This document shows positions 1 to 44,499 of a stretch of 44,499 bases of DNA, piece by piece. The stretch's first letter is position 1, and every line of letters begins with the position of its first letter. The notes beneath the pieces were generated by a model. That model had not been told where the DNA came from. It saw nothing but the letters and a program-made list of their open reading frames with translations, and ran no database searches. Made by a program: the position numbers and the translations under genes. Origin of the DNA: Candidatus Parcubacteria bacterium (GTDB lineage: Bacteria; Patescibacteriota; Minisyncoccia; UBA6257; 2-01-FULL-56-20); assembly GCA_027355945.1 (NCBI GenBank), contig DAIEHA010000007.1:1-44499 (forward strand). The letters are read 5' to 3'.

Positions 1-2
1 CC

Positions 3-167
3 GATCCTCTGATGCGGGACGTCGCCCTCGCTATGTACCGCAAGGAGCTTGCGCTCTTCCGGGACGTGCGGCTCCGTTTTAAAAAACGGTGGGACGATCC
101 CCGTGCGTTCCTCCAATCGCTCCGGGCCGGAGCACGGGCGAGCACACCGATGAAAGCGTGCCGCTGA
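3..167 (+). CDS. C-terminal fragment of hypothetical protein (5' end outside window)
   Basis: Open frame from window start DPLMRDVALAMYRKELALFRDVRLRFKKRWDDPRAFLQSLRAGARASTPMKACR*, followed by a strong intrinsic terminator. Confidence 0.5.
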   Translation, partial: DPLMRDVALAMYRKELALFRDVRLRFKKRWDDPRAFLQSLRAGARASTPMKACR

Positions 168-181
168 ACCATTCGGCCTTT

Positions 182-207
182 GCCCTGCATATCTGCGGGG
201 CTTTTTT
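182..207 (+). terminator. Rho-independent terminator
   Basis: GCCCTGCA-TATC-TGCGGGGC stem (one G-U) followed by TTTTTT. Confidence 0.8.
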
Positions 208-234
208 CTGCAATAGCCCCCCCGCACCCATATA

Positions 235-262
235 TTGACAAATGTGTTTTAATATGTAATAA
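235..262 (+). promoter_or_regulatory. Sigma70-like promoter for 324..1043
   Basis: TTGACA (235-240), 16-nt spacer, TAATAA (257-262). Confidence 0.65.
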
Positions 263-323
263 TTTTCTCTAGGTCCTTGAGACCCCATTCCACCGCCCCA
301 AGGGGCAGAAAGAGAGGGCTGAG

Positions 324-1043
324 ATGCAGCCCATTTTCATAGCATGTACCGCAGGAGTTATGGACGGAAAGGCGCGGTGCCGCAACGAACGCGGCAAGTG
401 CTCCGTTCACGCCCGGCCAGAGTACTGGAGCCCGGCGCCGGAGCCTTCAGCGATCCTGCTGAAGGTAAACGTCAACGAACGCTGGGAACGCCGCCTGTTG
501 GCCGCCGGCATCACGATCCAAACGCGCACGTACGATCGTGCGCTCCAGCTCGAGGAACGCCGCGTGGCGTCCGCCTCCGCGCTCGGACGGAATGCGTATT
601 CCGTTCGGGAACTTTCGGGCCGCGATTCACACCACACGCCCGAGGCAGCGGACACGGGATGTCCCGTGTTCGGAAAGACCGGACTTTCAGAAATGAAGGT
701 GTCGGTCGCCGAGCTCATCAACGAGTTCTTCGCCGCAGGGTTTGTGCTCACGGGAGCGCATCTTCTCCGACGCGAGCATAAGCCGCCGGTGCGGCTGGTG
801 CTCGAATTCTCCAGGCCGTCATCGAAACCGGCACTCGCCCGCTTTCCCTGGAGCGCGGTGCGGGAGCTCCTCGAAACGTCGTTCGACCAGATTGACGTCT
901 GGGCGAACGAAACTGCGGCCGACGGTAAAACGGTGCACACCGTGAACTGCGGCCGTCGCGCGGATGGGGCAGCGTCAAAACTCCTTCTGCGGTATGCAGG
1001 CGGGACATGGGGGGTCGAAGAGGTTGCAGTTGCAACTTCTTGA
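324..1043 (+). CDS. Hypothetical protein (239 aa)
   Basis: ORF with upstream promoter, SD-like AGAGGG and downstream terminator; C-terminal half has ordinary protein composition, while the antisense ORF is R/S-rich. Confidence 0.6.
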   Translation: MQPIFIACTAGVMDGKARCRNERGKCSVHARPEYWSPAPEPSAILLKVNVNERWERRLLAAGITIQTRTYDRALQLEERRVASASALGRNAYSVRELSGRDSHHTPEAADTGCPVFGKTGLSEMKVSVAELINEFFAAGFVLTGAHLLRREHKPPVRLVLEFSRPSSKPALARFPWSAVRELLETSFDQIDVWANETAADGKTVHTVNCGRRADGAASKLLLRYAGGTWGVEEVAVATS

Positions 1044-1069
1044 TTCTTGAGCTTCTTCCAATCACGATC

Positions 1070-1113
1070 AAGGGCCGTCATTGCGCATGCAATGCCGGCC
1101 CTTCACTTTTTAT
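1070..1113 (+). terminator. Rho-independent terminator
   Basis: AAGGGCCG(t)CATTGCGCATGCAATG(c)CGGCCCTT inverted repeat followed by a T-rich tract. Confidence 0.75.
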
Positions 1114-1168
1114 ATATTCCTTCATTTATCCGCCGCGGCGCCGCCTCGGATGCTCGCGCGTATCCGCC

Positions 1169-2605
1169 TTACTCCCCTCCCTCACCCGCATCAATATCCG
1201 CCTGGCGCCGCGCGAGCACCGTCCTGAACCGCGCGAGCACGGGCGCAAGCGTACCATCCCCGAGGATCGCCTTCGGATCGACGCTCTCCATGGAAATGCC
1301 CGGCACCACGGGGAGTCCCGACGCAAGAGAGAATATATTCATAAGAAAACTTGTGGCGTACGATCCCTTCGGGAGGAAGAACGATACCGCCCCCACATTC
1401 CCTTCGAACGATGCCTTATGGATATCGACCGTCTGCAGCGTCGCGCATTTCCGCGATTCGACCCTCACGAACGGGAAATCCCTCCAGGAACGCGCAGGAA
1501 GCGAAACGCCGTCGCGCGCGAGATATTCCGCATAAGGCTTCCAATCCTCCTGCCGGAACGACGTAAGGAACGGCAGTTCGAGCGGCACCTCGCCCGACCG
1601 GATGAGTGCCGAAAGTCTCTCATTGAAGAGAAGGCTGTCATACGCATAGAACCACAATCGCACCTGGTCCGGCACCTCCCGGAGCGCTCCCAAAAAATCG
1701 TCCGGCCGTTCCATGAGATGCGCCACGAAGGTCCGTTCTATGCCGAAGTGGTATGGGAATCGGTCGAACGCCTCCCGGAGCGCGCGCCAGTCGCCCCATC
1801 GCCCCTCCGCATCCTCCCGGATCGCCGCAAAGTAGGGTAGTTCGCGCGGAGACCGATGCGTGACGAACGCCTTCACGACATTCTCATACCTCCCCTGCAC
1901 GAGGAGACGGCCAAGCTCGTGCGCGATGAGCCTCGGCGTGCCGAAACGCTGAAGGTAGAAGAAATTCCAGAATCCCTCCTCCTTCGCGATCGCCAGCTGT
2001 TCTTCCACGAGATCCTTCGCCGCCCCCGTGAGCGGTTCGGCGAACCTCAGTGCGATCGTGAACTTGTTCCCTTTAAGATCCCCGTTCGCCATCGCACCCT
2101 TTCCTCGTCGGATATCCCTCAACAACAGATTCTCCTCGTGTACGCGCGCAAGCGCATCCCGGTCCGCAAGCCCTCGGATGCTGATCGCCTGCGATGTGAG
2201 TGCAAGGCGATCCTTCACACCCGCGAAGCCGATGTTCTTCCCTTCGATCCCGAGCACATGTGCAAGCTGGTCTTTCGCCTCGAGCGTGGATATCCCCACC
2301 TTCACGAGGTCCGCATAATACGTACTCCCTTCCTCCTCCTCGGCCGACACGGAAACAGACTCTTCTTCCGCTGTCGCGGCATGCACCCTCCCGTCGCGGC
2401 CCACCTCCTCCACGATGAAATCCTGCGGCATCAATTTCAGATATGCCGCAGGCCTCCCCGCCGGCAGGCCGTCGATGCCCACCGTACGGAGCACCTCGTC
2501 ATCATCGATCATCGGCGGCCGTATAAAAAGCTCCGGCGCGTTCCTCCGTTCCGCCTCAAAGAGCGCCCGTTCGCGCTCACGCTCCTCGTCCGTGATCCTC
2601 ATCAT
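1169..2605 (-). CDS. truD: tRNA pseudouridine(13) synthase TruD family protein
   Basis: FAGVKDRLALTSQ, GDLKGNKFTIALR and FWNFFYLQRFGTPR motifs typical of TruD. Confidence 0.88.
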   Translation of the reverse strand: MMRITDEERERERALFEAERRNAPELFIRPPMIDDDEVLRTVGIDGLPAGRPAAYLKLMPQDFIVEEVGRDGRVHAATAEEESVSVSAEEEEGSTYYADLVKVGISTLEAKDQLAHVLGIEGKNIGFAGVKDRLALTSQAISIRGLADRDALARVHEENLLLRDIRRGKGAMANGDLKGNKFTIALRFAEPLTGAAKDLVEEQLAIAKEEGFWNFFYLQRFGTPRLIAHELGRLLVQGRYENVVKAFVTHRSPRELPYFAAIREDAEGRWGDWRALREAFDRFPYHFGIERTFVAHLMERPDDFLGALREVPDQVRLWFYAYDSLLFNERLSALIRSGEVPLELPFLTSFRQEDWKPYAEYLARDGVSLPARSWRDFPFVRVESRKCATLQTVDIHKASFEGNVGAVSFFLPKGSYATSFLMNIFSLASGLPVVPGISMESVDPKAILGDGTLAPVLARFRTVLARRQADIDAGEGGE

Positions 2606-2715
2606 TACAGGAATTATCGCATAATGCGCTCTCGCATGGAATCGGAGCGCGGCCGACGTGCTTCATCCCCCGTGCGAGGCCGGGTTCATCGCCCCCTCCC
2701 CGAAACGCATGGATG

Positions 2716-3633
2716 CTATTTCTCGAAAATCAGGAGATGATGGATGTCGCGGATGGTCGGCTGATCATACCCGAGATCCCTTGACTCAACGACGCGCCAT
2801 CCATGCGCTTTGAACCTATCCTCCCATCCTTTCGGCGTCTCATAGGTGCCGGGGACCGGGACGTCGGCATCATGGAAAAGCCGGTTATACAGATAATCGT
2901 TCGCGAACGTACGCTCGGCATCTTTCTCGATCTCCTCCTCATCCTCCCCCGTCGGTACGGTTTCGATCACCACCAATCGCTTCGCTGCGATCCTTGAAAG
3001 CTCCTCGAGGATGATCTCGTTGTTCTTCTCATGGTGCGCGACATTCGTCATGAGTACGGCCTCGTATCCGCCGTCAGCCGAATCGACGTGCTTGTTGCTG
3101 AAGATCCTCACGGGGATCGTCACGCCGGCCGCCTTATAGTCCCTCACATCGCCGCCCTCGATGTCGAGATGCAGCTCGGGATCATCGTGCAGACGCTGTG
3201 CGACCTGTCCATCGCCCGTACCATAATCAAAAACCTTCCCTTTGATATCCTTGAAATACGGACGCACCTGCGATGCGATGAGTTCCGCGCGGCCCTTCAA
3301 CTTCTCGTGAAGGATGTCCACGAGATTCTTCGTGCCGCTGCCGTCATCGATATGGATGCCGTTGAACCGCGCAAGCATCTTCGCCTCGATCGCATCAAGC
3401 CGTCCTTCGCCGGAGAGCGCTGCGATCACCTCGTCGCATAATTCCTGCGCAGCAGCGCCATCAAGCCCAAGCTGCGTGAAGGTGTGGATGAAATCGCCCT
3501 CAACCCTCTTCCTGATCTCGGGATCGCCGAACGCTTCCATGAGGCGATCTTTCATCGTCCTCAGCTCCTCGGCTTTCTCCGGGGTGATATCCGCCTCATT
3601 CAGGGGAATACGATCGGGATTGTATGCATCCAT
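2716..3633 (-). CDS. Class I SAM-dependent methyltransferase
   Basis: KVFDYGTGDGQVAQRL motif I followed by LDIEGGDVRDY; SD GGAGG upstream. Confidence 0.7.
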   Translation of the reverse strand: MDAYNPDRIPLNEADITPEKAEELRTMKDRLMEAFGDPEIRKRVEGDFIHTFTQLGLDGAAAQELCDEVIAALSGEGRLDAIEAKMLARFNGIHIDDGSGTKNLVDILHEKLKGRAELIASQVRPYFKDIKGKVFDYGTGDGQVAQRLHDDPELHLDIEGGDVRDYKAAGVTIPVRIFSNKHVDSADGGYEAVLMTNVAHHEKNNEIILEELSRIAAKRLVVIETVPTGEDEEEIEKDAERTFANDYLYNRLFHDADVPVPGTYETPKGWEDRFKAHGWRVVESRDLGYDQPTIRDIHHLLIFEK

Positions 3634-3728
3634 GGTGATAATACCTCCATCATATCAAACCGGTCCCTGCCGGTAAACACAAGGCCTCTTTGCGTATGCA
3701 GTATTTTTTAATTGGTCCGAACGCACTT

Positions 3729-3787
3729 CGCCGCCGCAGGCGGCGAGGAAGTCCCCCCGCGAAAATTCGGAAAGGCGGCGGAGCCGC
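3729..3787. repeat. Tandem GC-rich palindromes (REP-like)
   Basis: CGCCGCC-GCA-GGCGGCG (3729-3745) and GCGGC-GGA-GCCGC (3775-3787), no T-tract. Confidence 0.4.
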
Positions 3788-3824
3788 ACCGATGACAATT
3801 TCGAGGTTTCTTTTGCGGAATTCC

Positions 3825-4448
3825 CTATGAAATCAATTCGGGATTCATCTTCAAAAATTCGTCTTGAGTATTTATACCGATACCCATTTTCGATTTCTCC
3901 TTGTCATCACCTCCGGTATAAAGAGTCATATGAGCCGGAGGAGCTTCGAGATCAGTGCCGAGAATAGCATTCAACTTATCATAAAAAATCTTCATGCCAG
4001 GCAAACTTACCATTTGTATATACGATTCTCTCCGCTCTCTTAATTCTGCGCCTTTATTTTTAGGGTCGGGAGAAATATATTCTTTTTCTATGTGGTATCT
4101 TTGGGGTTCAAGAACAAAACTAAAATCAGTTTCCTCCACAAGTGCTTTTATTTGTTCGAGAGCACTTTGTCTTTCCGACTCCGGTAATGCGTTGAGGGCT
4201 TTCTTAACCTCTCTACCATTTTTAAACCCCAAAACCGTAATATGGAACTCGCCTTTTTGCGTAAATCCATTTTTGTCAGCCATTTCCTGTATGCCGCTCA
4301 AATCTACGGCACCCTTATCAATACCGATAAGTAAGGTATTTTTACCGTCTTCAAAAGTTCTCTTTTCTGGAGTGATGGAACCTCTCTCTTGTCCTTCCGG
4401 TGTGGGGGTTTCTTGCGGAGGATTGTTAAGCGGATTTTTGATGCTCAT
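3825..4448 (-). CDS. 2H phosphoesterase / 2'-5' RNA ligase-like protein
   Basis: Two HxT motifs, HITVLGF and HMTLYTGG, with LigT-like spacing; start at MSIKN. Lower GC than neighbours. Confidence 0.6.
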   Translation of the reverse strand: MSIKNPLNNPPQETPTPEGQERGSITPEKRTFEDGKNTLLIGIDKGAVDLSGIQEMADKNGFTQKGEFHITVLGFKNGREVKKALNALPESERQSALEQIKALVEETDFSFVLEPQRYHIEKEYISPDPKNKGAELRERRESYIQMVSLPGMKIFYDKLNAILGTDLEAPPAHMTLYTGGDDKEKSKMGIGINTQDEFLKMNPELIS

Positions 4449-4510
4449 AGAGTTGATTGGTTGATTATTAAAAAGGATTTTATGGTTTGGATCAAAATTT
4501 TTTCTTCTCC

Positions 4511-4618
4511 CTAAATATGATTCGATCCGCTGGTTTTCTTCGTGGTGCCCCCTCGTGGTCTCGGATTGTAGGCATCGCCCCATTGAGCACGTCCCACAAG
4601 CACTTTTGATGATCGCAT
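4511..4618 (-). CDS. Candidate small protein (35 aa)
   Basis: AAGGAGGGCGGAATG: strong SD before ATG; MRSSKVLVGRAQWGDAYNPRPRGGTTKKTSGSNHI*. Confidence 0.35.
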   Translation of the reverse strand: MRSSKVLVGRAQWGDAYNPRPRGGTTKKTSGSNHI

Positions 4619-4812
4619 TCCGCCCTCCTTTGTTTCTCTCTTAAAGCACCTCGGTCACAACGAGACCTAAAGATATGACGATTCGGGATTACCCTTGCCA
4701 TAATGGCGTATCCCTTGCGTGGGGATATACGCTTTTTCGTTAACATTATACTCTGCCTTTCCTTCCATGTAGGCATTTTAGCACTAAAATCCGGCTTTTC
4801 AAACATATAATA

Positions 4813-4841
4813 TTGACGAATATGATGTATAATGCTATAAT
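4813..4841 (+). promoter_or_regulatory. Sigma70-like promoter for 4878..5510
   Basis: TTGACG, 17-nt spacer, TATAAT. Confidence 0.8.
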
Positions 4842-4877
4842 ACAATCCGTCCTCAAATTCACATCAGGAGAGTAATC

Positions 4878-5510
4878 ATGTCCCTTCTCGTATGCCGTGT
4901 GACGTTAGCGGCTCCACGACTCGTTCTTCGTCACGCGATCGGTGATACGAGTGGAGACATTCCCCTCTACTCGCTGCACCGCATTCGGCGCATGATGAAA
5001 AAACAGCCACCCGCCGTAAGCGACCAGCTGCAAACCTGGTTGATGCGCAGCCTGATCGCCGCGAATCTCGAATATAAAGAGAAAAGCGGGAATGATTGGA
5101 GCTGTCTCACCTCTAATAATCTGATTGATGCCATAGAAGCGACCGACCGGAGGATCGGCGGCGCAATCGAAGGCATCAATGACATTCCAAAAGAATGGGG
5201 AGGAATTCGAGAAAAGCTTTTTCAGAAGCTCCACAACGGACAGCGGGAGAGCGTCCTGACCATGAAGCAGTGGTTCGAGAGCAATTTCGAATCTCTGCAG
5301 TACGTCATGGACGGGAAGATCCCCTATCCGATAGTCCTCCGGCTTCGTCGCGGGCTCAGTCAATGGATCGCGGGCATATCCAATCCCTTTGGGCAAGACA
5401 TCGAAGAGATGATCATGGATGTCGCATCCAAAGAAGGCATCACGGCAGAGACCGCGGAGGATGCGTGGAAGCGCATGGGTGGAACGCTCTTCTCTACCAA
5501 TGATGACTAG
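4878..5510 (+). CDS. Hypothetical protein (210 aa)
   Basis: ORF with consensus promoter, SD AGGAG and downstream terminator. Confidence 0.7.
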   Translation: MSLLVCRVTLAAPRLVLRHAIGDTSGDIPLYSLHRIRRMMKKQPPAVSDQLQTWLMRSLIAANLEYKEKSGNDWSCLTSNNLIDAIEATDRRIGGAIEGINDIPKEWGGIREKLFQKLHNGQRESVLTMKQWFESNFESLQYVMDGKIPYPIVLRLRRGLSQWIAGISNPFGQDIEEMIMDVASKEGITAETAEDAWKRMGGTLFSTNDD

Positions 5511-5523
5511 TAGTCGACTTGCG

Positions 5524-5558
5524 GCCCGTTCAAGGTAAAACCTTGCGGGCTGTTTTCT
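5524..5558 (+). terminator. Rho-independent terminator
   Basis: GCCCGttCAAGGTaaaACCTTGCGGGC hairpin then TGTTTTCTT. Confidence 0.65.
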
Positions 5559-5788
5559 TATAACATCAGGGCCATCGCAATTCCTCTCGCTAAGACACCC
5601 ACCACCACAGATCCTTTTTTGTTCGCTACCATAAGTTCAGCATTTTACTCAACCGTCCCACGTTCAAACAGTTTCTATTATTTGAAAATATTCCATCGGA
5701 GCTATAAACTCATGTTTCAATTCCTGGCCGGCTCCTGTTTGACGCACTTCAACATAGCATTTATGCCTCATGGCCCGGTCTCGCTGCG

Positions 5789-5863
5789 TGGTGCTCTCGC
5801 GTGGAATCGAACCACGATCACCTCCTTCGGAGGGAGATATTCTATCCATTGAACTACGAGAGC
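5789..5863 (-). tRNA. tRNA-Arg (anticodon CCG), CCA encoded
   Basis: Manual cloverleaf: acceptor GCTCTCG/CGAGAGC, D-arm GTTC..GAAT, anticodon arm TCTCC-CTCCGAA-GGAGG, T-arm CGTGG-TTCGATT-CCACG, 3' ACCA. Confidence 0.92.
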
Positions 5864-5912
5864 GCTGCATGGATGCCTTCGCACATATACCCCAGGACTC
5901 CGGCACCGCTTA

Positions 5913-7088
5913 CTAATGTACTACAAACGAGGCGATCTCGTAAACCGCGGCGGCGGCAAAGACCGCAGCGGCGAGATCGAGGAATGTCCTCTCGGCGCGC
6001 GTAAGGGAGAGCGCCCGGCGCCCCACCGAAATGATGAGGATGTACTGGACCGCAAGGAACACGCCCCCCACGATCCCCACGACCGCAAGGAAATCCTTGA
6101 GTCCGAACCCGATGAGCGCCGGAGGGACGAACATGATGATCGCACGCACGAAACTCTTGTTCCAGCCGAGATCCTTCTCGAGGGAATTCCGTATCTCCCG
6201 GGAGATGGGGATGTATGCCGTCCCCACCGCGATGAGCCCCATCAGCGCTCCCACTTCGCGCTCCCAGAGTGGCCATCCCGCGAGGCCCGAGGCGGTATCG
6301 GGCGTGATCACGGGAGCGGATCCGAGGATGCCCGCGGAAAAAAGCGTATAGAGCAGCGCGGCGAAGAAGGTTCCCTGCGCGAGTGCCACCCATGGAATGC
6401 GCTCTTTGGGGGATGAGGGGCTCGGCGCGGGCGTTCCCGTGCGCTCCGCTTCCGCCGCGGCCGCGGCACGCCGGGCCTCATAGACGGTCTCGATACCGGT
6501 CCATCCCGCGAGGGAGAAGAGCACCGCGCCAAAGGGAAGGAAAAAGGAATGCGGGTCCAAGAATGGCGCACCCGCAAAAAGCGCGCCGCCCGACAGGATC
6601 CTCGGGAACGCCGCCGAGAACATGGCGATCACCGCCGCCGCGGTGGCGGTGATACCCGCGAGCTCGAGCTCCCGCGCATAGCGGTTCGTGAGGAACAGCG
6701 GAACGGAGATAAGCGCCCAGAACGCAATGAATGCGAACCTCCAGGATACCCCGGGGAATGCGAGACGGATGAATTCCGCGCCAAGGAGCAGATAGGCGAG
6801 GAGCGTGAGAAGGAGGCCTCCGACGATCGCGGCAAGCGCGATCCAGAATCCCTCCCTGCCGAAATACGTCCGGGCAAGACCCACGAGGCGCTTCTTCTCA
6901 TCCTCCTTTTCGAGCGTCTCAAGATAGACGCGATGCGCAAGCACCACGATCGCTCCCAGTACCGCGAAATAACAGAGCGCCACGAACCATCCTGCGCGCA
7001 CGAACACATACGGAAGGGCGAAGATCCCGTCCCCCACCGTTGCGGCCGTCACGAGGGCCGCCATCTCGAGCCGCTTCATCGACGCCAT
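5913..7088 (-). CDS. Amino acid permease (aromatic amino acid/HAAAP-like transporter)
   Basis: Multi-TM, N-terminal TVGDGIFALPYVFVRAGW signature-like region. Confidence 0.75.
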   Translation of the reverse strand: MASMKRLEMAALVTAATVGDGIFALPYVFVRAGWFVALCYFAVLGAIVVLAHRVYLETLEKEDEKKRLVGLARTYFGREGFWIALAAIVGGLLLTLLAYLLLGAEFIRLAFPGVSWRFAFIAFWALISVPLFLTNRYARELELAGITATAAAVIAMFSAAFPRILSGGALFAGAPFLDPHSFFLPFGAVLFSLAGWTGIETVYEARRAAAAAEAERTGTPAPSPSSPKERIPWVALAQGTFFAALLYTLFSAGILGSAPVITPDTASGLAGWPLWEREVGALMGLIAVGTAYIPISREIRNSLEKDLGWNKSFVRAIIMFVPPALIGFGLKDFLAVVGIVGGVFLAVQYILIISVGRRALSLTRAERTFLDLAAAVFAAAAVYEIASFVVH

Positions 7089-7103
7089 TGTCGCCGCGTT
7101 CCG

Positions 7104-7781
7104 TTACCCGTTCGCGCGTCGCGCGAACAGCTTTGCCTCGTCCACCAATATATCCTTCTCATCCTGGCGTACACGGGCAAGCACCTTTTTGACAAGGGAC
7201 TCCGGATCCGGATCGAACGTCACTTTGCCCATGCCGCGATGCGCGATCTTCAGGATCTTCTCGATCTCATCGCTCTCGCCGCCGCTTCCAGTAAGGACGC
7301 CCTGGGGCTTCTGATCCTCGAATGCGATCGTGAACTCGTTCAGCGTACCCACGCGTCCGAATACGGTGATGACCGCATCCGCGGAACGGATGAGGAGGAG
7401 GTTGCGCCCCGAATAGTCGAATCCCGTATAAATGATGAGGTCATGATATTCCACGGGAAGCCGATAGGTCTTCACGTGCGCGATCTTCGACACTGCCGGC
7501 GAAATGCCTATCACGATGCCGCCCGCCTCCTTCGCTCCCTTCGCAGCCCAGTACGGTACGCCGGTCGTCGCGCCCGTCACGAGCACCGCGCCCTGCTTCG
7601 CCACCTGACGTCCCACCTCCATCGCTTTCTCGATCGTGCCCGGAGGGGCATAGGTCATATCTGCAGCGCCCGAAATGCATACTTTGAATTTAAGATGCGC
7701 CTTCCCAAGCTCTGAAAGCGGCCTCTTTTTCTTCGTCGCATCCTTCTTTCCCTTTTCATTCCTGCTCGTTGCGTGTGCCAT
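7104..7781 (-). CDS. LOG/SLOG-family Rossmann protein
   Basis: VLVTGATTGVPYWAAKGAKEAGGIVIGISP and GRVGTLNEFTIAFE (LOG-like GGxGTxxE variant). Confidence 0.7.
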   Translation of the reverse strand: MAHATSRNEKGKKDATKKKRPLSELGKAHLKFKVCISGAADMTYAPPGTIEKAMEVGRQVAKQGAVLVTGATTGVPYWAAKGAKEAGGIVIGISPAVSKIAHVKTYRLPVEYHDLIIYTGFDYSGRNLLLIRSADAVITVFGRVGTLNEFTIAFEDQKPQGVLTGSGGESDEIEKILKIAHRGMGKVTFDPDPESLVKKVLARVRQDEKDILVDEAKLFARRANG

Positions 7782-7829
7782 CGTTATGCGTGTAATATTG
7801 TTTGTTTGCGTCGTTGTCGTACGAATGGA

Positions 7830-9200
7830 TCAGAGCACCACTTCCTCCCCCGGCGTAGGCACCTCGGCGGGGATCCCGAACCGCTCCGTGATCTTTCCCG
7901 CAAGCGCCGCGGACGAAGGGCCTTCCCCCTGCACCACAAATGCCTTTTTGAGATGCGCGATGGCACCCACCCAATCGAGGAGATGCGGCTGGTCGGCATG
8001 GGCGGAATAACCGGGAATATCCACCCGCTTCGCCCGCACCGGGATCGTCTCCCCGAAGATCTTCACCTCGTCCACTCCCGCGAGGAGCTGCCGTCCCATC
8101 GATCCCTCCGCTTGATATCCGACGAACACGATCGTGCTTTTCGGGTCCGGAAGATAGCGCATCTCATGATGGAGGATGCGCCCGCCGTTCGACATTCCCG
8201 ATCCCGCAATGATGATCTTGGGCGGCTTCACGTCATTGATCTCCTTCGATTGTTCGGTGGTGAGCGTGAGGCGCAGACCCGGGAAGTTGAGGATGTCGTC
8301 GCCCGTGCGGGCGATGACCTGCTCGAGCTCGGTATTGAAATATTCCTCGTGCTTCTTATAGACCGCCGTCAGCCGTATCGCGAGCGGGCTGTCGATGAAG
8401 ACGGGCACGCGAGGGATCTCGTTCGCCTGGAACATCTGATGGAGTTGGAAGAGGAGGTCCTGTGTGCGCTCCATCGCGAATGCGGGGATCATGAGCGTAC
8501 CCCCCGCATGGACGGTCTCGACGATCGCGCTCCGAAGGAGCTCCTGCCGGCGCCCCACGTCCTCGTGCACCCGGTCGCCATAGGTCGATTCCACGAGGCA
8601 ATAGTCCGCATCCGGCACCGTCTCGGTCGGTTTGATGATCGGCGCAGGGGAATTCCCAAGATCCCCCGAAAATGCGATCGTCTTCCCCTCCGCCTCGGCG
8701 CGCACGTGTACGATCGCCGAACCGAGGATATGCCCTGCATCGTACAATTCCACCGTGAACGCAGGCTTCTCCGACGATCCTCCCACCGTCACCTTTTCGT
8801 GGTACTTGAGGCCCTTCCACTGGCGCATCACTTCCTCTATCTCCGTGTTGTTATAGAGCGGAGGCCTCCCTTCGCGCTTCGCTTCGTCCTTCAGAAGATG
8901 CTCGGAATCGATGAGCATGAGCTCCGCAAAGTCCTCGGTGGCCGTCGTCGCATAGATAGGCCCCCGGTACCCCGCCTTCACGAGGGACGGCAGCCGTCCG
9001 ATATGGTCCAGATGCGAGTGCGTGATGAACACCGCCGCGATCTCCTTCACGTCATACGGGAACGGCTCGAAGTTCTCGCGTTCGGCATAGTGGCTTCCTT
9101 GATGGAGGCCGCAATCGATCATTATTTTCGTCCCCTCCGATTCGAGCACATAGTTCGCACCGGTTGCCTCGCCGCAGCCTCCGTAAAAAGTAAGTTTCAT
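7830..9200 (-). CDS. MBL-fold beta-CASP RNA-processing nuclease
   Basis: FITHSHLDHIGRLP (HxHxDH), STYGDRVH, PAFAMERTQDLL, IIIAGSGMSNGGRILHH, GYSAHADQ. Confidence 0.9.
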   Translation of the reverse strand: MKLTFYGGCGEATGANYVLESEGTKIMIDCGLHQGSHYAERENFEPFPYDVKEIAAVFITHSHLDHIGRLPSLVKAGYRGPIYATTATEDFAELMLIDSEHLLKDEAKREGRPPLYNNTEIEEVMRQWKGLKYHEKVTVGGSSEKPAFTVELYDAGHILGSAIVHVRAEAEGKTIAFSGDLGNSPAPIIKPTETVPDADYCLVESTYGDRVHEDVGRRQELLRSAIVETVHAGGTLMIPAFAMERTQDLLFQLHQMFQANEIPRVPVFIDSPLAIRLTAVYKKHEEYFNTELEQVIARTGDDILNFPGLRLTLTTEQSKEINDVKPPKIIIAGSGMSNGGRILHHEMRYLPDPKSTIVFVGYQAEGSMGRQLLAGVDEVKIFGETIPVRAKRVDIPGYSAHADQPHLLDWVGAIAHLKKAFVVQGEGPSSAALAGKITERFGIPAEVPTPGEEVVL

Positions 9201-9264
9201 ATGGAAATTATACCACGGACGCCTCCCGCAGAGACCTCCCCGGCACGCACGCGCACCGTCGCGC

Positions 9265-9789
9265 TCATTTCCTTTTCAGAAGTTCCTCCCTTCCCGTGAT
9301 ACTCCCCATGCCGGCCATCCGGTCGAGGAACACCTTCCCCTCGAGATGGTCTTGCTCGTGCTGGACGATCCGGGCAAGAAGGCCTTCCACGCGCAAGACG
9401 AACCTCTTTCCATCGAGGCCGTAGGCGGCCACCATCACCGTATTTGCGCGGCGCACGATCCCGAAAAGCCCCGCATACGCCACGCTGCCGCATCCTTCAT
9501 AATCCGCGGTCTTGCGCGCGGAGACCTCGAGGATCTTCGGATTGATGAACACGCGGACAGGGTCCCTTCCGTCCGAACGCCTCGTGTCCGTCGTGCGGAT
9601 CTCCGTCACGAAGATCCTCTTGTTGATGCCTATCTGGGGCGCCGCCATTCCCACGAGGCCATTGGCCCTCATGGAATCCACGAGGTCTCTCACGATCTTC
9701 TTCACGGATGCCGAGGCCGGCAAAGGGACCGGCACGGATTTCGTCCGTATCGCGGGGTTCCCTATCTGCACCGTACGTTTCGTTGCCAT
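9265..9789 (-). CDS. def: Peptide deformylase
   Basis: GLVGMAAPQIGINKRIFV, EGCGSV, IVQHEQDHLEG. Confidence 0.92.
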   Translation of the reverse strand: MATKRTVQIGNPAIRTKSVPVPLPASASVKKIVRDLVDSMRANGLVGMAAPQIGINKRIFVTEIRTTDTRRSDGRDPVRVFINPKILEVSARKTADYEGCGSVAYAGLFGIVRRANTVMVAAYGLDGKRFVLRVEGLLARIVQHEQDHLEGKVFLDRMAGMGSITGREELLKRK

Positions 9790-9801
9790 TGCGCGTGTTT
9801 C

Positions 9802-11103
9802 CTACCGATCGTGTGCGGCCTTTTCCTTTATCGCCCTTTCGAACATGTCCCGTTCGCTCCATGGCACCTTGCCGCCACCGCGCACATGGATCCATTCCTC
9901 GCTCCCCTTTCCCGTCCCGATCACGACATCGCCCGCCCGCGCCATCGAGAACCCCGCGCGCACCGCTTCGGCGCGGTCCAACACCCTTCGCACGCGCATC
10001 GCCTTCGCAGGATCGATCTCCCGGATCCCCTTCTCGATCTCGTCGAGGATCTCCCCGGGATCCTCATCATATGGATCTTCGTCCGTAAGGATGATCTCAT
10101 CGCACCACCGCGCAGCGGCCGCCCCCATTGCGGAACGCTTCCATCTATCCCTGCCGCCGCCCGCGGCGCCGAGCAGCGCGATAAGGCGCGGATGCGGATG
10201 CTCCGGCGTCGGTTTCGGCTTCACCGCGCGATATGCCGCCTCAAGGGAATCAGGAGTGTGGGCGTAATCCACTACGCCGGTATACCCGCCCTCCCGCACG
10301 AATTCCATCCTTCCCGGGACTCCTCCGAAATTCAGGATGGCACGTTCGATCGTCGCATCGTCCACGCCAAGCCGGCGCCCGATCGCCGCCGCGACGGCGA
10401 TGTGTTCTTTATTGAAATCGCTCAGCAGGAATCCTTGAGGGGCCTTCTCTCCCTCCGCGTGGCGCGCGGCCTCTATCCGCGGCATGCACCCCTTCACAAA
10501 CTCGTCATCCTTCGAATACCGCAGGGGAACCGATGAGAGCGCATCGAAGAAAAACCCGGATTCGCGGTCGTCCCGGTTCAGGAACACCTCCCCGCCTCCG
10601 CTCAGAACGTACCGCAAGAACGAAAGCTTCGCCGCACGATAGTTCTCGTACGACCCGTGCGCCTCGATATGCTCCGGATGAAGGTTCGTGAGGACCCCCA
10701 TATCCCATTTGATGAAACGATGCCGATGCGCGGCGACCCCCTGCGACGTCACTTCGATGAGCGCATACTCGCAGTTCGCGCGGACCGCCCTCCCGAGGAA
10801 GTGCTGGATGTAAGCCCTTCCCGGCATCGAATTCCCCGTATGGTTCCTCTCGCTCCCCTCCCCCGTCTTCACGCGCAGAGAGGAAAGCAGTGCGGTCCTC
10901 TTCCCTGCAGCCTCGAGGATCGCATTGATGAGCTCGAGGGCGGTCGTCTTCCCCTTTGTCCCCGTCACCCCTATCGTGAATATCCTCCTGCTCGGATTGC
11001 GGTACGCCGCAGAGCCTGTCCATGCCCATATGAAATGATACGCGGATACCGCTCCGGGAAGGCCGTAGAACAATCTTGCAAGCTGTGATCGTTTGATGTC
11101 CAT
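9802..11103 (-). CDS. murE: Mur ligase family protein, MurE-like (lacks typical N-terminal substrate domain)
   Basis: GVTGTKGKTT P-loop, LIEVTSQGVAAHR, LTNLHPEHIEAHGSYENYRAAK, VDYAHTPDSLE, TDEDPYDEDP. Confidence 0.8.
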   Translation of the reverse strand: MDIKRSQLARLFYGLPGAVSAYHFIWAWTGSAAYRNPSRRIFTIGVTGTKGKTTALELINAILEAAGKRTALLSSLRVKTGEGSERNHTGNSMPGRAYIQHFLGRAVRANCEYALIEVTSQGVAAHRHRFIKWDMGVLTNLHPEHIEAHGSYENYRAAKLSFLRYVLSGGGEVFLNRDDRESGFFFDALSSVPLRYSKDDEFVKGCMPRIEAARHAEGEKAPQGFLLSDFNKEHIAVAAAIGRRLGVDDATIERAILNFGGVPGRMEFVREGGYTGVVDYAHTPDSLEAAYRAVKPKPTPEHPHPRLIALLGAAGGGRDRWKRSAMGAAAARWCDEIILTDEDPYDEDPGEILDEIEKGIREIDPAKAMRVRRVLDRAEAVRAGFSMARAGDVVIGTGKGSEEWIHVRGGGKVPWSERDMFERAIKEKAAHDR

Positions 11104-11165
11104 GTAGATGTGTTCGCGTCGATCCCCGCCCTTCGGAATGGATGCGGCCGGTCCCCGGGATGACG

Positions 11166-11759
11166 TCAGCGTTTCGCATTCGCGCCGAGGATCTTGAGCG
11201 CCGCCTTCAACCGTTCCTCGGTGCCCTTCACCTCCTCCCCGACCTTCGCGATCGCCGCACGAGCCTCGTCGCGCCGGTATCCCAGGCTTGCAAGCGCCTC
11301 GATGAGGTCCGAGTCGGTCTCCATCCGTTCCACCACCGCACCCGAACGCGTGGATTCCACCTTCGCCTTAAGCTCGAGGATCACCCGTTCGGCCGTCTTC
11401 CTCCCTATGCCTGCCGCACGAGTAAGCAGATCGGGGCGATTTTCCTTGATGGCTGCCGCAAGTTCCTCGAGTGGTCCGGTATCGAGGATCGCGAGCGCCG
11501 ATTTGGGACCCACGCCCGAAACGCTGATGAGCATCCCGAAGAACTCGAGCTCGTCCTGCGATGCGAACCCGTAAAGATCGAGTGCGTCCTCCTTCACGTG
11601 AAGGTGGGAAAAGAGCCTGACAACCCCCTCGCCTCCCGCCGCAGGAAGGGCCGTGCGCGTCCCTTTGCTCACATAGAGCCTCAATCCCACCCCGCCCGCC
11701 TCGACGACCACGAAATTCTCCCCTTTGAGCGCAAGCTTCCCGGAAACGCTGTAGATCAT
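11166..11759 (-). CDS. ruvA: Holliday junction branch migration protein RuvA
   Basis: MIYSVSGKLALKGENFVVVEAGGVGLRLYVS, ISVSGVGPKSALAIL, AAGIGRKTAERVILELK, AL.SLGY C-terminal UBA-like region. Confidence 0.93.
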   Translation of the reverse strand: MIYSVSGKLALKGENFVVVEAGGVGLRLYVSKGTRTALPAAGGEGVVRLFSHLHVKEDALDLYGFASQDELEFFGMLISVSGVGPKSALAILDTGPLEELAAAIKENRPDLLTRAAGIGRKTAERVILELKAKVESTRSGAVVERMETDSDLIEALASLGYRRDEARAAIAKVGEEVKGTEERLKAALKILGANAKR

Positions 11760-11765
11760 AAGGAT

Positions 11766-11771
11766 ATTATA
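11766..11771 (-). promoter_or_regulatory. -10 element for ruvA (leaderless)
   Basis: TATAAT 6 nt before ATG on minus strand. Confidence 0.55.
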
Positions 11772-11798
11772 TAGGCCCCGGGGCATCTGGCATATCCC

Positions 11799-11826
11799 TT
11801 GCAAAAATCTCCGTTTCCTCTATAAT
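11799..11826 (+). promoter_or_regulatory. Promoter of rpsT (leaderless)
   Basis: TTGCAA, 16-nt spacer, TATAAT, 7 nt to ATG. Confidence 0.7.
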
Positions 11827-11833
11827 AGTTCCC

Positions 11834-12109
11834 ATGCCGATAACCAGCTCAGCAAAGAAGGCTCTCCGTCAGAACGTCACCCGGCGGAAGCAGAACGAGG
11901 CCAGGAAAGAGGCCTATAAGAAAGCAGTGAAGGAATACCGTAAGCTCATCACCGCCAAGAAGTTCGACGATGCCAAAAAGTCGTTCCCTGCGGTTTTCAA
12001 GGCGCTCGATAAAGCGGCGAAGACCAAAGTGATCGAGAAGAACAAGGCAAGCCGTCTCAAGTCGCGCCTCGCTCAGCTCACCAATAGGTCCACCAAAGCC
12101 TCCTCGTAA
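11834..12109 (+). CDS. rpsT: 30S ribosomal protein S20
   Basis: MPITSSAKKALRQNVTRRKQNEARKEAYKKAVKEYRKLI; KNKASRLKSRLAQL. Confidence 0.93.
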   Translation: MPITSSAKKALRQNVTRRKQNEARKEAYKKAVKEYRKLITAKKFDDAKKSFPAVFKALDKAAKTKVIEKNKASRLKSRLAQLTNRSTKASS

Positions 12110-12864
12110 TCGACCTTCCCCGACTTCACCGCCAGATCATACTCCGCCATGTGCGGGGTTTTTTCTTGCCATTGCGCGGCGAGGATATTGAATATCTTTG
12201 CGGGGGGATCGGCGAGGGCAAGCATCGATTCGAATGCGTAAAGGCGGTTCCTCAGATCGTGGCTTTTGAGCCCGTTCATGAGCATCCAATAATCGGGCGC
12301 CGTCTCGAGCCCTAATTCCCCGAGATCGTTCTTTTCAATGGCGGCGGTGCGTCCAAAGGCGAGCGCTGCGATCTTCTCGAGCTCGGTCACAAGGCCCCAT
12401 GCATCCCCTTGGAACACGCTCCCGAGGAACTGCACCGCGGAGGGGGCGAGATCCGCGCCGCGATCGTTCGCCTCCTTCTTCACGAACGCAAGCCATTCCG
12501 CACCGACAAGCGCCTTGAACTCCTGGACGATCACCGGCTTTTTGAGCAGGAACGCGAGCGCTTTCACCGGTTTCTCCCGTTCCGCCACCAATACGGTGGC
12601 ATCCTTCGCATCGAGGAGCGGCTCAAGGAGCTTTGCGAGTCTCTTTGCTTCGAGCGCGAACGCATTCTCCAGCACCGCAAGCCTCGGCGCATCGAAGAGC
12701 GACTGCGTGGCAAGGAACCTTTCCGCCTCTTCCGGCGCCGTTTTGCTCTCGAAATCAAATTCGGCGAGGCCGATGTCCGAACGCTTTTTCACGAACTCCT
12801 CCACAACCGCGCGCCGTTTCGCGGTGCGCCGGTAGTCGTCGGGGCCATAAAGAAATACGATCAT
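12073..12864 (-). CDS. holA: DNA polymerase III subunit delta
   Basis: MIVFLYGPDDYRRTAKRRAVVEEF and overall delta-like sequence; convergent neighbour of rpsT. Confidence 0.82.
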   Translation of the reverse strand: MIVFLYGPDDYRRTAKRRAVVEEFVKKRSDIGLAEFDFESKTAPEEAERFLATQSLFDAPRLAVLENAFALEAKRLAKLLEPLLDAKDATVLVAEREKPVKALAFLLKKPVIVQEFKALVGAEWLAFVKKEANDRGADLAPSAVQFLGSVFQGDAWGLVTELEKIAALAFGRTAAIEKNDLGELGLETAPDYWMLMNGLKSHDLRNRLYAFESMLALADPPAKIFNILAAQWQEKTPHMAEYDLAVKSGKVDYEEALVDLLVS

Positions 12865-12952
12865 ACTGTAAGGATAAGGGGTTTATCCACAAAATCAAAT
12901 TGCGGCCCTCCCATTATGGATCTACCATGAATATCAGAGGAGGAGTCCTTCT

Positions 12953-13282
12953 ATGACCCCCAACGTCCCCATTTCGGAAGAGATCCGTTTGGCCACCCTG
13001 CGCGACGTGTTCGCTTTGCACAACACTGCGCTCAACGTCAAGCAGCATTTCCAATTCGATAGCAGGTTCCTGAGGGTCGGTGCTTGGATCAATCTTGGTT
13101 GTCCAAGGATCAAGTGGAACGAGATAAGGAGCGATCTCCGGAATGTCGCAAGCCGCTTGCGGGATTTCGGAAATCTTTCCGAAGGAGAACGGGCCGCCAT
13201 GCAACGCCTTTTCGAGGAATCGATCAAACCCGAACCTGATTTCCGCCGCATTCAGGTATGCTGGGCCTACATCGATCTTTAA
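12953..13282 (+). CDS. Hypothetical protein (109 aa)
   Basis: SD AGAGGAGGAG before ATG; strong terminator downstream. Confidence 0.6.
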   Translation: MTPNVPISEEIRLATLRDVFALHNTALNVKQHFQFDSRFLRVGAWINLGCPRIKWNEIRSDLRNVASRLRDFGNLSEGERAAMQRLFEESIKPEPDFRRIQVCWAYIDL

Positions 13283-13302
13283 CCTCACCCACATCAAAAA
13301 CC

Positions 13303-13333
13303 GGCGATCGCCCCCCCGACGATCGCCTTTTTT
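13303..13333. terminator. Rho-independent terminator between convergent genes
   Basis: GGCGATCG-CCCCCCCGA-CGATCGCC then TTTTTT; last T overlaps the pyrG stop codon. Confidence 0.85.
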
Positions 13334-15032
13334 ATTCCTCGCCGCGGCGCGCCTGCGCGGCCCTCATGAACTCCCGGAACAGCGGACTGGGGCGCATTGG
13401 CCTTGATTTGAGCTCGGGGTGGAACTGAGTGCCCACAAAGAACGGGTGCTCACGTTTCGGAAGCTCCAGTACTTCCATGAGCCTTCTCGACGGAGACCTG
13501 CCGGAGAATACCGCACCCGCATGCTCGAGGCGCGATACGAAACGAGGATTCACTTCGAATCGATGTCTATGCCGCTCGCTGATCTTCGTCGCGCCGTAGG
13601 CGCGCTCGGCGATGGTCCCCTTCTTGAGCACCGCAGGATATGCACCGAGCCGCATCGTCGCGCCATACTTCTTCTCGGCCATGAGCTTCTTCTGTTCGGG
13701 CAGGATGTCGATGACGGGATGCTTCGTGCGGGGGTCTATCTCCGTCGTGTTCGCGTCCTTCCATCCGAGCACATCGCGCGCAATCTCGATCGTGGCCAGC
13801 TGCATGCCATAGCAAAGGCCGAGATAGGGTATCTTCCTTTCGCGGCAGTAGCGTATCGCCGCAAGCTTGCCCTCCACGCCTCGTGCGCCGAACCCGCCGG
13901 GAACGATCACACCGTCGTACGCGCCAAGTCCCTCGAGGTTCTCCACTGCAACCGCCTCTGCTTTCGCCACCCCCTCCTTCGAAGCTCCGCTTCCGATATG
14001 CGGCTCGAAATCCTCCGAATCGATCCAATGGATGTTCGGCTTCACCCCCCAGTGCGCCGCCGCGTGCCGGACCGCCTCTATCACCGAGAGATACGAATCG
14101 GCGAGCACGAACCTCCCGCTCGAAAAATATTTCCCCACGATGCCGATGTTCACGGAGCGTGTGGCCCCGTCCATGCGCTCGGTGAGCGCGCGCCACTCTT
14201 TGAGGTCCTTTTTTGCGGCCCTGATCCCCAGTTTCCCGAGAATGAGGTCGCCGAGCCGGTCCTTCTCGAAGTTCAGGGGGATGTCATAGATGTCTGCGAC
14301 ATCGGGCGCGGAGATCACATCCTCCTCGCTCACATTGCAGTTGAACGCGATCTTCTCCTTGCGTTTCGCATCGATCGGATATTTCGCGCGCGCGAGGATG
14401 AAGTCTGGCTGAAGCCCTACGGCGTTCAGGGCGCGCACCGCATGCTGCGTCGGCTTGGTCTTCAACTCATTGTCGTCGTTCATGATCGGGAGATGGCTCA
14501 CGAGAATGAGCACGACGTCCTTCGGCGATTTGATCTTCAGCATGCGCACCGCCTCGAGGAAAAGGATGTTCTCATATTCCCCCGCGGTGCCCCCTATCTC
14601 CGTGATCGCGATCCGGGCCTTTGCAAGTTCCGCCGCTTTGCGGATCCGATCGATCACTTCCATGGGGATGTACGGCACCACGCTCACCGAACGTCCGCCA
14701 TATCCCATGCTCCGCTCGCGCTCGATCACCGTTTTATACACGCTTCCGGTCGTCATGTAATTCGCCCCGGAAAGGTCCCTGTCGAGGAAACGTTCGTAAT
14801 TCCCCATATCCTGATCGCACTCCGTACCATCATCCAAAACAAAAACCTCACCGTGTTCGGTGGGGTTCATGGTGCCGGCGTCAACGTTGACGTACGGATC
14901 GATCTTGAGGGACGTGACCTCGATCCCGCGGGATTGCAGGATCTTCGCAATGGATGACGACGCCACTCCCTTGCCGACGCCCGACATCACTCCTCCTACT
15001 ACGAATATGAATTTCTGATCCGTGGAGGCCAT
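13332..15032 (-). CDS. pyrG: CTP synthase
   Basis: KFIFVVGGVMSGVGKGVASSSIAKILQSRG, PGGFGARGVEGKLAAIRYCRERKIPYLGLCYGMQ. Confidence 0.97.
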   Translation of the reverse strand: MASTDQKFIFVVGGVMSGVGKGVASSSIAKILQSRGIEVTSLKIDPYVNVDAGTMNPTEHGEVFVLDDGTECDQDMGNYERFLDRDLSGANYMTTGSVYKTVIERERSMGYGGRSVSVVPYIPMEVIDRIRKAAELAKARIAITEIGGTAGEYENILFLEAVRMLKIKSPKDVVLILVSHLPIMNDDNELKTKPTQHAVRALNAVGLQPDFILARAKYPIDAKRKEKIAFNCNVSEEDVISAPDVADIYDIPLNFEKDRLGDLILGKLGIRAAKKDLKEWRALTERMDGATRSVNIGIVGKYFSSGRFVLADSYLSVIEAVRHAAAHWGVKPNIHWIDSEDFEPHIGSGASKEGVAKAEAVAVENLEGLGAYDGVIVPGGFGARGVEGKLAAIRYCRERKIPYLGLCYGMQLATIEIARDVLGWKDANTTEIDPRTKHPVIDILPEQKKLMAEKKYGATMRLGAYPAVLKKGTIAERAYGATKISERHRHRFEVNPRFVSRLEHAGAVFSGRSPSRRLMEVLELPKREHPFFVGTQFHPELKSRPMRPSPLFREFMRAAQARRGEE

Positions 15033-15074
15033 AACGCCTCTCAGTATACACGAGCGTTCCCGCAACGACAAATC

Positions 15075-16424
15075 CTATACGAGATCCGCCGATCCCATCT
15101 CGTGCCTTGGCACGAGCGCCGGGTCCGTCGGAATGGCAAACGAGACCGTCGTGCCGCGATCGAGCTCCGATTCGGCCCAAATCTGCCCTCCATGCGCCGC
15201 AACGACGCCCTTCGCGATATAAAGCCCGAGGCCCGAACCTTCCGTTTGCGCCTTCACCGCGTTGCCCGCGCGATAGAACTTCGTGAAAAGCTTCCCGAGG
15301 TCCTCTTTCGGGATGCCGATGCCCGTATCCCTCACGCTCACCACGAGATACGGCTTCCCCTGAAGCCGGTCCACCTTCACCGTCACCTCGCCGTTCTCCA
15401 CGTTATAGCGGATGGCATTCTCAAGGATGTTCGTGAGTGCAAGGGAGAGCTGCTTCGGGTCGATCATCACCTTGGGAAGCTCCTCCGAGGGACGATCGAG
15501 GTAGATCTTCACCCCCGCCTTGCGGGCTGCGGGCAGAACCCCCGCCAATACCCCGTTCACATACTGCACGAGATCCGTGCTTTCGAATGCATATCCCACC
15601 TGGCCGTCCTCCATCTTTGCGATGCCAAGGAGGTCCTCGATGCGCGTGAGGAGATTCTGGCTCGCGGCCGCCGCGGTCGCCGCGATCATCTTCTCCGTTT
15701 CGGAAAGTTCCTGCGCCTGGGAGAGCGACTGAAGCGCCCAATTGATATCCGTCGCCGGACCGCGCAGCTGATGCGATGCGACGGTGATGAAATCGCTCTT
15801 CGCACGAAGCGCGGCGATCTGCGGCGTACGGTCCCTCACGATCTTCACGAACGCACGAGTGCGGCCGTCGGCGTCCGTCACCGGCTCCGTCGATACCCGC
15901 AGTTCAAGCTCCGGATCGGCAAGGGAGACGTCGGCCACCTGGGGAAGCTCGCCCTCTCTGCTCCTCGGCATGACCCGGGGCGCAAGCGAAGGGAACACGA
16001 CCTGCGCAAGCGTCTTCCATCCGCCCTCGCCCTCGGCATCGCGCGGAGAAAGCACGTGCCCCACCGCTTCGGTCGCGGTGATCCCAAAAAGCTTTTCTGC
16101 AACATGATTGAAGTACGTGATGCGGAAATCGGTGCCGTAGATGATGAGCGCATCCTCGATCGCCCCAAGGATGCTCTTCAGTTCCCCGTCGCCGCTCTGC
16201 ACCTGGGCGAGAGGCGAAGCGCCCCGCTCCTGCATCCGCAAGGCCGCGATCGCGATGACCGCCACCGCAACAAGGGCCGCTCCTTCGGCGATCGCAAACG
16301 GCAGCGGCATCCTTGCCGCCGCTGCCACCCCCGCACCCGCCGCGACCGCAAAAATGATAAGCGCGGCAGGAATGGTCCCGGGCGGGATCGCTCCCTTTTT
16401 AGATGTAGCCTTTATATTCTCCAA
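15075..16424 (-). CDS. PAS-domain sensor histidine kinase with two N-terminal TM helices
   Basis: PAS-like ALIIYGTDFRITYFNHVAEKLFGI, H-box FITVASHQLRGPATDINW, N-box LTNILENAIRYN, G boxes; start codon uncertain (TTG at 16424 proposed). Confidence 0.88.
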   Translation of the reverse strand: MENIKATSKKGAIPPGTIPAALIIFAVAAGAGVAAAARMPLPFAIAEGAALVAVAVIAIAALRMQERGASPLAQVQSGDGELKSILGAIEDALIIYGTDFRITYFNHVAEKLFGITATEAVGHVLSPRDAEGEGGWKTLAQVVFPSLAPRVMPRSREGELPQVADVSLADPELELRVSTEPVTDADGRTRAFVKIVRDRTPQIAALRAKSDFITVASHQLRGPATDINWALQSLSQAQELSETEKMIAATAAAASQNLLTRIEDLLGIAKMEDGQVGYAFESTDLVQYVNGVLAGVLPAARKAGVKIYLDRPSEELPKVMIDPKQLSLALTNILENAIRYNVENGEVTVKVDRLQGKPYLVVSVRDTGIGIPKEDLGKLFTKFYRAGNAVKAQTEGSGLGLYIAKGVVAAHGGQIWAESELDRGTTVSFAIPTDPALVPRHEMGSADLV

Positions 16425-16452
16425 TATAATAATGATACTCCACCCACCCTCC

Positions 16453-17430
16453 TTAAAACAGGGGATTCTGTCCTTCGGGACCCTTCCTTTTCCCCGCCCC
16501 ATTCCCTTTATGTTTTCCCACACTCTCCTTGTTCGCGCGTATTTCCCCGGCCGGCGCCGCATCTCCTTCGTAGATCCTTTTGAGAAGCGTCGCAAATCCC
16601 ATATTGATGAAATACTCCTCTATTCCCGGGTCCCGCAGATCGCTCCGCGGAACGAGCGCCTCGAGCTCCGGCATTTCGAGCGGCACGTGCCGCTCGAGCA
16701 CGACAAGCGAACGTGAACGCTCCGCCTCCATCCTGAACGGTCCTATCTTTTTCTCTGCCTTCGCATCCTCTCCCATGTGCGCGAAAATGCCCTCCACCGA
16801 CCCGTATTTCGTAAGAAGCTCCACCGCGGTCTTCGGCCCCACCCCGGGCACGCCCTTGATGTTGTCCGAGGCATCGCCGACGAGCGCCTTGTAATCCACC
16901 ATCTGTGCGGGCGTCACGCCAAATCGCCCCTTTACCCCCGCTTCATCGTAGATCGTGGTATCGCTCACGCCTTTGTTGAATGTCCGCACGGCGACGCATC
17001 CGTCCTCCACGAGCTGGAATGTATCCCTGTCGCCGGTAAGAATGACGACGCTCACCCCCTCCTCCCGCTTGAAACGCTCAGCGAACGTCGCAATGAGATC
17101 GTCCGCCTCATATCCGGGCATCTCGAACGTCCGTATGCCGAACGCGGGAAATAGCCTGTGCGCTTCAACGATCTGCGCAATGAGATCGTCGGGCGCCGGC
17201 GGCCGTTGAGCTTTGTATTCGGCATATGCCTGTTCGCGGAATGTAGGCTCGGGCCTGTCAAAGAGGGCTGCCGCATAATCCGGCCTCCCGTCGCGCCAAA
17301 GCTTCATAAGGATGCTCGCGATGCCGTAAATCGCCCCGCTCGGCCTCCCGTCCGGCGTCGTGAACGGCGGCAACGCGTGAAACGAACGATGGATGATCGA
17401 ATTTGCGTCGATGAGCAATAGTTGTTTCAT
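16453..17430 (-). CDS. Stand-alone 5'-3' exonuclease (PolA N-terminal domain-like)
   Basis: LLLIDANSIIHRSFHALPPF, YEADDLIATFAERF, ILTGDRDTFQLV, ALVGDASDNIKGVPGVGPKTAVELL. Confidence 0.9.
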   Translation of the reverse strand: MKQLLLIDANSIIHRSFHALPPFTTPDGRPSGAIYGIASILMKLWRDGRPDYAAALFDRPEPTFREQAYAEYKAQRPPAPDDLIAQIVEAHRLFPAFGIRTFEMPGYEADDLIATFAERFKREEGVSVVILTGDRDTFQLVEDGCVAVRTFNKGVSDTTIYDEAGVKGRFGVTPAQMVDYKALVGDASDNIKGVPGVGPKTAVELLTKYGSVEGIFAHMGEDAKAEKKIGPFRMEAERSRSLVVLERHVPLEMPELEALVPRSDLRDPGIEEYFINMGFATLLKRIYEGDAAPAGEIRANKESVGKHKGNGAGKRKGPEGQNPLF

Positions 17431-17903
17431 GTGCGTCCTCCTTCGGTTATAGAGACGTTTCGCAACCCTTCCTTTTTACCGTATCCGAATTTTATCCATA
17501 CAGCACCCCGCGGGATCGCATCCTTTATCCGCTCACCCCATTCAATGAGGACGATGTTCCTCGGATCTTCGAGAAGCTCATCGAATCCGAGCACGGAGAG
17601 ATGGGACGCATCTTTCAATCGGTATGCATCCATATGGAATACGTGTTTCCGTGCCGCCCGCGCGACATAGCGCCGCATGATCACGAATGTGGGGCTCGGG
17701 ACCCGGCGGCGGACGCCCAACCCGTGCAGGAACCCCTGCACGAACGTCGTCTTTCCCGCCCCAAGCTCCCCGGAAAGCACCACGACAGAGGCTCCCTTAT
17801 CCCCCGGGGCCTCCTTCAGAAATCCTTCCGAGAACACCTCGCCGAGGCGTTTCGTCTCCTCCGAGGAGGATGTGCGATAGATAGTCGTTTTTTTTGACCG
17901 CAT
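17427..17903 (-). CDS. tsaE: tRNA threonylcarbamoyladenosine biosynthesis ATPase TsaE
   Basis: LSGELGAGKTTFVQGFLHGLGV, SPTFVIMRRY, HMDAYRL, IVLIEWGERI; ATGA overlap with downstream gene. Confidence 0.92.
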   Translation of the reverse strand: MRSKKTTIYRTSSSEETKRLGEVFSEGFLKEAPGDKGASVVVLSGELGAGKTTFVQGFLHGLGVRRRVPSPTFVIMRRYVARAARKHVFHMDAYRLKDASHLSVLGFDELLEDPRNIVLIEWGERIKDAIPRGAVWIKFGYGKKEGLRNVSITEGGRT

Positions 17904-18597
17904 ATGCAAATAAGAGCATTATGACCGCGCCAAGACCCATTGCCGAAGCCGCAACCGATGCCGGCCCGGTCCCCGGATATCCAAGAGGAATGCCGATCCC
18001 GTACCGCGGCGGTGCCACAACATTCCCGAACGCCGCATTCGCGGACCCCGGCGTGGGATCCGTGAACATGAATATGCCCGCCGCAGCGCCTTCCTCGATG
18101 CGTGAAAAACTTCTCGCTTCTGGCGCAGCGCCCCGGAACGCGGCTTGATCGATGATTGTCCCGTCCGGGCCATATAACAATACTGCCCCATCCGTATTTT
18201 TGAAAGACGGCGCCCCTTCGCTGCGGACCACGAAAAGGTATCCTCTTCCGGGGATGGTCCTGTTCCCGAGCGGGAACGCTTTTGTGCGCGAAGGGACGAT
18301 CGCCGCCCCCCGTTCCGGGGTCGCAGTCCTCGTGCCCGTGCCAAGCGACCATCCATCCAGGCGCACCGCGGCGGGAGCGTCATTGAAAAGTTCGGCAAAT
18401 TCCCCCGAGGCATCGGGACCCGCGGGATTGGGCAGCCATTCATTGATGCGGACCACCGCGTGATCGTACCTCTCCGCGATCAATAAAGGCTGAAGCCTTT
18501 GCTCCCCGTCGCTGCGTTGTGTGCGGAATGCGGCCCCTTCGGGATCCGCAACGAGGCCCGCCTCAGAATATCCTGAACAGAAGCTGCACGAGTACAA
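17797..18597 (-). CDS. Lamin-tail-domain (LTD) protein with C-terminal TM anchor
   Basis: VVRINEWLPNPAGPDASGEFAELFN..VRLDGWSL..RGYLFVV..GAVLLYGPDGTIIDQ; C-terminal TM AAsAMGLGAVIMLLFAYAV; N-terminal start uncertain. Confidence 0.75.
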   Translation of the reverse strand: MYSCSFCSGYSEAGLVADPEGAAFRTQRSDGEQRLQPLLIAERYDHAVVRINEWLPNPAGPDASGEFAELFNDAPAAVRLDGWSLGTGTRTATPERGAAIVPSRTKAFPLGNRTIPGRGYLFVVRSEGAPSFKNTDGAVLLYGPDGTIIDQAAFRGAAPEARSFSRIEEGAAAGIFMFTDPTPGSANAAFGNVVAPPRYGIGIPLGYPGTGPASVAASAMGLGAVIMLLFAYAVKKNDYLSHILLGGDETPRRGVLGRISEGGPGG

Positions 18598-19531
18598 GAC
18601 CGATCACGCCGAGGATCGCGACATATGAGAACACGGAGGCATTCGGGAACCCGCCTTTGGGGACGGTCGTCGTGGGGGTATATTCCTCAAGCCGTTCATT
18701 GCCCGCAGCATCGAATGCCCGCACCGCGATGGTATCGGTGAGCGACTGGTCGGTAAGGAGATAGGGGCTTATTGCCCTCTTCCAATTCCATTGGTCCTCG
18801 GGGAGCTTGAGGTTGGAGGAAGGGATCTCGGCGACCTCATAATGATCGATGCCCGTCTGCTTGTCCACGGTCGAAAACGTGGCAAACCATTGATTATTGA
18901 AAAGCGAGGGGTCGCGATATACGCCGATCGCAAAAGGTTCGGGGGGGATGGTGTCATCCTCGAGCGCCTTCTGCCAGGTATCCACCGCTGCGAACTGCCC
19001 CTGCAGCAGCTCCCCGTACTTCGCACCCGCCGTCGTAAGAGGTGCGATCGTCCCCTCGCCGTCGTTCAGCGTCGCTTGGGTGCCGGGAAGGAACGTGAGC
19101 GATGCGTTTTCCGGGGCGGTGGAGGACCCTTCGCTCGTCGATGTGGCAAAGCGGAAATAGATGGTGGCAAGCTTATTGCTGAGCGACGGGTCTCCGGGAA
19201 CGCGTCCGCAATATCCTCCGGGAAGCCCCCCCACGAACGATACGATCCCATACTGCGGATAGATCGTGGGATTCTTCACCCACATGGAGAATATGGAATC
19301 CCCATCGCTCACGGCGACCGCCTGAAGCACGTCCGCCGGATATGCGATGTCCACCTCGGCCGCATTGATGCATTGCGATGCGCCCGTATCAAGACGCACG
19401 CTTACCGGAAAGGTGACGCCCGGCGGATATTTCCCCGTTGCCGGATCGATGTAGATCTGGGCCGCGTGCGCAAAGAAGGGCGCGAACCCCGCATACGCCA
19501 CAATCGCAAGGATGATACCGTTCCTTTTCAT
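18563..19531 (-). CDS. Cohesin-domain surface protein with C-terminal TM helix
   Basis: QIYIDPATGKYPPGVTFPVSVRLDTG..INAAEVDIAYPADVLQAVAVSDGDSIFSMWVKNPTI..YGIVSFVGG; TM SVFSYVAILGVIGLVLVQLLF. Confidence 0.75.
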   Translation of the reverse strand: MKRNGIILAIVAYAGFAPFFAHAAQIYIDPATGKYPPGVTFPVSVRLDTGASQCINAAEVDIAYPADVLQAVAVSDGDSIFSMWVKNPTIYPQYGIVSFVGGLPGGYCGRVPGDPSLSNKLATIYFRFATSTSEGSSTAPENASLTFLPGTQATLNDGEGTIAPLTTAGAKYGELLQGQFAAVDTWQKALEDDTIPPEPFAIGVYRDPSLFNNQWFATFSTVDKQTGIDHYEVAEIPSSNLKLPEDQWNWKRAISPYLLTDQSLTDTIAVRAFDAAGNERLEEYTPTTTVPKGGFPNASVFSYVAILGVIGLVLVQLLFRIF

Positions 19532-19563
19532 TTATATTAAAATTATATCACACGGAGCGGGGG

Positions 19564-20724
19564 TCATCCCGTCCAATAGTAGAGAAGGATGCTCAGATCC
19601 GAAAGGTCCACCACGCCGTCGCCGTTCAGGTCCGCGGTGGGATTGCTGGTCCCCCAATAATAAAGGAGTATCGAGAAATCCGCGAGGTTCACCCTGCCGT
19701 CGCCGTTCAGGTCCGCAAGCAGCTTTTTGCTCGGCGTACCGCTGCCCACGTAAAAAGGCACTGCCTGGCTTATCGTGCTCCGCAGCGTCGCACCGTTCTC
19801 CATCGTAATGAAATCGGCGTCCACCGTATGATAAGCATCGTTCTGAAGCACCGACGTATCCACGGGCACCATCCATCCTCCCCCAGCGTTCGTACTCGTC
19901 GTCACCACGATATTACCCCCGGAATGCACATGTACCTCGATGGTTGACGACGGCACGGATTCCCCGGACACCGTCACGACACCTCCTTTCGCCACTTGGC
20001 GTTTATCGATGGATATCGTCGGAGGAAGAAGTTCACCGGAGATCGTGGTCGCGGCGTCCGCGGTGACGGTGAACGTCGTCGTGAGCGCGATCGACTTGAG
20101 CCCGGTCGAATCCTGGGCCCATATGCCGAATGTATATACCCCCGGGGAGATGTTCGTCGTCGAAAAATAGAAGTTCGCATTGGAATCGGCCTGGACGACG
20201 CCGATCGCCTGTCCGTCCTGGAGGATGTTCACGCTCGCACCCGGATATGCCTGTCCTTGGATGACCACGGTCGTAGGATTCGGCGCGGTGTAGCTTCCCG
20301 GAGAATAACCGAACGAGGGCGCGGGCGCGGGGCCGGGACCCGGCTGGGGCGCGAGCGACGTGATCTGGCACGTCGCCGAGCATCCGTACCCCGGCACTCC
20401 GTTCATCGCGCCGGCATCGCATTGCTCCCCGTACTGAGGCTGGAGGATCCCGTCGCCGCAATACGGCGCCCACGCCCGGCATCCCGGCATGCACTGCCGA
20501 TTGGCCGTCGACGTGGAATACTGCCCCGTGTTCGTCCCGGTGTCGCACACTTCGGTGGGGGCCTGCACGATGCCATCCCCGCACACACTGATCGTCACGG
20601 TGGTCGTTGCATAGCTCTGGGCGCGCGCCGGGCTTATCGGCCGCACCGAAGGGAACAGCGCTGCCGCCATGGCTGCCGCGGCGGAGAATATGCCTATGGA
20701 GCGCAGGGATGGCCGGCGGATCAT
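19564..20724 (-). CDS. Secreted Ig-like protein with C-terminal type I dockerin and Cys-rich CGDG repeats
   Basis: Signal peptide; CGDGIVQAPTEVCD / CGDGILQPQYGEQCD; duplicated F-hand DLNGDGRVNLADFSILLYYWG..DLNGDGVVDLSDLSILLYYWTG*. Confidence 0.82.
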   Translation of the reverse strand: MIRRPSLRSIGIFSAAAAMAAALFPSVRPISPARAQSYATTTVTISVCGDGIVQAPTEVCDTGTNTGQYSTSTANRQCMPGCRAWAPYCGDGILQPQYGEQCDAGAMNGVPGYGCSATCQITSLAPQPGPGPAPAPSFGYSPGSYTAPNPTTVVIQGQAYPGASVNILQDGQAIGVVQADSNANFYFSTTNISPGVYTFGIWAQDSTGLKSIALTTTFTVTADAATTISGELLPPTISIDKRQVAKGGVVTVSGESVPSSTIEVHVHSGGNIVVTTSTNAGGGWMVPVDTSVLQNDAYHTVDADFITMENGATLRSTISQAVPFYVGSGTPSKKLLADLNGDGRVNLADFSILLYYWGTSNPTADLNGDGVVDLSDLSILLYYWTG

Positions 20725-20732
20725 ATGGATAA

Positions 20733-21737
20733 TTATGCCCTCGGCGCGTGCGGAGGAGGAGGCGTCGGAATACCCTTCTTTCGGCGGCGGCTTCGGAAAA
20801 ATCCTCGGATGAAGAAAAGGATCGCCCAGAGCACAAGCAGTATTCCTGCGAGGACCGCGAATGTGATGAGCTTCTCCTGCCATGGCAGGACGAGGAAGTT
20901 GTAAGGGATGTATCCGGGGATGCTTCCGGGCGGCAGCACGCTGAGGTCGAGGGTGCCCTGTCCGATAAGATCGCTATCATCCCTTCCGTAGATCTGATAG
21001 AAAACCTTGTAGGTTCCTTGGGGTAGATAGGTGGGCATCTCCGCGGTCACGGTCTTCGTCTGGAACGGATCGACGCTTGCAAGCCAATTCGTGTTCTGTT
21101 CCACCTCGAGCACCTTCTGCGTGAGATAATCGCTGTAGGTAAATACCACTTTTTCCGGACTTCCCGAGATGTTCCCGTCGTTCTCGATATCCATATTGAA
21201 CAGGACCTTGCCCGGGAAATGCATCCATAACCACGTGAACCCCTGTTCTGCGTTCGTCATCGACACGCGCCGCACTTTGAAATTGACGTTCTTCTCATTG
21301 ATGACGCGGAGGTTCACATCGATCTGCGCACCGATCGTGAGACCGACGGTCCCCGCTACGGGGCCGCTCATCGGAGAGACGACGACCTGGATGTTCCCCT
21401 GATACTGTCCGAGCTTCGCATTGCTCGGCACGTTCACGCTCACGATCATCGGCATCTCCTGGGTGCCCGAGGGCATCGCGAACTGCATGCCCTTATCGAT
21501 GGAAATCCAGCTTTCCGCGCCGGGGACGTTGATCGTCACTTTTGCGGTAAGGTCCTGGTCCGGCGCTCCGCGCACAAGGAGGATCCTCTGTTCATAATGA
21601 GAGCCTGGTGCGAGCGCATCGTTCGTCACATAAGGAGGAGTGATGCCGAACCCCTCGGCATCCGTCCGATGCACGCCGAACGGAAAACCGGCGCACACCA
21701 TAAGCGCCGCCGCCGCTATGAAGATCATCTTCCTCAT
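20733..21737 (-). CDS. Membrane-anchored Ig-like/DUF916-like protein
   Basis: Signal peptide, beta-rich ectodomain, LVLPWQEKLITFAVLAGILLVLWAILFF TM, basic tail. Confidence 0.65.
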   Translation of the reverse strand: MRKMIFIAAAALMVCAGFPFGVHRTDAEGFGITPPYVTNDALAPGSHYEQRILLVRGAPDQDLTAKVTINVPGAESWISIDKGMQFAMPSGTQEMPMIVSVNVPSNAKLGQYQGNIQVVVSPMSGPVAGTVGLTIGAQIDVNLRVINEKNVNFKVRRVSMTNAEQGFTWLWMHFPGKVLFNMDIENDGNISGSPEKVVFTYSDYLTQKVLEVEQNTNWLASVDPFQTKTVTAEMPTYLPQGTYKVFYQIYGRDDSDLIGQGTLDLSVLPPGSIPGYIPYNFLVLPWQEKLITFAVLAGILLVLWAILFFIRGFFRSRRRKKGIPTPPPPHAPRA

Positions 21738-21810
21738 TAGTCCGTGAAAAAAAGAACCCCGTGAACGTTTCGATAATTATAGCACAGCAACAACGGGACC
21801 GCGTCCGGTA

Positions 21811-23661
21811 CTACCAGTACTGTGCGGGGCTCTTCACGCCAATGAACGTGTTCTGCCCGGTATAGGCGCCCGAAAGCTGGATGGTGCTCGGCACCGCGAT
21901 TCCCCAGAAGGTCGATCCCGTGTTCGGCGAGGATGTGGCGGTCGATTTGGGGATCTGGATCGGCACAAGGGTCCCCGGATTCGTAAGAAGGGTTGCGCCC
22001 GAACCGTATGCGACGGTCGACGTGGCGTACTGTATCTGCCCCACCGGAATGGTCGAGGTGGTGGAGACGGCGCAGCTCGGATAGGTGGTACACATATTCG
22101 CGCCATACAGGGTCTCGTTCAGACCGACGTTCCCCGTCGATGCAAGGATCGTGGATGTTGCGAGTGTCGGCGTGCTGGAGCCCGGGCTCAAACCGCCGAA
22201 ATTGATCGCGGGGGTATCGAGCTGGGCCGCGAGGAAGCTCGCAACCTTGTTGCCGACCGCAGATTCCGTAAGCGGGCTCGATGACCCGTTATGGTTCGTC
22301 GCTTGCGCGCTCACGAGCCAGTTCTGATTGTAATATTGCGTATCGCTCGCGGTCGTACCGTCCGTGGGGTCTGCGACGTACCAAAGCGGGAAATAGCAGG
22401 TCCATGTCGCACTGATGGAGCTCGATCCATTGCACGATGCGGCATCCTGCGTACAGGTGACGGGCCACGTGGAGGATCCCACCGCCTCGGGGTAGCAATT
22501 ATCAGGATTGTAATTCGGTCCGGTCTGGCACGCTGCCTGGCCAATGCCCGAACGATACACGTTGATGAGGGCCGAGGTGATCTCCTGTCCTCCGGTGATC
22601 GTCTGACAGCTGTTATCGTCCGATACGGTGAACTTCACTGCGAATCCGTTCGTCTGCCCGTTGGGCACCGTGAGCGCAAGGGGGTTCGTGCTTCCGTCGG
22701 TGTTCAGAAGGCTTATGCTCGACGATGCGATCGTGGGAGCCACGCTGCTTATGGCGTATGTGGACGTCGCTCCCTCCGCACCACCCAATGCGGGAAGTCC
22801 GTGTTGATCCACGACGTATCCATAGGAAGGATAGGAACCGTCGGGGCGCGGCAGCGGGGTCGTATAGGAACAGGTGGGATTCAGGGTCGTCGTTGCGGAG
22901 GTGCAGTATGTCCCCGCGGGACCGCAGACCGAACCCGTGAAGTCGTTGGCTTTACAGACGAAAAGCTGAATGGTGTCGGTTGCTCCCGTGAACGTGTCGG
23001 TATCCGATGCGACCGCCGTCCAGCTGATGAGCGTACCGGGGTTCACCGGGCCGGTGTTCGAGATGGACGCGAAGATCGGAGGATGGTTCACCACGAAAGG
23101 CGATCCCGTCGTATATGTCGGGTTGCATTTGGCGCCGCCGAGATTGTTGTCGCAGATCCACGCATACCATGAATCGAACTGGGGATCGCTGCTCGACGCG
23201 GTATAGGTCGTCGTCGCCGTGGCCGTGCTCGGCGTGACCGCGGATACGCCCCACTGGTTGACGGTGCCGCCGCCGCACGTAGGCGAACCCCCTGACGTAC
23301 CGGGGGTCGGCGTGCTCGTCGATTTACAGAGAAGGAGGTAGTAGCTGTCGTTGTTGGGATCGGTCGCCACGGCATACCACGTCACTTTGCTCCCCACGTT
23401 CGTCGGTGCGGTGGTGGTGGACACCGGATTCTCGTATGCATTCGTCGTCCAGTTGGGCGGCGTATTGAGCACCGTCACCGTCGTCGTCGCCGTGCTTTGG
23501 GCGAACGTAAAGCGGGCATGATAGAGGGCTCCCGTCGTCCAGAAGTTCACCACGATGGCAACGACCGCCACAAGGATGCCCGAAAGAATCACGGCCATGC
23601 TCACGCGGCCCTTCACATCACGGACTCTCTCTTTCCACCAGGCGATCCAGCGAACGATCAT
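21811..23661 (-). CDS. Large Thr/Ser-rich surface protein, N-terminal TM anchor
   Basis: N-terminal TM MAVILSGILVAVVAIVVNFWTTGALYHARFTF; C-terminal domain INFGGLSPGSSTPTLATST.. homologous to 27840..29897 C-terminus. Confidence 0.75.
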   Translation of the reverse strand: MIVRWIAWWKERVRDVKGRVSMAVILSGILVAVVAIVVNFWTTGALYHARFTFAQSTATTTVTVLNTPPNWTTNAYENPVSTTTAPTNVGSKVTWYAVATDPNNDSYYLLLCKSTSTPTPGTSGGSPTCGGGTVNQWGVSAVTPSTATATTTYTASSSDPQFDSWYAWICDNNLGGAKCNPTYTTGSPFVVNHPPIFASISNTGPVNPGTLISWTAVASDTDTFTGATDTIQLFVCKANDFTGSVCGPAGTYCTSATTTLNPTCSYTTPLPRPDGSYPSYGYVVDQHGLPALGGAEGATSTYAISSVAPTIASSSISLLNTDGSTNPLALTVPNGQTNGFAVKFTVSDDNSCQTITGGQEITSALINVYRSGIGQAACQTGPNYNPDNCYPEAVGSSTWPVTCTQDAASCNGSSSISATWTCYFPLWYVADPTDGTTASDTQYYNQNWLVSAQATNHNGSSSPLTESAVGNKVASFLAAQLDTPAINFGGLSPGSSTPTLATSTILASTGNVGLNETLYGANMCTTYPSCAVSTTSTIPVGQIQYATSTVAYGSGATLLTNPGTLVPIQIPKSTATSSPNTGSTFWGIAVPSTIQLSGAYTGQNTFIGVKSPAQYW

Positions 23662-23763
23662 ATCGGGATTGTTTTATTCATTATATCCCATGTTGTCCCC
23701 AGAAAAAGGCCAGGTTATCCACACCTTGTACAAAGTCGCCTCTTTCGGGGCGAATATCCCCTG

Positions 23764-24966
23764 CTATTTATAGCGTATTGCCTCGAGCGGACTTATGGAC
23801 GATGCCCTTCGCGCGGGGAATATTCCCGTAATGAAACCCACGAGAGCCGAGAAAACCGTGATAAATCCGAGGAAAGGCAGCGGGAATGCGAAAAGCGCCA
23901 CCGCAGCACCGCCAAAATGCGTAGCCACAAGGTTTAATAGGTAGTTGATGATGAGACCTCCGGCGATGCCTATGGCCATCCCCGTCATGCCTCCAAGAAA
24001 ACCGACCACGACCGCTTCCGCGAGGAAAAGAAACTGGATGTCCCGGGGCGACCCCCCGATCGTACGCATGACGCCGATCTCCCCCGTACGCTCGAGGAGC
24101 GTCACCGTCATGGTGTTCACCATGCCGATCGCCGATACGATAAGTGCGATACCCCCGAACCCGGCAAGGACCCACTGGACGCCGGTGAAGATCTGGTTTG
24201 CCTGGTCCACCGTCTTCGAAAGCGCCGAGACCACATAGCCGGCCTTCACGATGGCGGCCTGGACGCCGCCCAGATTGCCGCTCGCGTTCACGCGCACCTG
24301 CACTTTGTCGTACTGCTGGATCCCCACCTGGGAGGAAAGCGTGGCGAGCGGGATCATCGCATAGATGGAGGCGCTGTCATTCGTCACCCCCGTCACGGTG
24401 AAATTGCCGTTCAGAGGAACCTGCTCGCTCTGTCCCCCGTTTTGGGCCTGCGTCACGATCCGGAACGATACCGGTTTCCCGATGATCGCCTTCGGATCGC
24501 TCACGCCGAAAAGCTGCAGCGCCGCGCTTGAAAGAATGACGTCGTTCCCGTCCGACGGCTGGTCGGTGAACGGGCTCCCGGCCGCCATGGCAATACCGGC
24601 ATATTTGAAATACGACGCCTGTGAGCCCTCGAGGTCCGTGTTCGCCGAGAGGCCGTTGTAGGTGATGAGCGATTGGAACGTTGCAAGCGGCGAGACGTCC
24701 TGGACGTTCGGGATCGCTTTGAACTTCGCGAGTGCGCCATCGTCGAGGGCCACGGCGCTCGTCGCCGGTGGCGTGACGGTGAGACTGAGCAGCGTATCCC
24801 CGAACACGATCTTCTCGAGCAGGATGTTCTGGAGGCCGAACCCGAGGCCCACGAGCATCACGACCGCCGCAGTGCCCACGCCCATACCAAGGATCGTAAG
24901 CCACGTCCTCGCGGGATTGGTCTTGAACATCCTCGTGGAAAGCTTCAGTGAATCGGCGATCCTCAT
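23764..24966 (-). CDS. MacB/FtsX-type ABC transporter permease
   Basis: N-terminal RTWLTILGMGVGTAAVVMLVGLGFGLQ; C-terminal FGGIALIVSAIGMVNTMTVTLLERTGEIGVMRTIGGS..FPARRASSISPLEAIRYK. Confidence 0.92.
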   Translation of the reverse strand: MRIADSLKLSTRMFKTNPARTWLTILGMGVGTAAVVMLVGLGFGLQNILLEKIVFGDTLLSLTVTPPATSAVALDDGALAKFKAIPNVQDVSPLATFQSLITYNGLSANTDLEGSQASYFKYAGIAMAAGSPFTDQPSDGNDVILSSAALQLFGVSDPKAIIGKPVSFRIVTQAQNGGQSEQVPLNGNFTVTGVTNDSASIYAMIPLATLSSQVGIQQYDKVQVRVNASGNLGGVQAAIVKAGYVVSALSKTVDQANQIFTGVQWVLAGFGGIALIVSAIGMVNTMTVTLLERTGEIGVMRTIGGSPRDIQFLFLAEAVVVGFLGGMTGMAIGIAGGLIINYLLNLVATHFGGAAVALFAFPLPFLGFITVFSALVGFITGIFPARRASSISPLEAIRYK

Positions 24967-24985
24967 GGTTATAGTATAAAACGGT

Positions 24986-26296
24986 TCAGAGATACATGCC
25001 CTGCCCTATGAGCTTCTCGAGGTACCAACTTACATACCGCGCCGTGTCCGGATCGAGGCCCATGCCATCCCCCTCGAAGGGAGACTTGAGGCGACGGCGG
25101 AAATCCTCGGACTGGATGAATCCGCGAATGCGGAATTTCAGGAGCTCGTCCATACGCGCGATGTGCTCCGGCGGGATGCGAAACCCGCATTCCCGCATGA
25201 GATCCTCGCGCACCTCGGCGATACGGTCCCCTTGGCGCAGCGAGGCCACTTTCGCCGTGAAGTTATCGCGATAGGCGCGGATGTCCCTCGCCTCTTTAAG
25301 TACGATGTTCAATTTCTCCTCGAAAGTCTCCGCCCGATGCCGATCGATCTCCGGACCGCCTTCGTCCACGGATCTCGTGAGCTTGTCCACGAACCCCTCG
25401 TCCGTGAGCTTCCCGTCGATGAACATGCCGACCGTCCGCTCCAATCGCTCGATCTGATCGAACCCGATGTCCTGGGTGAGGAAGTTCACGACGCTCTTCA
25501 CCCGCAGCTCCTCCGGCGATGCATACGGATAGATGCGTGCCAACTTCTCTATCTCGGAAAGGATCGACGTGCCGGGATCCGTCTGCTTGATCTGCTTCTT
25601 CTCCGGGTTCACCACCTCGCGCTCCACGCCTCCGTCCTTCATATGATACACGCGGTGCGCGTACGGCAAGAGCTTCGCATCATGGGTGACGAGAATGACG
25701 GTCTTCTGCTGTTTTATGTTGATCTCCTCGAGCATGCCCATCACCTGGTCCGCCGAAACGCTGTCGAGGTTGCCGACCGGTTCGTCGGCGAAGAGGATCT
25801 CGGGATCGTTGATGAGCGAGCGGGCGACGGCGACGCGCTGCTGCTGTCCGCCGGAGAGGTCGGTCGACCGCTTGCGCGCCTGCTGTTCCACGCCGAACTG
25901 CTTGAGCAGCTTCATGGACCGGATATAGCGTTCCGCGGGCGGCACGTTCGCGAAGATGAGCGGCAGCGCGACGTTGTCGATCACGCTGAGCGAGGGGATG
26001 AGGTTGAACGATTGGAAGATGATCCCCACCGTGCTCCTTTGGAATCGCACCATGTCCTTCACGCCGTACTTATATGGATTCTCCCCTTTCACGAGGATCT
26101 CCCCGGACGACGGCGGAAGGATCCCGAGAAGGCTGTACAGCAGCGTTGATTTCCCGCAGCCCGAAGGACCGAAGAGGATTATGTATTCCTTGGGATAGAT
26201 CTCGAGCGTCTCTCCGCGCAGGGCGTTGTATTCGTTCGATTTGCCCTGGTTGTAGATGACCTTGATGTTGTTCACCCTGATGATCGGTTCAAGCAT
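24986..26296 (-). CDS. MacB/LolD-type ABC transporter ATP-binding protein with ~200 aa C-terminal extension
   Basis: LFGPSGCGKSTLLYSLLG, STDLSGGQQQRVAVARSLINDPEILFADEPVGNLD; extra C-terminal helical region. Confidence 0.9.
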   Translation of the reverse strand: MLEPIIRVNNIKVIYNQGKSNEYNALRGETLEIYPKEYIILFGPSGCGKSTLLYSLLGILPPSSGEILVKGENPYKYGVKDMVRFQRSTVGIIFQSFNLIPSLSVIDNVALPLIFANVPPAERYIRSMKLLKQFGVEQQARKRSTDLSGGQQQRVAVARSLINDPEILFADEPVGNLDSVSADQVMGMLEEINIKQQKTVILVTHDAKLLPYAHRVYHMKDGGVEREVVNPEKKQIKQTDPGTSILSEIEKLARIYPYASPEELRVKSVVNFLTQDIGFDQIERLERTVGMFIDGKLTDEGFVDKLTRSVDEGGPEIDRHRAETFEEKLNIVLKEARDIRAYRDNFTAKVASLRQGDRIAEVREDLMRECGFRIPPEHIARMDELLKFRIRGFIQSEDFRRRLKSPFEGDGMGLDPDTARYVSWYLEKLIGQGMYL

Positions 26297-26306
26297 GATG
26301 ATTCGA

Positions 26307-27788
26307 TTATTTTTTGGCGCCTCCCGAGAAGTTTCCGAGCCATCCGAATGTCCCCTGGAAGTTCTCGAGGATGATATCCACGATGCTCTTCTGCTGCTGC
26401 GGCGTAAGGAGCACGTAGTCCTCCGAGCTCGTCGTGTTCCCATCCACGTCGGTACAGGTCACCCAGTATTTATACACGGTCGCAGGCGTGAATGTCGTGA
26501 TGACGTCCACGTGCTTCACGACGGGGACGGTTTCGAGCGTCGTCGTCACGACGTCCGCGCCGCTCCCGCTCGAATATGAAAGGAAGCACATCGATGGCTC
26601 ATCGGTCGCCCACGAAATGACCGTCTGGACGGTCGTGTCCTGTCCCGGATAGAGCGTGGAGTCGTTGCTCACCTGCGAGATCACCGGAGGATAGATGTTC
26701 TTCGTCGTCACGAAGTAGACGGGGTCGCTCTTCACCGTATCGCCCGCCTGGTTCTGCGCGATGATGACGGCCGAATAGCGCGTCTGGTAGACGAGTCCCG
26801 CGATCTGGAGAATGTGCGTCGTAAGGTACGATGGATCCCCGATCGAGAGCGATTTGTTGTTCGCCATATCGGTATAGACGATCTCACCCGCCGACGGCAT
26901 GGGCGTACCCCAGCTTATCGTGACGTCGTGCTCGCCCACCGTCACGACGTGAGGATTGATGATCTGAGGAAGGACCGATTTGGTCGTGAACGTGAGATCG
27001 GCGCTCTCTCCCGGCGTGCCGATCCCTCCTGCGCGCGAGGATACCATGTAGTGATATTCCGTCGCCGGCGAGAGTCCGTAGACCGTCACCGTGTGCGTCT
27101 TCCCGAGCCCGTTCTGATCCGTTTCCTGCCGCGGATACGGGTTCGCATTCGAGGGATTGTACTCCGCGGCGGAGGCGATGGATACCGTGCCATCCGCGCT
27201 CTGATCGGTGTTCCAGACGACCGTCACATTATCCGTGCCGATGGTGAGCTGAGGGATACCCAGGATGTTCGGCGGCCCGATGCTTGCTTTGGCCTGCTGA
27301 TTCAGGGCTCCCGCGATCGCCTCGAGCGCCTGCGTGCTCGTGATCTGCTGGATGATGGAGAGCGCCTTTGCGGAAAGCTGCTGCTGCTGCGGATTCGTGA
27401 TGTTCGAAAGTTTGGAAAGGTCGATGGTGCTCGAGGTCGTGAACGTATAATCCCCCGAAACGTGCTGGTTGCCGTTCGCATCGGTGGAGCGTATGCGGAA
27501 ATAATACGTCGTCCCCGGATCAAGATTGGGAATGACGACCGAGTGCTGGGTGCCGAGAGGCCCCTGGTTCCTCATCCCGCAATAGTTCGTATCCTGGCTG
27601 AAGTTCACAAAACTGTCGGTGTTGGAATCCGTGGTCCATGTGACCGTGGTCGAGGTGGCGGTCACGCCCGCAACGACCACGTTCGAGATGTTCGGCGAGG
27701 TGTCCGCAAGCGCCCGCACGACGACCGCCGCGGACATGGCCGCGGCACCCATAAGCACCCCTATGGCGAACAGCGAGCGCGCCTTCAT
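26307..27788 (-). CDS. Secreted multi-fibronectin type III domain protein
   Basis: Repeated FN3-like units (VTATSTTVTWTTDSNTDSFVNF..LDPGTTYYFRIRSTDANGN; TVVWNTDQSADGTVSI..LSPATEYHYMV). Confidence 0.75.
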   Translation of the reverse strand: MKARSLFAIGVLMGAAAMSAAVVVRALADTSPNISNVVVAGVTATSTTVTWTTDSNTDSFVNFSQDTNYCGMRNQGPLGTQHSVVIPNLDPGTTYYFRIRSTDANGNQHVSGDYTFTTSSTIDLSKLSNITNPQQQQLSAKALSIIQQITSTQALEAIAGALNQQAKASIGPPNILGIPQLTIGTDNVTVVWNTDQSADGTVSIASAAEYNPSNANPYPRQETDQNGLGKTHTVTVYGLSPATEYHYMVSSRAGGIGTPGESADLTFTTKSVLPQIINPHVVTVGEHDVTISWGTPMPSAGEIVYTDMANNKSLSIGDPSYLTTHILQIAGLVYQTRYSAVIIAQNQAGDTVKSDPVYFVTTKNIYPPVISQVSNDSTLYPGQDTTVQTVISWATDEPSMCFLSYSSGSGADVVTTTLETVPVVKHVDVITTFTPATVYKYWVTCTDVDGNTTSSEDYVLLTPQQQKSIVDIILENFQGTFGWLGNFSGGAKK

Positions 27789-27839
27789 GTTGTTATGATA
27801 CCACACGCACGGGCATCGCCCCGTGCCACACCTCCTCGT

Positions 27840-29897
27840 TTATGGCCACGGCAGCGGAAGTTTCACGCCTACGAACGAATTCATCCCTGTGTACGTGGTC
27901 GCCATCTGCCCCGTGGGGATCGCAATGCCCCAATAGAACGTGGAACTTTCCACCGCGATCGTGGATGTGGGTTTCGGAAGATCGATCGCCACCGTCGATC
28001 CCGGATTGGGAAGCAACGCCGTTCCTGATGCATAGGAGATCACGGATGTCGCGAAGTGCTGCTGTCCCACGGGGATGCTGAACGACCCGTTCACCATGTT
28101 CGTGCCGTAGACGTCCACGTTCATCGCGACATTTCCCATCGATTGGATGACCGATGCAGGACCAAGGCTCGCGGTGCCGGAACCCTGCGTGAGGTTCCCG
28201 TAATTTATCGTCGAGGTGGTCTCGAACGCAAGGAGCGAGAGCAGCGTCACGCCGGTGGAGGATGCCGTGCCCGTAGCGCCGGCCGAGTCCACCGCAAGCA
28301 TCGAAGCCGACCAGGAATCCCCCGCCCACGGCGTCGATGCGTCCGTCGGCTGGGCGAAATACGCTACATGGAAATTGCAGGTCACGTTACAGGACGTTCC
28401 CGCGCAGTTACTGAATGAACAATCGCTCGGAACGCCTTGATAGCAATCATTCGGATCCGGCGTGCATGCCGGCCCGAGACTCGTGCGATAAAGGGTGCTC
28501 GTGACCGTCTGGACATCGGTATAGCCGTTGCCATCACTCACGGTTGCGGTCGCGGTGATGAGCGTCGTGGTCCCCTCGATGAGCGCGATGCTCTGTCCGC
28601 CGTTCAAGGTGACCGAGTTTATCGTCGGAGGGACGTTCCCGATGGTGACCTCCGGGTATGCGGCATAGGAGGTAAAGGCGGTGCCGTTCGATTCCACGGC
28701 GCGAAAGCAGAACGTGGACCCTCCGGGCGCACTGTTGTCGATGAGCGCGAAGTCCCACTTGCCATCCTCTCCGGCAGGAATGGCGCCCTGCGAATTGGTG
28801 AACGGGTTTGCTTCCCCATAGGTCTGATTCACGATCGTGTTCGTCCCGTCGATGGGATCGGTGGATGTGGGAATGAGAGGATCGCCGTTCGCGGGGGTGG
28901 GGTTGTTGTAATATTCGATGTATCCCGTCGAGGTCGCCACGTCGGCATACGCCCCCGTCGGCGCCGCGCACGTACCCGTCCCCATAGTAGCCATCTGGAG
29001 CTTGAAGGAACGGTTTCCCGCCGCAAGCGGATTCGTCGTCACATTGATGAGCATGCGGAGGCGGAAGGGCGCCGTAAGCGATGCGAGTACCGTCGATGCA
29101 TTCTGCAATGCGAGCGGGGGCCCGACGCCTGCGCTGTCCGTGTTCGAGAACCATCGGAATGCCGACTGCGTGAACGTGATCTGCGCCCTGAAGCTCACGA
29201 TCTGCCCGATCCATGCGCCCGATGCCGCCGCGGTGCCGACGGTGGAATAGGTCCCTGTTGCGTTCACCACGCGGTCCGCGCCGCTGTAGGTCGCACGGGT
29301 ATTGTGACTGCCATTCACGTTCGCAAAGTCATTTTCTTTCGTGAAGGAATTGCTCCAGGAAGAGAATGTCGTTTGCGCCACGATGGTGGTGGCGGCGAAG
29401 ATAAGTTCATCGGGCTGGGTCGTCGTGATGGATACGCCGTTCGTCGCCGTACCGGTGCCCGTCGTGGAGGTCGCCTGATCGAGCGGATTGGAGACCGATA
29501 GCCCGCTATATTCGTAAATATGGAGACCGAGCTGCAGCGAGGTTGCCGTCGTCACCGTGACCGCGGTCGGTTCGGCGGAACCCGCCAACTTATAAAAAAT
29601 GGCCTGGCTCGCCGTACCGCTCATATTGAGCGCCGCGGACCAGCCGGTCGGCACGTTGATGCCCGTATTTCCGCTCGCGCCGAGCACCGCGATCAGAAGA
29701 TCCCCGGAGGTCGGCGTCACGCCGAACGTCGCCGTCACGGTGTTCGCACTGCCGCCCGCGCTCGTATTGCTCGCCGTCTGCACGAGCGTCGTCGTGGCGT
29801 GAGCGAACGGCCACAGCACGAATATCCGGCTTACCGCAAGCCATGCGAGGAGTAAACCGGCAACAATGATGCCAAGGGAGTAGATGCGGCGCATCAT
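27840..29897 (-). CDS. Large surface protein with jellyroll-like N-terminal region and repeat module
   Basis: Signal/TM N-terminus; module FRWFSN..FKLQMA..WDFALIDNSAPGGSTFCFRAVESNGTAFTSYAAYPEV shared with 41067..44499; C-terminal INYGNLTQGSG.. domain. Confidence 0.75.
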   Translation of the reverse strand: MMRRIYSLGIIVAGLLLAWLAVSRIFVLWPFAHATTTLVQTASNTSAGGSANTVTATFGVTPTSGDLLIAVLGASGNTGINVPTGWSAALNMSGTASQAIFYKLAGSAEPTAVTVTTATSLQLGLHIYEYSGLSVSNPLDQATSTTGTGTATNGVSITTTQPDELIFAATTIVAQTTFSSWSNSFTKENDFANVNGSHNTRATYSGADRVVNATGTYSTVGTAAASGAWIGQIVSFRAQITFTQSAFRWFSNTDSAGVGPPLALQNASTVLASLTAPFRLRMLINVTTNPLAAGNRSFKLQMATMGTGTCAAPTGAYADVATSTGYIEYYNNPTPANGDPLIPTSTDPIDGTNTIVNQTYGEANPFTNSQGAIPAGEDGKWDFALIDNSAPGGSTFCFRAVESNGTAFTSYAAYPEVTIGNVPPTINSVTLNGGQSIALIEGTTTLITATATVSDGNGYTDVQTVTSTLYRTSLGPACTPDPNDCYQGVPSDCSFSNCAGTSCNVTCNFHVAYFAQPTDASTPWAGDSWSASMLAVDSAGATGTASSTGVTLLSLLAFETTSTINYGNLTQGSGTASLGPASVIQSMGNVAMNVDVYGTNMVNGSFSIPVGQQHFATSVISYASGTALLPNPGSTVAIDLPKPTSTIAVESSTFYWGIAIPTGQMATTYTGMNSFVGVKLPLPWP

Positions 29898-29943
29898 GGT
29901 GTCATTTTACCATGCTCGCGGCCGCATCCATCCCTCTCGTCCT

Positions 29944-31959
29944 TTATTTCACCACAAGATTGAACTGGCAGAAGTTGGGGAGGACCCTCCCGTCCGTTTG
30001 CCGCTCTTTATATATGACGATCACGCCGTATGAGCCCGGTACCGTTGAAGGGGTTATGGTAAGACCGATCGTGTCGATCCCGGACGGCCCTCCGGGGACT
30101 ACGGTCCCGGTCACGCCCGTAGGCAGCGACCCAAGCGAAGCCTGATAGATCGGTGCGACCATGGGCGCCGGGGGCGGGATCGGAGGCGGAGGATACATCG
30201 TTGCCGACGATGCCGTTGCCGACGAGCTTGGCGCAACCGCCGGAGGCGGAGGCTGCGCGACCATCGAAAGGACGTAGGACACGCTCCCTCCGGGATATGC
30301 CTCGTTCGAGAACGGGGTAACGGAACATCGCTGTTCCGCCGAAGGATCGAACACATCCCGGAGCGCGTTCACGGGGGGCGTCGAGGAGGCGGATGCCGCG
30401 GAAGATGAGCTTTGTGAGAACACCGTGCTCGTGGAAGCCGATTGGTCCGTACCCGGAGCTATCGTACCGTTCGGCGCGTCGGCATAATCCACCTCAACCC
30501 CTATCGAATCAAGGTATACCTTCGGGGAATCCGTGGCGTTCAATCCCACAAGCGCCACTTGGAGATGCTGAAGCTCCTGCCATGAATAGATCGGTATGGA
30601 ATACCGCGCCGTCTGCCAATTCCCCGCGTTCACATCCACGACCGGCTGCCACGTGACGCCATCCGTCGAATACATGATGGCGAGAAAATCCCCCGGTGCG
30701 CCAGGCGGAAGCGTGATATTCTGGAACACCGATGTGTTCATTGTGATGGGAGCGGGTGCGGTAGTGGTCGAGGGGATGCCCTCTGTAAGCGAAGAGGTTG
30801 CTGTGGCAGCAGTGTTCGTCGACGATGCGGGCGATGCAGGCGATGCGGGAGCGGGAGCCGCAGCCGCAGAAGACGATGGTGCGCTGTCGTGCGCCGCAAC
30901 AACCGAGGATGCGTTTTCGGCAAACGCGGTCGGAACGATATTGAACAGCCACGACGTTCCAGATGACGATGCTGTCGTAGGTGACGGTGCGGGGGTCGGA
31001 GCGGGGGCGGGGGTTGGGGTTGGGGTTGATGCTGCACTAGATGCGGACGTAGGAGCGGGTGCGGGAGCGGGCGTGGGTGCGGGAGCGGACGTAGGAGTAG
31101 GCGTAGGTGTGGAGCTTGCACTAGATGCGGGCGCGGGCGCCGATGAAACAGTATTCGTATTCGCGGTCGCAGGGGTCGAAATCGGCGCGGGCGCCGATGT
31201 CTTCGTCATGTCGTTGCTCGCGGAAGCTGGAATGGAATTCGGGGAAGAGGTTGCGGTCGAAGCGGGCGCGGACACGCTTCCGGAATCCGTTGTGGATGCT
31301 GATGGCGCGCCTCCCGCCGCCGGAACGGAAACGGAGGATGATGCTATTGCAGCCGTGGACGATGCGAGGATCTTCGAACCTGTCGATGATGAGGCGCTCC
31401 CTTCCGTGGCAGAAGAAGTGGCTGCCTGTCCCGTGATCGCTCCATCCGTCGAGGTTGCTATGGGAACAGCCTCTGCCGATCCCCCTCCGGCCGCAGCGGG
31501 AATCGGCGCAATGGCCGCATACCAGGAAAGGACGAGCGACGCCGCACGGAACTGCTTCGCCTCAAGGTCCGCGATGTTCGTCTGTCCCGAAAAATTCCCG
31601 CAGAACATCTGCGCGTGCCCCGTCGAGAACACCGCCGAATTGAGCGGGGTGAACGCCGCTGCAGGCGCGCCGGGCGGAAGATCGGGCGCACCGAGCGCAT
31701 TCTGGACGTTGTCCCACGAACCAAGGCACGATGAAGGATAGAAATCCGCGGTGCTCGCGAACCCTATCATGAAGGAATATGCGAACCCGCCCGCTGCAAG
31801 CACCCCGCACATCGCAAGGAACCATGCTTTATGCGTTTTGATGAACGCGCGGACGCTCCGCGCGCTTATCTCGAACTGGACGCGATACGTCCGCTCGCGA
31901 AGCATCACCGTCCCTCCCCGGGAACTCTCTCGTATATCCCTTATCTTTTTTCCCTTCAT
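29944..31959 (-). CDS. TM-anchored surface protein with long Pro/Ala/Ser/Thr low-complexity linker
   Basis: N-terminal TM AWFLAMCGVLAAGGFAYSFMIGF; (PA)n/(PT)n linker; ATGA overlap with upstream gene. Confidence 0.7.
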   Translation of the reverse strand: MKGKKIRDIRESSRGGTVMLRERTYRVQFEISARSVRAFIKTHKAWFLAMCGVLAAGGFAYSFMIGFASTADFYPSSCLGSWDNVQNALGAPDLPPGAPAAAFTPLNSAVFSTGHAQMFCGNFSGQTNIADLEAKQFRAASLVLSWYAAIAPIPAAAGGGSAEAVPIATSTDGAITGQAATSSATEGSASSSTGSKILASSTAAIASSSVSVPAAGGAPSASTTDSGSVSAPASTATSSPNSIPASASNDMTKTSAPAPISTPATANTNTVSSAPAPASSASSTPTPTPTSAPAPTPAPAPAPTSASSAASTPTPTPAPAPTPAPSPTTASSSGTSWLFNIVPTAFAENASSVVAAHDSAPSSSAAAAPAPASPASPASSTNTAATATSSLTEGIPSTTTAPAPITMNTSVFQNITLPPGAPGDFLAIMYSTDGVTWQPVVDVNAGNWQTARYSIPIYSWQELQHLQVALVGLNATDSPKVYLDSIGVEVDYADAPNGTIAPGTDQSASTSTVFSQSSSSAASASSTPPVNALRDVFDPSAEQRCSVTPFSNEAYPGGSVSYVLSMVAQPPPPAVAPSSSATASSATMYPPPPIPPPAPMVAPIYQASLGSLPTGVTGTVVPGGPSGIDTIGLTITPSTVPGSYGVIVIYKERQTDGRVLPNFCQFNLVVK
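31003..31025 (+). other. Predicted G-quadruplex motif inside CDS 29944..31959
   Basis: GGGGGCGGGGGTTGGGGTTGGGG. Confidence 0.6.
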
Positions 31960-33791
31960 CGCTTCGCTTCCCTCTCTTCCTCGCCCTCGTTCAATGCGCG
32001 ATCGACGTCGTCGACCTCCTTCGCGATGGTCGATTCGGAGATGGCAAGCGCATTCCTCATCGCATCGAGCACGTTCTCCGGCTCGAGTTTGATCTCGCCC
32101 TGTGCCGCCGCCGCGCCGCCCTCCATGTGGTTGATCTGGTCATCCACCTCCTCGCGCAACGCCTCGAATACCGCCTTCGTCTTCTGGCGCACATCCTCAT
32201 TCTCCCTCTTCGCGAGCGAGATGTGAATATCGTTTATCTTCTTCCGATAGAACCCGTACGTCACAAGTCCGCCGATGAACGAAAGAAGCAGGACGATGAT
32301 GATCCATCCGAACCGGTCGAGGAACGGTGCCGCAAGGACGTTCATCGGCGCGCCCGCGGTCGTGCTCGCAAACGCGCCCTGCGTCGTGACCATCGACGCG
32401 ACAAGCGTGTATCTCCCTCCAGGAAGACCGCCTTCCACCGCATAGAGCCAATGCCCCGTCGCATCCGCCACCATCTTCCCCTCGGACACCGTCTTTCCGG
32501 TCGAGTCATCGATATCGAGTGTCACGTTTGCGCCGCTATCCGCAACGCCTTCGATCACGATCGGGGACTGTTCGATCACCGTCGCCGGGAAATTCGTGAT
32601 CTCCGGACTTCCGATCCCTGAAATCTGGAATTGGCCGTCGGCCTCCGTGCTGTTGCCGGCCTTGTCTATCGCGAAGATGGCGACCGTATGCTTGCCCGGC
32701 AGGAGCGGCGGAGCGGTGTAGACCCCATTCTGCATATCCGAAAGCGCGATCGTCGACGACGCCCCTCCATCGAAGATCACCTCATAATGGTCCACCCCCG
32801 AAACCGTATCCGTCGCATTGAACGCGATCGTCGTCCTTCCTGAGATTCCCGCGCCCGGTGCGATCGTGAGCGTGAACGGCAGCGGGGACGTAAGGTCGAT
32901 CTGCACCGGCATGGCCATGGGATCACTCCAATCCCCCAGCGCATCCTCGAAGCGCACATGGAAATACCACACTCCTTCCCCGATGTTGGAATATTGCTTG
33001 CTTGAAATGAGGCCCTCGGACACCCTCTTGGGATACGTGTTGGGATTCCTATCGAACGCCGTGCTCACCCCCGCGACGTCGGGCGTCAGCTTCCATGAGA
33101 AGGATGGGTTCGGATTGCTGTACCACTTGGTGGGATCGGGATGCGTCGGCGAAGTGATCGTCACCGCAGGCGTGAACGACGAGGGGGTGCTCACGGGCTG
33201 GGCCGCCTGTCCCGACGATCCGCCTCCTTGGCTTGCCGCCGCAGCCTGACTCGCGGATGAGGGGGCAGGTGCGGGAGCGGCGGCACTGATGGTGAATGTG
33301 GCGCCCGTCGTTCCTCCGAGAGCGCTCGTCCCCTGGCCATCCGCCGCAAGCGCATCCGCGGACGCGAATTGGAGCGATGCGCTTCCCGCCTTCAATGCTT
33401 TGAATGTGACATCGAACACGTCGCCGGCATCGCCGGTGTACGCGTTGTTGCTCCCTCCGCTGAAATTCACGGTGCCATCCGTATTCGAGAACGAGGGATC
33501 GTTCACCCAAAGGTTGAACACCGAATTTCCCTTTGAGATGCTCTCGGCGGCCAGCATCGTGGGATCGAATGTGATCTTGCCGTCGGCGGCGTTCACTCCC
33601 ACGCCTCCTCCGCTCGCAAGCATGACGCTCACCGTGAATGTCTGGCCCACGGAATACGAACCGCTTGCCGGAGAAATGGATAATGAAGCCCCTCCCGCGG
33701 CCTTCGTATGCGGGGACGGGAGGATGAATGCCGCAACGAGGAACGCAGCGGCGACAATGCTACTTCCCAGCCTGATCCTTTGATGGTTCAT
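31956..33791 (-). CDS. Cohesin-domain surface protein with Ig-like domains, TM helix and cytoplasmic coiled-coil-like tail
   Basis: ASLSISPASGSYSVGQTFTVSVMLASGGGVGVNAADGKITFDPTMLAAESISKGNSVFNLWVNDPSFSNTDGTVNFSGG; TM WIIIVLLLSFIGGLVTYGFY; charged helical tail. Confidence 0.8.
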   Translation of the reverse strand: MNHQRIRLGSSIVAAAFLVAAFILPSPHTKAAGGASLSISPASGSYSVGQTFTVSVMLASGGGVGVNAADGKITFDPTMLAAESISKGNSVFNLWVNDPSFSNTDGTVNFSGGSNNAYTGDAGDVFDVTFKALKAGSASLQFASADALAADGQGTSALGGTTGATFTISAAAPAPAPSSASQAAAASQGGGSSGQAAQPVSTPSSFTPAVTITSPTHPDPTKWYSNPNPSFSWKLTPDVAGVSTAFDRNPNTYPKRVSEGLISSKQYSNIGEGVWYFHVRFEDALGDWSDPMAMPVQIDLTSPLPFTLTIAPGAGISGRTTIAFNATDTVSGVDHYEVIFDGGASSTIALSDMQNGVYTAPPLLPGKHTVAIFAIDKAGNSTEADGQFQISGIGSPEITNFPATVIEQSPIVIEGVADSGANVTLDIDDSTGKTVSEGKMVADATGHWLYAVEGGLPGGRYTLVASMVTTQGAFASTTAGAPMNVLAAPFLDRFGWIIIVLLLSFIGGLVTYGFYRKKINDIHISLAKRENEDVRQKTKAVFEALREEVDDQINHMEGGAAAAQGEIKLEPENVLDAMRNALAISESTIAKEVDDVDRALNEGEEEREAKR

Positions 33792-34362
33792 CCGGAATTT
33801 CTTTAACCGAAAGCCTCTTCCCCTCTCCGGGGTGCTTCGCGGGCAATACGATGCGGAGCACTCCCCGCTCAAGGGACGCTTCCGCCTCCCCGCTATCGAA
33901 CGGTGCGGGAAGATAGACCTTCCTGTACCATTTCTTCCATTTCGTCTCCTGTTTCACATACCGCCCCTTCTCATCCCGATCGCCATCCTTCGCACCGGGA
34001 AGCGGAGGCGGCGCAGGACGCTGCTGTTCCGCTCGGATCGTGAGGGTGTTCGCTTCTTCGCTCATCACTATTTCGAGGCCGTCCTTCGCGACACCGGGCA
34101 ATTGCGCCACTACCACCATCCTTTCATCCGACTGGAAAAGGTCTATGTCGAGGGGTTCCGTCCCATCAGGAGGAAGATCGCTTCCTTGGTCCACTGCAAT
34201 GGATACCGGAGGTTCCCCGGGCCGTTGCGGCTGGTCCACGCGCTCTCCTGTGGCTTTGAAGGATGCCGTCCTCGAAGACGCGGACGGCGCCGGCGCGGCG
34301 GGTACCGCATCGGGATTGACTTCGTTCAGTTTGCTTTCGAGCTTCTGGTAGAACGAGAGCAT
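33760..34362 (-). CDS. Hsp20/alpha-crystallin family small heat shock protein
   Basis: LDIDLFQSDERMVVVAQLPGVAKDGLEIVMSEEANTLTIRAEQ..YRKVYLPAPFDSGEAEASLERGVLRIVLPAK. Confidence 0.88.
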   Translation of the reverse strand: MLSFYQKLESKLNEVNPDAVPAAPAPSASSRTASFKATGERVDQPQRPGEPPVSIAVDQGSDLPPDGTEPLDIDLFQSDERMVVVAQLPGVAKDGLEIVMSEEANTLTIRAEQQRPAPPPLPGAKDGDRDEKGRYVKQETKWKKWYRKVYLPAPFDSGEAEASLERGVLRIVLPAKHPGEGKRLSVKEIPDEPSKDQAGK

Positions 34363-34399
34363 ATTATATCTAAGTATACCACACCTCTTCGCCGCTCCC

Positions 34400-36088
34400 T
34401 CATCCTGTCCAGTTGTACAGCATGATACTGAGATCGGGGAGATCAACGACGCCATCGCCGTTCAGGTCTCCCGGGGACCATGCCTCTCCCCAATGGAAGA
34501 GGAGTATGGAAAAATCCACGAGATTCACCTTCCCATCGCCGTTCAGGTCTCCTTTTCCTCTGGGTTTCGGCACCGTGCCCACACCAAGATAGGATATGCT
34601 CGAAAAAGGGCTCTGCGTGTAGGCGGGAAGGAACGCCCTCGCTTTGATCTGATAGGTATCGGCCGGGAATCCTCCCGTTGAAAGACCGTAAGACCACGCT
34701 CCCGTCGCATTCGCGGTCGTGGTCGCCGTCACGGGAGCCTGTGCGCCGCTCTGGCTCGTCACCACGATTTCCACGGTCGAGGATGGTTCGGCGACGCCCG
34801 CGATCGTCGCGGTCCCTCCGATACCCACCGTGCTCGTGGCAAATGAAAGTCCCGGGGGGAGCAGGATGTTCGTGATCTGGTTCGTCGTCCCCGAAATGAG
34901 CGTGATCGTCGTCGTATACGAGGCGATCGCGGTCCCACCCGTACCGTTCTCAAGGAGCGTGAATGAATATGTCCCTTCCGGCATCGGCGGGATGGTGACG
35001 GAGAAATTCCCCGCGCTGTCCGCGATGGTGGAAGCGCTCGGCAGCAGAACGCCGTCCTCGAGCACCGAGATACTGACGTTCGGCAGCGCGATGCCCGAGA
35101 TGGCGAGCGCCGGCTCCGCCGGCCCTGCAGGATATGGCGCACCGCCGCCTCCGCCGCCTCCGCCTCCGCCCGAATAGGATTGGCCCGACGTCCCGCCGCC
35201 CAACCCGGTACCCGTCGGATCGCCCGCAATGAAAGAGATGACGTAATCGCTCGTATCGGTGTTCCCCGTAAAATCCATGCAGCGCGCATAGAGCGTATAC
35301 GTGGTCCCCTTGGTGATGCCGGTGATCGTCGTATATTGGAACGTCCCCGTATAGTCGCTCGAAAACGTCCCCGTCATCGCGCTATAGCTCACCCCCGAGG
35401 ATGTCGCATACCGACACGTGGAATACGTATCCGCATTGAACGATACGACGACCCCGAGAACGTTCGAGGGGATCGTGCCCGTCGGCAGCGCATTGGAGAG
35501 GACCGGCGGCGTGGTCCGATACTGGTTCACGTCGACACCGACCGCGGGAAGGATCGCGACCATCGCCGAACCGTAATCGATCGCGGTCCCCGAAGCGGCA
35601 TTCGTATCGATAAAGATGCGATAGGACGCCGTCGATGATGGATTGGTTATCTCATATCCTCCCGGTATGCCCAAGATCATTTTCACATATGCCCCCGGAG
35701 GAACGGAGGCTCCCGACGGCATGGCAACCGTGATCGGTCCCGTCCCCGGAACGATGGAGACCCCCGCATCCGAAATTCCCGCGGAAGGCCCCACCGCCCA
35801 CGGCACGAATCCGCCGGTCGGTGAAGACGTGGAGACCGCGAACGAAACATCCGTGTAATTGAAGGAGGGGTCCAATAAGAATGCATCGTTCTCGAACGAA
35901 ATGACCGCGGAGCCCGATGCGGGGATCCCTCCGGGGACGCCGAACACGATCGTGTGGGTCGTCGGCCATGAGGGCCGCGAATCCCCGATCGTATCGCTCA
36001 CATGGGACATGACCGCGGCATGCGCGAACTGCGGGATCGCGGACGCGCATATCCATATCGCCGCCAAAAGCAACAGATATCGTTTCAC
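34400..36088 (-). CDS. Secreted Ig-like protein with poly-Gly linker and C-terminal type I dockerin
   Basis: GDLNGDGKVNLVDFSILLFHWGEAWSPGDLNGDGVVDLPDLSIMLYNWTG*; homologous to 19564..20724; GTG start. Confidence 0.82.
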   Translation of the reverse strand: MKRYLLLLAAIWICASAIPQFAHAAVMSHVSDTIGDSRPSWPTTHTIVFGVPGGIPASGSAVISFENDAFLLDPSFNYTDVSFAVSTSSPTGGFVPWAVGPSAGISDAGVSIVPGTGPITVAMPSGASVPPGAYVKMILGIPGGYEITNPSSTASYRIFIDTNAASGTAIDYGSAMVAILPAVGVDVNQYRTTPPVLSNALPTGTIPSNVLGVVVSFNADTYSTCRYATSSGVSYSAMTGTFSSDYTGTFQYTTITGITKGTTYTLYARCMDFTGNTDTSDYVISFIAGDPTGTGLGGGTSGQSYSGGGGGGGGGGAPYPAGPAEPALAISGIALPNVSISVLEDGVLLPSASTIADSAGNFSVTIPPMPEGTYSFTLLENGTGGTAIASYTTTITLISGTTNQITNILLPPGLSFATSTVGIGGTATIAGVAEPSSTVEIVVTSQSGAQAPVTATTTANATGAWSYGLSTGGFPADTYQIKARAFLPAYTQSPFSSISYLGVGTVPKPRGKGDLNGDGKVNLVDFSILLFHWGEAWSPGDLNGDGVVDLPDLSIMLYNWTG

Positions 36089-36100
36089 CCTTTTATGGTA

Positions 36101-36544
36101 TCACGCCGCGGTCGGCGTTTCCTTCCCTTGTCCCATCCCCCTCTCCATGCGTTCGCGCCGTGCCCCGAGGTGGAAACTGAGTCCGACAAAAAACGCAGCG
36201 ATCCCCACCGCCACCATGAGATACCAGGGCACCGCCGAAGACGATGCGGGAGATCCCTTCGCCGCTTGGGATGCAAGCGCAGCCTTCTGGGACGCAAGGT
36301 CCGCAGCCTCCATGTCGAGCTGGGTCTTTTCCTGGCTCAATTGCGCGTTCAAAGTATTATACGGATTCGGCGCAACACCCACGACCACGCCCACCTGCGC
36401 AAGCATGCTCTTCGCCGGCGCAAATCCTCCCGGCGTTCTTGCGATGAAAAAGGTGCTTCCCACGACGACCGTTACGGCCGCCGCCATGAGTATCGTTCCT
36501 ATCCTTGCGTGTGGCATGCGCATGCCGGAAGCAGGACTATCCAA
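36101..36544 (-). CDS. Small membrane protein: TM - helical linker - TM
   Basis: TILMAAAVTVVVGSTFFIA..LNAQLSQEKTQLDMEAADLASQKAALASQ..VPWYLMVAVGIAAFFVGLSF. Confidence 0.65.
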   Translation of the reverse strand: MDSPASGMRMPHARIGTILMAAAVTVVVGSTFFIARTPGGFAPAKSMLAQVGVVVGVAPNPYNTLNAQLSQEKTQLDMEAADLASQKAALASQAAKGSPASSSAVPWYLMVAVGIAAFFVGLSFHLGARRERMERGMGQGKETPTAA

Positions 36545-37640
36545 AGAAGAAGAACAGGATCATCAGGAATATGATCGCGAAGACCACCGTCGCCACGAGG
36601 ATGAAGACAAGGCGGGAGAACGGAAGCCTTCCTTCAGCGAGGAGTCGCTCCTCGGCGGAGATGGATGCTGCATTGCCCTGGCGGCCCCCGGTCATGGCCG
36701 CGATCCGCCTCCTCACATACGCCCTCACGCCCCAGATGAATCCGAAGACGATAAGCACGAGGATGATGAGAAGTGCGAGTATCGGCACGATCGGGATGAT
36801 CCAGAAGGAGGTCTCCTGGGACACCGTCTTCTGGGCGTTATCCCCGTAGGTAAGGGACATCACCGCATCGAACCTCCCCATCATGAACCCTCCGCTCGTC
36901 CAATTCACCGTGAATGTCCGGTCCTGTCCCGGAAAGATCGCGTCATTCGAATCATTCATGATGACCGTCCCCACCTTCTGTCCGAACATGTTCGTGATAT
37001 CGATCGGGCCGCGCGGGCGGAGCAGGACATTCCCGGTATCGGCCGCATCTGCCGCAAACGTCACGTTCGCATCCTGATAAAGACCCTTGTCCGTGGAGAA
37101 AGAACGTATCTCTGCCGTCTCATTCGCCTGTCCCGCGATCCTGAAATCGAGGAGCGAACCCACCTCATACCCGATGCCGGTCCCCGTAAACTGAGGGCGC
37201 GTGGCGCCATAGGTCACGAAAATCGCCCCATAATGGCCGCCGGGGGCGGCGGTCGAGGGGACGTTCACGGTGAACGGTACGATGACGGCCCCGCCTGCGG
37301 GGATGGTGATCACCGGACTCTGGATGCTCACCCAGGAAGTGATGCCGTATTCGGGCACCGAGGAGCTGCTGAACACCGGTTCGCCACCGCTGTTGAGGCC
37401 CGAGATGTCCTTCACGCTCACCGTGTAGGTCCGCGATACGGGATCCGGATTCGTGACGGTGATCGATGTCGAAAACTTATCGCCGGGATTCACGATCTGC
37501 TGGAAGATCGCGGGCTGCACCTTCACCCCTGTCGCATTGGCTCCCGGGGTTCCCGGAGCGGACTGCGCGAATGCGATCCCTCCAATAAGAGTCGCGACGG
37601 CTGCACCGGCAAGGACCGCTCCCCACGCCTTTTTCTTCAT
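36537..37640 (-). CDS. DUF916-like membrane-anchored protein (copy A)
   Basis: Signal peptide, NPGDKFSTSITVTN, VNVPSTAAPGGHYGAIFV, DTGNVLLRPRGPIDITNMFGQKVG, FWIIPI + TM. Confidence 0.72.
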   Translation of the reverse strand: MKKKAWGAVLAGAAVATLIGGIAFAQSAPGTPGANATGVKVQPAIFQQIVNPGDKFSTSITVTNPDPVSRTYTVSVKDISGLNSGGEPVFSSSSVPEYGITSWVSIQSPVITIPAGGAVIVPFTVNVPSTAAPGGHYGAIFVTYGATRPQFTGTGIGYEVGSLLDFRIAGQANETAEIRSFSTDKGLYQDANVTFAADAADTGNVLLRPRGPIDITNMFGQKVGTVIMNDSNDAIFPGQDRTFTVNWTSGGFMMGRFDAVMSLTYGDNAQKTVSQETSFWIIPIVPILALLIILVLIVFGFIWGVRAYVRRRIAAMTGGRQGNAASISAEERLLAEGRLPFSRLVFILVATVVFAIIFLMILFFFFG

Positions 37641-37688
37641 TACATGCATCGTATCATGCGCCGCCGCACCCTTTCAAGCCTTGAGGGC

Positions 37689-38822
37689 TTAGAAGGTCGG
37701 GGTTGCGACGTAGATGAGGTTGTTCGTGTAGTCGTTCGCGGCAGGCTGCAATGTACCGATCTCGATCCGATAGGCCACCTTCGCGGTTCCCACGTTCTGC
37801 GTCGTTCCGTCCGCAGGACCGTTCCATGCGAACACGGTGAGCGTGGAGGTGGGATTGATGCTGCCGGCATAGAGCGGCGTGGACGTACCGAAGCTTGGCG
37901 CACCGACGATCGAACTGCTCACATCGTCGCTCGTGACGCCGAGATGGCCGTAGGTCGCAGGCTGATTGATGACGTTGCTCGGCGCGGCCCACGGACTCGG
38001 CGTGGATGTCGCATTGCCGTTATCGAAAAGATGGATGGTGTTCCCCGTCTGGCTCGTAAGGTCCTGGTCCTCGTGGACGGTCACCGCAAAGCCGTTTGCG
38101 GCGTTCGTCGTCACATACAGCTGCTGACCGAGCTCGGCGTGGGTGTTCGGTGAGATCACGCCGAATGGGACCGTGGTCGAGGTGGATGCGCCCGTCGTCG
38201 TTGCGCCGTTTCCAAGCGTCGTGGAGGTCGCAAGCCCCGCCACCGTAAAGGTGAAGGTCGTAGCAACCGCCGCCGTCACATTGACGCCATTCACGATCGC
38301 GACGCGGGTTGCCGCGGAATTCGTGCCTGCCGCGACGTTTATCACATAGGACCCGGTGCTCGTCGGGTTCGTGATCGTATTATTCAAAACTTTGAGGGTG
38401 ACCGTTCCCGCGGGGATCGTTGCGCCGCCGCATACGGTGAATACAAGGGAGTTCGTGGTGGTCGCCACGCTGACATTGTTACCTCCGTTGTTACAGGTAT
38501 ATCCGGTGATGGTCATCCCGGTCGAAGTCACATCTGCAAGCACGACGCCGCCTACGTTGCCGAATGCGCTCGTGTTGGGATCGAAGGTATACGTGATCGT
38601 CTGCCCCGTCAACGTGCTCGTCGAATCAGTGAATACTATCGTATGATTCGCTGCAAACCCCGGGCGGGAATCGGACAATGTGTCGCTCACTGAAGTAAGG
38701 CTCACTGCGTGGGCGGTGTTCACAAATCGAAGCATCGTGCTCCACGAAACAAGACTTACGATCAGACCTGCTGCGACCGCGATTGCGACATCGCGATTTG
38801 TCATCGTCCTTTTACTAAACAT
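37689..38822 (-). CDS. TM-anchored surface protein with C-terminal IYVATPTF motif
   Basis: N-terminal TM; PFGVISPNTHAELGQQLYVTTNAANGFAVTV..YRIEIGTLQPAANDYTNNLIYVATPTF*. Confidence 0.7.
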   Translation of the reverse strand: MFSKRTMTNRDVAIAVAAGLIVSLVSWSTMLRFVNTAHAVSLTSVSDTLSDSRPGFAANHTIVFTDSTSTLTGQTITYTFDPNTSAFGNVGGVVLADVTSTGMTITGYTCNNGGNNVSVATTTNSLVFTVCGGATIPAGTVTLKVLNNTITNPTSTGSYVINVAAGTNSAATRVAIVNGVNVTAAVATTFTFTVAGLATSTTLGNGATTTGASTSTTVPFGVISPNTHAELGQQLYVTTNAANGFAVTVHEDQDLTSQTGNTIHLFDNGNATSTPSPWAAPSNVINQPATYGHLGVTSDDVSSSIVGAPSFGTSTPLYAGSINPTSTLTVFAWNGPADGTTQNVGTAKVAYRIEIGTLQPAANDYTNNLIYVATPTF

Positions 38823-38885
38823 TGGATACTCTTTGTTGAAAGAGGGGTTTGCTTTTTTATTCGACTTGTATTCATTCTATCACAA

Positions 38886-38920
38886 CAGGTTATCCACATC
38901 GCAAGGGGTACTTATCCACA
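38886..38920. promoter_or_regulatory. Pair of perfect TTATCCACA (DnaA-box-like) sites upstream of 37689..38822
   Basis: CAGGTTATCCACA 38886-38898 and TTATCCACA 38912-38920. Confidence 0.45.
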
Positions 38921-38952
38921 GGCGCTCAAGAATGCGCGCACTCGGTCCGCGA

Positions 38953-40062
38953 TCACTTCTTTCGAAGGTCGACTGTCCCCTTCGGATCGCTTCGCGGAAC
39001 CTGCGGACGAGGAGGTTCGTGCGGCGCACTCGGTCCCGAAGAACCATATCTTCCCATCTCGCGTTCGAGCATCTTCTTCACGTATCGACGGAGCAATATC
39101 ACAAACCCTCCTATGACAAGAAGTGCGATCACGCCGTCCTCCGCGAGCATTCCGAGCGGCAGGACCCAGAATGTGAGGGTCTGGGACACGCTCTTCGTCC
39201 CATCGACGCCATAGGCAAGGGTCACTATTGCGGTAAAACGCCCGATATCCCATAGATTTCCTGGGCCCTGCCATTCTTCGCTGAACTTACGGCTGCTCGA
39301 TGGCAGCACGTATCCGAACGTCTCCTCTTGGTTCACCGGGACCGTTCCCTCCTCCTTTCCGAACGCATTATAGATCTGGATCTCCCCCACCGGACGCACA
39401 TGGACGTTGCCGGTGTTCGCGAACACCAGATTGAAATTCACATCCGGCCGCTGATAGAATCCTTTGTCCGTGGAAAATTCCTGGATGTTCCCGGATTCCT
39501 TTATATCCCCCGATACGGTGACGAATATGAGCGCCGAGATGAAGCTCGATATGCCGATATGCGACCCCGACGCGGGAGACCCCTCCGGCGATTGAGTCCC
39601 GATCAGGATACCGGCGTAATGTCCTCCCGGGGATGCGTCTTTCGGGATGTTGATCGAAAAAGGGACGTCAGCCGCGCTTCCCGGCGGCACCACCGCGGTG
39701 GACGATCCGAGTGTTATCCAGTTCGCCAAGGCGTCGGGATCTCCCGCAATCTCCGAAAGATTCTTGAAGGTGCCATGACCCTCCTGATCTGAGGGCGCAA
39801 ATCCCATCACGGTCGCCACCACGGGAAGCGGCGCCGCATTGGTGTTCACCACGCGGATCGAACTCGCCCATGCGTCCCCCGGCGATGCGTTCAACGTAAA
39901 GAACGGGGGGGTGATGGTGAGCGATGTCGCATCGGCCGACTGGGCCGCCGCACGGGGAAGGAAGCACGGCGCACCTGCCGCAAGCGCGACGAGGATGAGC
40001 ACCGCACCTGCCGCAGCGCGGCGCGCATTCGCAAACGTCATTGTGTGCGTAGCATCATTCAT
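38953..40062 (-). CDS. DUF916-like membrane-anchored protein (copy B)
   Basis: FFTLNASPGDAWASSIRVVN, INIPKDASPGGHYAGILIG, NTGNVHVRPVGEIQIYNAFGKEEG, FWVLPL + TM. Confidence 0.75.
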   Translation of the reverse strand: MNDATHTMTFANARRAAAGAVLILVALAAGAPCFLPRAAAQSADATSLTITPPFFTLNASPGDAWASSIRVVNTNAAPLPVVATVMGFAPSDQEGHGTFKNLSEIAGDPDALANWITLGSSTAVVPPGSAADVPFSINIPKDASPGGHYAGILIGTQSPEGSPASGSHIGISSFISALIFVTVSGDIKESGNIQEFSTDKGFYQRPDVNFNLVFANTGNVHVRPVGEIQIYNAFGKEEGTVPVNQEETFGYVLPSSSRKFSEEWQGPGNLWDIGRFTAIVTLAYGVDGTKSVSQTLTFWVLPLGMLAEDGVIALLVIGGFVILLRRYVKKMLEREMGRYGSSGPSAPHEPPRPQVPRSDPKGTVDLRKK

Positions 40063-41059
40063 GATGGTGGGGGTGCTTCAGGTCTATCACCTGCTTGTTC
40101 TTCAGAAGATGCTCGATGAGTTGGCGCCTGCGATGATGCCGCTTCGCATATCCTCGATGCATGAACACGGCGGCCGCGATCACAAGAATGAGCAATATGA
40201 TGAAGATCACGAACAGCTCCTTCCATGGAAGGATCCAGAAGAGCGCCGTATCCGCGAGCTGGGCGTTCTGCGCTCCATAGGTTGCTTCCAATCCTACCTT
40301 ATATTCCCCCATGCTGCCGCCCGCACCATTCCATGTGGCGGTGAACTGCTTGGTGGTTCCCGGCGCGATGGAATCGCCGCCTGGATTCACGGACACCGAC
40401 CCGAGCTCGTGGCCGATGCGATCATAGAAGATCACGTCCCCTCCCGGATCCGATGGGATGTCGCCCGTGTTCTTGATGGCGTAATCGACCGTCATCGGGA
40501 ATCCCGATGATATTCTTTTTTCCGGACCGAAACTCACAAGCTGAAGTTCCTCTTTGAGATCGGAGATGACCGTGAAGTTCACGAGTGCCTGAGGGGCGCC
40601 ATTAAGATTCTTCTCCGCCTCGTCCCTCGTCCCTCCCTCCACAAAGGCAACCACGGCATGATAATCCCCCGCCGTCGCATACGGATTGATCGTCACGTTC
40701 ATGGGAATGGTCTTGGTCTCTCCGGGAGCGAAGATCATCGCCCCGCGAGAGATCCCGATCCAGTCGGCAAGGAGCTCCGGCCTGTTGGAACTCGCCGGAT
40801 CTATGAAGGGTTGCGTTCCGCTCGCGGTAAGTTCGTATACCGATGCAAAGATGTTGAGCTGCCTGCCGCTCGTGTTCGTGACCGTGAGGGTGTAGTTGAA
40901 CATGTCATCCGGGATCCCGTTCCCATCGATCACCGCGGGTGCGACCGTAAGATCCGCGGCATGCGCAACGCGCGTGGCGAATGCGCCCGCCGCAGCGGAA
41001 AACGCCGCGATGGCGACGATGAGCAGGAGCAGGTGTTTCATATTCTTCTTCATTGTCAT
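40055..41059 (-). CDS. DUF916-like membrane-anchored protein (copy C)
   Basis: Same architecture, FWILPWKELFVIFIILLILVIAAAVF TM; overlaps copy B by 8 nt. Confidence 0.7.
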   Translation of the reverse strand: MTMKKNMKHLLLLIVAIAAFSAAAGAFATRVAHAADLTVAPAVIDGNGIPDDMFNYTLTVTNTSGRQLNIFASVYELTASGTQPFIDPASSNRPELLADWIGISRGAMIFAPGETKTIPMNVTINPYATAGDYHAVVAFVEGGTRDEAEKNLNGAPQALVNFTVISDLKEELQLVSFGPEKRISSGFPMTVDYAIKNTGDIPSDPGGDVIFYDRIGHELGSVSVNPGGDSIAPGTTKQFTATWNGAGGSMGEYKVGLEATYGAQNAQLADTALFWILPWKELFVIFIILLILVIAAAVFMHRGYAKRHHRRRQLIEHLLKNKQVIDLKHPHHHE

Positions 41060-41066
41060 GGCGTCA

Positions 41067-44000
41067 TCAGAAGACGGGGGTTGCGATATAGATCACGTTA
41101 TCGTTGTAGTTCCCGTTCACCTGCGTCAGTCCCGCTTGAACGCGGTATACGACATTGATCGTGCTCGTGGCGGGTCCGCTCGAATATCCTATCTCCGCCG
41201 GCGTGGACGTGAGCGCGGCATATGAATCGTCCGCGGCGAACCGCGTCGATCCTCCCGAGAGCACCGGACTTCCCGGATGATACCCGTAGCAGGCCGTTGA
41301 GGTCGCGGTGCACGCCGATGACCATGGCAGCGGACTTCCGTTCGTGGCATCCACGCCCGGCAGGATATAGCCGCGTCCGTTCATGAGCGGCGCATCCTGG
41401 AACGCGTACAGTTCGAACCCGTTGGGCGCATCGGTCGAGATGAGAAGCTGCTGCGCCGCCATGGAGCTTGTGGCGATCGTGAGCGTTCCAAACGAGATCC
41501 CCGCCGGTGTGGATGATGCGGTCGTTACGACGCCGTCGGTCGAAGTCCCTTGCGGCATGCCGCTCACCGTAAAGGTGAGGAGCGCCCCTTCCACCGCAAG
41601 ACTTGGATACGATGAGGTGCTGTAAAGTGCCACGGGTGCTCCGGTGCCGTTGTTCACAAGGCGGAAGAAATAGGTCGCGTTCGTCGTCGCACCGTCCCCG
41701 ACGATGGTGAACTCGTACTCGGTGATGGCGCTCGCCTGCTGCGCAAAGGTCGAGGAGCTTATTCCCGATGTGTTGTGCGTACCGCATCCCGGTCCCACGC
41801 CGCTCGCGCATGCATTCGAGTCTGAAAGCACCGCGGTCGAGATCACTGCATTATCCGTACCCCCCGTCGATGTGGCATAGCACCATTGCGACGCAGAGGT
41901 GCAACTCCCCGTCTCCGCGACATACCCCACCCCTGAGGAAAAATTGCTATACGTGGAATATTGAAGTCTGAACTTCACATCGCTCCCCGAAACATTGTTC
42001 GCCTCCGCTACCGCCACGCGAAGCTTGATGATGCTCCCGTTCTGCGCGGTCGAGGGCGCGACATTCTCCCCCGCGAGCGGGTTCACCGGCGTCTCATCGT
42101 TCGCGTCGCCGTAAAATCTCCAGTTCGCCGATTCCGGGTTGAACGGCGCCGTCGTCACGGCAGGATAATATACGTATGAATCGAGTGGCGTCCCGCTGCT
42201 CTTCACCATGCGGAAGCAATACGATGCCGAGGAGCTCGTGCTGTTGTATTGGAGCGCCCAATCATATTCGATGTTGTCCCCGATAAGCGAACGATAGGGG
42301 TTCGCCGCGGATGGATTGGCATCCGTATACACACCGTCGCGCGTGGATACGGAGAGCAGGAGCGTGGTGAGCGGCGTACCGTTCGCCACGCCCGCATTCG
42401 CATATCCGGTCCATGGCCCCGCGCCGCCGATCGCGCCCACGTCGCTCCATGATGCGACCGCGCTGCACGACGTCGTCATCACCCCGTACTGCAGCTTGAA
42501 TGCCTGCGTTGATGTCGGGAGCACCGCGCCGCCGAGCGTCACCGCCATGCGAAGACGCAGCACGCTTCCGTTCGTCGGAGGAGAATCCGCGGCCGTGATC
42601 GCCATATTCTCCCCGAGCGTCGACGTGCCCGCGGGCCACGCCGCGGTCGGCGTGAGCGCGTTCGCATTCGTATACCACCGGTAATAGTTCTCTGCGAACG
42701 TGGAGCTCGCGGCGATCACGCTTATCTGAGGATAGACAGTATACGTACCGATCGACGCCCCGTTGTTCGTCGCTTGAAAGTAATATGTCTGCCCGAAGGA
42801 AGCGCCCTCCGTCGCCTGGATGTTCCATTCGAGCTCCGTGAATTGATTCGTGTTGAGCGTGATCACCGGCGCAGGGGTCGTGCTTTCCAGCATGAAGCCG
42901 CTCACGAATGCCGCTGCCGCCGGAGTGAGAAGATTGTGGGTCGGATCAAGATCTGCGAAATATCCCGATGGACATTCGCGGAACGCCGCGGCGATCGTAG
43001 AACAGGTGGGGTCGACGGGCACGGGGGTCCACGGCCCCGCCGTGGAGGTCGCATATTCCAGACGGAACGCCGCGCTTGCCGCAACATTCCCGTTATTGGA
43101 AAATTCCATGCGCAGCCGCACGCTCGTGTCCTCTGTCGTGCTCGTCGGGGTCGTTTCCGCGGCGCGCCATGTCGCCGAGGGAACCGTGTCCACCTCGGGG
43201 TAGTTCACGTAGCCGTCAAGTGAGGCCCCTGCGCCGGTCATCATGCGGAAACAATATGCCGCACCGGAGGATGCATCGTTGTCCTGCACGACGAAATCCC
43301 ATTCGCCCGCCCCGTTCGCGGGAATGGGGTTCGGGTTCGTCGGCGAGGGATTCTGCTCCACGTACGATTCGGGGACGGTGGAGCTCGCGAGGAGCGTTGC
43401 GGCGAGCGTCGTACCGTTCGTCGTGCCCGCATTGCTGTAGCCGCGCCACGGCACGGACGATCCTGATGCTCCGACATCCGCAAAATTCGCCGATGGCACT
43501 CCGCTGCACGATGCCGCGGTTCCTTTGGGTGCATATTGCAGCTTGAACGATTGCGTGGAACTCGGGAATGCCGCGCCGCCCACCGCGATATTCATCACGA
43601 TCCTCACCGCCCCTCCCGAGACGGTTCCTGTCGCCGCAACGTCCGGCGCGGCGAGCGAGGATGTTGGTTGGACCGCGTCGGCATTTTTGTATATCTGGAA
43701 ATCCTGCTGAGTGAGCGTGGCCGAGGGCATTGCGGTGAACCCCCCAAGCCCCACCCCCGTCGCAGGTCCCACGGTGCCCGCCGCAACCGTGACGTTCGCC
43801 GAGGGATTCGCGATCGTAAGCTCGAAGGTCTGGCCTCCGGGAGAGGAGGATGCGATATCCACTTTTGCATAGATGCAGACGTTCGCGGTACCCACGGGCA
43901 TGGTGCCCGTCACGGTCGCTTGTTCCGATGCATTGAATGAGCCTCCTGTTGCGTTGAAGAGGGTCGCTCCCGCAGGGATGCTCGAGGTGGCGCAGGTGGT

Positions 44001-44499
44001 CGACGCCTGATAATAGAGGGCGAGGTTCCCGAGGTATGCGTTCGCGTTCAGGGTGCCCGAGGCGGTCACTGCGATCTGCGTGACGTTCGTGGAACCGGAA
44101 TCCCTCGCCATCGTGAATGCGCCGCCGGTGTAGAAGCCGGCTGCGGGGACGGTCGTCGTCGCGAACTGGGATCCCGTCGCTCCCACCGCGACCGAGGCGG
44201 GGGCATAGGTGATGACGATGATGCCCTGGGTGCCTGCGGCGCCGGCGCCCGCGACGCACCCGGCATTCGCGCATCCTCCTCCGCCGCCTCCACCCGCACC
44301 CCGTACACCCGCAACGCCGCCGCCCGCACCCGCATTCGTTTTGAAATTCGCACCTCCTCCTCCGCCGCCTCCTCCACCGGACCCGTATGTGGTCCACTCT
44401 GTGCCGGCTGTTCCGGTGCTGCCCACGACAGTGGTACGGCCGCCGGTCCCTCCTCCTCCGCCTGCACCGCCAAAAGTACCATCGCCCTGCCCGCCCGTG
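41067..44499 (-). CDS. Giant surface protein: glycine-rich N-terminal region, four tandem ~150-190 aa modules, IYIATPVF C-terminus (5' end beyond window)
   Basis: Frame open to right window edge (..GGQGDGTFGGAGGGGGTGGRTTVVG-STGTAG..); repeated FKLQY..YCFRM..YPxV units. Confidence 0.8.
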   Translation of the reverse strand, partial: TGGQGDGTFGGAGGGGGTGGRTTVVGSTGTAGTEWTTYGSGGGGGGGGGANFKTNAGAGGGVAGVRGAGGGGGGGCANAGCVAGAGAAGTQGIIVITYAPASVAVGATGSQFATTTVPAAGFYTGGAFTMARDSGSTNVTQIAVTASGTLNANAYLGNLALYYQASTTCATSSIPAGATLFNATGGSFNASEQATVTGTMPVGTANVCIYAKVDIASSSPGGQTFELTIANPSANVTVAAGTVGPATGVGLGGFTAMPSATLTQQDFQIYKNADAVQPTSSLAAPDVAATGTVSGGAVRIVMNIAVGGAAFPSSTQSFKLQYAPKGTAASCSGVPSANFADVGASGSSVPWRGYSNAGTTNGTTLAATLLASSTVPESYVEQNPSPTNPNPIPANGAGEWDFVVQDNDASSGAAYCFRMMTGAGASLDGYVNYPEVDTVPSATWRAAETTPTSTTEDTSVRLRMEFSNNGNVAASAAFRLEYATSTAGPWTPVPVDPTCSTIAAAFRECPSGYFADLDPTHNLLTPAAAAFVSGFMLESTTPAPVITLNTNQFTELEWNIQATEGASFGQTYYFQATNNGASIGTYTVYPQISVIAASSTFAENYYRWYTNANALTPTAAWPAGTSTLGENMAITAADSPPTNGSVLRLRMAVTLGGAVLPTSTQAFKLQYGVMTTSCSAVASWSDVGAIGGAGPWTGYANAGVANGTPLTTLLLSVSTRDGVYTDANPSAANPYRSLIGDNIEYDWALQYNSTSSSASYCFRMVKSSGTPLDSYVYYPAVTTAPFNPESANWRFYGDANDETPVNPLAGENVAPSTAQNGSIIKLRVAVAEANNVSGSDVKFRLQYSTYSNFSSGVGYVAETGSCTSASQWCYATSTGGTDNAVISTAVLSDSNACASGVGPGCGTHNTSGISSSTFAQQASAITEYEFTIVGDGATTNATYFFRLVNNGTGAPVALYSTSSYPSLAVEGALLTFTVSGMPQGTSTDGVVTTASSTPAGISFGTLTIATSSMAAQQLLISTDAPNGFELYAFQDAPLMNGRGYILPGVDATNGSPLPWSSACTATSTACYGYHPGSPVLSGGSTRFAADDSYAALTSTPAEIGYSSGPATSTINVVYRVQAGLTQVNGNYNDNVIYIATPVF

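What the first reader, a model, noticed from the sequence alone, without database searches (positions are those of the whole stretch)
17797..44499. Candidate cohesin-dockerin-organised cell-surface assembly in a ~27 kb one-strand cluster
The cluster holds two dockerin-terminated secreted proteins, two membrane-anchored cohesin proteins, an LTD protein, FN3/Ig proteins, four DUF916-like single-span proteins, a MacB-type ABC pair and an Hsp20. There are no recognisable glycoside hydrolases, so this does not look like a classical cellulosome. The cohesins carry TM anchors and the dockerins are C-terminal, which would let secreted Ig-like proteins dock to the envelope non-covalently. Dockerin F-hands and cohesin-like sequence are seen directly; the assembly is inference.
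Basis: partly seen in the sequence, partly recalled or inferred. Interest (0 to 1): 0.82.

Follow-up and report, generated by a model that had tools for sequence, protein, structure and literature searches.

The report
Membrane-anchored cohesin–dockerin surface operon
A tiny, uncultured Patescibacteria bacterium carries neighbouring genes for secreted proteins with a calcium-binding plug (dockerin) and for membrane-anchored sockets (cohesins), and the same plug-then-socket gene order recurs in dozens of its relatives, which suggests a widespread, non-cellulose way of clipping proteins onto the cell surface.

Summary
Profile searches find two cohesins and two dockerins in the cluster, and an AlphaFold model of the weaker cohesin matches only solved cohesins among its top 50 hits. 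A second paralogous set lies elsewhere in the genome. No dockerin protein of this genome has a catalytic domain, so it is not a cellulosome.

In 142 genomes of the same class, dockerins and cohesins co-occur (46 genomes, 20 expected). In 41 a dockerin gene is followed within 400 bp, on the same strand, by a cohesin gene. Cohesin proteins almost always end in a transmembrane helix (118 of 123); dockerin proteins rarely have one (8 of 78).

The 27 kb holds two conserved modules: WxLIP–dockerin–Hsp20–long cohesin, and ABC/FtsX–WxLIP–dockerin–short cohesin. Long cohesins carry an undescribed ~80-residue cytosolic helical tail. A small heat-shock gene sits between dockerin and cohesin in 17 of 19 widely spaced pairs and none of 48 tight pairs.

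Best explanation: Ca2+-dependent, non-covalent tethering of Ig-like surface proteins to membrane cohesins, probably for adhesion. Binding is not shown; my one co-folding attempt was inconclusive. Novelty: new variant of a known kind.

The parts
17797..18597 (-). LTD (lamin tail domain) protein with C-terminal hydrophobic span; found again only in the closest relative
   Evidence: Pfam LTD E 4.5e-9; homologue only in L028; span 213-231
18563..19531 (-). CohS: signal peptide, cohesin (19013-19471), Ig-like region, transmembrane helix at the extreme C-terminus
   Evidence: Cohesin 23.0/24.1 bits; AF2 pLDDT 90.8 and Foldseek hits to cohesins; TM 304-322
19564..20724 (-). Doc1: signal peptide, Cys-rich DUF4215/myxo_disulf repeats, Big-type Ig domains, C-terminal dockerin (19567-19728) with two complete Ca2+ loops; ORF runs to 20883, likely start 20724
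   Evidence: Dockerin_1 39.7 bits; loops DLNGDGRVNLAD / DLNGDGVVDLSD; no C-terminal TM
20733..21737 (-). WxLIP-type (DUF916/DUF3324-like) protein with C-terminal TM, module A
   Evidence: family profile A14 hits EfmWxLIP1 E 4.6e-7; homologue in C22 set E 1.5e-30
21811..23661 (-). secreted protein with an undescribed C-terminal domain (alignment A15), conserved upstream of WxLIP in module A
   Evidence: homologues in 19 of the 80 related loci; no Pfam or PDB match
23764..24966 (-). MacB/FtsX-type permease
   Evidence: MacB_PCD E 1.2e-21, FtsX E 1.6e-14; homologues in 9 related loci
24986..26443 (-). ABC ATPase partner of the permease (likely start about 26296)
   Evidence: ABC_tran E 3.8e-30
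26307..27806 (-). secreted protein with three fn3 domains
   Evidence: fn3 E 2.8e-17
27840..29897 (-). secreted protein, C-terminal domain homologous to that of 21811-23661
   Evidence: phmmer; A15
29944..31959 (-). low-complexity secreted or N-anchored protein homologous to the N-terminal part of the 1779 aa C22 protein
   Evidence: phmmer E 1.1e-33
31956..33791 (-). CohL: signal peptide, cohesin (33291-33698), Big-type Ig domains, TM helix, conserved cytosolic helical tail (31959-32255); ORF runs to 33872
   Evidence: Cohesin 42.6 bits; tail conserved in long cohesins; TM
33760..34362 (-). Hsp20 without signal peptide, between Doc2 and CohL; ORF runs to 34455
   Evidence: HSP20 E 2.4e-10; same position in 17 of 19 widely spaced Doc/Coh pairs
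34400..36088 (-). Doc2: signal peptide, Ig-like domains, C-terminal dockerin (34403-34564)
   Evidence: Dockerin_1 30.3 bits; complete Ca2+ loops
36537..37649 (-). WxLIP-type protein, module B (two C-terminal hydrophobic spans)
   Evidence: PF06030 19.2 bits, below cut-off; A14; spans
37689..38822 (-). secreted protein with undescribed C-terminal domain (A16, ends YxATPxF)
   Evidence: 12 related loci; no Pfam or PDB match
38953..40062 (-). WxLIP-type protein, module B
40055..41059 (-). WxLIP-type protein, module B
41067..44498 (-). large Gly-rich secreted protein, cut by the contig end; C-terminal domain of the A16 type

Best explanation
A non-cellulosomal cohesin-dockerin surface-anchoring system. 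Dockerin proteins (Doc1, Doc2, and a third on contig C22) are exported by their signal peptides, carry Ig-like or fibronectin-like domains outward, and end in a Ca2+-loaded dockerin. Cohesin proteins encoded next to them are exported, fold outside as one cohesin plus Ig-like domains, and stay in the cell membrane through a C-terminal helix. Each dockerin docks on a co-encoded cohesin, so a soluble adhesin-like protein is held on the cell surface without a covalent bond. Short cohesins (CohS) are simple anchors. Long cohesins (CohL) also reach the cytosol through a conserved helical tail. The WxLIP proteins, encoded just upstream, are further membrane-anchored Ig proteins that probably hold other secreted proteins of the cluster. 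Shown: domain identities, topology pattern, Ca2+-loop integrity, conserved gene order and co-occurrence. Inferred: binding, partner choice, adhesive function.
For: Domain identity by profile and fold. In 142 class genomes: dockerin in 56, cohesin in 51, both in 46 (20 expected, hypergeometric P about 1e-21, which ignores relatedness); 53 dockerins in 41 genomes have a cohesin on the same strand within 400 bp downstream; about 30 genomes have dockerin followed by two or more cohesin genes. Across 240 genomes of the phylum, 35 of the 38 nearest pairs within 6 kb are in the order dockerin, cohesin and none is on opposite strands. Among 80 loci from named genomes, 118 of 123 cohesin proteins have a TM after the cohesin; 8 of 78 dockerin proteins have a span beyond residue 60; 68 of 78 have an N-terminal export-type hydrophobic segment. 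97 of 104 dockerins have both Ca2+ loops complete. The two dockerin halves are far more alike within a protein (0.56-0.58) than between proteins (0.28-0.30), as in dual-binding dockerins. Dockerin and neighbouring cohesin distances correlate (r 0.59; partial 0.47 given WxLIP; permutation p 5e-4). No enzyme on the three dockerin proteins of this genome, and no sortase hit in it.
Against: No binding has been measured. AlphaFold2 of an in-frame read-through dockerin-cohesin stretch of a relative (L009) folded both domains but gave pTM 0.58, so no confident interface; it used a monomer model, 17 mostly unpaired rows and an artificial linker containing a signal peptide, so it is weak evidence either way. 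Ten class genomes have dockerin without detected cohesin and five the reverse. The adhesive role rests on Ig/FN3 content alone.
Confidence: 0.72

Rival explanations
1. The long cohesin is a receptor-like transmembrane link: docking of the dockerin protein outside is passed to the conserved cytosolic helical tail, and the locus-linked Hsp20 acts on the tail or holds the long secreted proteins unfolded before export.
For: Tail of about 83 residues in 96% of long against 14% of short cohesin proteins; its HMM hits only cohesin proteins plus two other membrane proteins, one directly downstream of a CohL; Hsp20 between dockerin and CohL in 17 of 19 wide pairs, none of 48 tight pairs; the housekeeping Hsp20 is separate.
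Against: No known signalling domain in the tail; charged helical tails can be simple cytosolic anchors; Hsp20 is absent from module A loci that also have CohL.
Confidence: 0.2
2. A cellulosome-like enzyme complex for polysaccharides, as was suggested for a Microgenomates genome (PMC9123182).
For: Same interaction modules; single dockerin proteins of relatives match an RGI-lyase beta-sheet domain, CBM_4_9 or an M12 peptidase.
Against: No catalytic domain on any of the three dockerin proteins here and on nearly none of 24 from relatives; one cohesin per protein here, no CBM.
Confidence: 0.04
3. The domains are homologous but used apart: dockerins bind a host or another protein, cohesins act as plain Ig-like surface modules, and adjacency only reflects general clustering of surface genes.
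For: No measured binding; co-folding inconclusive; surface genes do cluster.
Against: Strict order and strand, very short spacing (median 106 bp between the domain ends), strong co-occurrence, and a correlation with the cohesin beyond that with the equally close WxLIP gene.
Confidence: 0.1

Closest known systems
Non-cellulosomal cohesin/dockerin proteins of Archaeoglobus fulgidus and other archaea (ANME)
   Same: Cohesin and dockerin modules without cellulose machinery; archaeal pairs were shown to bind (as cited in PMC9012536); the CohS model matches the A. fulgidus cohesin 2xdh
   Different: Here the pairs are a conserved bacterial operon with WxLIP and, in one type, Hsp20; in ANME dockerins sit on ABC substrate-binding proteins and there are scaffoldin-like proteins (PMC9012536)
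Cellulosome (Clostridium, Ruminococcus)
   Same: Type I-like dockerins with two-fold symmetry and type I-like cohesins
   Different: No dockerin enzymes, no multi-cohesin scaffoldin in this genome, anchoring by a TM helix instead of SLH or sortase
WxL-WxLIP gene clusters of Lactobacillales/Bacillales (PMC10599100)
   Same: WxLIP proteins (two Ig domains and a TM helix) in clusters with large secreted proteins
   Different: No WxL domain detected; other C-terminal domains (A15, A16) lie next to WxLIP; cohesin-dockerin pairs are added
Dockerin protein SEML1_0315 of the Saccharibacterium Southlakia epibionticum (PMC10633639) and cohesin/dockerin genes of Shapirobacterales (PMC9123182)
   Same: Dockerins and cohesins in Patescibacteria; the first is essential for growth
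   Different: Read there as glycan-related or as a cellulosome; gene order, topology, CohL tail and Hsp20 linkage are not described in the passages read

Membership tests
Cohesin (PF00963) | profile score over curated cut-off | tested here: met
   CohL 42.6 bits; CohS 23.0 (protein scan, just under) / 24.1 (six-frame) against 24.1
Cohesin (PF00963) | cohesin jelly-roll fold | tested here: met
   CohS AF2 model, top 50 PDB hits all cohesins, best E 3.7e-10
Dockerin type I (PF00404) | two duplicated Ca2+ F-hand loops, profile over cut-off | tested here: met
   39.7 and 30.3 bits against 22.9; all ligand positions present
Cohesin-dockerin interaction system | specific Ca2+-dependent binding of the pair | tested here: inconclusive
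   indirect genomic support; AF2 read-through pTM 0.58; binding cannot be measured here
Cellulosome | dockerin-bearing polysaccharide-degrading enzymes | tested here: not met
   three dockerin proteins in the genome, none with a catalytic domain
Cellulosome | scaffoldin with several cohesins and a CBM | tested here: not met
   four cohesin proteins with one cohesin each, no CBM
WxL cluster | WxLIP protein (DUF916 + DUF3324 + TM) | tested here: met
   family profile A14 aligns over both domains of EfmWxLIP1, E 4.6e-7; 18 of 24 members hit PF06030 at E <= 0.01
WxL cluster | WxL-domain proteins | tested here: not met
   no WxL family hit in any cluster protein; A15 and A16 without Pfam or PDB match
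HSP20 (PF00011) | alpha-crystallin domain over cut-off | tested here: met
   40.9 bits against 20.8

The most novel reading that the evidence does not exclude
A Patescibacteria-wide transmembrane docking system in which long cohesins couple extracellular dockerin binding to a new cytosolic helical domain, with a dedicated small heat-shock protein encoded between plug and socket; a central attachment or sensing device of these epibiont-like bacteria.
Probability: 0.2. Interest if true: 0.8.

Novelty: new variant of a known kind. Interest (0 to 1): 0.66.

Why it matters
How Patescibacteria hold proteins on their surface and attach to hosts is largely open, and many genomes, including this one, lack a detectable sortase. 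A conserved operon that pairs an exported dockerin protein with its own membrane-anchored cohesin gives a concrete, testable anchoring mechanism in about a third of the class genomes sampled. It also warns that cohesin/dockerin hits in these genomes should not simply be read as cellulose degradation, as has been done for a Microgenomates genome (PMC9123182).

Tried and rejected
Cellulosome reading: rejected (no enzymes, no scaffoldin). Sortase complementarity: sortase in 40 of 142 class genomes, 13 of them also with cohesin against 14 expected, so no trade-off. Pfam 'Cellulase-like' hit on CohS (20.8 bits, cut-off 25) is below threshold and covers only the profile's end: discarded. CopC hit on 20733-21737: that protein belongs to the WxLIP family instead. 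WxL domains in the neighbouring secreted proteins: not found. A first co-folding alignment was misaligned by MAFFT and was rebuilt. The Hsp20 itself is not specific to the system: 137 of 142 class genomes have one; only its position is.

Full report
Setting. The window is contig C25 (44,499 bp) of a 735 kb genome in 27 contigs, 91.8% complete. Named relatives of its dockerins are almost all Patescibacteria (Kaiser-, Falkow-, Campbell-, Nealson-, Giovannoni-, Kerfeld-, Komeili-, Portnoybacteria and others). A near relative (BP9.bin97, JAJYDL010000001.1) is collinear with the window over 14.5-24.7 kb and 29.3-39.5 kb, mostly at about 84% DNA identity.

The observation. Pfam confirms two dockerins, two cohesins, LTD, fn3, Big-type Ig, MacB/FtsX with ABC ATPase, and Hsp20 at the stated places. 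CohS is borderline by Pfam alone (23.0 bits in the protein scan, 24.1 six-frame, cut-off 24.1), so it was tested by structure: pLDDT 90.8, pTM 0.86, and the top 50 PDB matches are all cohesins. The cohesin and dockerin family profiles built here also hit solved cohesins (E 3.6e-15) and dockerins (E 7.2e-19). The DUF916-like claim holds: their family profile hits only the Enterococcus WxLIP structure in the PDB.

A second set. The genome has three dockerins in all. The third, on C22, lies in a paralogous operon: 1779 aa Gly-rich protein, Ig protein, WxLIP, dockerin protein, CohS, CohL. Its two cohesins were missed by the first Pfam look and found with custom profiles.

Gene order in relatives. 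In 240 genomes across the phylum, dockerin occurs in 85 and cohesin in 70. At least 44 have both (25 expected). Of the 38 nearest dockerin-cohesin pairs within 6 kb, all are on the same strand and 35 have the dockerin first. In 142 genomes of the class, using profiles built here, 46 have both (20 expected). 53 dockerins in 41 genomes are followed by a cohesin within 400 bp, with a median of 106 bp between the two domains, which is little more than a stop codon plus a signal peptide. About 30 genomes show a dockerin followed by two or more cohesin genes. These P values ignore relatedness, but the pairs come from many families.

Topology. Among the 80 loci, 118 of 123 cohesin proteins have a hydrophobic span after the cohesin, 68 of 78 dockerin proteins begin with an export-type segment and only 8 have a span further in (simple hydropathy, not a trained predictor). 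A few relatives have cohesin and dockerin on one protein (L017, L019, L023, L024), which would allow chains.

Signs that the modules work. 97 of 104 dockerins keep all Ca2+ ligands in both loops. The two halves of each dockerin resemble each other much more than halves from other proteins (0.58 against 0.30, and 0.56 against 0.28 in a non-redundant set), above every permutation. Such two-fold symmetry is the known basis of dual binding in cellulosomal dockerins, although internal gene conversion could add to it. Dockerin distances follow those of the adjacent cohesin (r 0.59) more than those of the equally adjacent WxLIP (0.44); the partial correlation is 0.47, p 5e-4.

Two module types. Module A (window 26.4-18.6 kb): ABC/FtsX, 21811-type protein, WxLIP, dockerin of 300-440 aa, CohS, and usually CohL. 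Module B (window 41-32 kb): secreted proteins and WxLIPs, dockerin of about 560-670 aa, Hsp20, CohL. Hsp20 fills the gap in 17 of 19 pairs spaced 400-1400 bp and in none of 48 tight pairs; in two more loci it directly follows the dockerin before the contig ends, and in two it follows a short cohesin. The genome has another, separate Hsp20. Module A of the window lacks its own CohL; the C22 set has both.

CohL tail. Long cohesin proteins end in a conserved helical cytosolic tail (median 83 residues; consensus around ALREEVxEQIxxLDKKPGLSxxEKxVxEKLxEALDISExFIxKEIxDVEKEL). A tail of 40 residues or more is on 96% of proteins of 450 aa or more and on 14% of shorter ones. It matches no Pfam or PDB family convincingly.

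Mechanism. The simplest reading is non-covalent, Ca2+-dependent tethering of exported Ig-like proteins to membrane cohesins. The genome has no sortase hit. Adhesion to a host or matrix is an inference from Ig/FN3 content and from what is generally known of these bacteria as epibionts; in a cultured Saccharibacterium a dockerin protein is essential and was proposed to target host glycans (PMC10633639). Why an Hsp20 sits between plug and socket is unexplained; a dedicated pre-export holdase is one idea.

Limits. Binding is untested. Co-folding was possible only as a read-through of a relative's in-frame pair (stop codons read as serine) with a monomer model, and gave no confident placement (pTM 0.58). 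The literature search covered open-access papers only; within it I found no paper that describes this operon.

Noticed in passing
G000:C22:29949-40857 (L006/L007): Second, paralogous operon: Gly-rich 1779 aa protein, Ig protein, WxLIP, FN3-Big-Big-dockerin, short cohesin, long cohesin.
   Followed up: yes
31959-32255 and tails of long cohesins in L008-L107: Conserved, undescribed cytosolic helical tail on long cohesin proteins; also on a 104 aa membrane protein directly downstream of a CohL (L053:6048-6362) and on an SP-Ig-TM protein (L104:7837-8532).
   Followed up: partly
33760-34362; L034, L041, L050, L054, L063, L066, L069, L070, L076, L077, L079, L084, L089, L092, L105 and others: A small heat-shock gene conserved exactly between dockerin and long-cohesin genes.
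   Followed up: partly
21814-22413, 27843-28442: Undescribed C-terminal domain (A15, invariant GN and W) of secreted proteins encoded beside WxLIP; possible functional counterpart of WxL, no sequence match to it.
   Followed up: partly
37692-38309, 41070-41684: Another undescribed C-terminal domain (A16) ending in YxATPxF, on large secreted proteins upstream of WxLIP.
   Followed up: partly
L017, L019, L023, L024: Proteins with both cohesin and dockerin, in L024 two cohesins plus a dockerin, which could form chains.
   Followed up: no
L030 (PXAT01000168.1), L058 (PXDL01000553.1): Records titled Ectothiorhodospiraceae and Balneolia carry typical Patescibacteria-type loci; probably misbinned contigs.
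   Followed up: no
G180 (phylum scan): A Patescibacteria genome with 21 dockerin matches, several in tandem in one 1465 aa frame, but no cohesin match.
   Followed up: no
36089-36536: About 450 bp without a clear minus-strand gene between WxLIP and Doc2; could hold a promoter for the distal part of module B.
   Followed up: no
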